Shown here piece by piece: positions 1-64,000 of a stretch of 64,000 bases of DNA. Numbering within the stretch: the first letter of the stretch is position 1; every line of letters starts with the position of its first letter. Below the pieces are notes generated by a model. The model was not told the DNA's origin. It saw nothing but the letters and a program-made list of their open reading frames with translations, and made no database searches. Source of the DNA: Massospora cicadina (Eukaryota; Entomophthoromycota; Entomophthoromycetes; Entomophthorales; Entomophthoraceae); NCBI GenBank assembly GCA_022478985.1, contig JAKSZP010015881.1:62001-126000 (forward strand). Reading direction: 5' to 3'. The position numbers were made by a program, and so were the translations under genes.

Positions 1-54
1 CAAGCATGATGCAACCAGTACATAAACACGCCACACTCCCAGCCACTTTCATCG

Positions 55-1050
55 GTGGAATATGAAGTCCATGTGTTTCTGTACATCCAACAAATGGCTT
101 TGTGGGAAAAATTTTGTGAAGATGTGCACACCTTTTTCCTGACCGCGGTGTACGTCGCACCTCACTCCATGTCACTCAGTTGGCTGGACCTAGGTTTTGA
201 AAACAAAGAGGCAGCAGATGAGGCTGCTGCGTTGCACGTAGTGGTCGACCTCCCTGAAGGGCAACAGGTCATTGAAACCAAACGCACCAGATGGACGAAA
301 TCAAACCATATTTTCCTCACGTTTGACTTTTTGCCTACTATGGTAAAACGTGACATTTTGGAACAACACCTGAAAGATGGTCTCACCATACATGGTGAAA
401 TACAAATATTTCAAAATGCAACGCTTCATGCTGATGCCACACCTGTGCGCCGGCAAAGCCATTGCAGTTCTGACCCTGACTGAGGAGATTGCGAAGGACC
501 TAACCCAGATCCCACACTCCACTTTTATTGATATTGCAGGGCATACCACCCACCCATTCTGGGTGACTGTGGACAGCGCGCCCCCCATCTGCACCCACTG
601 TGACGCGTTTGGCCATAAGGCACACACATGCCTCACCAAGGAGGGCGTCACATTCCAAGAGCACCCCTCGGTGGCCATGGCCAGTGGAGAGGCGCACTAT
701 GAACCAACCGCAAGCACCAAAGAGTATTCCCGTGGGGAGCACAAGGCTGCTACCTACTGGTAAAGCCTATCTCCCCACAAGAGTGGAAGAAGGCCAAGCA
801 GGCCCACAGGGCTGCGGCCAAGGAAGCGGCCAAAGCCACCACTGCTATTCCACACTCCCAACGCCAGGAGTACATTGAAACCTTCGCAGCAGAAGCAACT
901 CAGGAATCCATCAACTAATCAGATTGGGAAGCCCATGCCAATTGGGCCACTCAATCTGAGGATCCAATGGGGGACTCAATCTCACCCAATCGTTGCACCC
1001 AAGCTCTGGAGGAAATTGACTTGGGGCCCATCCCAACTGAAAATTTTTTT
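55..1050 (+). pseudogene. L-1 ORF1, CCHC zinc-knuckle nucleic-acid-binding protein (broken)
   Basis: ORF1 proteins of this LINE type bind element RNA to form the retroposition particle. The frame starting at 55 holds a domain with WLDLGF and FDFLPT, matching YFDLGF and FAGLPTHL of the half-LINE proteins at 18.3 kb and 41.7 kb. A frameshift near 410-425 moves the homology to another frame, which contains LCAGKAIAVL, HPFWVTV and a canonical C-X2-C-X4-H-X4-C knuckle (CTHCDAFGHKAHTC, about 592-633). A second shift near 750 leads to a Lys/Ala-rich tail (KKAKQAHRAAAKEAAKAT) and an acidic, Trp-containing end. The aligned protein of L-2 (20328-21720) supports both shifts. Start uncertain because the element begins outside the window. 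Confidence 0.82.
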
Positions 1051-1270
1051 TGACCCGCTCAATGGTGCACCAAACTTATCCACACTGCAAAAAATTTGTC
1101 TGACGTCGGGAAAACAAAAAGCAAAGGCTAAAGCCAACACAACTATTTCCACAAAAATTAACAAAAATCCCAATAGCATTGCTGCTAACACCCGCGCTGC
1201 TGTGAAGGCTCATGGGGATCTAGAGGAGGCTAGTGGGCCTGGGTGCCCACCCCCTCACACCTAAGGTGCG

Positions 1271-4200
1271 ATGGGGGAAACCTTCACTTTAGGGACATTG
1301 AATATTGCCAGACTCAAGGCCTCCCCATCCCGGGGTAGGAAACTGAGTTTTTTACAACTAAATTTACCCGTGGATATCCTGGCCATCCAGGAGTCCCACT
1401 GTCTGCAAGGTTCCGAGGAAGATTGGAAAACAATGCTCCTCCCATCCCTATCCTTTTGGTCAGAGCACTGTGGGGTGCTAATTTGGAAAAATAATTTTTT
1501 CAAATTTTTATCATCAGAAACCTTCCTCAATGGCTGAGTCCTCGTTGTCACTTTCTCGTGGGCTGACATGGTACATGCTATCATCAACATCTATGCCCCA
1601 AACGGTGCATGAGAGCATCAGGAATTTTTCTCATCAGTCAAATCCCTCCCACTACCCCCAGACTCTTTCATAGTTGGCAACATGAACTGCTGGCTAAACA
1701 CTCTAACGGACCAGTGGCCTTCCTCCTCCCACGCCCCCCAGGGCCATGTTGAACTTCGCGTTCTAAAGGCCACCCTCAGGCTAATGGATGCAATGCCGTG
1801 GCAAGCCCCACTGCTCGAGAACATGATGCGCCCCCACGTCCACAAGGGCCAGTTAAGGTCCATGTCCCACATCGACCTTATCCTTACACTGGCAAAATTC
1901 TAACCCCACATATCCCACTTTAAAACAACAAAAATGGAATTCTCTGACCATCAACTGGTCTCAATAACCTACCACCTACCTGTCACAGCTGTTAAGGCCC
2001 CACATTGGTGCAAAATCCGCCCCTCCAAGCTCACGTCGCCAGGATTTTCCACGTGGGTGGAATCAGCAACTTTGGCAAGAGAGTTTGTTGCACCGTTTTG
2101 CACAGACCCCATTTCCACATGGGCAACTTTCAAAGATGATACCATCTGCCACTCTCACCACCTCTCCTCCAGATGCTCACGAGCCACATTAGCTGTCATT
2201 TCGCGCACTCTGGCAGAGTTGGCACACCTGGAGTCCAATATCCCAGCTACAGGATACAGCTCTGCATGGGGCCAGAAGTGGGCGGAGGCAGCCGCCCACC
2301 TCAACACGCTCAAAAGGCAACACAAACATCTGGTTTGTGTTCAGTACAGGACCAAACGCATCACAAAAGGTGACAAGTGCACCGCACATTTTTTAAAAAA
2401 ATTTTGCACCACGCCAGAGCGTGGCCTGCACACAGATGTGAAGATCGGATGATTTCATTGTGGATACGCCAGATAAGGTGGCAATCAAAATAAAAAAGTA
2501 TTACTCCGAGTTGTACCAATCTAATCCAATTCAGCTGGCCGAAGTGGCGGAATTTCATGACCAAGCCCACATCTGCACCATTTTCCAATACCCGGAAATA
2601 ATGAATTTTATTACTCTGAACGAATATGGACAGCCATTCGCGGTGCACCAAACCAAAAATGCCCAGGCCCAGATGGCATTCCATATGAATTTTATAAAAA
2701 GTACTTCAAATATATATCCCCACTACTGTTGACCTCACTTAACCAGAGCCTTTTGGAAACGCGCCTCCTACCAGGAGGTCAAGAGGCCTTCACCATCACA
2801 CTCTTCAAGAATGGGGACAAGCTAGACTTAGCCAGCTGGCACCCCATTTCTTTAACTAACATGGATACATAAATTTTAACCAAAATCATGGCTAACCGTT
2901 TAGGGATTGTAGCATCTGTCACCATCTCCACAGAACAATTCGGTTTCATACCCAGAAGGTCAATTTGGGACAACATGCACTCTGTGGCCAACACATGCCA
3001 GTCCACAGCCTCTGGAGCACTTGCATTCTTGGACCAACAGAAAGCCTATGATAGAGTAAACTGGGAATACCTCAGGGCCTGCCTCCATCAATTCCGCTTA
3101 CCCCTCACTTCATCAACTGGGTAATGCTGCTCACAGAATCTGCAACAATGGAGTGCGTGGCCCTGACTTCCTAACGGAAGTAGTCCGCCCTCAAAGGGGC
3201 TTGCGACAAGGGGACCCCCTTAGACCACTCTTATACAACTTCAGCCTTGACCCACTACTTAGAAACGTGAATGCCCACCTCACTGGGGTCCATGTGCCAG
3301 GCCAAGCCCCAGTCAAGATGATGGTGTTTGCAGATGACTGTGTGGTTGGGGTGTCTAATAATAAAGATGCACGCACACTTGAAGCCCTCATCCAGGAGTA
3401 TTCCTGGGTAAGTAACGCTGCACTGAATGCCTCCAAAACTGAAATCATCCTCCTTGGTCAGTATCATAACTGCTGGGCCCCTGCAACCAGCGTTCAGCCT
3501 GGCCCATCTGCTCGCACATGCGCTCGCCCTCCCAGCTCACTCCACACCGCTCCACTGGTGCTCCCCTTTGTGCCACGCCCTACCATAGGGCCAGTCCGCC
3601 ATCTGGGCGTGTGAGTGGAGGCAGGCGGATATGCATCAGCGGTAATGGAGAGTCATATTCTAGACAACGTGATGAAGCGCATCGCCTCCCTCAGAGCCCA
3701 CCCTACTTCCCTTACTGGCAGGGTCGTTTTGGCCAACTCTATGCTCCTCTTCAAAGTCTGGTTTGGAGCCCACGCCATCCCCTTCTCCCCAAGCTTCTTC
3801 AAATCCTTGCATGCCCTGCTGCAAATATGGCTATGGTCAGGTCGCCCTCCATCAGTATGGTTAGAGGTCATGTTTGGCCCTCATCAGCATGGTGGCATGG
3901 GCCTGCTTGACTTCAGAGCCCATGCGGCCAAGATCTTGGGTACCTGGATTGTGGCCGTCACCACCCCTACGCTCCCCTCCCAACACTGGTCCCGCGTGGC
4001 CCACTCCAACTTCTCCTGCGCCTTGGGCCTCAATAATCCATCGAGACCCCACATCCTGATGAAATACCTGGCTTCACACCCATCGGCCACAGGTCCTCAC
4101 GGTACTAAAACCCACTACAAACGAATCCTCCTCTCCATGCGGAGCGCTGAGTGGAGAATTCATATTAGCGGACATACAACCCAAAGAGGCCGCCTCTCAC

Positions 4201-4894
4201 CCCAGTTCACACAAGAGGTACAGGGGCTACCCATCCATGATGGCGTGATCCCCACACGGCCCCATGTCCTATCCAGGGTGGACTGCCTGGACATGATGGA
4301 CATCCCTTACTCCATTAAGACCCAAAAAACTATCTGGAAATACGCACACCATCCTCTGTTGCAGCCTCAAATCCGTTCCCATGTGTGGCGCTGCCTGAGG
4401 TGGGTGTACCATACAGCTGAGCGCTCTAACGCTTTACACTCATCCTGCGTCATGTGTGGCCAGTATGGAACGCTGTTCCACCTCCTGGAGAAGTGTCCTA
4501 CCTCTAAAGTGATATGGCGCGAAGTCCAACGTCTGCTTGGCCAGGATCAAACACATCCCTTCAGCCTGTCAAGAGATATGTTTGCTTTATCAATGGCCTC
4601 CCCCTTCCACCCTCCCTCCATTCTCTGGTGGTTGCAATAGCCATGTGGACTATCCACAAGATTGTCTTGGATGCCATCTCAGGCTCCACTCCCACCCTCC
4701 CAGAAGCTGTCCACAAATTCCGGTCTCATTTGGTGGACCACTTTCAGGTGTATATGTTTGGATATCTCCCACCACGTCGCCGGCAGCTGGTCTCCTCCTG
4801 GTTCCCAGTCTGGTTCATCAAATCAGACCCTTTCCTCCACACGTGTTCAATTGTGGCTACGGCCCATTCACACGTTCCCTCCCCCTCCCCATAA
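1271..4894 (+). pseudogene. L-1 ORF2: APE endonuclease, reverse transcriptase, zf-RVT (broken)
   Basis: ORF2 would nick target DNA and reverse-transcribe the element RNA on it. Endonuclease motifs in order: GTLNIARLK (about 1295), AIQESH, YAPN, GNMNCWLN (usual GDxN core altered), SHIDLIL and SDHQLV (about 1945). RT motifs: CPGPDGIPYEFY (about 2660), GFIPRRSIWDN (2943), AFLDQQKAYDRVNWEYL (3025), PQRGLRQGDP (3190) and the catalytic FADD (about 3327). A thumb region (3615-4500) ends in a C-X2-C-X7-H-X4-C finger (CVMCGQYGTLFHLLEKC, about 4446). The C-terminal domain beginning WTIHKIVLDA is shared with L-2 and L-4. Frame changes and stops (e.g. TGA near 1536, TAG near 4638) make it non-functional. 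Confidence 0.9.
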
Positions 4895-4984
4895 GTGGCG
4901 TTCCCGCTGGCAACAAGAGATAGCATCGCTTCTCTGGGGTGCCTTCCATGTTACTAAGTTTTGTCTCTTTTGGGTTGACTTTCA

Positions 4985-5035
4985 GAAGTGTCCATCCCCT
5001 GGTCAGCCTTCCTCGCAATAAATTTAAATTTAAAT
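4985..5035 (+). other. L-1 3' terminal tail, shared with other LINEs and half-LINEs
   Basis: The motif CATCCCCTGGTCAGCCTTCC is followed by CGCAATAAATTTAAA. Close variants end L-2 (about 25604-25637), H-1 (11068-11104), H-2 (reverse, 16768-16800), H-4 (reverse, 43476-43515) and L-4 (reverse, about 63127-63165). This is the region LINE reverse transcriptases are expected to recognise for target-primed synthesis; that role is inferred from position and conservation. Confidence 0.75.
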
Positions 5036-6596
5036 GTCAGTAGCCCAGATTATGATTATCATTTGAGCAGAATACAGTAGCCAATATGAAATCTACTGTG
5101 AAAGAACTGGACACTCGTTTATTCAAACACCTTAGAGCCAAGCTGCAAAGGAGGTAGGATAGGATTCCGTTGTGTTCAGAGAAGGCTAACATAAAAGAGA
5201 ACACGTCAGAGAGTGTATTGCATCTCTGATGGAATGAGTTTATAAACGAGTATAATCTAATGGAATGTTGCAATGCAGTTATTTATCACTGATGCAGCAG
5301 GAAGGTAATATGACGATTTCTATCCCTTTAAATATAATAAAGTATAATTGAAAACCATGAACTTCTATAGAGATATCTTTATTTAATTTAAAGACACACT
5401 ACCAGCCAGTCCAAGGATTTCTCACTGGGTTATTCCTACACCAGCAGAGCCGCACTTCTGTCTATCTTCACAAAGGTCCCCCTTATTTTGTCATCACTGT
5501 TGTTATTATAGTCACAACTATTGCTCCACTGTCATCAATTAGGTTAGGTGAAGTGGATTTGCTATTTCCACCATGCAATTGAAAATGAATTTATTAAACT
5601 AACACCATTTTCCATAAGATACAATACTTTTAGTGTTTTCTTCCATCATAATCTTATATGTTATAGGTTGAATCATCCTAAAAAATTGACATAAAGTCCT
5701 ATTAAATTATTGATAATATTTTTGCCATGTTTTTGTAGATAGCCAATTGTTCATTTATAAATAATCTATGATTATCACCAAGAAATATCTAATTTTCTGA
5801 CATACTCCCTTCTTGAATGAACAATATTTTTTGTCAGATATCAAGATATCAAACATGATGGGTAAATATCAACCATTCAACTACCATGACAGAATTTCCA
5901 CCTAAACCTAAGAAGGGAGTTAAAGAAGTTATATCAATTAATCATATGTAAAAATTGATGGTCGTAAAGGCTCAAATCAACACTAGGAAAATATGTCAGA
6001 CAAATTTGAGCCCAAGGTACCCTGAGATGAGGTCCATCCTAATTCAAATTGAAGAATAATTGGAATCTCAGGCGACCATTACTCTAGGTGGCACATGAGG
6101 CAGTAAAATAAGACAGAACTGCAAAAAGGTGAGAATCAAGAATCATATCAACTATTGACCTAAGTAATACCAAGTCTCATATTACTTGATGCATATAACG
6201 TATATTTTTGTCCTATTAAAATTATATTACAAGGGCAATTTTGCATTTGAAATGTATTTTCTGACCAAGAGCCTCCCTACCAGATTTATTCCTTTATTAG
6301 TTTTATTGATCCTTTCCCTTTTGAGGTTTATATTGTTTAAAGTGACATATAAAACCCCCTATTTTATACTACATTAAAGTTACATTATAAACTTCTTCTT
6401 GTTTTGGGACTTGACTTCATTAAGTCCATTTCGCCATACTTGCCTTAAGATGGATACTATAACTGAAGGGACTTAAGCAGCGACTTAGCACAAAAAGGTA
6501 AATAAAATACTTGTTGTACATCTTGGATGGCTTCAAGTATTGACTGTCAGGCTTCTTGGGCATAGTACCATTGAGATCAAAAACAATAGGAAAACA
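5036..6596. other. AT-rich stretch without a gene; right part probably the 5' LTR of Gy-A
   Basis: No convincing coding frame is seen. The right edge is set by a tRNA primer-binding-like sequence at 6600, preceded by AAAACA at 6591-6596, a typical LTR end (...CA). So some hundreds of bases to the left should be an LTR. Its start cannot be placed because no second copy of this LTR is present in the window. Confidence 0.4.
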
Positions 6597-6599
6597 GTA

Positions 6600-6618
6600 T
6601 GGTGCTCTCTACAGGGAC
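6600..6618 (+). other. Primer-binding site of Gy-A
   Basis: TGGTGCTCTCTACAGGGAC starts 3 bases after an LTR-like CA end. It differs by one base in the first 16 from the PBS of Gy-B (34192-34211) and Gy-C (31131-31149). A LTR retrotransposon uses this site to anneal the 3' end of a host tRNA. I could not assign the tRNA. Confidence 0.6.
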
Positions 6619-8066
6619 TCCGCCAAAGCTAAGTGATATCTGCACCTAGTTAAATTGCACCACGGAAAATAACCAAATTGATAGTAACACCCACTGAGTG
6701 CACAACAGAGACTGTGAAGAGAATGACTGAATGGGAAGTCCTCCCATCATCACATTTGAAGAATTTAAAGAATTTCTGTGGAGAATCCCAAATTTCATCA
6801 TCTAGCATGTAAATCCAATAAAGGAGTTTGAGATTTACTCCATGGAGTCATCAACCCAAGAGACAGAGCCAGACTCAAAAGTGCATCCACCATGTACAGA
6901 CTCTATGAACCTATATGAGTACAGTGCTCTCCCAGAGAGATTTGGATCAAGTGAAAATTATTCTAGCTATATTATGCACTTTATACACCCTGTGCTCTAT
7001 CATATCATGCATTTACTAAATAACAACAAGAAACTCCACCATCATAAATGCCCAAAGGCCTTATGGGTGGCCTATAAAAAATATATATTTTAGCATCACA
7101 AAGTATAGGGGACGTCATCGTTTGATCAAAATGAACCATTACTACATCATTCAGCTCTATAACCAAATGAGATTTATTGATTCTAAGGTTATCAAGTATG
7201 TGGAGGAAGCTATAAAGATTCACTGAAAGGATAAATCAGAGTCAAATAAAAAATATCAAAAGATTGCTTGATGCCTTCGCCCAAGAGTTCTTAAGACAAG
7301 ATATAAAAGCCCATGGCAATATGGCGTCCCAAGCTTCATCTAGCTGTCATGATGAGGAATAATAGTTCACCCTCCTCAGGTACTGAATAGAGCAAGACCT
7401 ACGATGAATTGATGAGCTGTAGGCCCAACAAACCTCTGAGATGTCATCAATATAAAAAATGGCATCTCTCAAGTGACCTAACTTGAACAGGATTTGGCGT
7501 CCTGTGCAACTCAGACATCTAATCTTCAAAATACCAAGAAACTCAGAAAATTAGAGATAGACATGAGAGGCAAATCACCGAGTTGAAAAGATAATAATCA
7601 AGTCTACTGTCGCCTCAACAAAGCTGAGCAACTCTGGAACACTTTTACAGAAGAGCTGAAAGCAAAAACTGACAAGCTTCCTCAGAGCACTGAATTCAAA
7701 GAAATGAAGGAGGACTTGATTTAGAACATTGGAGTATTAGAGGATGAGAACAAAATTTTATGAACATAAGGAACATCTGCTCACCAATGAATTAATGATT
7801 TTTATATCCGTGTTTAGAACTTAAGGAAGGATAAAATTCTCCTTAAAAGCAGTATTAATACTCTTAATGTCATGCCAAAACTTACTCTGGAGGTAATGGA
7901 CTGATATCATAATCCTATGTAGGTTCAAATACATTGACTTGCACATCAAGTTGAATAGAGCGACACTCATACTGAAATTACTGAATACAAAGCTTCTGGA
8001 ATAAATTTCGTCACAGGATTGGTTGCCACATTCTTTAACCATACCTTCAAGTACAAGTTTACCCCT

Positions 8067-8647
8067 TGTTATAATTTTGGCATTATCTCAGAGATATGCC
8101 AAAAAGGATTTTGCGCAGGGTTAAGCCCACTGAGCAATAGAACGGACGATATGGTGATCGTTAGTACTCAAAATACACTTGAATAAATAAATAGAAATAT
8201 GGAGAAAATGCCCTAATGACACTTCTTCATTTTAATTTAATATATACAGCGGATGCATGCTGCTCTGCTCTATCTTCCCTACTAACAATCCCCCTTCTTC
8301 AATCGTCTCATCTCACATATATCCCAGCGACTTTGGATGATGCCACTCTCATGGCTTATAATATTTGGTTCCTCCATATTCTCAATGGCTTTGGCATAGT
8401 ATGGTATTCTTAGATTCTCTATTGCCTTCGTTCAAGTTGATCTACTATATATTAATCAAATGTCAACATTGCCTTATTGCCTTACTTGGAGGCGATCTGC
8501 TAAATATTCATTTGAAGCTTGGTATTTCCCTATCACCTTAGTTAAGAGGATATCATCAATAGTATCATACTCCTTGGTTTGGCCAATCTCACTCATTAAA
8601 CCAAAACTACAGAGTGCTTTTCAACCAGTCATATAATAATTTCGACA
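8067..8647 (-). repeat. Solo LTR of the Gy-E type, inserted in Gy-A gag
   Basis: A 581-bp block starts TGTTATAA and ends TTCGACA (plus-strand reading). It matches the Gy-E LTR at 54268-54840 over its length, e.g. CCACTGAGCAATAG in both. It lies inside gag, between codons that are adjacent in the homologous Gy-F gag. Flanks CCCCT (8062-8066) and CTCCT (8648-8652) form an imperfect 5-bp target duplication. No internal gypsy sequence accompanies it, so it is a solo LTR left by LTR-LTR recombination. Confidence 0.75.
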
Positions 8648-9180
8648 CTCCTGAAAAAGGTGTGTCAAATCTTTCCTCTACAACTATGAGGCTGTAATGG
8701 AAGATGAAACTGATCATCAAAAGGTTAAGCATATTTTATCTTGTTTAAACTGTATGGCTCAAGAGGTTATAGTGCCTAATATGGATGACCTGCATACCTG
8801 GAGAGAAGTGAAGGAAGCGCTCATCAAAAAATTTGGGTCCAAACAAAGCCTGTGTGTGAAGAAATATGCCTTCATGAGAATTACAATATGATGAAATGAA
8901 TCCCTGGCCAAATCGGTTAGCAATTCTATATTGAGGCCCAAATGCTGTTGTCTAGAAAATGCTTACATTGAAAATGCTGGGGCTGCCATCATAGCTGGAA
9001 TACTTATTAATCCTGACCTAGAAATACAGGTCACATCTGTCAAATGATGCTTCAATTCCATCTTAGACATTAAAGAAGCCCTGCTTGATGTGATTAATAT
9101 ACACACGCCAGAGAACACCCAAAAGGACTCCACTGACCCAGGGTGTATACCATGAAGGAATTAAAGCATAAGAAGGAGGA

Positions 9181-11104
9181 TAATCAAAAGCTTTTTTTTT
9201 CCACTCAACATCACTTTTGAGTGAATTTTATTAAAAAAGCATCCATTATATTTCCATCGCCACCTCCACCGTATCAGTTTCCATTTTATGTCAGCGGATC
9301 CGCTACCTGCTGCCCCAGCGTGGGGCAGCAGCGCTCCACCTGCTAGTGTTTTCCGCTCTTCAGGCAAACATGTGCAAACTGGCTCATCCAGTCCGCCTAA
9401 TGCATCAGGCCAATTTGTCCCACCTAGGGACTTATCATTACACTTAGCGCGAGTACACTCAACCCGCCCCCACCCACTAGCCCTACCCCAATCCAATATT
9501 CTCTTTTGCCTCTGAGTTGAATATGGGCATCTCTTCCCATATGCCAACAAAGCGATAATTGAGCTGGCAACATCCACTTTTTCACCAGCGGGATTTATTG
9601 ACTTCCGCCCTTATAAGTGCTATTTTGATATTGGTTTTCCCACTGAAGAGGACGCAGCTGCAGCAGCATCTACGCCCTTAATTTATAAAAACACTCCTAT
9701 TTCCACAACCTGTACACGCCTCCCCAGTGACACCACAATGGTGGTGATCTTTGCAAACCTTCCTTCACACCTTCCGCCTCAAACACTCTATGAAGAACTG
9801 ATGATGAGGCTATCCAAATATGGTACAAACCTCATCCTTCACTTCCTGGTCCCAAGTGGAGCTACAACGGTTAGCAGCACCATGGGCAATGGCCACCATC
9901 ACCCCTCACCATCCAACCATAGCCCAGCACATCCCTCCACGTGCCCATATCTCATATGCATTAGAACACTTCTTTTGGGCTCATGTTGACAACGGCTGCA
10001 CCATTTGTCCCCTATGCCATGAGTTGGATCATTCCAAGAAGTTCTGTAGTTTCAACTTAAAACTAGCGGATTCTGCCAAGCCCACACATGGGGCCACACA
10101 ATCAGCGTTTGAGTGGGGATTTTGGCTGCCCCCACCCCCTCCAGCTGAACGCTCAAAATCAGCAAAACCTTTGCAGCCACAGCCCAAGCCGGCTTAATTC
10201 CAAACAATTTACCCAATCAGGAGCTGGTTTGGACCCATCTTCAGTCCAACCGATTTAACGCCCCAAAAATTACACAACCAAAACCTCGTCCATCTGAGTC
10301 AATAATGCTCAATCAAAATCCCTGGGACCTATTGGATGAAATTACTTAAATTGGGGAAATTGTACCTCCTCCTGACTTTCCAATTAATTTGGAACCATAT
10401 CTACCTTCAAATTTCGATGCCCCATTCCCACCTAAGAAACATATCCCCAAACCCACTGCTACCCCATTTTTGAGTGACCATCAACTTGCTGAAGCCGCTG
10501 TGGCCTCTCCTGATAGCCACCATCTCCATGAAGCTGTGGCACAATCTGTCGCTTAATTTGATAAGGGACTACATTAATCCGTTACCATGATGATTTCCCT
10601 GCTGTTGCAAAGGAGGAAATTGAATGATTAAAGGAAACCGCCATCTCTGCTCTCACGCAAGTTGTTGCGCTGGAAGAATTTTCCCCCACCACGCGCATCA
10701 CCAGAGCCAATATAACCAAATTTACTCAGCTTCCTGATGCATGCATACAAGCTGAACACCATGTTGCCGAATTCCTAGAGGCTATGCTCCAGGCCCAGCT
10801 TGTTAGCAATGAACTTAACCCTTTTCCATTGTTCCTCAATCCTCATCCCGCGGATGCCCCAACCCCTTTGCTCTCAGCTTTAGTCCATCTCTTCATTAAT
10901 GAAGAAGTAATTGATAAGCTGTCTGAAACCTCATCCCCCTCCGCCATGGTGGGATAAGCGGTCCACAACTGCTACACCTGGTTGGCTTGGTTTTCCTTTT
11001 TGTTTTGGTGCTCCACCACTCATTTAGGGCTTTTGGTTTGTGTTTTTTGGTTGATTTTGTATCAGTAATGTCTATCCCCTGGTCGGCTTACCTCAAATAA
11101 ATTT
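9181..11104 (+). mobile_element. H-1, ORF1-only non-autonomous LINE derivative (half-LINE)
   Basis: A 1.92-kb unit flanked by AAGAAGGAGGA (9170-9180) and AAAAAGGAGGA (11105-11115), an 11-bp target duplication with one mismatch. Its 5' end is pyrimidine-rich followed by ACATCACTTTTGAG, as in L-2 and L-3. Its 3' end is TCTATCCCCTGGTCGGC followed by an A/T-rich tail, as in the LINEs. Between them lies one long ORF1-type reading frame and no endonuclease or RT. It interrupts Gy-A gag just before the zinc knuckle. H-2 and H-3 have the same size and plan. Confidence 0.85.
9288..10957 (+). pseudogene. H-1 ORF1-like CCHC protein (broken, about 556 codons)
   Basis: Starts MSADPLPAAPAWGS, like H-2 (MLLDPLPIVPAWGS) and H-3. 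Then PPRDLSLHLA, IDFRPYKCYFDIGF (about 9600), FANLPSHLPP (about 9750), FWAHVDNG and a canonical C-X2-C-X4-H-X4-C knuckle, CPLCHELDHSKKFC (about 10007-10044). The C-terminal half has NPWDLLDEI, FLSDHQLAEAAVASP and the terminal PSAMVG before the stop at 10955-10957. The order HPFW/FWA, CCHC and upstream DLGF/LPTHL matches LINE ORF1, so it is a relative of that protein. A TGA at 9513-9515 sits where H-2 has Arg; at least one frameshift lies near 9820-9960. Confidence 0.82.
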
Positions 11105-11266
11105 AAAAAGGAGGAGAGGCCTAAGTGTAACTACTGCAATAAGAACAAAAATAATGAAGATATGTGTTTTAAGTAAAACCCTGCCATTGCTGAGCAGGGA
11201 AAAGGAAGGTCAACTTAAGGTCAGGTACCTCTAATGCCGACTGACCCAAAGTACCTGAAAGAGAAA

Positions 11267-11741
11267 AATTGCTCTTAGAATAACATTCACTTGACTATAG
11301 CAAAAGTCAAAAATGGGCTCAAATCTATAAACTAGTGGAGAGGTCAATAAAGCAAAAAATTGGGGAGAAATAAACTATTTTATTGAGTTAAAAAGCATCA
11401 ATATTTATAGGATGAGTGGGGATGTTGCTTATGGATCTTTATGACCCCTTTGCAATCAGGATCTTTCACAGCCTTCTAGATCAACTTCCTGGTCAGCGCC
11501 CTCATTGTTCTGCATTGTCCTCGTGTCTGCAATGATGGGGGCCACACCTCTCAAGGTTTGGGAAGCAGGGATGAAATTCATGAACGCATCTCCGTTGATT
11601 CTATGTGCATTATGCTTCCTGATTAAAGCTCTCATTGGTGCCTTCAGTGACAGGTTTTATCTGCACTGGCTTACAAGTCAACTTATAGAGCCCTATTTTT
11701 AAGTAAATATTTAAACTCGCTCATCATCTTGTATTATGACA
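11267..11741 (-). repeat. Gy-B 3' LTR
   Basis: About 475 bp, matching 34212-34688 (e.g. TCAAAAATGGGCTYAAA, AGCTCTCATTGGTGCCTTCAG in the two copies with few changes). The minus-strand start is TGTCATAATAC; the other end near 11267 is placed by alignment and may be off by a few bases. The copies are visibly diverged, so the insertion is old. Confidence 0.82.
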
Positions 11742-11758
11742 ACGCCCCCTCAAGATCC
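11742..11758 (-). other. Polypurine tract of Gy-B
   Basis: On the minus strand CTTGAGGGGGCGT runs directly into the LTR start TGTCATAATAC. A G-rich purine tract at this point primes plus-strand DNA synthesis in LTR elements. Gy-C and Gy-E have comparable tracts. Confidence 0.55.
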
Positions 11759-11989
11759 TGTCATAGGGGGTATAGGGCAAAAGAATTGGCCATATACATG
11801 ATCTACAACTGTTTCCTGACTGACATCAGCAATAAACTACTCCAAGCTCACCTTCTGAATGACATTTATAAGTTCCAGACCATATTATTTCAAGCTTGTT
11901 ATGTCAATCTCCTGGTCAATTGTTATAGAAGAGAATGATGTCACCTAATTGAAAATTTGGTAAGGAGGGTCAAATAACATTAAATTGTG

Positions 11990-14900
11990 ATGTCTCCCTT
12001 TTAGTGATAGTGATAATTCCTTGAGTAGCTAGGGCTTAATGCTGAAAAATTTTATTGGCTAAGGACCTTATAGTTAAATAGGAGTTCTTGGGTATGGAGG
12101 CATTGAATAGGGGCTGATCAATACTTTGGAAATGGGGAGCAAACCCATATAGAGCTGCAAATGGGGACATCTTTATTATTTGATGGTTGCTTATTTGGTA
12201 AGAAAGAAAATCGCTAAGTAAATAATGGTTCTAGCTGTAGGATCAGAAGTGGCCATCTTCCAAAGGATATAAATGAAGTTCTTTTAACATGTTCCACCGC
12301 CCCATTGGTTAAGTATTGTAGGGGGCGGTGGAAATTTAATTAGTCCCAAAATACAGATTTAGTTCTTGAACTACTATGAGGAGAAATTTTATCCCATTGT
12401 CAAAAAGTAAAGTTTGTGGGCGTCCATGATGGGTGAAAATGGATTAAACAAGGAATAGAGCCGTGTCTTTTGCAGTGGCAGCAGCAATGGATTTTCTTTA
12501 TCCAATTTGGCCAAATAGTCCACGACTAATAGGATATAATTATGGTCATATAACCCAGTAGGATGAGTGCCTACTGCATCAATGCTAATGACATTGAAGG
12601 AGCTTTATGGAGCCATGAATGAATGCTGATATCAAGGACTGGCCCAATCTTGGGATTGACAAGTTATAAAAGCCTCTAGAACTATCTGGATGGTCACAAA
12701 ACATCCAATCCCAGTAGCGTCGTTTCTTCAGCCATTTGTGGGCTTTTTAACTACCCCATGTCCCACAGTTGTATGCCCTTCTATAATATCTGTTTGGGAA
12801 GAAGGGCAGATATAAGGAGCCATTTTCTATTAATTTTCTTATAGAGCATTTCCTCTTTAATTTGATTCTCACAGGTCATTTTTCAGAGCTTGGCTTAGAT
12901 CTCAGGAGTCTCTAACTCTCATTGCGTGGGCTGACCAATTATATCATACATTTGTTTTATTTAGGGTTTAGGGAAACGAATAACAGCATCTTCAAGAGAC
13001 CATTGGTGTTCTGATGATTCACTCCTGCACGATTGGCAATAGTATAATAATAGTTCTGCTGCCTTAATGTCCATTTTTCTGACTGGCCATAGGGTCCTCA
13101 TCTGCTGCAGCCATCAAAGAAAGTAATGGTCAGTGATAATGGTGAAATGGGTGCCATATAGGTAGGGCCAAAAATGATTTATTAGCAATAAAATATCTAG
13201 ACACTTGCGATCAATAATGCTATATTTTTTCAAATATTTGCTCAGGGTCTTGCTGAAGTAAGCACAGGGTGATCGACCTGATCTTCATCATTCTGATCTA
13301 GGATGGCCCTGAGATTAAAATCACTAGCATCAGTGAATAGCAAAAAGGGTTTATTGAAGAATGGATGAACTAAACAAGGTTTAAAACAAAGAGCAGTCCA
13401 CAACTCATCAAAGGATTGTTCATGTTAAGGCTGTCACAAAAAGACACATTATTCTGTAAGAGATAGAACAGGGGCTCAGCTAAGTTGGCAAACCAAGGAA
13501 TGAACTGACAATAATAGCACACCATTTTCAGGATTATTATATATCCCTAAGGCTCTAAGGGCGTGACTTCTTTTTAATGGCGTCAACTTTATCTGGGATG
13601 GTCTGATACCATCTTTTGGACTTTGTGCCTAAAAAACTCATTTTTAGATTGTAAAAAAAGCTCTTTGAAGACTTAAGCTTTATTGAGGCCTTTCCAATAC
13701 AGTTAAAGACTTCCCATTGATTTTCCACATGACCCTTGAATGTATGCAAAAAGACAGTGATATTATCAAGGTTCACAAGGACACAGGATAATTTCAAGTC
13801 CCCTAATATCTCATCATTGGCTTGTTGAAATGACATGGGTGCATTGCAAAGGCCATGGGGCATCCTCATTGGCTCAAATAGACCCTAGTTGGCTATGAGT
13901 ACACATTTGTATCGATCATTGGTGGCAAGCTCTACTTGCCAATACTGCTAGTGAGATCCATAGAAGAAAAGCTTTTTTGACCCAGAAAGCAAGTTGTGAG
14001 AGTTGTTGATCCAGAGAAAGGGGTAACTGCCCCTCTTGGTAATGGGGTTAAGTCATCAATACTCCATTACCACAGGATGGCTGCCATCCTACTTACAAAG
14101 TAACAGGAGGGTGGAAGCCCAAGGTCTACGCGACGGCACCAATAGCCTGGGTTCTAGTAGTTGCTTGATCTCAACAACCACCTGAGTCTCTTCATCTTTG
14201 CTTTTTTTGGTAGGGATGGGACCAAATAGGGGAGCGTCCCCAGTCTCCACGTGATGCAAAACGCCATTCATTTTACAGAATTGTAGGTAGAAGTTGATAA
14301 GAGGTCTGAGTATTCCTCCAATAATTTTTAACCTGGATCTGTTGCTCATTATGAGGTCCTGTCCAATTCAAATGTTTAGAGCTATAGATGGGGGTGTTTC
14401 TAACCCAAAATCACTTGGACTTCCAAAGCTAAGGACTTCATTTATGGCACTACAGAAAGGAGGCAAACATAAGCGGCTGGAATATTAGGCCAAAAAATAG
14501 TAGCTTTGTCAGTGAGGTTAGCCAGAAATGCCAATATGGATTCATTATAGGCAGGATTTATATTCCTGGACAGGTCAGAGACTCCTTGATGTTTAGATAA
14601 TTAGGCCTCACATTTCAAGCAGTTGTTTGAAGAAATAATGTTAAGAACTCGGGTGTCAATGATAGCTTGGGACTTTGGTGGTATAATGGTCGTCTTAGGA
14701 AAATAATAGGCATGCCTTCTTGGCTATCTACTGCAGGAGGGGGTATATTTATGCAAGAGCCCCTTACATGATACTTGAGAAAGTTGATCTGGCTTATTTC
14801 ATTAATAGTCAAGCCCAAGTATTGACCTCCATCTTGGCATCGCTGCAGTTTTCAAAAACCAGTGGGATCAGGTGTTCCAATAGCTATAAGATTACACTAT

Positions 14901-15400
14901 CATAGTGAATGAAGGAAGAATAATCTTAAGGCACTGTATCCCTAGGAAAATTTTTAAATCGGGTTATCTGATGTAATGGCAAGGGTATTCAAGAAAAACT
15001 TGCAAAAATGAATGTGTAGAGAGAAATAGGCTCAATGGACCAAGTGTATTGGGGCCTAGAAGTGCCATATTCCATGTAGAAGAGCAATTCTAGAGCAATT
15101 TTAATGTGTTTTAATAATTTAGACTATGACATTCACAGGGGAATTACTGTTAACAATGACTTAAACAGGGATTATATGCACTCAAACAGTGACACATGTA
15201 ACTAAGCTCCTGAACTGAGGAGGTAGTGTGAAGAATATAGGAGATTTGTCAGAAGATTAGTAAGGAGTATCATGTTCTTTATTATTAATGGGTACTAAAT
15301 CTTTTTCTTATGGTATGACAACAATAAAATTACTAGAAGTTGTTTAACATTAATGAGGCGGGGCAGGGGTGTCAGCATAAAGTGTCTCGTCCTTCATGCA
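11990..15400 (-). pseudogene. Gy-B pol: protease remnant, RT, RNase H, integrase (broken)
   Basis: Read from high to low coordinates. Near 14.25 kb is GVLHHVETGDAP, also present in Gy-F (61725-61760), followed by TKKSKDEETQVVVEIKQLL and LVPSRRPWAS (RT entry). The palm (13555-13869) has MPHGLCNAPMSFQQAND and the catalytic box as VNLDNITVF; usual YxDD reads NLDN, so the second Asp is lost. RNase H shows PFLLFTDASDFNLRAIL (about 13.3 kb). Integrase shows PQTLLFDNGIKF and STAPYNT (about 12.3-12.45 kb). Many stops. Pol ends only about 0.25 kb from the 3' LTR, leaving no room for the extra antisense ORF of Gy-C and Gy-E. Confidence 0.82.
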
Positions 15401-15419
15401 GAAAGCTCTTTTCCCACCT

Positions 15420-16545
15420 TGTTAAAATATGTATAATTTCCAATTATTCTCATCCAATAAACCCTATAAATGTATTAACTGCACAGGTTCAGTTGTGCAC
15501 TTCTCCGCTTTGTTTTGATAGTGAAATATAATCGTTGATAATAGTATGGAGACTATTATCTGTATTTAAATTGTAGTACTAGATTTTGGTCTAATGCTCG
15601 GCCAGTATTTCCTCTCAAATTACTTATGATGTCTTGAATAAGGATTCATTCCCTGGTACCACTTAACACAATCTACACTCAGATCCTTGCTTATGGTTTC
15701 TCTTTGATAACACAAAGTTGACAGCAATCCCCTAATTCAATTCAGCTTCTTCTCTGGATCCTTACTATTTATCCCAAAGAGTCTCCCAATTTGAACAGAT
15801 AGAAATAATTTCCTTGAGAAAGAATAGAACTCAAAATGGATTCTGATAAAGTATACTAAGATACTACTCTGGTAATTGATCTGGTAATTACTTAAAGTTT
15901 TTTATTAGTGAATTCTTTAGGGAATCTATAATAGGAATTTAGTGCCTAACCCTTGGTTAGCACCTCCTCAATAAAATGGAAGCCGTTGCCATTTTTTCCA
16001 TCCTTATCTCAGCATCCATGGTCTTCCCCATCCTGGCTAGGATTCCATCATTGTACATCATCAAGCCCTAAAATGGAAAGAGTCAGAAAACGTTTCTCTA
16101 ATGTTTTCCTCTTGATCCCAGTGAACCAACCATATTTGGCAAGTTACCTGCTTAGGTAATGGTACTTGTTACCCATTAAGGCAGGTCACAAACCAACTGA
16201 TTGTTTCACTAGTTTCAGGCAGCATCAATCGCCTTACAACTTGATCCTTAAATTCCCAATCAGTAGATGATGAAACCCAACTGATACCAATCAGTACACT
16301 TGATATATCAATTATTGATCTACTATCAGATGCCCCTATTTCATCAGCAACTCTGCCAACAAGATCTTAAGCATTTGTCAGGATTGATCCCCAATGGATC
16401 TGATACAGGCGAATAACATAAAATCACCCAAACATTACCACAAAATCAGGGCCAACCAATATATAATTCACTTCACATTAGGGAATTATCCCCTAGCAAT
16501 CCCTCATAATCTAGTCAGCTGGGAATATGGGCAAAAATCCTAACA
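15420..16545 (-). repeat. Gy-C 3' LTR
   Basis: A 1126-bp repeat, nearly identical to 31152-32268 over long runs (for instance around 15485-15590 versus 31210-31320). On the minus strand it starts TGTTAGGATTTTTGCCC and ends TTTTAACA, the TG...CA ends of an LTR. A G-rich tract (GCAAGAGGGGGATG, 16546-16559) precedes its start, which identifies this as the 3' copy. Confidence 0.92.
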
Positions 16546-16767
16546 CATCCCCCTCTTGCCTAGATTTCCAGCAAGAAAAGGATCAGGGCAGGAGAACACC
16601 ACTTCAGACACTTGGTTGAATACTTCATTTGTTTAAGTGAAGTATGATCAATCAGTACTCAATGCTGCTTGGGATGACCTTTGATATGCAGCTCTATTCT
16701 TCTTCCTCCTCGCTACCACATACTCAGAGCGTGGTACCCACTACCTTCTGTTGTTCTGGACTGATCA

Positions 16768-18687
16768 TTTTTTTATTTAAACGAGGTAAGCTGACCAGGG
16801 GACATACATTACTGAACTAAAACTAAAAATCATACTAAAAAATAATGATTTAAACAAAATACCCAAAATGGATGGATTGATTGAATCATACCTAACAAAA
16901 TATCCAACCAGGTGGGCAGCGAATACTGCTATCCATCCATGGTGGACGGGGAGGGGGATTGGGGGGGCTCATCTTTGGCCGCATCCATCTCATCCCAGAG
17001 TAGGGTGCGTTTTAAGGCAGATAGTAAGGGTGTGGGGGCATCGGCAGTATGGGGTTCAATATCCTTAATGACTGGAACTTCTGAATAGTTGCCAGCCATC
17101 ATAATGCCAACGATGTCTTTAGCCAAAGCGTCTTCAGCTTTGAGGTGGGCGTCTGGGATTTTAATGAACGTGGAAATGTTGGTTCAGGTTAGTTTTGCTT
17201 TCAGATTCTGTGATACTGTTACTATGTTCTGGATGGCTTCAGTGAGATTTTTGTGTAAATTTTCATGTTGAACTTACTTTGTGCAGTAAGATCTTTGGGG
17301 ATAGCAGGAGGTGGAATTCCTCCTGCGAGTGCAGCCACAAATTTGGCGGCAGCTCTGCAGAGTGCATTGCAATCTGGTGTGGCGGCTGCTTCTACTGCAA
17401 GCTGGTGATCGCTGTAGAATGGTTTGGCGTTAGGTTGTGGGGCATATTACTGAGGTGGGATTTTGCATCCCATTCTGCATTACAGAGCCACTCAACTTTC
17501 AGCGATGGTTCTTCAACGATGTTACCTAATTTGTCAATTTCATCCAAATACTCCCATGGGTTTTGGTTGAATTGGATTGGGGAATCAGCATATGGTTGAG
17601 GATTGGCTGGTTTTTGGAATTTGCTTGAGATTGAACTGGGGTTCAATCCTACACTTGATTGGAAGAATCATGCGTGGCCCTTGGGATAGGTGGATGCTGA
17701 TTGGTGGCTGTAGGTGCAGCTGCAGCATCAGGCATTGTAGGAGGGGAAGGTAGGATTGTACCCCATATTGGAGTTGGCGTGGGGTGGGCGGCGGATTGAT
17801 GGGCATCAGGCAAACTTTTAGCATCAGCAGAAGTTTCTTAATATGGGCATTTGCATTTTGAGTGGTCTAACAAAAAACAGAATGTACAAATCGTCCATCC
17901 GCCCTTGACACAGGCCCAGAACGGATGGTCCGGGCAGATGGGATGGTGGCATGAGGTGGAATTGCCAAACAAAATTTTAGTGAATTCAGGGCTGATCGTG
18001 GCATACGCCTGAGGCCCAGCAAGGCGTGTGGCCCAATTTGGGACCACAAATTGCAAGGTGGGGTTGGCGGCGTAGGCTGCGTAACCTTCCATCAGCTCCT
18101 GATGGAGCACTTCAGGGGAGGTGGGTGGGCAAACCAGCGAACTGGACCATCAAGGTGGTGTCCGTTGGGAGCCAGGTCTGAGTTGTTGGGAGAGAAATAA
18201 TGTTCAATATTAATGGCACTGTTGCCGCAGTGGCTGCATCAGCTTTACAGGGGAAGCCAAGATCAAAGTACCCCTTGTAGGGGCGGAAGTCAATAAAACA
18301 GGCTGGTGTCATCACCACCTGAGCCATTTTGATAATGGCTTGGTCATCGTAGGGGAAGAATTTCCCATATTTGACCCTAAGGCCAAAATGCATGTTGCTC
18401 CGGGGAGCACCAGGGGGCAGCAGGGCACCGCTTGGGTTCAGGTAAGATGGGCATCAAGATCCTTGGGAGGAATGAATGTCTCAAGGGTTTGGAATGACTG
18501 TGAGAGCCAGTCAGAGCGCGTTTTCCTGTTGGACGGAAAATGGAGGGGGAGTTTCGCCACTGCCCCATGCTGGGACAATTGGCAGGGGATCCAACAACAT
18601 TGGAGCAAGACTTTGGTGTGCAATTAAGTGTTTGCTTTTAATTTACCAGATAAATTGCTTGGAAAGTTAAGCCGAGCAGAGAGAGAG
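16768..18687 (-). mobile_element. H-2, ORF1-only half-LINE
   Basis: A 1.92-kb unit flanked by a perfect 13-bp duplication TCTGGACTGATCA (16755-16767 and 18688-18700). On the minus strand it begins with a CT-rich run and GGCTTAACTTTCCAAG, and ends with ATGTCCCCTGGTCAGCTTAC then CTCGTTTAAATAAA. It contains one ORF1-type frame and no ORF2. Same plan and length as H-1 and H-3. It sits in the spacer between pol and the 3' LTR of Gy-C. Confidence 0.88.
16929..18600 (-). pseudogene. H-2 ORF1-like CCHC protein (broken, about 557 codons)
   Basis: Starts MLLDPLPIVPAWGS. After a frame change near 18.5 kb: FIPPKDLDAHL, then LRVKYGKFFPYDDQAII, IDFRPYKGYFDLGF, VQFAGLPTHLPPEVLH (about 18.12 kb), HPFWACVKGG and the canonical knuckle CTFCFLLDHSKCKC (about 17.87-17.91 kb). 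The second half has NPWEYLDEIDKLGNIVEEPS and FYSDHQLAVEAAATPD and ends PSPSTMDG before the stop at 16929. It matches H-1 and H-3 along its whole length. Three or more frameshifts make it a pseudogene. The protein presumably binds RNA, as inferred from the CCHC and LINE ORF1 likeness. Confidence 0.82.
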
Positions 18688-19060
18688 TCTGGACTGATCA
18701 ATTTACTCATAACAGTATTAATACTGGGATCCTGTTTTCCCCCATCAGGGCATATGACCCACTGTCATATTTTGGATTCTTGGTCTGGCATCCTTTATTT
18801 CCTGATTTTCTCCTCATCCTTGACAGGAGATTCTTGCCATCAATGTGTGTTTTGTGGTGCACTTAAGAATGCTCATTTATGTTTGACCTTATTACATTAT
18901 CTTAATAACCTCTTGGCTCATATCATTCTTAATTCTTCTCTGGAGAGCTTATCTTATTGATTTTGAGATTAATTTCTTTAAAATTAGAGCTTAATTGATT
19001 TCAGAGTGCATAATATAAACTATCATATAGTTCTGACATCCCCTCTCTCATCCAACTCAT

Positions 19061-20215
19061 ATGTCAAATTCCGAGTCTTGGTACCAACAGCTGCATCATA
19101 AACTGTCTGCTCAAGACCTTCAGCTCTTCCAGTGGATGAGTGAATTTGAGCACTGGAACCTTTTCTATGGTTCTTACAGGACTCATACTCCTAGTCAAGT
19201 ACCAGTAGCTAGTTCTTCCATAGAATTACTGGAAACGGTAACCAACCCCACTGAAACCAGGTTAGCAATTGTCTCAAATGACTCATGACCAATCCTTCCT
19301 CTGTTGTCAATTCCTGAGTTAAATTTAGAAGCTCTTCTGGATTTGGCTCCATTCACAGATACTCCTACCATCATTGTCAAACTTCCTGAAGTAATGCCCT
19401 CCGCTCTCAATAGTTTGTTCCTCACTAGATTGGACTTGCTTCCAGAGTTCCTCTTCTGACTCAGTCAATATTACAAGCCAGATGTCTTGGCCACCAAACT
19501 AACCATTGGCAACAGCGTACGTTTTAAACTCCCCTATACAGAATTAAGGACTCGAGTCGCCAAGGATTTGTCCATAGCTCTGAATTCTTCCAATCTTGAA
19601 AACATCCTAAATCAGGATATTGCAGCCTATGCTCTTTGATTTTCCAGCCAAGTTCTTTGAATTTGAACCATGAAGCTTCCAGCCTCTCAGCTTCCATCGC
19701 TCATTCTGCTTCAGCTTCCAAGAAGCTCATAGTCATCACTTGAAAGATGCCATTTACTCCTTGCACGACTATCTCATTTCTAGTGCATACCATCAGTATC
19801 TTCCACTGATGGCTTTGATAGGAGGCATGATTTGGAAACTCCTGCCTAGTTTCCTTGCTTGTTGCTGGCCCATATGTCTGGTGCTCTTGATGAAGCCCAT
19901 TGGCAAGCACTCAAGACCATTTTCTGGCTCTGGTACCATATTGGGATTACTTGGGGTTATTCACCAACTGCCTCTTTATATTGTTGTTTCCTTCCACACT
20001 CTGGGGTATCACGTTTAACATCTTCCAACATTTCAATTTCTCTTCCCCTAGTTGCTTTCTCACAGGGATCTGCATCTGCTCAACAAACTTGGTTTCAAGT
20101 AGGTCTAGCCCTCTTTAGCATCCAATATCACATAGATTTAATGGGTTATTTACTCCTACTGTGTTCTATCCTCCCTCCCCCAAGAGGTGACATAGGCAGA
20201 ATCATTCCTGAATCT
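19061..20215 (+). pseudogene. Accessory ORF antisense to Gy-C pol, related to 54930-56130
   Basis: Unknown function. From ATG at 19061 one frame runs to about 19735, interrupted only by TGA codons up to that point (19286, about 19457, about 19640 and two more), including KLPYTELRTRVAKDLSIALN and LDLLPEFLF. A shifted frame continues (19859-20230) with LDEAHWQALKTIFWLWYHI, AQQTWFQVGLALF and LPPPRGDIGRIIPES. The ORF at 54930-56130 shows the same series: ELLPEFISHMY, VTVAFASLNANDLSN, MEQHQVALEWAHQAAF, HMWLQAFLLVGQERV. Both lie between pol and the 3' LTR of a gypsy element and run opposite to pol. No catalytic motif or domain was recognised. L-2 follows at 20243. Confidence 0.6.
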
Positions 20216-20327
20216 AGGATAACTAATAAAAATAAAAATTATAAAAATAGCTTTTCTTTCCCGTTATTATCACTTTTAGTAACACAATTCTACGCAATTT
20301 CTCCAAGATTAACAATCAACCTGGAAT

Positions 20328-21720
20328 ATGAGCAAATTTGTCCGCAACAATACCAGTTGGGCAAAAGTGGCCAGCATGTAAGGCCCAAAGCCCTCCAAAC
20401 CCACTGGAGAAAAATGCCCCGGTGGAATGTTGACACACCCTCCCACCAAAAAGGGTGAGTACAGCACCGCACCCAGAGTTTTGCAATTCCTGCAAAAAAG
20501 GGCGCATATACCAAAATCGAACACTCCTAACCCTTGTCCTCCCTTGAGCACGGCCTTAGAATTATGGTCAGCGATACTTCCCTTAAATCATGGGGAAGAA
20601 TGGGGAGGCCTTCTCCACGACTTTCCTGAACACCATCTCAGTAAATTACAAAAATCTACACAGAGGATGGGTTGACGTCAGGTTTATGTCCACAGAAGAA
20701 GCAGTGGATGCAGCAAAATTTAAATTCTCCATAAAAATTAACAATAAAGACTGCACCATCTTCATGGTGCGCACGCGATGGAATGAGGAAAACGACCTAT
20801 TCATGATATTTGACTGACTCCCAAGCACCATGCACCATAATATTCTTGTGGACGAACTCCGCGGGGGCCTCAAAGGTTATGGAGTAATCAAACAGTTCAA
20901 ATTTGAAAAATTCCCCCTCCTGCCCCACCTGTGCACAGGAAAGGCAATAGCCATTATTGAACTGGATCAGGATGTGGCAGAGGACATCACCCTCATTCCC
21001 CACATGGTGACCATCAACCTCCCCAATGGCAGCGTATCTTGCCCCTTCCATATCACACCAGAACACACCCCACCTATCTGCGAATTCTTCTCAGCAATAG
21101 GTCACAAAGACCATGCATGCCCTGTCAAGTGCGGGATTGAAGCACCAGAATTTTGTGAGGACAATATGGATAAAACAAGCCCAACTTTCGGCAAAATTAA
21201 GGACTCCACCTTTGCCTTCTATTGGGGCGAAAGAGCTGATATCACTTTGGTTGAGCCCATCTCGTGCAAGGACCACTGTCATGCACAGACTGCCCCAAGC
21301 AGGCCATGAGTTCTGCTAAGACCCAAATTCACACCACAATTTCCACGGAACAAATTCAGGCAGATTTCATGGCAGCACAGCGGAATAACCAATCATATCC
21401 CCCACATAAAACCCAACACAACCAAAATGACGAATTTTTTGGACACAACCAATCAAACACCTCCAACCAAGTGGGAGCAGATCCACATTGCACCAATGGG
21501 GATCCTCCCAGACAATCACATTCTAGGCGATGATATGGAAGACCACTTCAGCCAATCACAATGTGACAACACCTATGCACAAGACCCAACCACCCCAACT
21601 CCTAGTTTCTGCCCATTAAACCCACAGGCAAGCGGCAAAAAAATTTCTAATGGGGAAAAAAGCCAACCCACGCCAGACCCAAAATCCATGGAGTAATCCA
21701 AGCCAGAAGAAACTGAACAA
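20328..21720 (+). pseudogene. L-2 ORF1, zinc-knuckle protein (broken)
   Basis: From ATG at 20328 (MSKFVRNNTSWAKV) the frame holds THPPTKKGEYS, then shifts near 20590 to WVDVRFMSTEEAVDAAKF and MVRTRWNEENDLFMIFD, which match LDLGFENKEAADEA and RTRW in L-1. After a TGA at 20815-20817 it continues LPSTMHHNILVDELR, PHLCTGKAIAIIEL, CPFHITPEHTPPIC. The knuckle is CEFFSAIGHKDHAC (about 21079-21120): the second Cys of C-X2-C-X4-H-X4-C is Phe, so zinc binding would be lost. The tail has PTKWEQIHIAPMGIL and GDDMEDHFSQSQCDN, parallel to the acidic L-1 end. Confidence 0.8.
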
Positions 21721-21844
21721 TTCCAGCACCAAGGCCGCAGACCAACACACTGGAATAAATCTGGCTAGTCAACCTCATACTCGCAGTATGACCTGCAATA
21801 AGGAACTGGGTGACCTCAGTGGGTCACCCCAGCGTTCCTGATGT

Positions 21845-24800
21845 GTGGACTACTGCAATCAACATAGGGACGCTCAACATTGTGGAAGCCAAGGCCCCTC
21901 ATGTCTCAGGCCAAAAAAATGGCTTTCCCACACAATATCCCCGTGGACATCTTGGCCATCCAAGAACACACCACTGTCCACCGGGGGAGGAGGAGTCATG
22001 GTCAACCATGCTCCTCCCAGACAAATCCTTTTGGACACACCATTGTGGGATGGTAATTTAAACAAACTGTAACCCTCCAGTAAAAATCCAAAGCACATCC
22101 TCCCACCTGAAGGGATGGCTGCTCCTAGTGAACCTTGAGTGGAATGGAGAAAATTTTGCCGTGGCATGTGTGTATGCCCCAAATGATCTGAATGACCGCC
22201 AAAATTCTTTTCTGATATCCTCTCAATCCATCTCTCCGAGGCAACGTTTTTCATGGGAGATTTCTACTGCTGGCTTAACACCAATACTGACCGCTGGCTC
22301 AAGTCTAGGGCTATACCCCGCGGCCACACAGAACTATGCATACTAAAGGCAACGTTGGGCCTATGTGACACCATTCCCAAACAAGCCCCCACCATCGCCA
22401 ACATGACGAGGCCCCACCACAACAATAACCAGCTGGTCTCAATGACCTGGATTGACCTGATGCTCGCCCCTATAGACTTCTGGCACCAAGTATCAAACTT
22501 TACAACAACAATTATCCCTTTCTCCAACCATCGAATAGTCTCAATAGCGCTATCATCCTCAGAAAAATATGAAAAACCACCAACCTGGCACAGAGTTCAC
22601 CCAAGCACCATCCACCTTCTGGAGCTTAAACTTTGGATCAAGATGGTGCTAACAACACAGCAAGAAAGACAAACACCTGATGGGAATCCTATCACCAAGT
22701 GGGAAATATTCAAGGCTCATGCAACCAAGAAAGCCTGCCACCTAAACTCCAGAAAAACAGCTGCAATGTCTGCGACAATCAACAAGGCTATCAGACAGCT
22801 TCAACACTTAGAAAACAACACACCTCATGAGGGATACACCCCCCAATGGGGCTGCCTGTGGTTCCAGCTATCGACACAGGTAAACTCCCTCTTTAGGAAA
22901 CACCAGCAATACACTGAAGTATGCTATAAATCAAAATACATTTTATCCGGAGAAACTCACACAGCCCAATTTTTCCGCCATTTTAAACCAATTTCAACAT
23001 CGTTGACCTGCACACAGGTCCGCTAAGCAGATGACACAATGGCATCTACACCATTGGAAATATCAGCTGAATTACACCGATTTTACACTGACCTGTACAC
23101 AGCAGATTTTGCATCACCTAACGAAATTGAAAATTTTTTATCATCCGCTAATATCAACACTATAGCTGGCCAACTAGACCTTGCAGCACCCATAACTAAA
23201 GATGAACTATATGATATAATAAGATCAACCTCACGCAACAAGTGCCCTAGCCTTATGGCCTCCCATATGAATTTTTCAAAAAATATTATAAACATATCGC
23301 ACCAATACTACTGGCAACTATGAATAAGTGCCTGGAAGACACATCCCTTCTACCTGGTGGCCAAGACGCATATGTGGTCACACTTTTCAAAAAAGGAGAC
23401 CAGGCAGATCTAAACAACTGGCGCCCAATTGCTCTCACCAATACCGACACTAAAACACTAACTAAAATTTTAGCCAAACGTCTGGGTTGCATTGCTCAGA
23501 CAATCCTCTCCCCGTCAATTTGGATTCATCCTAAATCGCTCAATTTGGGATAATATCCACACAATTGCCAACATCTGACAAGCTAACCCCACAGGCGCCC
23601 TTGCTTTTCTGGACCAAAAGAAAGCATATGACTGAGTACACTGGGGATACCTAGAACAATGTCTGAAGGCTTTCAACCTACCACCCCGCTTTATAAACTG
23701 GGCGCTCCTCCTAACGCGCTCATCCAAGTTTTCAATCAGAGGCCCAGATTTCCTAACTGACACCATCACCCCCAAAGGGGCCTTAAAAAAGGTGACCCGC
23801 TTAGCCCCCTACTATAAAATTTTACCCTTGACCCCCTCCTCCGCATTACAAACTCAAAGCTCACTGGAATCAGGTTGGAGGGACAACCACCAACCAAAAT
23901 GCTCGCCTTTGCTGATGACTGCTTTGTTATAGTCTCAGGCAATAGGGATTCCAGGGCGATTGAGCGCATTATTCACCAGTATGAGTCAGTGAGTAACGCC
24001 ATGCTGAACAAACAGAAAACAGAGGTAATTGTTATGGGCAAATTCAGTTTTAACTGGGCCCCACCCTCCCACCACCACACAAACCAACCAACCACACATC
24101 CAACCACACAACAACGATCCAAGCCAGTAAAACCACTGTGTTTACCCTTTGCACACCACCCTGCCACCAACCCAGTCCGTCATCTGGGCATATGGCTCGA
24201 AGCCAGTGGATATGCACTTGACACCATAGAAACCAACATTTTGGACAACATCACAAAAAGAATGACATGTATGCGGAGGAGTAAAGCCAGACTAACCGGA
24301 AGAGTTGTATTAGCCAACTCCCTGATCCTATCAAAGTTATGGTTTGCTGCCCACGCGATCCCCTTCTCCGCCAATTTTACCAACGCAGTCTACAAGCTCC
24401 TGCAGAACTGGCTATGGTCTAGATACCGTGCACCTGTCAGGCTGGAGACCATGTATGGCCCACTGAAGAGAGGCGGGATGGGGCTGCTCAACTTCACGGA
24501 AAGAGCTACGCAAATCCTAGGCTCATGGATAGCCTCCACGACGTCACCCAACCCACCATCCCCCCACTGGGCCAAGGCAGCCCAAACCAATTTTGCAAAG
24601 GCACTACATCTGAGGTCCCCCTCCAACCCGGCGACCCTGATGAAGTACCTTGTAACACACCCAAACGCCACTGGACCACACAACACCAATTGGTATTTCA
24701 AACGCATCCTATACAACCTAAGACAAGGGGATTGGAGCTTCTCCTATGCACAGCAATCCAAAGACATTCACCCTCAAACTGGATATGTGCAACTCCACAG

Positions 24801-25449
24801 AGGACAAAAGGTGTCTAACGTACCTGCCCCATTACCACCCTTCCCTCTGTCCAGGATCGACTACCTGGACCACCAAGACATCCAATATGAACTACAAACC
24901 CAAAAACTGGTGTGGAACATCGTCACCTGTCCCCTCCTATCCCCACAAGTATGCTCCACAATGTGGCGATACATGCGCCATACATATAGAACAGCTGACC
25001 ATACTTTCTCAATGTTCAAGACATGCGCCATCTGTGATGGACCCAACACACTAGCACACCGCCTGGAAGAGTGCCCGCCATCTGCGCATATCTGGGCCAA
25101 CGTGATGCACTTGTTTTAACAATCACTTACAACAAGATTCCAACTATCCTGCGATATCATGGCACTCAACATGGCCGCACCTATCCCACAGACACTGAGG
25201 GCTCTAATTTTGTGCATTACAATATGGTCCATTCACACAATTACCCTTGACGCCTTCAACGGGATCTTCCACAATTTTAACCAAGCCATCATCAGGTTCC
25301 ACAGCCATTTGGCTGACCATTTTCAAGCCTGGCTGTTCGGCTCACTCCAACAAAAATGGAAGAAATGGATGGGCACCTGGATTTTAATCTGGTTCCTTCG
25401 TTATGACATTGAAAACCTCACAGTCTTCATAGGCGGTACACCCTACTAG
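21845..25449 (+). pseudogene. L-2 ORF2: APE endonuclease, reverse transcriptase, zf-RVT (broken)
   Basis: Endonuclease remnants: IGTLNIVEAKAP (about 21866), GDFYCWLNTNTDRW (22256), WIDLMLAP and SNHRIVSIAL (about 22535). RT: NWRPIALTNTDTKTLTKIL (23418-23475), a frameshift near 23515, LDQKKAYD followed by TGA at 23633-23635 where L-1 has Arg, and the catalytic FADD (about 23905). A long intact frame, 23875-25119, covers the RT end and thumb (GRVVLANSLILSKLWF, GGMGLLNF) and the C-X2-C-X7-H-X4-C finger CAICDGPNTLAHRLEEC. After a short break, 25159-25449 encodes the C-terminal domain with IWSIHTITLDAF, as in L-1 and L-4. Confidence 0.9.
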
Positions 25450-25954
25450 CCCATGATTTGCCATGCTACTCAAGGTCTAGTCACCCACCACCCGTGGCCC
25501 CCCAGCCACACCAAAGTGTGCCAAGTCGTATCTTTTGAGTTCCTTTGTTTTGTGATCTCTTCCCGTTTCTGTTTCCGCTTTTTCTGCTCCTACATATTAG
25601 ATGTGTCTGTCCCCTGGTCAGCCATCCTCGTATTAATAATAAAAATTATTAAATTATATCGTTTTTTATGCATTTTTAATAATCTTATAATATTTTTATC
25701 AATCTTTTATTTTTTCTTCTTTTTTTCCATGGGACTTGACTTTTCTTTGGTTCAGCGGTCCATCTTTTTATTTTAATCCCCCAAACTGGATCCTAGGTAT
25801 ACTTAGACCTACCATTTTTATATGGTTTATAGGTCTTATTTTTAAAGATTTAACCATCTAGTTTGGTTCAGTGGTCTATTTTTCAGACTTAACTAAATCA
25901 TTAGAACATAACCAACTTAATGGTTCAGCAGTCCTTAAGGAACTCTTTTTTCTT

Positions 25955-28900
25955 ATTTTTATTTTTCATTTATCCATTGCTTTAAATACTTAGCATGGAC
26001 TCAATTTACTATCCTTCCATCCAAGAGGTTCTTGATGGAGTAAGCGTACATCACCATCTTGGTGATAATCTTGAATGGACCTGACCACAATGCATCCAAG
26101 TTGTTTCTTCTCCCAAAACCATGCATATCACAATAGGCAACTCAATCACCTATTTGGTATTCTAATAAGGCTGGTCAATTCTTATTTTCCATCATTTTTG
26201 CTCAAATCCTTTTCTTCAAAGTAGTATCAAATGCTTGCAATTGCATTTCAATCAGGATATTTGGTAATTGGTTCAAGTACTGCTCGGCACTCATCCCTGA
26301 TGTTGGTTCAACCACTGAATATAAAATCAGTGGCAACATGGCCTTCCTCCAATATAGCAACTCAAACGGCATTTTTCCTGTCACTGTTTAATGATTGATA
26401 TTGTAGGCAAATGTCACCGAACTCAGGTACATTCCACATACAGAAGTTCTTCCTGTAACCAGCTTCCTCAGCGTCATAGCCAGCATCCCATTGACTCGTT
26501 CTACCAGTCCATTTGTCTTCAGCCAGTAGGGTACAGACATGACTCCTCTGATCCCCATTATTTTTTTAATTGTGGGATCACATGAGACATGAAGTCTGTC
26601 CTATTGTCACTCAGCAGGACCTGTGGGCATCCATGTCAGTAAACTACTTGATCTAGGATGAACTTCGCAGTACTGGTAGTATCTACTATTGCAGGGCCTT
26701 CGGCTTGACTCATCTTATCAGATGGCAGATTGCAGCTATTATGTACTTGACTCCCCCTGTGCTCATCATCAGATGTCCCATCAAGTCAATGGACACTGTA
26801 TGCCAAGCTAATCCAGAGCGGACCAGCCATTATCCAGTTGTATTATTATGTGGGTTGTGCAAAAGGCACTCCACACAGAAAGCCAGATAGTCCAAAACAT
26901 CATAGTTGATTGGCTCCCAGTAGTACTGGCAAATATGGTTAGTCATTTTTCTCAGGCCTCAATGCCTGACAACCTTATGAGTGGCTTATATGATAGTCGC
27001 TTGTTCTGACAGCTTTGGGAATAGTGACCGCTTCCCATTGATCATCTTGAAAACTTGTCCATTATTGGTCTTGGTATTTTTCATCGCTTTTTAAAGCGCA
27101 CCTTATATTTCTCAGGGCTCATTCCCAATTTCTTCATCGACCATTCTCTGGAATAGCTCATCCGCCTGCTGGTATACCATCTTGACCATTGGTAACTGTG
27201 ATAAGCCATTCACATTCTGATGAGAAGCCCCCGCTCAGTGGACAATCTCATAATTGTAAGCATGTAACTTCAGTGCCCATCAGGCCAGTCGTCCTTCTGG
27301 TTTTTGCAAATTGTGAAGCCAATGCAACGAGGAGTGGTCCATCATCACTTTTAAGTGTGTTCCAAGGGATGTACATCAAAAAGTTTACAGGTGTAAATGA
27401 CGGCAAGACATCACATTCCGTTACAGTGTAGTTCCTCTCAGCGGCTGAGAGTGTCAGCTCACATATGCCACTGGATGTTTGTCCCCCAGTTCATCTACTT
27501 GGCTCAATATGGCGCTGATCGCCATCAATGAAGCATCAGTTTTTGTAATCAATTCTTGATTAAAATCGGATATTTTATAGTTGGAGAATTTATCTAATAC
27601 TAGCGTAAATATCAAAGGATTTCTGTGATTCTTCATTCCATATGAATCCTTTCTTTGGATCCTTTAACAAATGGAATATGGGCTTGGAAATTCTGGAAAA
27701 ATCCTGAATAAATCTTCTATTGTATCTGACCATTCCAAGAAACACTTGGATATCTTGGACACTCTTTGGCACCGCCATTCGTTCTATGGCTTCAATCTTT
27801 TGGGTTTGCGGTTGCAGTCCACTAGAGTTAATCAAGAATCCCAGGTATTCCAACTCTTTCTTGAAGAAGTGATACTTCCTTGGATTATACTTCAAGTTGT
27901 ACATGGATAGTCTCTTGAATACTTCTTCCAAGTGGTGTAATTGGTCAGTAAGCGTCCTACTGAACACATTTATATCATCCAAGCACACCAGGACGCATGA
28001 CAACTTCAAGTCATTTAGTATAGCGTTCTAGGCCATCTGGAACTTTGCAGGCGCATTGCATTAACCCTGGGGCATCCTTGTCAGTTGATATAGCCCCTGC
28101 GCAGTGATAATTGCCCATTTTTATTAGTCTTCACTTGACAAATCTATTTGCCAATATCCTGATATCAGATCCATCATGGAGAAATACTTCGCTTCTCCCA
28201 ATTGATCTAGCGCATGGTCAATTCTTAGTAGTGGGTATGAATTCTTCTTCATAATCTTGTTCAGCTTCCTATAATCAATCACCACCCAATTTGAGCCATC
28301 CTTCTTCTTTATGATAAGGATTGGGCTCACCCAGGGACTCAACAATGGAACTAGAAGCCCATGCTTCACTAGTTTGCTAATTTCTTCCTCCACCAACGCT
28401 TCAGCCACCTTTGACCATAGAATCAGTCTCATCCTGATTAGTAAATTTTCCCCAGTATTGACCTTGTGAATCACATCTCTTGCGCATCCCAAATTGTGGT
28501 CATCCTGGGCGAATACTTCCCAATATTTTTCAAACAATTTGAGAATCTCCTCTTGCTGCCCTTCTGTCAGATCAGCGAGTTGCTCTTGATCTATGAATAG
28601 ATTGATACTCTCAGTTACCCCAGTTGGTAATCCCATTTCATCAAGGGTCCCAAAATCATGGAATTTCCTCAATCCAGCCATCAGGATTAGGTGAACAAAT
28701 GTGACGATCTGATTCTTCTCAATCTTCATCAGTTTTTCGCTTAAGTTCTCCAGGAAAACTCAAATTTCTCCTTGGACCAGCATTATTATTCCAGGAGCCA
28801 CCCATGGCTCTACTCTGGACTTTTTCCAGGGGCTTCCAACCTCCCCATACAGCAGCTCCAGTATCTCTAATGTCAACCCCATGTTGACCATCATCTGTGA

Positions 28901-29400
28901 TCCTGGCAGTATGGTTTTCTCATTCTTGATCCTCAGTGGAATTCCCTGGTTTTCTAGGATTTCCGTCGGCGTTTCTTGTTTCTTCCAGACAACTAATTGG
29001 TATAAAATTGGAACAATTCCATCATTGTATATCAGGTTGATGAAGTTATTACTTCTATTCAGTGAAGCTTCCCATCCTTCTGATAGACTAATAATAACGT
29101 CTGACCCAATATGGTCAAAGTATTATCCTCAAATTTACATTTAACTCTGTACTTTTGTAGAAATTTCATCCTGATAGAAAATTATAGTTTTGGTTGGGCA
29201 AAACTATTGCTGGTGCAGATTTACCAAGGATCCAAATTGAAGAGGTAGAGCGCTATATGCTCACATGAGATGGTGGTATTTGGTCCAGCTGTCCCTTACA
29301 CTTTCTTGTGTTCCAAGTCAGGAAAGACCTTTATCCTATCTACCAACTTGGTCGAGACAATATCAATGGGAACTCCACTGTCAACAATCGCCCTCACCCA
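25955..29400 (-). pseudogene. Gy-C pol: protease, RT, RNase H, integrase (broken)
   Basis: Read downward. Protease core RAIVDSGVPIDIVS (about 29390-29340) has the Asp-Ser-Gly catalytic triplet. RT (28124-28729): LVPLLSPWVSPILIIKKKDG, VIDYRKLNKI, YFSMMDLISGYWQIDL. It continues at 27590-28009 with the catalytic box as VCLDDINVFS, both Asp kept, and EYLGFLINSSGLQPQ, VQVFLGM-like and YNRRFIQDFS. RNase H: LITKTDASLMAISAILSQ (about 27.55 kb). Integrase: LLSDNRTDFMSHVIPQLKK (about 26.58 kb). The end GPFKIITK, then VHAKYLKQW (about 25.96 kb) lacks a chromodomain. Best preserved gypsy pol here, but with many TGA, TAG and TAA stops. Confidence 0.88.
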
Positions 29401-29599
29401 TACTCGATTCACTAGTATATATATACATACACTCAAAGTATTGTAAGATAGTATTTAATGGGTGTATAACAGCACTATTAGCTGAATTAAGATGTGAATG
29501 ATTTGTGACAATAAAATCAAACGATTCATTGATCAAGCTGAGGGGGATTGACAGGTTTGCCTCATATAAGTGAATTTTGGTCAATTCTTTGCGATTGTC

Positions 29600-31103
29600 T
29601 GTGACTCAAATCTTGTCCTCAAGTTGTTAGGCGTATAGCTGAGCAACTTCTTTGATTTTCTCGGGGTTGATCCTCTTCACCCCAAATCTACTTACTGCGT
29701 TCACGTCCAAATGGCTACTTGATACAGCTGATCCTGCACGTCTTCATCCATGAACAGATCATTGATTTCAATTTCATCGTGCATAATATCAGGAGGAACA
29801 GGCTTCTCTGCAGCTATAGACTGTTCCCTGCCTAGGCCATGGGCCCTATTCCTGACTCCTTTGTGGTTGCAGACTCTTCTGCTTGCACCACATTAATTAT
29901 ATCTTTGGGCTTCTTGCAGTGCACAGCTCAATGTCCTTTTCCTCTGCACTGGTAAAAGACTTTCTCCTTCTTATTAATCCATTTATAGTCTTTGAGCTTA
30001 TTCCCCAGCACAGTTCAGTTATTCATCTCCTTAGCGCCTTCGTTACCCCTCGTGAGATTCAAATTTTGTACTGGGTTTGAATTGAAACTTATATTTGGGG
30101 CATCAAAGGTAGCTCCTAAGATTTTCAAAGTGTCTACCATCTGAGAGGTGGTAATTTCCATTGCAAACACAGAAGACATCATCTGATGCAAATTGCAGTA
30201 AGGCCAAAGGGCCACTTGCAGTGCGATCAAGGCATTAAAAACATCCAGCTCTTTTGCTCCAACCAGGAATTGCATTTCCTGGTATAAACAATCGGTGAAT
30301 CTTGCTAAGGATTCATCTTTATATTATTGAATGCCCATAAACTCTTGTTTGCGCTTTGACATGCGCGTCAGGCTTCCAAGTTCCTTCATAATGGCCACTT
30401 TGGCCTCTGCGTACAACTAGCTGTCCCCTTCTAAATGAATCAACAGTAGGCTTTGACAATCAGTGTCTAGGCAATTCATCACCATCAATGCCTTTTGATG
30501 ATTACTGTATCCATACATAGTCATATCAAACAAATAGAAAAATGCTGGGGCGTTATCCCAATGGAAAGTCAGCAATTTTATTGCCACTTTAAATTACTCT
30601 GAGGTTTCTCTAGCTGATTCTCTTGGTTCAGCTACTCAGCTCACTTGGGGAGTAATTTTGGGCATCATCTCCAATATAGCTGTAAAAGCGGGAGGCATGT
30701 TTTTTGGTGTAGTTGTCTTTCAATTTAGTGTATGGGGAGTTCTTTCTTTGGCGTCAGTCACCACATATGGCTCACATTTGCATCTGTGAGTCTTCAACTC
30801 CTTGATCAGTTTAATCAGCCACTCAATATCTGCGCTGTATGCTCTTAAATGAACGCAATCTGCTTCACGTTCTGTATCAGAATTAAGACTTCTGAAAACT
30901 AAGTCCCCCTCTTTCTTCTACAATGATATTCCTTTTCCAAGTAACTCATTTCTAAAACTTGCGACATTATTGACCCCTTCCTCCATCTTGGTGACTCTCT
31001 CCTCCAAGGCTGCAAATTCTCAATGATCCAGTGAGTTTAGGGAGTTCTGGTTAATGGTTGCCAACTCTGTCCATAGTTTTCTTATTACATCTCTATATGA
31101 CAT
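29600..31103 (-). pseudogene. Gy-C gag (broken)
   Basis: Starts MSYRDVIRKLWTELATINQ at 31103, about 30 bases after the PBS. The capsid-like core has LLTFHWDNAPAFFYLFD, NHQKALMVMNCLD, AIMKELGSLTRMSKRKQEF and DCLYQEMQFLVGAKELD (30015-30600), the layout of the Gy-F gag core (FLY-FESSMEE, KLKHI-SCL). The zinc knuckle near 29912-29965 is degenerate: one Cys of the first pair is Phe (FYQCRGKGH) and a stop precedes AVHC. In-frame stops are frequent and mostly TGA. A start upstream of the PBS is impossible, so 31103 is the natural start. Confidence 0.75.
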
Positions 31104-31130
31104 CACGTTCCAATAACTTTTACTCAACTA

Positions 31131-31149
31131 ACCCCTGTAGTGAGCACCA
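31131..31149 (-). other. Primer-binding site of Gy-C
   Basis: On the minus strand TGGTGCTCACTACAGGGG follows the LTR end TTTTAACA after two bases. The same sequence is beside the Gy-B 5' LTR and, with small changes, beside those of Gy-A and Gy-F. Confidence 0.75.
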
Positions 31150-31151
31150 AT

Positions 31152-32268
31152 TGTTAAAAGTTATATGTTTTCTGATTATTCTCAGCCAATAAACCCTATA
31201 AATGTATTAATTGCACAGGTTCAGTTGTGCACTTCTCCGCTTTGTTTTGATAGTGAAATATAATCGTTGATAATAGTATGGAGACTATTATCTGTATTTA
31301 AATTGGAGTACTAGATTTTGGTCCAATGCTCGGCCAGTATTTCCTCTCAAATTACTAATGATGTCTTGAATAGGGATTCATTCCCTGGTACCACTTAACA
31401 CAATCTACACTCAGATCCCTGTTTATGGTTTCTCTTTGATAACACAAAGTTGACAGCAATCCCTAATTCAATTCAGCTTCTTCTCTAGATCCTTACTCTT
31501 TATCCTAAAGAGTCTCCCAATTTGAGCAGAAAGAAATAATTTTCTTGAGAAAGGATAGAACTCAAAATGGATTCTGATAAAGTATACTAAGATACTACTC
31601 TGGTAAATGATCTGGTAATTACTTAAAGTTTTTTATTAGTGAATTCTTTAGGGAATTTATAGTAGGAATTCAGCGCCTAACCCTTGGTTAGCACCTCCTA
31701 AATGAAATGGCAGCCGTTGCCATTTTTCCATCCTTGTCTCAGCATCCATGGTCTTCCCCATCCTGGATAGGATTCCATCATTGGACATCATCAAGACCTA
31801 AAATGGAAAGAGTCAGAAAACGTGTCCCTAATGTTTTCCTCTTGATCCCAGTGAACCAACCATATTTGGCAAGTTACCTGCTTAGGTAATGGTACTTGTT
31901 ACCCATTAAGGCAGGTCACAAACCAACTGATTGTTTCACTAGTTTCAGGCAGCATCAATCGCCTTACAACTTGATCCTTAAATTCCCAATCAGTTGATGA
32001 TGTACCCAACTGATACTAATCAGTACACCTGATAATTAAACAACTACCAGATGCCCCTATTTCATCAGCAACTCTTTCTGACAAGATCTTAATCATTCAT
32101 CCGGAGAGATCTCTGACAGATCTGACCCATACTAATGAATTAAAATCACCCAAACATTATTACCCCAAAATCAGGATCAACCAATATCCCACTCACTTTG
32201 CATTAGGTCATTACCCCTAATGATCCCTGGTAATCTAGTCGGCTGGGAATTTGGGCAAAAATCCCAAC
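31152..32268 (-). repeat. Gy-C 5' LTR
   Basis: Partner of 15420-16545. Minus-strand start GTTGGGATTTTTGCCC (the expected first T of TG lies at a changed or lost base) and end TTTTAACA next to the PBS. It should contain the element promoter and polyadenylation site, but I could not place them. Confidence 0.9.
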
Positions 32269-32273
32269 CTCCT

Positions 32274-34155
32274 TGGCAAGTCTCATCCAAAAAGACTTGG
32301 TGCCATTATGGAACCCATTGCAGTAGGATCATTGAGGCCTAGGATTCTTCTGGTCTCAACAAGTGACCCCTCGGCAGCTGGAAGAAATGAATGCAAAGGA
32401 CTTGGGGTGAAATGTAGATTCACAAAGTTCATTAAGCGCTTCCTTAATTTCCCACATGCAAGTGAAGCTGGTTTTATGGCTAATCATGGTCATTGGACCT
32501 CAGGATATGATCCCACCGCAAAGTTGACCTCAGTTATGGCGTCATCCAATGTAATGCTAATATAAATTACCAAGGGTTGTGATTGGGCATAGAATTGGCC
32601 GGCAACCTCCACAGGACTTTCTGTTTGTTCAGAAGAATGTCTACTAACGACTGCTTCTTATTAGCCAAGGTTTAATTGTTTCTGAATCCCTGGATTAGGA
32701 CGGTATGGACTTATATCCAGGTGTTTCACTCTCTTAAACGGGAATTTATAATCTCCCAGGCATTGCTATTCTGATAGAAGTGGCTGTGCTTCACATTCTG
32801 TCAGTTGGTAACCTCTTCCATTGAGCTCTCATAAGTGTACAGGAAAGAGACAACGCTATCCTGCCTGAGGGTAAATTCCTCCTTGAAACTAGGCTTAAAG
32901 TTATTCACAATAGATTTGGAAAGATTGTTTACACTAGGAACTGATGCAGGCTCAGAAATCTCAGTTTTCTCATAGTTGCAAGGGGCCTGGTGATCCAGTC
33001 GTCGTCTTAATCCTCCTAATCCTCTTGAATGTCATCCCATTTTTGGTTTAGAGAGGTATTGGAGGCTTTATGTCAACAGGCTCCTTCAGCGCTTAACTTT
33101 TGGAACATTGGAGAAGCATATGACTCTTAAAGATACTCAAGAGTGTTTTTAACCCATGATAGGTTTACTCAAGTTGGGTGAAGAGCTATCAGTAGGCTTG
33201 GTGAATGTGATAAATTTATCTGTCTCAACTGATAAGGCCTCAATTAAGACTCTAAGGTCAATAGGGACTCCATCTACTCGGAGCTTGCACCCCTGAGCCA
33301 TGTTGCATATTTGATCCCATAATGCAGCAAGTGCCGATTAAGACGTCTTGTTTGTATGAGTCATTATAGTCACCAGTAGTGGGCATCATGGGAAGAAAGG
33401 TACTTCAGGCCCATTTGGCCCTCCTGTCTCTCTTGGACCTTCTGACCCTTCACTACAAGTAATGGTATTACACGAGGATAACTCTTGGTAGTGCTGGAGG
33501 GTCCACACAAAGCCCTTAATCTGGTTGAGACATTGGTTCCAGGTGGCCTCAAGGAATTGTACATTTTGACGGAGCTGGTCCTCAAGGCAGCCCAAAATTT
33601 CACTACCTAACGCTGAGAGTTGGTTATAAGCCTAGTTAATTAGTCAGTTATAAACAATGGCTTACCAATTGTTGTTAATAAAGGAGGAGGCCGCATTGTA
33701 GAAATCAACATTATTTGAGTGTAGGGTTTGAGTAAGCCCTAGTTGTCATGATATTTCATGGTGATGCAACCTTACTATTTATAGGAGGTAATGTATAGAT
33801 GGATTGACGAAGCTTCAGAGATAGCGTTCATTGCCCAAAGCTAATACTACTAATGGTAGTAGGGCCGAGGAATATAAATATCACATTGTTGAAGGTGCTG
33901 AAGAGGCATGGGAGTGATTGGAGCGGCCTCCCACAGAGTTGATGCCATATAATAGTTGTTAAATAAACTCGTTGAGGTTCTCATATTGGAGTTATACTAA
34001 TAATTGTCAACGGATTGTAGGGTGAGCCTGAAGGTGGTCCAAAACTCTAGGATTTTATGATCTATAAGAGGTACCTCATACTGAGAGGTGTTATCTATCA
34101 AGTTATGATTGTCAACAATCAGCAGGTTGTTTCCTTGATTGATATTATTCTCCAT
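32274..34155 (-). pseudogene. Gy-B gag with decayed collagen-like stretch (broken)
   Basis: Starts MENNINQGNNLLIVDNHN at 34155, 37 bases inside the PBS end. It aligns along its length with Gy-F gag (58628-60640): LEDQLRQNVQFLEATWNQ near 33.55-33.6 kb is almost identical to the Gy-F segment. Next comes SEGSEGPRETGGPNGPEV, a short relic of the Gly-X-Y run seen in Gy-F. Further on SFLYTYESSMEEVTN (about 32.83 kb) is the conserved gag core. The reading is cut at 32268 by Gy-C and resumes at 15419 (CMKDETLYADTP in place of SMKDEALHAEIP of Gy-F). Many stops; no intact frame longer than about 80 codons. Confidence 0.78.
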
Positions 34156-34191
34156 TTTTTGATATAGACGTTTTCACTTGGACAGCTTGGA

Positions 34192-34211
34192 GCCCCCTGT
34201 AGTGAGCACCA
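34192..34211 (-). other. Primer-binding site of Gy-B
   Basis: Minus strand TGGTGCTCACTACAGGGGGC directly adjoins the inner end of the 34212-34688 LTR. It is identical over 18 bases to the Gy-C PBS although the LTRs of the two families are unrelated by eye. Confidence 0.75.
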
Positions 34212-34688
34212 CTTTTCTCAGCTTAACGGTTCTCTTGTTGCAGCTGAAGTTCAAAAATGGGCTTAAAGATGTAAATTAGCAGAGAGGTCAATGAAGACAA
34301 GATGATGGGGCGAAATAGGCTACTTTTTTTGAGTTAAAAAGTGTTGATACCTTTAGGATGTGGGGACGTGGAACCTAGGGGACCTCCATGGCTCTGTATA
34401 ATCAGGATCTTTTTAAAACCTTCTGGAGAGAACCTGGTCAATGCCCTCATTATTCTGCGTCATCTTCATGACTACAATGGTAGTGATTGTGCCTCTTGAG
34501 GTTTAGGAACGGAGGTGAAAATTCCTGAAGGCATCTCCATCAATTTTCAAGCATGTGATGCTTCCTACTCAAAGCTCTCATTGGTGCCTTCAGGGATAAA
34601 GTTTCGTTAACAATGGCTTGAGAGGCAATTTATCAAGTAACAATTTGGGAGTGGAGATTTTGACTCAATATCATCTCAAATCATGACA
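34212..34688 (-). repeat. Gy-B 5' LTR
   Basis: A 477-bp copy paired with 11267-11741. Minus-strand start TGTCATGATTTGAG at 34688. The inner end is GCTGAGAAAAG, not a clean CA, so it may be mutated. Plus-strand bases after it (GTTAC) find no clear duplicate beside the other LTR. Confidence 0.82.
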
Positions 34689-36690
34689 GTTACATTTTTC
34701 ATATCATTTTTTCCCACCCTGTTAGTATTCTGATGTCCCAAATCAGCCAGCCATCAATGTGCTCCATGCTTTCACCTCCAGTCGTGAACTCAGAACACTG
34801 CATGCACCTATATCGCCTTCCCAGTTCAGCGCCCTGAAACGCAGGCATACCTGTTATGCCCCTTGTCTGCCCGCCATGTCAGTGCCTGATTCTCCTGTGA
34901 GCCTGCACAAAGCATTGACCCATGTCTCATACCCCATCTCCTATGCAAAAGCTGTGTCAGTGTTCATCATGACTTCTACGCCCATCATGTCCACCATGTC
35001 TATAAAAAGTGAAATTTGAGTGTCTAAACTGTGCTTGTGTCTGCAGATCCTGACGCTACCCTCTCTCCTTGCCTCCGCCATTGCTTGCCAAGGCCTTAAT
35101 CTTGCAAGGAGTGTCATGATCCAACTTAAGTCATTCGTGGCATTCACATTTTAAAGTACACTTTAATTTTGAATACTTATTTTTTTGGACCTCAGCATTA
35201 CTCCCTTCAATTTTTGATGCCAGATTCCTTGGTTATACATCATTTAGTTAATTAAGATCAAGTAAAAAGGATTTTTAATTTTGACAGCACATCAAAATTT
35301 TGCTACCTCTTTGGTGTTTACTTTCTTCTGTCCTGTGATATTTTACCTGAAATGTAGTATAAATGTGTCCTTAAATTTTAAAAGAGAAGGGTGGTTAGCC
35401 TGACAGAGTAATTCCTGCTTCCATTCTAATGCAGGTTTTGTTCAACACATGTTTGAAACCTGTACTGTCTACAAAAATCTCGGTGTGGTATATTTGTCCC
35501 AAGTTCAACCCACCTTGATTATTTTATACTTTAAAAGAGAACCCCACCTTGGAATTCTTTGATGGCTTGTTGATCGCCTCAAGACAAGCGCTTTTTCAAA
35601 TAAAACTGATAATGGTCTTAACTTTAGCTTTTTGTTTTTATCAGCTTTTTCAAAGCTATTTCACGTTTAGGCCATTGTGGCAGATGACATTCTACTCCAC
35701 TTGGGCAATGCAGTAGATGATTGTTCATTTCACCAATAATGTATACCTATAGGGCATCTTCTGCGCATACTCATATACTAGATGAGTTCAGAACATGCAA
35801 TCCTCTCCTGAACTTAGCAATGTCTTAGAGTAAAATCCCCAAATCAATTTAGATTTTAATTGACTATATATTATTTTACAATCATTTAAACCTAATTTTA
35901 TGAAACATGCTCTCATATTTGAGAGGTTTTTATATGCAATATTGCAACCCAAAGGTGCATAATTGCCCCATGATCAGCCCAAATTTATCTGTCATACAGA
36001 TGACAAACAATAAATAGGAAATACTACTACGCAATTACAAAATAGAAAATACTCCTTTTGGACGTTGACATGCCTCTTGATAGCACTAGATACTCCCTAT
36101 TCATCCTGTCAATGTGTAAGTGCATATTGTGCCAAACACAATGATTGTCATAAAAATCCGCCTCAGGACATGAAATTGGGTTGAGTAAATTGTTGTCAAC
36201 TTGGTAATTGCCATAAGAACTGCTTGTTACACCAAAGCGGCCATAAAATTGGGCATGAATAATTTAAAAAATTAATTGCATAGTCACTAATTTGGAAAGG
36301 TGCAAGCTTTTAAAAGCAATTTTATGCTGAACCATCATATTGAGTTATGATGTTAAATTTGGAGTTATAATGAGATCCATCAGTTGGATTAATCAGTCAG
36401 AATCAATAATATTAAAAAGAATTTAACATGTAAGTCGACCACTTAAAAGCTAACATGGAGCACTATTAGAATTCAAAAGGCGTACAATCTGAACATATCA
36501 AAGATGGGACAATTTTTAGTTAGAAAACCCTCTTCTGTATTTGTTCCTCAACAACACAAAATAATCGCCACTATAGATTAATGCCACAAATGGGAAGGAA
36601 ACAATAGAAGAGATTCAGGAATGTCAAAAAATGAAATTTCATATTAGACATCAGTTAATAGCTTGTGTTAAGCCATATCTCAATTTTCAA
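34689..36690. other. 2.0-kb stretch with no recognisable gene or element
   Basis: Mostly AT-rich with short frames only. The longest, 34759-35019 (+), has no motif I recognise. No LTR, PBS, RT or LINE tail was found. It lies between the outer ends of Gy-B and Chr-D and could be old host sequence or a decayed element. Confidence 0.4.
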
Positions 36691-37523
36691 TGTTGAAATA
36701 CAAAAGTATCATAATATTGGGAGAGAGGCAATCCAGACGTTGACATTCTCAGGGAAACTGAAGCGCAGAAGGTCGCAAAAGGGACAGCGCCAGGCAAGAA
36801 GTGTAACAACAAGGCAAAGTGACCAGCAAAAAGAAGCAACGTTGTAGGCAAACTTGGTTGTGTTTTATCTAAATTGGGTATATAAAAACACACATCAAAC
36901 TAACGAAAACCATCAGGGACATGAGTCTCCAAGAGTGGGGAAGGTAGCCTAAGAACTGTGGCGAAGATGTGGCAAAAGAAGAAATGGCGGAGTAAGCAGA
37001 ATAGGCCGTGGTGCGGGTGGGAAGGTTTGCGCTCAACTTGGGAGTAAGACCAGGGTGGGAAAAGTACTCCAGCCATCATGATGATAACAACCAAGTTTTT
37101 CTTTATGAAAATAAAAATTGGGAAACTGGTGCAAAAATATATAAACTTTATTTAATTTAACTGTTTATCTGAGAAAAGCAAAGCCTTTTTACATCTTGGG
37201 CCTAAAATTTAAAGGGAAGTTTCTCTATGATTTCAAGCGATCAAAGAAACTTTATCTGAGCTTTAAATTTTCTCCTTTCAACATAAACAAACTTTTATAA
37301 ATTTGTATGAACTCCATAGCTTCATAATGCGTGAATTTCCAGATTTTCTGCCTATGGCGAGCTGTTTCCCTCAGCCCTGGATGGCAAAGTCAGAACCCAT
37401 TTCTGGTCAATGACCTTAAGGAGATCATCATTTACCTTTAAGGGTTCTGTCCTTGACTCCAAGGGCTTATTTGACTTTGCTTTAGTGGGGCGTTTAACAC
37501 CTTAAATATCAATAACTGTGACA
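36691..37523 (-). repeat. Chr-D 3' LTR
   Basis: About 833 bp. Minus-strand start TGTCACAGTTATTG at 37523. It shares CAGAACCCATTTCTGGTCAA and TTTAACTGTTTATCTGAGAA with the right half of the 5' LTR (51786-52185), and AGCGCCAGG and CACACATCAAACT/CGCACACCAAACT with the left half (44698-45171). The outer boundary near 36691 (TGTTGAAA) is from alignment. Confidence 0.78.
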
Positions 37524-37689
37524 TCGCCGTACACTCTTGGATGAGGTTCTGCGCCTTCTGAGGGGACATTATCCAAGGCAAAGTTCTTGTGGGGGTGGGA
37601 AGCTCAATGACGGCCAAGAAGGCTTGGGCGACAGGGTTTACACCGTTGAGGAACCTAGCATGGAAGTCTCAGAATATGTCATGAGCATT

Positions 37690-40550
37690 GGTCATGTCTC
37701 AATGGGATACCAGCTGTACTCAGTCTCATCATGAACTTTTCAGGACACCAGAAACTGTAGGCGGCATCAGGATAGGCGGAAAGTAAGAACCGCATTAATA
37801 TAATATTGGGATTCGCCATCTACCATGACAGGCTCAGGATGGGGCGGCATGGGACCATCGAAGGGGGTCAGGAGGCACTCATTTAGATGCTGAACACTTT
37901 GATGGAAGGGGTAAGTCAGCCTGGTAAGCTGACGGACCATCTTCTTGATAACCTTGAAGGGTCCAACATGCTTGGTGCCTAAGTTTAACTAGGCTGCTTC
38001 AGGTGGATGTTCTTGGCGTTAACCATTACTAAGTCTCATGGCTTGTACTCAGGGCCTTTGCGGCGCTTGCGGTCAACATATGCTTTGTAGATCCTCACAG
38101 CGTCAACAAAATGAACCTTCAATGCCTTGTGTATGTCTCTTTCTATAGTGCTTATTGGCAGCTTCAACGGTGGACTCAATCCGCAGACTTAGATTGAAGC
38201 TGGGATTGTACCAGTAGTTTTCAAAAAAGGCGATGTTCCTGTAGATGTATGAGTAAGGTTATTATAGGCGAATTGCACCAGTGGAAGGTGAGAGGCCCAA
38301 TTGTTCTGTGCAGCGTTGGAATAACTACGCAAGAATTGCTCCAAACCTTGTTCACCCTCTCCATATACCCATCCGGTTGGGGGTAAAAGGGTGTAGAGCG
38401 GCTGTTTCAGATGCCTGAGATGAACAGTAAGGCTTCCCAGAACTGTGGCAGTAATTTTGTGGGTCGTGATCGCTGATAATCTCCTTTGAGAACTCTTGTA
38501 AACAAAAGATGTGGTCTACAAAAAAAGCGGGTTGTCTTGACTGAAGTAATGGTACTATTGCAGGGGATGAAATAAGTCATCTTTGTGAAACAGTCCACTA
38601 CAACCTTTACTGCATTATAACCCTGGGAAAAGGGGAGTTTCACAATAAAATTGACAGGCATTGATATCCTAGCGCCCTCCACAGCTTGGAGGGGAACAAG
38701 CAACCCAGATTTCTTCAAGCGCTATGCTTTAACCAGTTACACGTCAAACAGACTTAGTGAATTTTGACACATCTGTGGCAATACTCATACAACTGTAGGA
38801 GCGGCGTACCAACTCAAGCGTCTTATCCTTTCCAAGGTGGCCAGCAGTTGTAGGGTCATGAGCTTCACAAATCACCTCCTCTCTCAAGGGTCCAGGTAGT
38901 ACCCACCACTTGCCTTGATAAAGGATGACCATATCTAGCAACTGGTAACCTTTTTTCAGGAGTTCTCCATTTCTATGGAAGGCCTGTTTAATCTTGTCAT
39001 AGTTAGTCAAAAGGGATTGGGACAACATAACGCAGGCAGGGGTATCAGTATTCCCTTATAGAGGTTTCATCATAAGTAGAACGAAGGAGTTGGCCAGTGG
39101 GCTTTTCTTCACCTGTTTTGGAAGAAACACCAACTGGGTATTGTAGGCATCAACTAGTGTTGGGTCAGGAGCGAAGGCAGGTTTATGGGATAGGGCATCT
39201 GGTAATAGGTTTTGAGTACCCTTAATGACTATATCGGAAATCAAACACTGACAAGATTTCCAACCACTGGGACTGGTGAGGGGATAAATTCTGGGGATGT
39301 GGTAGTACATCAACGCCTTGTGGTAAGTGCGGACACTAAAGGGCCACTTGGACCCATGCAAATGGTGGCGCCAGTGCTGTACCGCCTCAACAACAGCAAG
39401 GAGTACTTTACCATAAATCGTGTAGATGAGCTGCGCATGGGACATCTTCTTAGGAAAGTAAGCAACAGGCCGTTCCATTCTTATCCTCCCCCTCCAGCAA
39501 GAGTGCATCTCCCACCGCAAAGTTGGAAGCGTCAGTGGCAATAATAAATGGGCGGCTGGGGTCTGCATGTGCTAACACTGGGCTGGACAAAAGTATGGAG
39601 CCAATGATGTGGAACGCGGCGTTGCATTCTGTGGTCTAACTGAAATTCTTCTTCCGTGATGTGGTGTAGAGAGGGGTGGCAACTTCTGAGAGCTAAGGTG
39701 GTGAACTTATTGTGAAAATTAGATGTCCAAGGAAGCTGCGTAGCTCTGTGAGAGATGAGGGAGTAGCCCAATTGCAGATGGCTGCTTCATTTTATGGGAC
39801 AATCATGTGGCCATGGGAGAAGATAATGTTATCTAAGAACTTAACCTTGGACTTTATAAACTCGAACTTGCTAGTCTTGATAGGAAGTTTGCCTGTGCAA
39901 GTCGCCGCATGATGGATACAATGTGGCGGGGTGAGATTCTGCATCTAGGGAGAAGACTAGTATGACATCCATATATGAGATCGCGCAGGTTCCTAAAAAG
40001 TATCTCAGGGCAGCATCCGAAACTCATAAGGAGGTGGTGGCATTTTTGAACTAAACAGCATGACCCTGAACTGTTAGATGCCTTTCTGAGTAAAAATCTG
40101 TCAACCGTTAATAATATTCTTTAATGAGCATCTGGTTGAAGGTGTTAAGGCATTTCAGCTTGCTGAACACCCTAGCCCTCTCCACGTAAGCTGGCAATCT
40201 TCTACTCCAGGGTGAGCAGTGGAGGTAAGGTATTGTGACGTTACTCAGATTGCCATAAGCAATGCAGGGATGTATGGAGACATTAGTTTTCTTTGCAAAT
40301 AGGAGGAGGAGCACACCGGCAAGGACCTCTTGAAGATTTGACCCTTAGAGCATTCCATCAACCCAAACATCTAAGGCAGCCTCCTCTCTCAAGCACAAGG
40401 GATAAATTGGAGAGAATATCTTCATGTGGTCAATGTTAAACTTAAATTTAAAGACAAAATTAGTGTGAAGAGGGTTTGGGAGGGCCTTAGAGGGATCAAA
40501 AAGGTCCGCATATCCGTGTATGCATTCAAGCTGGATAAATACCAAGGTTG
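37690..40550 (-). pseudogene. Chr-D pol: RT, RNase H, integrase, chromodomain (broken)
   Basis: Read downward. RT is heavily decayed: LDVWVDGML near 40.35 kb and the catalytic box as SYMDVILVFS (about 39.96 kb), where the second Asp is Val. RNase H (39056-39568): KKMSHAQLIYTIYGKVLLAV, WRHHLHGSKWPF and DALSHKP. Integrase: REEVICEAHDPTTAGHLGKD (39744-39028 region, H2-type finger, its Cys pair lost), NFIVKLPFSQGYNAVKVVVD, FAYNNLTHTSTGTSPFF. The C-terminus has KHVGPFKVIKKM, then the chromodomain, with EYSWYPIE at its end (about 37.70 kb). Chromodomains bind modified histones and steer integration into heterochromatin. In-frame stops throughout. Confidence 0.85.
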
Positions 40551-41158
40551 GGGTGACAGACGGTTATATTGAGGCTAAGCCCACCTTAGGAGATGGGCCC
40601 CACCTTTTAGGGAGCGCCATTGCGCTCACATCCAGGCAAGGGATGGTACCATGACTCCTCCAGGGAACTTGGCATATATAGTAGAGCCCACGAGGTTGGT
40701 GAAGATGTCAAATTATTACATCAGCCAACACCTGGATAAAGGGGTACAGGAGGTTTTTAATTGATGATAAGCTCTCTATAGAATACCCGTCGCCTGAAAC
40801 AAAAGAAACAGGTGATAGTACACAGTAGCTCGGAATGGTTCGAGATGAATCACCTTTCACAAACTGACCAACACCCAGAAGTAGATCCTGGGCCTCCTCC
40901 AGCTCTTGACATATGAAGTTTTCAGTAGCGACAGTGTCTCCAAAGTGAGAGCTTGGAAATTTTCCCTGCAGTGGAGAAAGTAGCCATGTTCAAGAATTAC
41001 GCAGAGAAGGATTTATTTTCTATGAAAGCCAAAGGAGGAGAGGATAGCTTCAAGCCCAGACGGTGGAGTGTAAGAAAGAGTATCCCCTGATGATTCAACA
41101 CCGTATGACTTCACATTAATAAAGAGTTTCAACATGATTTAAATGTAGTAGGGTAAAT

Positions 41159-43096
41159 CTCTTTTCCACTTAGAGTAACTTTTGAGAGATTTTAACTAAA
41201 AAGAAGTAAAAGCAGTCTAACTAGCCTACGCCTACCTCCCCTTTCACTCCCTGATGACCTTGGATTCTCCGCCAGCTGCTCACATGTGGGACAGTGGCAA
41301 AACCCCACCCATCATTATCCGTCTGTCAGGAAAAATCTCTTGGAGTGGTTCATTAAATCCCACTAAATCATCAGGTCAGTTCATTCCACCCAAAGATCTC
41401 GCCATCCACCTGGCATGTGCCCAGGCAGTACCTTGCAGCCCACTTGTTCTCCCCCAATCCCAGCTGCATTTCAGCCTTCAGGTCAAATATGGGAAATTAT
41501 TACCATATGAAAAGAAAGCCATTATTGACTTGGCCCAGGTGGTGATGCTGCCGACCAGTTTTATAGATTTCCGCCCCTATAAAGGGTATTTTGATCTAGG
41601 ATTTACTTGTGAAGCTGACGCCACCACTGTGGCCACCATATCCTTGTTTTTCGGGGCACCCCTATCCCCACAACGCGCACCTGGCTCCTCACTGACACCA
41701 CTATGGTGTTTCAGTTTGCAGGGTTACCCATTCACCTTTCCCCAGAGGTGCTCCATAAGGAGTTAATGGATGGTTTGGCCGCGTACAGATCCAACCTCAT
41801 CCTTCAGTTTGTGGTCCTCAATGGGGCCACTCGCCTCACTGGGCCTCGGGCGTTCACCATGATTAGCCCAAATTTTAATAAAAATGCTTTGTCAATTCCC
41901 CCATGCTGTCATTCCCTCTGCTTTTAACCACCCATTATGGGCCCGCGTTGAAAACAGGCGAACCATCTGCCCATCCTGCTTTGAGTTGGATCACTCAAAG
42001 CGTAAATGCCCTCTCTCAATGCTTCCGCTGGACCTGTGTTGTCTCCATCTGGCCCCCAGTTGGCCACACACCCCACTGCCTTTCTGGTATGGGATACAAT
42101 CATTCCCCCCGTCCCACAAAGCCTGCTACCACTACAGTGCCTGCAACTGCCAATCAGCCTCCTGCTCATTCCAGTGATATCTGCACCTCAACCAATCAGG
42201 AATCAGCTTGGACAACAGTTTGATCCCACATTATTATTCAATCACCAGCCACAGCCCATCAATAACCCCAATTTCCAATTCGACTTGAACCCATGATCTT
42301 CATTGGATGAAACTGATGAAATGGGCAATGTAATTGAAGATTTGAGAACCCAAATAGAAAAATTTATACAAGTACAGCACCCTATTCAGATCTCTTGGCA
42401 TTTTTACACCCTCCGACCAAACGCCTCTGTGTTCTGCTCTGACCACCAGCTCACTATTGCTGCAGCTAGAAAACCCAGTAATACTGACATCCATAAGATA
42501 GTTGATTTGTCAACATTGAGACTTGCCAAGGCTCTCCCTCCTCCCATTATTGCTCTGACCATAGCCTCACAGGGCAAACATGCCCTCCTAAACCTTCACA
42601 AACAAGCAAATGCCGCCATCCAGAAAGTTAGTATTATTTGAGGCCAATTAGAAAACCATCCGCGCCACCATAGCTTTATTATCCCAGCTTCCTTCCATCC
42701 GCTTTCATGTGGAGACATGCTTTTCCAGATACCTAAGTTCAATTTTTTATGCAGGTAATCTTGACAATCAGCCAACCATCAGCAAACTCATTCCCCATGT
42801 CGCTGATCACCCCACACCATTGCTCTCCAGTTTTGCCCACACTCTTGCCTATGAGGAGGACTCTGATCCTGAGGATGAGCCACCCAATCCCCCTTCCCCT
42901 TCCGCCATAGTGGGTTGAGTGACTCCTGGCTGTCCCACCTGGTTGGTTGTATTCTCGTTCAATTTCTGTTTCACTTACTTGCTTTGGGCGCTCAATAATT
43001 CTGTTCATATAGGTCCATTAGTTCATCTTTAGCTCTTCAAGCTTTTGTAATGTTCATCCCTGGTTGGCGTAACTTGAGGATGTAGACTTTTGAGTA
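41159..43096 (+). mobile_element. H-3, ORF1-only half-LINE
   Basis: A 1.94-kb unit with flanks TAGTAGGGTAA (from 41146) and TAGTAGGTTAA (from 43097), an 11-bp duplication with one mismatch. The 5' end CTCTTTTCCACTTAGAGTAA is followed by ACTTTTGAG, as in H-1. The 3' end has TTCATCCCTGGTTGGCGTAA, a diverged version of the shared tail. It lies in the gag region of Chr-D, in opposite orientation. Confidence 0.85.
41254..42918 (+). pseudogene. H-3 ORF1-like CCHC protein (broken, 555 codons)
   Basis: The first frame (41254-41690) starts MTLDSPPAAHMWDSG and runs through FIPPKDLAIHLA, LQVKYGKLLPYEKKAII and FIDFRPYKGYFDLGF. A frameshift near 41650-41700 leads to VFQFAGLPIHLSPEVLH and LTGPRAFTMISPNF. 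Another leads to HPLWARVENRRTIC and the canonical knuckle CPSCFELDHSKRKC (about 41968-42011). The next frame has MDETDEMGNVIEDL (42303) and FCSDHQLTIAAARKPS (to 42641), and the last (42709-42918) ends DSDPEDEPPNPPSPSAIVG. The conserved DEPPxxPSPS end is shared with H-2 and H-4. Only three or four lesions, so this is one of the better copies. Confidence 0.85.
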
Positions 43097-43475
43097 TAGT
43101 AGGTTAATATAATGCTCTATGTTTGGCAGTAGGGGGATCTTTATCACAAGAAACTACATTATTCAGGACAGCATAAAGAGTTCCTCTTAATCATCTTTTT
43201 CATGAATATCTAACCATTCCTGGATAGTGTCTGACAAGAAAGGTGACTCTGGAATGATAGGAAAGAGTTTTTAAACTGGGCTAACTGGTATGGCAGGGTG
43301 GACAGGAATAATAGGTTCTTTAAAGGCAACCAAAGGTTTGTGGCTAAAGTGAAGTAAGTGCTCTGAGTCAAATGGGTTAGACTTACTAGTCCCCTCAAAG
43401 AATTGAGGACAAAAGTGAGGGGTACTCTGTGGAGTGCAGCGGTACAGAGCCAGTAGTGAGAGACCCCAATATAAT

Positions 43476-43764
43476 TTTTAATTTTCTTATGAGGCATGCC
43501 AACCAGGGGACAGACATTACCAAAGCGTATAAAGCGACAAAACAAAAACTGAACAAACTAACTAAAATCTCAGATTGAAAGAAAACGACCATTCAAAGAA
43601 TGGGCGGATATAACTATTGAGACACCTATCTACCAGGTGGGATAGCGCCGAGGCGCTCATCCTACCATGGCGGAAGGGGAGGGGGATTGGGGGGCTCTTC
43701 CTCAGACTCATTCACCTCTTTGGTGAGAGCACGAGCCAAGGAGGAGAGCAAAGGGGTGGGGTGA
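43476..43764 (-). mobile_element. H-4, 5'-truncated half-LINE
   Basis: A 289-bp insert flanked by a perfect 19-bp duplication TGAGAGACCCCAATATAAT (43457-43475 and 43765-43783). On the minus strand it carries only the last ORF1 codons (ending PSAMVG, stop at 43657-43659) and the 3' UTR with CTGTCCCCTGGTTGGCATGC. 5' truncation with an intact 3' end and long target duplication is typical of LINE-type target-primed reverse transcription. The perfect duplication suggests it is among the youngest insertions here. Confidence 0.92.
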
Positions 43765-44697
43765 TGAGAGACCCCAATATAATGGAGGTTTTGGTCTCAC
43801 CTTCCAGAGAGCCCATTGCTGGTTCTAAGCGGTGCTGGGAGAGTACAGAAGAGGATATTCTATGGTCAGGTTGGAGGTGCCCAAAACAGCTAGCCTCTTA
43901 GCTGGATATTTCACCATGAGATCTGAAACTTGACTGGTGTAAGATGTACCAATATAGGTGCCCTGATGGTGCACCACAGAGATGGAATTGGCAAGTTATA
44001 AATCTGAATTTCCCGTGACAATTAGACTTGGAAGCACAGAGAATGTTGGACAACAGAGACGCAAGCATGGAGCACGTCCCAGATAAGAAGGGGGAGGGTT
44101 ATCCCATATGTCAAGGCCAGCACCAGTGTTATCTAGGGACTTGCGAAGGAGGGCCATTTTCAACTATTCAAGAGACTCCAACATTAACTCTTCTCTTGGA
44201 ACAGACGCAATAACTGTGCCATTGTGAAATCTCCTAGGCAAAGTGGATAAAGAATTTATAGTCCCAAAGGTGGCAGGAGAAACGCGCGTTGTTTGACAAA
44301 GGTTTTAAAAACTGGGAGAGATTCCAGGAGAGATCTATTTAATTCACCAGTAATGAGTAACCATTGGTAAGCTCCCTCTGAATTCTCATGGAGTTGCAGC
44401 TGGAAAAAAGACCTCAGCTAAGTACTTGCCTTGAGACTTCTGGTAAGCCTAAGGCTTGAAAACGTAGTGAATATCTCTTTTTAAAATTTTGAATTTCCTG
44501 TAGGGGAAGATTAGGCTTGTAGTGGCAGGTCTGCACACTGTATGAGCATCTTAAGTGAGGGGAACAGCGCAGCACCATCATCGCACCCTTTGAAGAAGGT
44601 AACAACCAAGGCCAGGAGGGAAACCAAAGTACCAGCTCAGTGCACCGCTTCAAAGATGACTACTCTGAGAGGGTTGGGCTAACTCTAGCCACCCAAC

Positions 44698-45171
44698 TGG
44701 GGAAGAAACTCACAATATAAAATTGAGGCTTTTCTCTAAGATTTCAAAGAAAATGGAGCTCAGGAGATTGCATTAGGAAAAGCGCCAGGAAAAAGGTGCC
44801 AAAACAAGGAAAAGTGACTCAGAAAGAGAAAGTAACATCCTAGGCAATACAAGTCATGTTTACATATAAATTTTGTATATAAAACGCACACCAAACTGAC
44901 GATAACCATCAAGAATATGAGTCCCTGTGAGCTGAGGAAGGTAGGATAAAGAACTGCGGTAAAACGCGGCAATTTAAGACGTGGTGGATTTGGCAGATTA
45001 GGCTGCGGTGTGGGGGGCAGGTTCACGCCCAATTTTGGAGTTATCCCAGAGTGGGAAAAGGACTCCGACTTCATGAAGGTTTCAACCAAGATATTGTTTA
45101 TAGAAAATGGACAGGAAAGTGTGGTTAATTTGAGCAAATACTCCCTAAACTCTATTGAGATTTAACTGTTT
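44698..45171 (-). repeat. Chr-D 5' LTR, left part (split by L-3)
   Basis: Matches 36691-37160 of the 3' LTR. It breaks at the 17-bp duplication TTGAGATTTAACTGTTT, whose second copy begins the right part. Confidence 0.78.
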
Positions 45172-45342
45172 TTTAGTACAGATGGTCCCAACCCGAGGGG
45201 GATTCATCGATGTTTATTGAATTACGCCTGGGCTCCTAAGAGCCTGAGGCGAGGGAAGGGGAGGGAGGAGGCATCGAGAAAGGGAGGGGGTTTGCACGCC
45301 AGAGCCGTGCTGCAGTGACAACTGAGCGGGGAGGGCTGGCTA

Positions 45343-48934
<3,592 letters not shown>

Positions 48935-48981
48935 GGGGACTCATAGCTGTTCCCCTCCATGACCTGGGGGGTTGCCAGCGC

Positions 48982-51680
48982 TTAAACCTGCTGCTGTGAG
49001 GCGGCTACTTTTGAGTCCTTTAGCTTGACTATTAGCTGCAATCCGTGAGGAGCGTCGAGGGTTCTGAGGGGAAGGAGAGGGTGGGGGGCGGAGGACCCAG
49101 TAAGCCAGCCTAGGATGCTGCCCCCGCTCTGTTGCAGGGGAAGAACCTGAGGGTGCTCAATGGTGACCTCCGCGGTGTCCCCATTTGATGAGTCTGAGTC
49201 CATAATTACTTCCTCCAACACTGAAAAGGATCCGCGTGAAATGGACTGTGGGGTTGGGGTAGGACTCTTTGAAGTGGCACTTCTACCGCAGGCCGCAGGT
49301 TGCCAGTCCATGCTGGTGGGCATAGCTCCATTGGGAGCTGAGGGTTGATGCGATAAATCGCTGGTGGAGGTTGGTGGGGGTGCCCGGAGCCCTGAGTGGG
49401 GGTGTCTGACGAGGGGCACCCTGTGGGAGATGCCTTGCGCTTGGTGAGAGAGGGAGTTGACTCTGGGAGATTGGAGGGGGTGCCCACTGGAAGGGGGCAT
49501 GAGCGCGAAGGTATCCCATACCAATAGTGGGGTTAGCTGTTTCAACTGCTAGGCGTAAGGCCTCAGGGGACAGGTCTTGAACGGGAACCCATTGTGTGGG
49601 TTGTGGAATTGCTGCTGCAGCCACGTGGGATCGTTTTTGGCCTGGTTTAGGCCCCTGGGTGGTGGCTAAGAGGGCTTTTTATCGAGCTGTGCAGCCACTA
49701 TACAAGTGTCCAAGGGCATTACACCATGAACACCGGGGGCGCGCCTGATCAGGGTCGACAAAAAAGATCTCAGGGCATGCCCCAACTACCGCCACACGAG
49801 GAATAACCTCAATGTTGCGGGATACAGTGGGGAGGGGATGAACGACGCCCTAGCAGTGCGAGCTCTTTGAGTGGGAGCATAGTAAGAGGGGACGCTAAAG
49901 TCCACTGAAAACAGATCCAAACTCCTTTAAACCACGATGGAGTTCCAGTTTAAGAGCTCAGGATCAACAGTCGGTGGTAGGTTGGAAAAAGTAACCCATG
50001 AAATTTTCTCCAGGTGAGAGCGTGTGCGGGAGATGCGAAGAGATCCACGCGGAATAATGACCTGGAGGGTGGCAGCATGGTCAGCAAGGGTAGCTTCAGT
50101 GAAGCCCACATCGATGTGTGGCCCTCCACTGATTCATGGATGGTGGTGTTAATTGGGAATGTCTCCGCAATCGCTGCAAAGTATGATAAGTAATCCTCTG
50201 TATAGAATTCAACAGTGTTATGCCCATAATAAAGGCGAATTGCATAAGAGAGTTGAGTGAGGTAGAGCTTTTTGCGCTCTAGTTTCAGCCCATTTATTCT
50301 AAACATCAGCAATAAACGCCACTTCACAGGGATCAGCTTTGGGTAGCGTTGGTGCCAGATGTTTTTGCCACGCCCCAGTGGCTCCTTTGGTATGTTTGTG
50401 TTTGCTTTGGGCTGCAATTGGGGTTGAGTGTGAGCTGGTGGTTTGGACAAGTTTGTGGAGTTCCTTTGTTGCTGGAATGTTACAGCAGTTGCTGGCGTCA
50501 TATTAAATTGAGGGGCGGATTGTTGGGCCTTGCTAAATTGGGGAGGCCCATCCAGATTAGAATTAACTCCAGCCAATTGGGAGGAGGGAGATATTTCATC
50601 ACCATCCCAATCTATTTGGGTAAATTCAGCCCGAGTATTTGCTGTGATTTCATGGGCAAAACTCACTGGCTGATTGGTGAATTGGTAGTTTTCAGCATAT
50701 GGAGATAAAGTGCAGACTTGAGAAGTGCTGATTATGGGGTTTAAGTGGGACGGGTGAGATTGGAACTGGTGTGAAGTTCCAAAATCTGAACCATTTAAAT
50801 CCCCATTGGGAAGAGTATATTGTCCCAATTTGGTGCTTAGTGAACCAGAATGTGCGGCTAATCCAACCTTACATCCGAGGGTTTGGGGGCCAGGTGATTG
50901 TTGGGCCTCACTAAATTGGGGAGGTCCATCCAGATTAGAATTAACTCCAGCCAATTGGGAGGAGGGCGATGTTCCATCACCATCCCAATCTATTTGGGTA
51001 AATTCAGCCCGAGTATTTGCTGTGATTTCGTGGGCAAAACTCACTGGCTGTTTGGTGAATTGGTCGTTTTCAGCATATGGAGATAAAGTGCCGACTTGAG
51101 AAGTGCCAATTACGGGGTTTAAATGGGACGGGTGAGATTGGAACTAGTGTGAAGTTCTAAAACTCGAACTATTTGAATCCTCATTGGGAAGAGTAGATTG
51201 TCACAATTTGGTGCTTAGTGAACCAGAATGTGCGGCTAATCCAACCTTACATCTGAGGGTTTGGGGGACAGGTAGCTGGGTATCGCCCTTCATGGAGGGA
51301 GCCAGGAACACGGCGTCAGCAATAATAGATGGGGCTGAATTAGCTGACACAATGGGGGAGGTAAATGCCTGGATGGGCTGAGTTGCATTCAACTGAGCAG
51401 ACGCCATTAAAACAGCGTGGGTGATGGCCTCCTTGGTTGGAGGGGGCCCAGCGGGTTGGTGGAAGGCAGCGCACACAGAGCTGCTAGGCGTGCAGGTTGC
51501 GGAAGTGCGATCAGGTGAACTGGCGCTAGTTGAAGTAGCTCCAGGTTGGGGGTGGTGCCTGCTTTCATGGCTGCTGCTTGAGAGCGGGTGATTCTGGTTG
51601 ACCCTGAGGTGGGTAACCGAGGGTTGCTTCATTTGGGGTGGTGCTGTCTCGTTTGGCATAGCCTTCGGGTTCTTTTGCAA
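48982..51680 (-). pseudogene. L-3 ORF1, CCHC protein with internal duplication (broken)
   Basis: One frame from 51680 to 49950 starts MQKNPKAMPNETAPPQMKQP and has only two stops (TGA at 51201-51203, TAG near 51147). It is low in complexity at first (Ser, Pro, Gln), then carries a 126-residue tandem duplication, then a folded-looking part (KWRLLLMFRINGLKLERKKL, AIRLYYGHNTVEFYTEDYLS) that lines up with the DLGF domain of the half-LINE ORF1. After a frame change comes a canonical knuckle CSWCNALGHLYSGC (about 49690-49733), preceded by FFVDPDQARPR. A further frame (49624-48982) is Pro/Ser/Gln-rich and ends ASQQQV at 48982. The alternative ATG at 51693 closes after about 40 codons. Confidence 0.78.
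50520..51275 (-). repeat. 378-bp tandem duplication inside L-3 ORF1
   Basis: Unit 1 is 50520-50897, unit 2 is 50898-51275, both starting TTGTTGGGCCT (plus strand). The period is 378 bp, exactly 126 codons, so the frame is kept. The units differ at scattered bases, e.g. CAG in unit 1 is TAG (stop) in unit 2 near 51147. Confidence 0.93.
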
Positions 51681-51785
51681 GGTTTCCCGCCATATTTGCT
51701 AATAGTTTTCATAAATCTCTTTAGTGGAGCTAAATTTCAGGCTGAATTGATTTTTGAAAAGTGATGCTTAGCAGAAAGAGATCCT

Positions 51786-52185
51786 TTGAGATTTAACTGT
51801 TTATCTGAGAAAAGCAAAATCTCTCTCAGCTTGGGCTTAAGGTCCAAAGAAAAGATTTGCAATGGTTCCAAAGTGATTAACAAAACCTGATACAAGATGT
51901 AAAATTTTCGCTTTTTGACAAAATTGAAAATTTTACAAATTAAGCCAAATTCTGCAACTTCATGACGCGTGATTTTCTGAAATTTGGGTCGATTTTGACT
52001 GGATTTTCTGCCTCTGGCAAGTTGTTTCCTCAACCCTGGCTGACAAAGCCAGAACCCATTTCTGGTCAATGACCTTAAAGAGGTCATCATTCACCTTTAA
52101 GAATTCTGGTTTTGATTCCATGGGCTTATTTATCTTCGCTTTAGTGGTGCGTTCAACACCAGAACATATGTCACTAACTGTGATA
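51786..52185 (-). repeat. Chr-D 5' LTR, right part
   Basis: Continues the LTR broken by L-3. It matches 37150-37523 of the 3' LTR, including the CAGAACCCATTTCTGGTCAA block. Minus-strand start TATCACAGTTAGTG, against TGTCACAGTTATTG in the partner (G to A at the second base). Confidence 0.78.
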
Positions 52186-54267
52186 GAAGAGGAGGAAAAG
52201 AAGACAGCTCATCAAAAATCTGCACATGAGCATCAGAAGTAGGATTAGGTGTGGGCATAGTAGTAAAACAAGAAAATTGGCGGAATTTGATTAAAAATCT
52301 GATTTATGTGTTGTCATTGTTCCAGTGTGTCAAAAAATCAATTGAGTGAATTGCCCACATCAACATGGTAGTCATGTAATTGATGGTATGAAATTCATTG
52401 CTCAGGAGTTTCTTGGCACAGGAAACATATCTTGTGGGTGGCAATATCAATAGAGAGCAATTATAAACTGTTTATTTTTAAAAAGATTTAGGAGCTATAG
52501 TAGAAAATGGATTGTCAACTAACTGTCATGGAGCTCCCAATAATAATAGCACTGTGATGGCTGTAAGTCTGGGGGAGCGCCCCCTCCGTTTAAATTTTGG
52601 GGATGTTCCTTTTCCAATCCAAGAAGGGACCAAGAAAGCTGGCGCCCCCTTTATCTTATTGAGTTACCTCGCTCATGTGGTTGATTAGCGGTGAGTCATC
52701 ATTTATCCTTTAAGGACCCTGTCACCCATTCTAGTATTAACTTCAAATGAATTTGTACTACAAGTCAAGGGGACTTGTGCCAGGCTATCGGAGAGTTGGC
52801 ATTCTCATGGGACAAAAGGTTCAAATGAAGTCAATGGCCACAAGCCTTTGGCATCAAGGCCTGATAGCCCCATACAGTTGGCAACTAAGCCAAATAGGTA
52901 CGCACTTTCAGCAAACAAAACTTTTAGTGTTGAATCTCTGGCAAAGCTCGCCAATGGCATCAGGTCATTAAGAAATGCTGCCACTAGTCTAAAACCCTCA
53001 CTGGAAGCATTAAAATCATCATCTGATATTCCTTGTCTGGCCAAAAAGGATGCCAGAGCGACCAGGTGCGGGCAGGTTGGCTTTCCCAAACCCATTCCCA
53101 ACCTCATGGAACTTCCCCTACATGGGGTAGCCTTTGGAGGTTCCCGCTGCCCATCAGGTGAGATGCCATCAAATTAGTCATTGAAACCAAAGGAAATCAG
53201 AAATTTGGGCATCCGTGGACAAACTGACATTGACTCAGCCCGCCGCCAATACTTTCAAAGTTGGTTCTAATAAAGTTCTTCCCCCTTATGCTCAAAGTTC
53301 ACCATGTTTCGCAAAATTTTGAGAGCCTCAACCCTGTGCTTTCCTAATCTACTTCACATTTTGATAATATATTTAAGAAGTAATAACACTTTGAGAAAAT
53401 TGATGAATACTCTTATTTTAAATTCATTAAAAAATTCTTATACTCCAAAAATAAATCAATTTAAGTTTTATTTTTCTTGTCAAACCCCTGTGACATCTAC
53501 TTTTGTAGCCCGCAGCCAATTATAGACTGAATCATCCTAATCATATTGTTAACTTTAGCTCTTTTTGCAAGTCAAATGGTCTTTTATATGTCAAGGCACC
53601 TATATATTTTCCCTGATCTTGTAAATCCCAACGCCCAGGCCATTGGCCTTGAGGCTGCAACAGCTTGGTTCTTTGCCAGGTTGTTCATTATATTTGTGGC
53701 CCATTGGCACGCCTTTGTTAATAATCTCCCATTTAATTTAAATGTCATTTAAATGGCAATGCCCTTGGAATTCTGGATCGCTTTTTGGTGCTTTTGTATC
53801 CTGACTGGCAGGCCAGTCTAAACTTTAGCTGCAATCTCCCTGACACTGGTACTCCAGATGAGTTACCACCCAAATCAACAGCCAGAATACCTTTGGTACA
53901 GCCATCCATATTGTGAAATGCAAAGACAATAGGGTAACCACAAGAGCTAGCTAGATAATCCTAAAATTGAAAAATTTATAACCACTAAATGTGTGAACTG
54001 CTTATATTCACAAACAGAAATGAATTTTAGAGATTCTTTTTAAAGCTTAGGAACAGAAAAGAAATAATGGAGCAACAGAAGAACATGTTGGGGACTGCTG
54101 CTTTATAGGATTAATGCATAGGTAACTGGGACCAGGTGCAATACTATTGGGAATATCTTTTTTAGCACTAGTGGTGCCATACCCAAAAGGGGGAGCCACC
54201 ACACATATTATTTGCAAGCAAACCAAACAAAGGGATTATCATAAATAAAAAATTTCTAATATAGCCC
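52186..54267. other. 2.1-kb stretch with no recognised element
   Basis: AT-rich with several short frames. The longest are 52848-53177 (+, 109 codons, ending RCPSGEMPSN) and an overlapping minus frame 52805-53107. Another, 53546-53752 (+), encodes a hydrophobic 68-residue peptide (ATAWFFARLFIIFVAHWHAF). None has a motif I know, and no pair of frames forms a longer gene. Decayed element or host spacer are both possible. Confidence 0.4.
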
Positions 54268-54840
54268 TGTTATAAATTCAGTGGTATAGCAATGATACGC
54301 TGAGTGTTTTTGCACAAGGTTACGGCCACTGAGCAATAGGACTGACAATATGAAGATTGTCATCCTCAAAACAACGCTATAAACAATTAATAAAATGTGG
54401 AGCATTTTACCCTATGACACTTCTTTGTTTCATCTAATACTTTTTTCGGATCCTTTCCTGGTCCACTCATTCTCTTCTTACTAACAACCTTCTCTTCTTC
54501 AATTGTCTCGTCTCGCTTGTATCTCAGCAACTTCAGACAATACCTTTTTCTCAGCTTAGTAATTTGTTCCGCCATATCTCATTGGTTCTGGAAGAGTTTA
54601 TCAATTATTAAATTCATGATCGCCTAGTTCAAGGAGATTTACCAATTATTCATTGTGCATAGACAATTCCTAACTGCCTAATCACTATATATTTGGCAAA
54701 TTTCTCCTATACTCTGAAGTCAACTTTGCTCATCAACTCAGATACTCAATAATACTTATATAGGCCTAACCATGATGGTTAATTAATGATCTGCCAGTGA
54801 TTGTTTTTGCTTATCATCTAGTAATATAGATTTCTTGACA
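54268..54840 (-). repeat. Gy-E 3' LTR
   Basis: 573 bp, plus-strand start TGTTATAAATTC and end TTCTTGACA. It matches the solo LTR at 8067-8647. A G-rich tract on its right marks it as the 3' LTR of a minus-strand element. Confidence 0.78.
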
Positions 54841-54854
54841 TTACCCCCCTTGAT
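54841..54854 (-). other. Polypurine tract of Gy-E
   Basis: Minus strand CAAGGGGGGTAA runs directly into the LTR start TGTCAAG. This position and composition fit the primer of plus-strand synthesis. Confidence 0.6.
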
Positions 54855-54929
54855 TGGATGATAAGCCATATAATGTTTCTTTGGTTAATACAATGCAGCC
54901 CACCACACGCCACAATCACAAGCTCATGA

Positions 54930-56130
54930 CTTTAACTTTTTCTTCCAATTATGGCTTGATGCGGATCTGACCAACCCAGGTCGCATCCCACTCCCCTTAG
55001 TTCCCTCTTCCTCCAGCCAATGAAGGAAAGATCAAAGTGGATAATGTGACCCTTCTGTCCCAGGAGGAGCTCCTTCCTGAATTCATCAGCCATATGTATG
55101 CCTTGCATGCCCCCTTTAAGGACATAATGACACATTTTCATTGGAGAGGGGAGAAGAGCTGAGGCCCTTCAATTATTGAGGTGGCCCAGCTCCTGGAGGA
55201 CAGCTTCAGCCATATAGTGCTTCCACCTCCCGCTGAGCCTCATCCCATGGTACTATCAGTCCAAAGGATGCTGTGATTCATGTGGTAGGTGATAGCCAGC
55301 TGTTCTGGGTCTTTTCCCTGCGCTTCTATCCACTTTCAGTCCCTAGGGGTGCACTTTCAAAACAATTGGTTGAATTGCATGCAATATGAGGTCACTGTAG
55401 CATTCGCCAGCCTCAACGCCAATGATCTATCCAATACCTCCCCGTCATGGCGCTTCTTGGCAACATGATCTTCTTTCATACCATGAGTGAGTTAGGGTCA
55501 GGGATGGAGCAGCACCAGGTAGCCCTTGAGTGGGCCCATCAAGCAGCGTTTACAGCAGCCACTCCTTTCCAAGTTGCCTATCCCAGCATGGAAGACTTCC
55601 TCGTGGATTGCCTGGCGCTGGCCGCGGCCTTTTCTCCAAAGCCAGGTACAACTTCTCATGCACCATCTCTTATGACTCTGTACCCCTCTTCTCGATTAAA
55701 TGCTGATTTCACAAGAGCATCAGCACATGTGGTTGCAGGCTTTTCTCCTAGTGGGGCAAGAGCGGGTTCGTTTCAATCTTGAGCAGCTGGCTGAGCTATC
55801 ACCACCTCGTCTGTTACCCTGGGTCCCCAATCCATCCTCCTCCTCCAGTTCTGCCGCCCCATCCTCCCCTCCATTAGATGGCATGATGGCACCAGAGCGG
55901 ACACCAACTCCATCGCCCATGACATGGCAGCCTCTACCCCACCACCAACCTGAGAAGGGTCCAGTGAATCCATGCCAATTCCTTAAACAATGAATAAAGA
56001 AACATGGATCCCACCAATCAAAGTGCAAGACACACTTCAATTAACCAAGCAAGAGCAGGAAGAAGAAGACAGATTAGCGGAAGATTCAAGTGATGACACC
56101 AATAAACTTAGCTTACTTCCCCCATGATGA
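54930..56130 (+). pseudogene. Accessory ORF antisense to Gy-E pol, related to 19061-20215
   Basis: Unknown function. Pieces in changing frames: KVDNVTLLSQEELLPEFISH (about 55033-55095), DSQLFWVFSLRFYPLSVP, VTVAFASLNANDLSN (about 55392), then 55500-55790 with MEQHQVALEWAHQAAFTAAT and DCLALAAAFSPKPG, then 55700-55990 with HMWLQAFLLVGQERVRFNL and a Ser/Pro-rich part. It ends in the acidic EQEEEDRLAEDSSDDTNK (stop near 56128). Pol of Gy-E ends at about 56175 on the other strand, so the two genes converge tail to tail. The Gy-C copy has the same order of blocks. At least three frameshifts. Not recognised as any known retroelement domain. Confidence 0.6.
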
Positions 56131-56174
56131 TGATTGATTTTTTATTTTTTACATATTTTTTCGATATGAATAGG

Positions 56175-58200
56175 TTCTATTGCTGTTTATATGACCAAAG
56201 GAACTTTGCATGTACTCAGTTAATAATATGACCACTTGCAGGGTCCTTGATAGCATAGGCATTAACACCTGTTTTTTCTATTATCTCAAAAGGGCCAATC
56301 CAGATATTGGCTAGCTTATGCTTCCACTATTACCATGCTGATCATGGAATAGAACCATATTACCGTCCTTGAACTAATCTAGCCTGCTACGCCAGACCTG
56401 ATCAGCAGCCTGGTTTTCAATATTCTTGGCCAAGCTGAATGAGTATGCTTCAGTTTGTAATTTAATCAATGTATTTGTCAGTGTGGTCAGGTACCAGAGA
56501 GGATCCATTCCGCGGGTATCTTCCATGCAGGCATAGAGCAGCGCAGGTAGAGTGAGGTGTCATCCATATAATAACTGAAAAGGGCTCTTCCCTGTTGCCT
56601 AGTGGTAGCTAATATTGTAGACAAACTCATCAGTAGATAAAAGGGTACTCCAATTGGAGGGTCTATCCATTACTAGCTTCCGGAGTATATTCACCAGCGT
56701 CCCATTGACCCATTTGACCATTCTGTTAGATTTGGGGTGATACAAAGTTGTTAGAACCCCGCGGATGGCCATCATTTCATTGAGCTTGGGCAGGATGTGA
56801 GGGGTTAAATTAGTTCTTTACCAGTAAGGATAAACTGAGGGCAGCCGTGACGCTGTATTATACACTCCATTACAAACTTAGCCACATTAACCGCCCCCAG
56901 ATCTCGTATTGCCAATGCTTCAACCCACCTGGTCAAGTGGTCGATCACCGCCAGTATTTACTTGGACCAGTTAGCTCCCATTGGCAGAGGGCCAATGACA
57001 TCAAGCGAAACTTTATGTCAAGCAAAATGTGGTTTTACAAACCAGTTTGACTTTTTCTGGTGGAACGGCTTTTCCATTTAGCACTGATGGCAGCAGGATA
57101 TCATTTCCAGCACGTTGAAGCTCATGCTTTCCCAATAATAGTGAGAAGCAACAACTCCAGCATTTTGTGCAAGCCACCATGACCTACTGCCCTATTTGCG
57201 CTCATGATAATGTTAGGCCGTGCTGAGGGTCACAGAAAGTTCACTTTTTGTTGCTGATACACTTGTACAACTCACCATTCCGCTGGAAGATATTGGCTCG
57301 AATTTCATTCAACGCCTTGATGACTTGCAGCGGCTCATCATCATACTTTCCGATGAGCATCTTGTCATACATAAGGTCGCTCAGATCCGCCATAAATGCA
57401 ATAGTTGGTAGCCTCAACTATCAGCATTCTGGTGTTTTGCTTCCAGTCTGTAAAGGATCTCAAAGTCAAAGCCTGTAGTTTGAGGGCCCACCTGGCTAAA
57501 CGCCTTTCATTCTCCTTGAGATTCTACAACCAGCGTAATGAAGCATGATCCATTATGACTTTAAACTTTACTCCGTGAAATTATACTCTAAATTGCTTAT
57601 ATGAATAGATTACCACTAAGCAATCCTGCTCAGTTTTAGTATAGTTAAGTTCATGGCAATTCAAGATTGACTGCAGCATGCAACGAGGGTGCTCTTCCCC
57701 CTAATCATCATTTTGGGATAAGATCGCCCCCACAGTGGAAAGGGAGGCATCCATCTGAACGATAAATTCTACATTAAAATTGGGATAGCGTAACACCAGA
57801 GCACTGCTCAGCACCATCCAAATTGTATCAAAGGAGAATTGTTGCCATTCCATTCATTCAAATGCAGCATCCTTCTTTAGTAACTCAAACAGTGAACCTT
57901 CAATACAGCTAAAGTTAGGGATGAAGCACCAGTAGTAGCTGACCATCCCCAAAAATACCTGAATGTCACACTTACTGGTGTGCATAGACATCTTTTGGAT
58001 ACCCTCCACCATGGCGGGTTGAGGTTTCAGCCCTTTAGTGTCTACCACAAGCCCAAGATACTCCAGCTGATCCATGAAAAGTGGCATTTGTGGGGCTTGA
58101 TCTTGATGCTGGCCTCAGCCAATTGGAGGAATACCTCCTCCAGATGGGTAAGGTGCTTGGTGTCAGGGTTTGAGATAATGAACAAATTGAATTCTCCACT
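56175..58200 (-). pseudogene. Gy-E pol: RT end, RNase H, integrase (broken)
   Basis: The RT end shows HLTHLEEVFLQLAEASIKI, DQLEYLGLVVDTKGLKPQP, IQVFLGMVSYY and FIPNFS (57854-58190). The YxDD box lies upstream and is missing. RNase H is largely decayed (57.4-57.8 kb). Integrase has LDVIGPLPMGANWS, VIDHLTRWVEALAIRD and HGCPQFILTGKELI (56.8-57.0 kb), where the expected SDNGT Asp segment is altered. The end GPFEIIEKTGVNAYAIKD, then VHAKFL at about 56.19 kb, has no chromodomain. Numerous stops. Confidence 0.78.
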
Positions 58201-58207
58201 TCAGAAT

Positions 58208-58566
58208 TGAGTCATAAAAATTTGACTCTCAACTTATCCAGATAAAAAAGACCTCAGGATTCTCATCCTAAATTCCTGAGTCACGTGGGACGGCGTTTCC
58301 ACCGATTTGGCCAGGTGGGCAGCGAAATACATTGAGGATGCTCACAAGACAGTCAATCTGGACGATCAGTAAAGATCCTTAATGGATGGGGCCACGATGA
58401 TCCTCAAGGCACTGTGTCCCCACTCCCCAGAGAAATAATTACCTTTTAAAAATAAAATATTAGGTATTCTATCCATTTTTCCGTTTTCTTCTTGACCTTT
58501 TGTGAAATTACAACTTTGAGCCACCTTTGGACCTCAGTGACAGTCTAGAGAACTGTAATGACAACA
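58208..58566 (+). repeat. Gy-F 5' LTR (left edge uncertain)
   Basis: Ends AATGACAACA at 58566, five bases before the PBS. The left edge is placed where Gy-E homology stops and may be off by tens of bases. No second LTR is in the window to confirm it. Confidence 0.5.
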
Positions 58567-58570
58567 ACTG

Positions 58571-58585
58571 TAGTGCTCACTACAG
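58571..58585 (+). other. Primer-binding site of Gy-F
   Basis: TAGTGCTCACTACAG, one base different from TGGTGCTCACTACAG in Gy-B and Gy-C. Confidence 0.65.
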
Positions 58586-58627
58586 ATGGCTCTGAGCTGT
58601 CCTAAGTAAGAACGTCTATCACAAACA

Positions 58628-60640
58628 ATGGAACATACTAATAGCCCTGAAAACCAATCCACTGGTTGGTTGAAAAGCGTTGCTTGATGGGTTAGTACCT
58701 CGTGATATGGAATACCACCTGTGCAATATGAAAGGTTAGAATTCCAGGCCGCATTCCAGTTCTCCCTGCCCTCTATTGATGGAGGTCAGTACCAACTTCA
58801 GTATGAGAACCTTAACAATGTTGTCCAGCAATTAATAAATGGCATCTACTCCGTAAGTGCCTGCTCCAGCTGTTCCTGTGTCTCTTCCATCCCCTCTATC
58901 ATGCGTGACCTCTATGACTTGGCCCAGCTACTGGAAGTAGAACTTACACTGGGTCCTGAAAGCCACCCCCGCAACTTTGTTCACTCAGCTATTCATCACC
59001 TACTACAGCTAGTTGGGTTGCACCATCAAGAGGTCTCCTGAAAACTAGGGCTCACCCAGGCCCTGCACACTCACATTGTCGATTTCTATAATGAAGATTA
59101 CTCCTTTGTTCATGACAACTGAAAGGCCATTATTGATAACTGACAGCTGATCAACGAGGTCTGAGACCAAATTGTAGTGTTAGATATCGGGATCTCCAGA
59201 TATCTTGAGGACCAGTTGCGTCAGAACGTCCAACTTCTTGAGGCAACATGGAATCAGCGCCTCCTCCAAGTTGAGGATATGATATGAGCCCTGCAACAAC
59301 ACTATTGGGAGCTGGCCTCTCATGACTATTCCTCCAGGAGTGACGGTCCAGAAGGGCCTAAGGGGCCTGAAGGCCCCAAAGGGCGTGTATGACCTGAAGG
59401 GCCAGAGGGTCCTCGTGGACCTCCTGGGCCCCCAGGTCCCTCAGCACCCCCTCCTGAGGGCCCTGAGGACCCATAGCGTAAGGATATAATAACAGCCTTG
59501 GTTACCCTACACAGACAAATTTGGGATGTAGCTTAGGGATCAAACCCCAAGTGTATGGAGTCCCCCTTGACCCTAGGGTTTCCATTGATGCCCTGTCAGA
59601 CGAAATGAAAAGCCTCAGTGCCTCCACCAAACTTGCTGATACTCACATCTATTAGCTCAAACTAACTTGTCAAAGGTTTGAAACCCATTTGACTACTCTT
59701 GAGAGCCAGCTTCAACTTCAGGGCACTGACATTCAATCCTTAAGGGAGCAAATTGCAAATAAGGCTTCCGTTTCTTCCCTCAACCAAAATTAGGATGAAT
59801 CCAAGAGGATCGTGAGGGTCTACAGTGAAGGCTAGACCATCATGACCCTGTGACTATGCAGAAACTGAGATCTTGGAGCCAGTGGCCATCCCTGGTGTTA
59901 ACTCCCTTTCCATCCCTATTGTAACTAATTTTAAATCTAGCTTTAAAGAAAGGTTTACCCCTTACCAGTAGATCATTGCCTCCTTCCTGTACGCATTTGA
60001 GAGCTCCATGGAGGAGGCCACCGACTGGCAGAAGTTAAAGCATATCCACTCCTGCCTAGATAGCACTGCCCGGGAGATCATGACCCCCCATTTGAAGGGT
60101 GCAACACCTGGGAACAGGTCCATACAGCCTTAATCCAAGAGTTTGGCAGCAAGCAAAACCTGGCCAACCAAAAACAGGCGTTTATGGGAATCCAACTGTA
60201 AAAAGGAGAAATCCCTATAAAGTTTTCCAGCTTCTTTTATGCCCAGTCACAACACTTAGTTACTACAAATCTTATCACCTTGGATGATGCTAAAACGCCA
60301 TCATTTCAGCGTTGGGATCCTACCCTAAGGCTTAAATGCATTTGATTGGATAGAAGAATGGATTTTCCTGCATCCTAAAGATCAAGGAAGTGCTTAATGA
60401 GATCGCATCATTGACTCTACACTCTAAGGCTACATTTACAGGCTCCTATAACTGTCCTAGATTCCATGTGGTCGAAAACTAGAAAAATCTCTCGACCTTA
60501 ATGCGCTTACTTTAATGGTTTCAGACATAGTGCCAAGAACTGTTGGAAACTACTTGTGAAGAGGTGGTCAAAGGGCTGTCAGCATGAAGGATGAGGCGCT
60601 TCATGCTGAAATCCCTACCCAGCCTCAAGAATCCTCCATA
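58628..60640 (+). pseudogene. Gy-F gag with collagen-like Gly-X-Y region (broken)
   Basis: Starts MEHTNSPENQSTGW at 58628. An open stretch 58721-59041 has QLQYENLNNVVQQLINGIYS and a Cys-rich spot. Then LEDQLRQNVQLLEATWNQRL (about 59200-59265) and, at about 59340-59475, a run of Gly-X-Y triplets (DGPEGPKGPEGPKG, a stop, then PEGPEGPRGPPGPPGP). Further on come the gag core FLYAFESSMEEATDWQKLKH (about 59985), HSCLDSTAREIM, LIQEFGSKQNLANQK and DFPCILKIKEVLNE. SMKDEALHAEIP (about 60581) marks the point where the Gy-B homologue is split by Gy-C. Stops and frameshifts throughout. Collagen-like runs are known from other retroelement gags only as a loose impression, so the role is open. Confidence 0.8.
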
Positions 60641-60779
60641 ACCTCAAATGATCTGGGAGCTATCATACCTGGAGAAGAAGTTTTAGTATACAATGTAATA
60701 AAGAAATTGATACTGCTTACTCTTCTTCCAATGACTCTCCCATGTTCCTCACGCTCCGCCCCAGTTTGGAATTCTGGTT

Positions 60780-62755
60780 ACTCAGGTCACAGTTCAAGTT
60801 CATAAAATTCCAGTCCTTGCCATAGTTGACAGTGGCTCCCCATTAGGTCATATCATCCAAGTTAATGAAGTGCATCAAGATCGGTCCAGATTTGTCACAC
60901 TATTTGGAGTATGGCATGTCTGGCCCTCAATGTACCCGATATATAGTGGCTTATTCCTCTATACTTTTGTGGTTTGGAGAACTTGCTGTAAACACCCCCG
61001 CTGTCACGCTGGATAACCCTAGCTATTACCTGCTCCTTAAGACTCAGTTCCTTTGAGACTATTCAGCAGTACTACATTATAATGGTGGTTTTCTATCCTA
61101 CTAGGGCATCAGATCCTCTGATATTTGAGACTTTTCAAGGTTTTAAAACTGAGATCAAAGCTCAAGCCTGTCTACTGGAGAATGAAGGCCTAATCAATCA
61201 GCTCATAATATAACATCAGGAGCTCCCAAGTCTGAATACCCCTCCTGCTGTTGATGGGCAAGAGGGCATGCTGATCTACTTATCTAGGTTAACTACCATA
61301 CCTCTGAAGTCCCAAGTCATTGCTGACACCCGGGTCCATGTCAACATACCCTCAGGATATCTATTGGAAATCTGAGGCCTAGATAACCCATTTACAAAAG
61401 AGGAGCTAACCTGCCCGGGATCCTAGATCCAGCTTATGCCAGATCTCTATCAGTGTTGTTGGCCAAACTTACTGATAAACCCAAAATAGTAGGTCCAAAC
61501 AGTCCTGCCGCCTATGTCCGCCTCCTACTAGTGGAGGCTAGCTGATGTCTGAAGCTTTGGGGACTTAAGAAACTTCAGCTTGGAGACACCTCCATTGGTT
61601 AGCCTGGTCCACACCAATATCAGCAAAGACCTCTCAGAAGACCAACAACATAAAGTTCAAGAGTTGAAGGAGGTTATTTGGACCTATTTTCAGCCTTGAC
61701 CTATGACTTTGGAAGAATTTATGGAGTCCTACATCATGTGGAAACTGGGGACGCTCCCCCTTCCAGTCCCAACCTTACCAAAAAATCAAAATTTAAGAAG
61801 CTCAGGTGGCAGTGGAACTTAAACAACTACTTGATGCTGGATTTTTGGTACCGTTACGCAGTCCTTGGGCCTCTCCTCTTCTGTTGGTTCAGAAGAAGAA
61901 CAGCAGCCACCAGGTGGTGATGGACTACTGATGAATCAACTCCACCATCAAGAAGGATAGTTATCCTCTGCCCCAAATTGACAATTCTCTCCATCTGCTT
62001 GTAATATCCCATTACTTTTCCGCCATGGACCTTGTCAGCGGATATTGGCAGGTTGATCTCGCCCCTGAAGATTGATCTAAGTGCACGCTAATATCCAACA
62101 AAGGACTATTTGAGCCCACAAGGATGCCCCGAAGGCCTTTGTAACGCCAAACCAATTTCCAAATTGCCATGGACAGGATCCTTGAGGACTTGAAGCCTTA
62201 ATGTGTCCTCATCTACCTATATGGCATTACTGTCTTCTCACGAACCTTTAATTGCACATTGAGCACCCCAGGGAAGACTTTAATTGGCTACAGAAGGCTT
62301 CCATAAAGCCTAAAACCTTAGTGTGCTCTTTCTTTCAATTTGAACGGGAGTTCCTCAGACACAAAGTTTCCAAGAATGGCATCCAGCCTATACTGGACAA
62401 GGTCGACGCCATAGAGAGAATGTCACGCCCCCAAAGCTTAACGGATATCTAGGTATTCCTAGGCTCGGTGGGCTTTTATCATCAATTTATCCCCTTGTTG
62501 CTGACCAAGCCAAGCTGCTGTTCTACCTCCTACAGAAGAATGTGCCGTTTGAATGACGGCCTGAACAAATACAGGATTCCAATTCCTTGAGAACTGATCT
62601 ATGTACTAAACCCATTCTAGTCCACCCACGCTTTGACCACCCTTCTTGTTGTTTATGGATGCAAGTGATGCTACCGTTGGGGCTATCCTATCCCAACATG
62701 ATGAAAACAAAGTCAACCATCCCATAGCCTATTTTTGTAACGCACAGGTTCTTGT
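60780..62755 (+). pseudogene. Gy-F pol: protease, RT, start of RNase H (broken)
   Basis: Protease: IPVLAIVDSGSPLGHIIQ (about 60808-60860) with the Asp-Ser-Gly core. RT: GVLHHVETGDAP (about 61725), VMDYXSINSTIKKDSYPLPQ-like (about 61918), YFSAMDLVSGYWQVDLAPED (about 62016) and a catalytic region reading IYLYGITVFS, where both Asp of YxDD are lost or shifted. Then 62252-62452 with KVSKNGIQPILDKVDAIERM. RNase H is partial: LFMDASDATVGAILSQHDEN (about 62650), with HPIAYF at about 62720. Integrase is missing. Confidence 0.8.
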
Positions 62756-63126
62756 CAATACATGACAAATGAGTTGGGCAGCACCAGCCATGTCACCGAC
62801 CACATGACTGAAAGTCCTGTGGAGAACCACCCTCTCGCCTATACGCCATTCCCTGAATTTCCAATGCATTCGCAGACTAGAGTCCTGGCAATGCTGCAAG
62901 TGAGCAGTAAGGCCTGTCCTCATGATAGCGCCATTAACAAGGCCAAAGCCTGGCCTAGCTCACTTGAGGAGAGCATGGTTTGGGTTAATTAGAGCAAATG
63001 TCTTATATAAGTAAATTTTTTTCAAAACAAGCAAACATAAACTTTTATTGTGTTTTTAAAAAATTTAGAAAACGAAACTGTATTTGCAGTTGCCATTTCT
63101 CATTTTTAAATCATTTCTCGCACGTT
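62756..63126. other. No recognisable gene
   Basis: A 76-codon plus-strand frame (62762-62992) has no known motif. It may be leftover Gy-F or host spacer between Gy-F and the 3' end of L-4. Confidence 0.4.
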
Positions 63127-64000
63127 TTATTTAACTGAGGCAAGCTGTACAGGGGACGGGCATTACTGAGTATGCGTGGAAAACGAAGATAGATAAAATT
63201 GTGCACCCTGAGGTACTCAGGTTATCTCTGTTGCCAGCGGGACTGCCAGGTATGGGGTTGGTGTGCTACTCCGAGGGGGTTTCCCCCACTATGGAGCAGT
63301 TGTGAAGGAAGGGGTCTGTGTGGAGGAACCAGAATGGGAACCACGATTCTATGAGCGCCTGTTGCCTTAGCCTCATATATCCATAGAGCCAGGATTGAAA
63401 GTGCTCCAGTAAGTGGACGTGGAACCTGTTGATAACCCCATGGATGGTTGGGACCGTGCTCCTGAACGCATCTAAGGCAATGGTGTGGATTGTCCACAAT
63501 GTAATGGATATCATTAGGGAGAGGAGGGTAGATGGGATTGGTGATTCAATCTGGAGCGCGAGGAGTCTCTTTGATATAGAAAATTCCTGCTCGTTTTGGA
63601 TCTTAAGCAGGCGCGCGAGTTCCTGCCATATGGCTTTGGTTGAGGGGCATGTTTCTAGGAGGTGATGTAGGGAGCCCTCCCCTCCACATACTGCACAGGT
63701 TGCGTAGAGGGAATTGGAGTGGCCCGCCGTCCTGTAGGTCCTTCAGAGACAGCGCCAGGCGTTGGCTCTTACCCTCAGCTGTAGGAGTGGGTGGTGCGTC
63801 ATTCTCCACACTGTCTTCTGTGTGATTAAATCGTAGGGGATGTCCAATGCATCTAGGTATTCAATTCTAGCAATGGTTGGGGCCATAGCAAGCATGTCTC
63901 TCTGGGGGTGGTTTTCTGGATTTCTAAATTTAAAGTGGGGGCTGGGTCATCCCCTTCCCTGCACAGTACCAGTGTTCTCTACGGTCCATCCCATGCGGCG
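63127..64000 (-). mobile_element. LINE L-4, 3' part; element continues past the window end
   Basis: On the minus strand, the end of ORF2 is followed by a 3' UTR with CCGTCCCCTGTACAGCTTGC and AGTTAAATAAA, the shared LINE tail. It is a separate copy from L-1, as shown by many residue differences in the C-terminal domain. Confidence 0.85.
63266..63960 (-). pseudogene. L-4 ORF2 C-terminal part (zf-RVT and C-terminal domain)
   Basis: From about 63740 down to 63266 one frame is open: RTAGHSNSLYATCAVC, the finger C-X2-C-X7-H-X4-C (CAVCGGEGSLHHLLETC), KAIWQELARLLKIQNEQEF, LWTIHTIALDAFRSTVPTIH, FQSWLYGYMRLRQQ, WFPFWFLHTDPFLHNCSIV, stop at 63266. L-1 has the same series (HTAERSNALHSSCVMC, MWTIHKIVLDA, WFPVWFIKSDPFLHTCSIV). 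A TGA at 63743-63745 interrupts the frame where L-1 has Arg (WRCLR). Upstream reading to the window edge fits the RT thumb but is less clear. Confidence 0.82.

Follow-up and report, generated by a model that had tools for sequence, protein, structure and literature searches.

The 64-kb window, by which we mean the whole stretch of Massospora cicadina DNA analysed here, contains three complete insertions of about 1.9 kb (H-1, H-2, and H-3) and a fourth, 5′-truncated one (H-4), together with LINEs that are candidate partners. The features are as follows.

1..5035, plus strand: LINE L-1, incomplete because the window begins inside it; candidate partner type
4990-5014 (L-1), 25605-25629 (L-2), and 63137-63161, minus strand (L-4): LINE ends with the same 25-base core as the H units, each at least 18/25
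9181..11104, plus strand: H-1, complete ORF1-only element with a broken ORF
9202..9223, plus strand: predicted 5′ terminal hairpin of H-1, loop with TCACTT (0 of 200 shuffles fold equally well, z -4.7)
9288..10957, plus strand: ORF1 of H-1, broken, with a putative start codon; predicted tandem RRM-like part, CCHC, and C-terminal helical part
11070..11094, plus strand: 3′ terminal core of H-1, 23/25
16768..18687, minus strand: H-2, complete ORF1-only element with a broken ORF
16783..16807, minus strand: 3′ terminal core of H-2, 24/25
20235..25650, plus strand: LINE L-2, with an ORF1 of another lineage, EN, RT, and the same 3′ end; candidate partner type; limits approximate, set by the similarity common to its copies
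41157..43096, plus strand: H-3, complete ORF1-only element with a broken ORF, of an older group
43476..43764, minus strand: H-4, 5′-truncated; covers the end of the ORF plus the 3′ tail and is alignable to the 3′ ends of H-1, H-2, and H-3
43491..43515, minus strand: 3′ terminal core of H-4, 21/25
63137..64000, minus strand: 3′ end of LINE L-4, which continues beyond the window; candidate partner type

The limits given for the four H units by the initial annotation proved correct within two bases; it had left the strand unstated, which is minus for H-2 and H-4. All four units are bordered by TSDs, which match at 11 of 12 letters in H-1 (9169-9180/11104-11115), 16 of 17 in H-2 (16755-16771/18688-18704), 10 of 11 in H-3 (41146-41156/43097-43107), and 19 of 19 in H-4 (43457-43475/43765-43783). 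Random pairs of 50-mers equalled these matches in 29, 1, 83, and 1 of 2000 draws, respectively; the TSDs of H-2 and H-4 are clearly beyond chance, and those of H-1 and H-3, each taken alone, are weak. End-to-end nucleotide alignment of H-1, H-2, and H-3 gave 51–58% identity, with a 3-base periodicity of the mismatches that none of 2000 shuffles equalled in any of the three pairs. The translated ORFs of H-1 to H-3 contain many stops and frameshifts, and no ORF of at least 250 codons was found at the H units of the window. The suggestion that each complete unit here encodes a protein of about 555 codons is therefore not borne out, as every window ORF is broken. In H-1 to H-3 the ORF stop is followed after about 120–140 nt by the CCCTGG of the tail, and the length of the window units is insufficient for an ORF2. 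Neither an Rfam match nor a tRNA prediction was obtained within the 64-kb window.

We searched a genome assembly of 1.47 Gb in 16,968 contigs; the published M. cicadina assembly is described as 1.488 Gb, 92% transposable elements, and built from nanopore and Illumina reads (PMC9584336), and L1 LINEs are given as 6.3% in this species (PMC10515909). With H-1 as query, all 40 scored places were full length (at 86–100% with the own copy included, at 86–92% without it). With H-2, 36 of 40 were full length in a single piece, and with H-3, 23 of 40 extended to query base 1895 or beyond, own copies again included. The scored places were the best of 9,727 (H-1), 12,172 (H-2), and 10,790 (H-3) loose candidates, totals that may overlap across the three queries and are not copy numbers, and the scored DNA matches are biased toward full-length copies by design. 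From the places other than the window copies themselves, 20 of 39 H-1-like, 20 of 39 H-2-like, and 10 of 39 H-3-like places were retrieved as groups G1, G2, and G3. Mean pairwise divergence was 9.6% in G1 and 12.2% in G2, and transitions in G1 occupied 20% of cells at CpG versus 3.9% at other C/G sites. The TSD was superior to all 39 mispaired controls in 32 of the 40 copies from G1 and G2; in two of these the match is 8 bases long, and in one of the two it is not at the expected ends.

A younger group, G5, was obtained by a protein search of the genome with an annotated Massospora protein (417 aa) as query. Each of the best 100 of 104,808 loose candidates had at least 90% identity, and 69 of these 100 scored matches were stop-free across the matched stretch of the query. 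The 20 best loci, chosen by their N-terminal protein, were excised; their mean difference is 4.05%, and each measures about 1,895 bases, the length being extrapolated for two loci without the common 5′ end. Their TSD was superior to all 19 mispaired controls in 17 of 20 cases. In 30 TSD contexts of H copies, the second base was A in 23; one of the contexts came from a wrong locus, and the flanks are also AT-rich. All H copies examined are single and dispersed, with TSDs at separate places, and the common ends that the initial annotation had expected of the 1.9-kb copies were found. In the protein database, all 18 matches to the H N-terminal alignment are labelled M. cicadina.

Because the G5 loci were picked by the N-terminal protein, their 3′ structure was not preselected. 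No LINE match was found between ORF and tail in any of the 20 loci (queries, L-1 and L-2 pieces; E ≤1e-3), and the tail core was present at 18/25 or better in 19 of them. This agrees with the reported lack of endonuclease and RT; the contrary outcome, in which most copies would carry ORF2 between the ORF1 stop and the tail, was looked for and not found. A complete ORF of 568 codons ending in SSPSAMVG was present in two of the 20 loci. The expectation of an intact ORF thus held for these two, and failed for the other 18 and for all window copies. The G5 frame breaks often lie at short homopolymers and reflect either real decay or nanopore homopolymer error. Taken together, the H units encode ORF1, lack EN and RT, and form an amplified unit of constant length with TSDs, as in HAL1-type (ORF1-only) LINEs in the broad sense. 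They do not have the EN and RT of an autonomous LINE, nor the pol III-derived, noncoding head of a SINE, since their ORF has been under purifying selection and no tRNA or Rfam match was found.

Past the ORF end, CCCACCTGG or a close variant lies within 12–17 bases in copies of G5, G1, G2, and G3 and in H-1 to H-4 (four G5 copies and two each of G1, G2, and G3 were compared with the window units). The possibility that an autonomous LINE with an H-type ORF1 and an ORF2 exists or once existed and carried the selection, the H groups being its short forms, has to be weighed here. It gains some room from the fact that three LINE types were examined and that the genome search scores the best 29–100 places only, but ORF2 is absent from all 20 loci unselected for their 3′ end (a single young group) and in each of the four groups the H C-terminal part leads into one and the same 3′ UTR start, so that we regard it as quite unlikely.

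Comparison of G1 with G2 by codon (20 copies each) gave a dN/dS of 0.25 in the ORF frame versus 1.55 and 0.84 in the wrong frames. The values for the individual segments, in order, were 0.22, 0.12, 0.56, 0.24, and 0.24, the third being that of the linker that follows the knuckle. The C-terminal part is thus constrained between G1 and G2; the conserved C-terminal domain seen in the initial annotation is accordingly upheld by purifying selection at dN/dS 0.24, in this single group pair. Across about 350–373 N-terminal codons of all four groups, using 8 copies per group (of 20 G1, 20 G2, 10 G3, and 20 G5 copies, two G5 copies lacking the common 5′ end having been excluded beforehand), dN/dS was 0.19–0.30 in five of the six pairs and 0.90–1.64 in the wrong frames; the G1–G3 value was not computable because the synonymous differences exceed saturation. 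The ratios between groups thus lie below 1, as had been predicted for a true family. As these ratios are Nei–Gojobori counts with a Jukes–Cantor correction near saturation, their absolute values are rough. Within G1 and G2 the ratios were 0.70 and 0.52, nearer neutral and in line with what is expected after insertion. These data show that long-lasting purifying selection acted on the H ORF1.

If the H units had arisen again and again as dead ends, through chance internal deletions in ordinary LINEs, then the distant homology of their ORF1 to LINE ORF1 and the match of their 3′ ends to those of LINEs would follow. However, four diverged groups share an identical structure, ORF end, and 3′ UTR start, their synonymous sites are near saturation at a dN/dS of about 0.25, and the sampled LINEs L-1, L-2, and L-4 have an ORF1 of another lineage. 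This explanation is largely refuted, and we consider it highly improbable. The view of the initial annotation that the units form a true transposing family is instead favoured by the mostly contiguous 1.9-kb copies, the TSDs, and the dN/dS below 1.

The model of the N-terminal part (mean pLDDT 60; core blocks mostly 78–88, with dips to 48–65) reads as two beta-alpha-beta-beta-alpha-beta units. Most of its 20 PDB matches at E ≤0.001 are described as two-RRM proteins (HuR, hnRNP A1 UP1, IMP3); Sxl, U2AF65, and two U6 snRNP chains, which we likewise take to be RRM proteins, are also among them. The TM-scores of these matches are low (0.19–0.24), so the arrangement of the RRM domains is unsupported. 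The H proteins carry the knuckle C-X2-C-X4-H-X4-C, as first noticed in the initial annotation, and the RRM-like units together with this CCHC knuckle make the predicted product a nucleic-acid-binding, Gag-like protein. The C-terminal part is modelled as a helical bundle (pLDDT blocks of 72–93 across residues 91–180) and gave no significant structural match in Foldseek; its likeness to FAT-type helical bundles is at the best E of 0.6, and for this reason no function is claimed. We dropped the idea that its SDHQLA motif is a remnant of the LINE endonuclease (L-1 has FSDHQLV), as the profile comparison covered 8 columns only, at E 0.084.

Profile comparison of H ORF1 with LINE ORF1 gave two collinear matches (E 2e-4 and 5e-6; probabilities 47% and 86%, with two to four sequences per side), and the two crossed pairings gave no match. 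One of 13 H pieces matched the L-4 ORF1 directly (E 1.3e-6, 49 residues), and identity to the ORF1 of L-1, L-2, and L-4 is 20–27%. These similarities suggest a distant, weak homology between H ORF1 and LINE ORF1. A tree built from eight ORF1 pieces placed the five H sequences in a single clade (local support 1.000) apart from L-1, L-2, and L-4. Pfam gave six families for 27 A1 members at E ≤0.5, and none of the six, we presume, is an L1 ORF1 family; the H units thus differ from HAL1 proper, which belongs to the mammalian L1 ORF1 family, and their host is a fungus.

The C-terminal part has no counterpart among the LINE pieces compared, and tandem RRM is a fold common in host RNA-binding proteins. 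Both points would fit a template switch by which the C-terminal domain, or the whole ORF, was captured from a host RNA-binding gene, so that the retrosequence became a chimera with LINE ends. We nevertheless find such a capture rather unlikely, because the RRM–CCHC part is collinear with LINE ORF1 and a protein search with the C-terminal part gave, among the matches listed, two Massospora hypothetical proteins. A host-gene capture is compatible with mobilisation in trans.

The 25-base 3′ core, a string derived from these same elements, occurs at 18/25 or better six times in the window (H-1, H-2, H-4, and the three LINE ends), versus five matches altogether in 20 simulated windows, the best at 19/25. 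In H-3 the core falls below 18/25 and the tail is visible only in alignment. The core is present at this threshold in 20 of 20 G1 and 19 of 20 G2 copies. Judged by these terminal sequences, the H units and the LINEs of the same genome have a common 3′ end.

At the 5′ end, a short hairpin with NACTT in the loop stands at the start of many H copies and of L-2. Its stems are GCTCAA:TTGAGC (G1, G5), GCTCGG:CTGAGC (G2), and GTTATTA:TAGTAAC (L-2), so that the pairing is kept while the letters vary. Compared with shuffles, the stem stands out strongly in G5 (0.2%), is suggestive in G1, G2, G3, and L-2 (5–10%), and amounts to nothing in L-4 (43%); the folding of the 5′ ends of L-2, L-4, and the window copy H-2 is no better than that of shuffles (z -1.0, -0.6, and -0.3). 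At the level of plain sequence, L-2 and L-4 have 5′ ends similar to those of G1 and G3 (0.4–4% of shuffles equally good), borderline to those of G5 (7–9%), and without likeness to those of G2 (50–57%); the start of L-1 lies outside the window. Given these mixed results, a 5′ end in common with LINEs appears likely for two of the four H groups, that is, for part of the family and not all of it. Immediately 3′ of the ORF stop there is a second hairpin, strong in G5 (0.7%) and without significance in G2 and G3; no G1 row fitted the search pattern.

The L1-type LINEs L-1, L-2, and L-4 share with the H units the 3′ end and a homologous RRM–CCHC part, but they have EN–RT and an ORF1 of another lineage. 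A 5.1-kb L-2 query was covered by 27 of 29 scored places at 87–95%, and a 2.4-kb query from the 3′ end of L-4 by 38 of 40 at 90–95%. Since these copies are about as close to their window copy as the G1 and G2 copies are to theirs, partners of like age were available.

The H units are thus best read as one clade of non-autonomous non-LTR retrotransposons, whose plan is a 5′ end with a short hairpin, an ORF of about 555–570 codons, a short 3′ UTR, and a LINE-type 3′ end. We consider them, with a probability of about 0.85, a long-lived non-autonomous LINE family that has its own RNA-binding ORF1 and uses LINE EN/RT in trans. The element would be transcribed from its 5′ end and ORF1 translated from the H RNA; its protein, with two putative RRM-like domains, a CCHC knuckle, and a C-terminal helical bundle, may bind its own RNA in cis to form an RNP. 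The EN/RT of a LINE with the same 3′ end would then nick A-rich sites, and the LINE ORF2 protein would accept the common tail and prime reverse transcription there (target-primed). We infer this mobilisation in trans from the common 3′ end only. That purifying selection has acted on ORF1 in elements devoid of ORF2 implies a requirement for the element's own ORF1 protein and not just for the tail. We also put forward, tentatively, that the H elements represent an ancient lineage of satellites, long diversifying without ever having had a polymerase, whose ORF1 protein evolved as a device for capturing, by means of its H-specific helical domain, the ORF2 protein from several LINE families that share terminal signals; this is possible, though we hold it doubtful.

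Several known systems resemble the H family in part. HAL1 is described as a non-autonomous derivative of L1 with ORF1p as its only product, and mammalian HAL1s as having arisen independently several times (PMC5753468). As an ORF1-only non-autonomous LINE derivative it is like H, but H is one old fungal clade with its own ORF1 lineage and a predicted RRM–RRM–CCHC plan plus an extra C-terminal domain, and its origin is apparently separate from that of mammalian HAL1. HeT-A of Drosophila is likewise described as lacking ORF2 and encoding only a Gag-like protein (PMC11698117), but it makes head-to-tail telomere arrays, whereas the H copies examined are dispersed with TSDs. In powdery mildew, EKA/AVRk1 is a large fungal family from LINE ORF1 whose members are described as effectors that have evolved out of truncated LINEs (PMC4641428), whereas H consists of complete transposing units. 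A non-autonomous retrotransposon of barley powdery mildew encodes a peptide (PMC6022598) and is set apart by its description, in which the peptide acts in the host and is not a LINE ORF1. Among the open-licence papers listed on half-L1s, ORF1-only or non-autonomous LINEs, Massospora transposons, and mildew ORF1 effectors, no fungal ORF1-only LINE family was found.

If our reading is correct, the half-LINE life style arose outside mammals too, and half-LINEs can persist until their synonymous sites saturate, with the ORF1 protein kept by selection. The H family may be the origin of the 18 annotated 'hypothetical proteins' of Massospora cicadina. It offers a natural comparison to HAL1 and HeT-A, and the reason why a parasite of LINEs would keep an ORF1, namely cis preference, would become testable.

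Direct-repeat comparison within the window revealed the following features:

15419-16437 and 31151-32159, direct repeat pair, each about 1 kb, 15.7 kb apart
37366-37501 and 52025-52160, direct repeat of 136 bases, 85% identical
50518-51195 (-), tandem duplication with a 378-bp unit, upstream of the endonuclease/reverse transcriptase (EN-RT) ORF of L-3, a more distant LINE

The kilobase repeats, whose identity is mostly 94-97% with a last piece at 76%, are probably the two LTRs of a single element within which H-2 (an ORF1-only, non-autonomous LINE-type unit) and the LINE L-2 are nested. The tandem duplication (93% identity) may lie in ORF1 of L-3. At its start, the EN-RT ORF of this LINE is joined in frame to a long microsatellite:

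46964-48934 (-), Leu-Ser microsatellite and L-3 EN-RT ORF

The H units carry a short hairpin between the ORF1 stop and the CCCACCTGG stretch, for example:

43644-43657 (-), post-stop hairpin

Its stem letters vary from group to group, and in a shuffle test it was strong only in the young group.

In the H-1-like and H-2-like genome copies (G1 and G2, L006-L045), the transition frequency at CpG was about five times that at other C/G sites. This excess suggests that CpG-directed cytosine methylation or a RIP-like process operates in Massospora cicadina.
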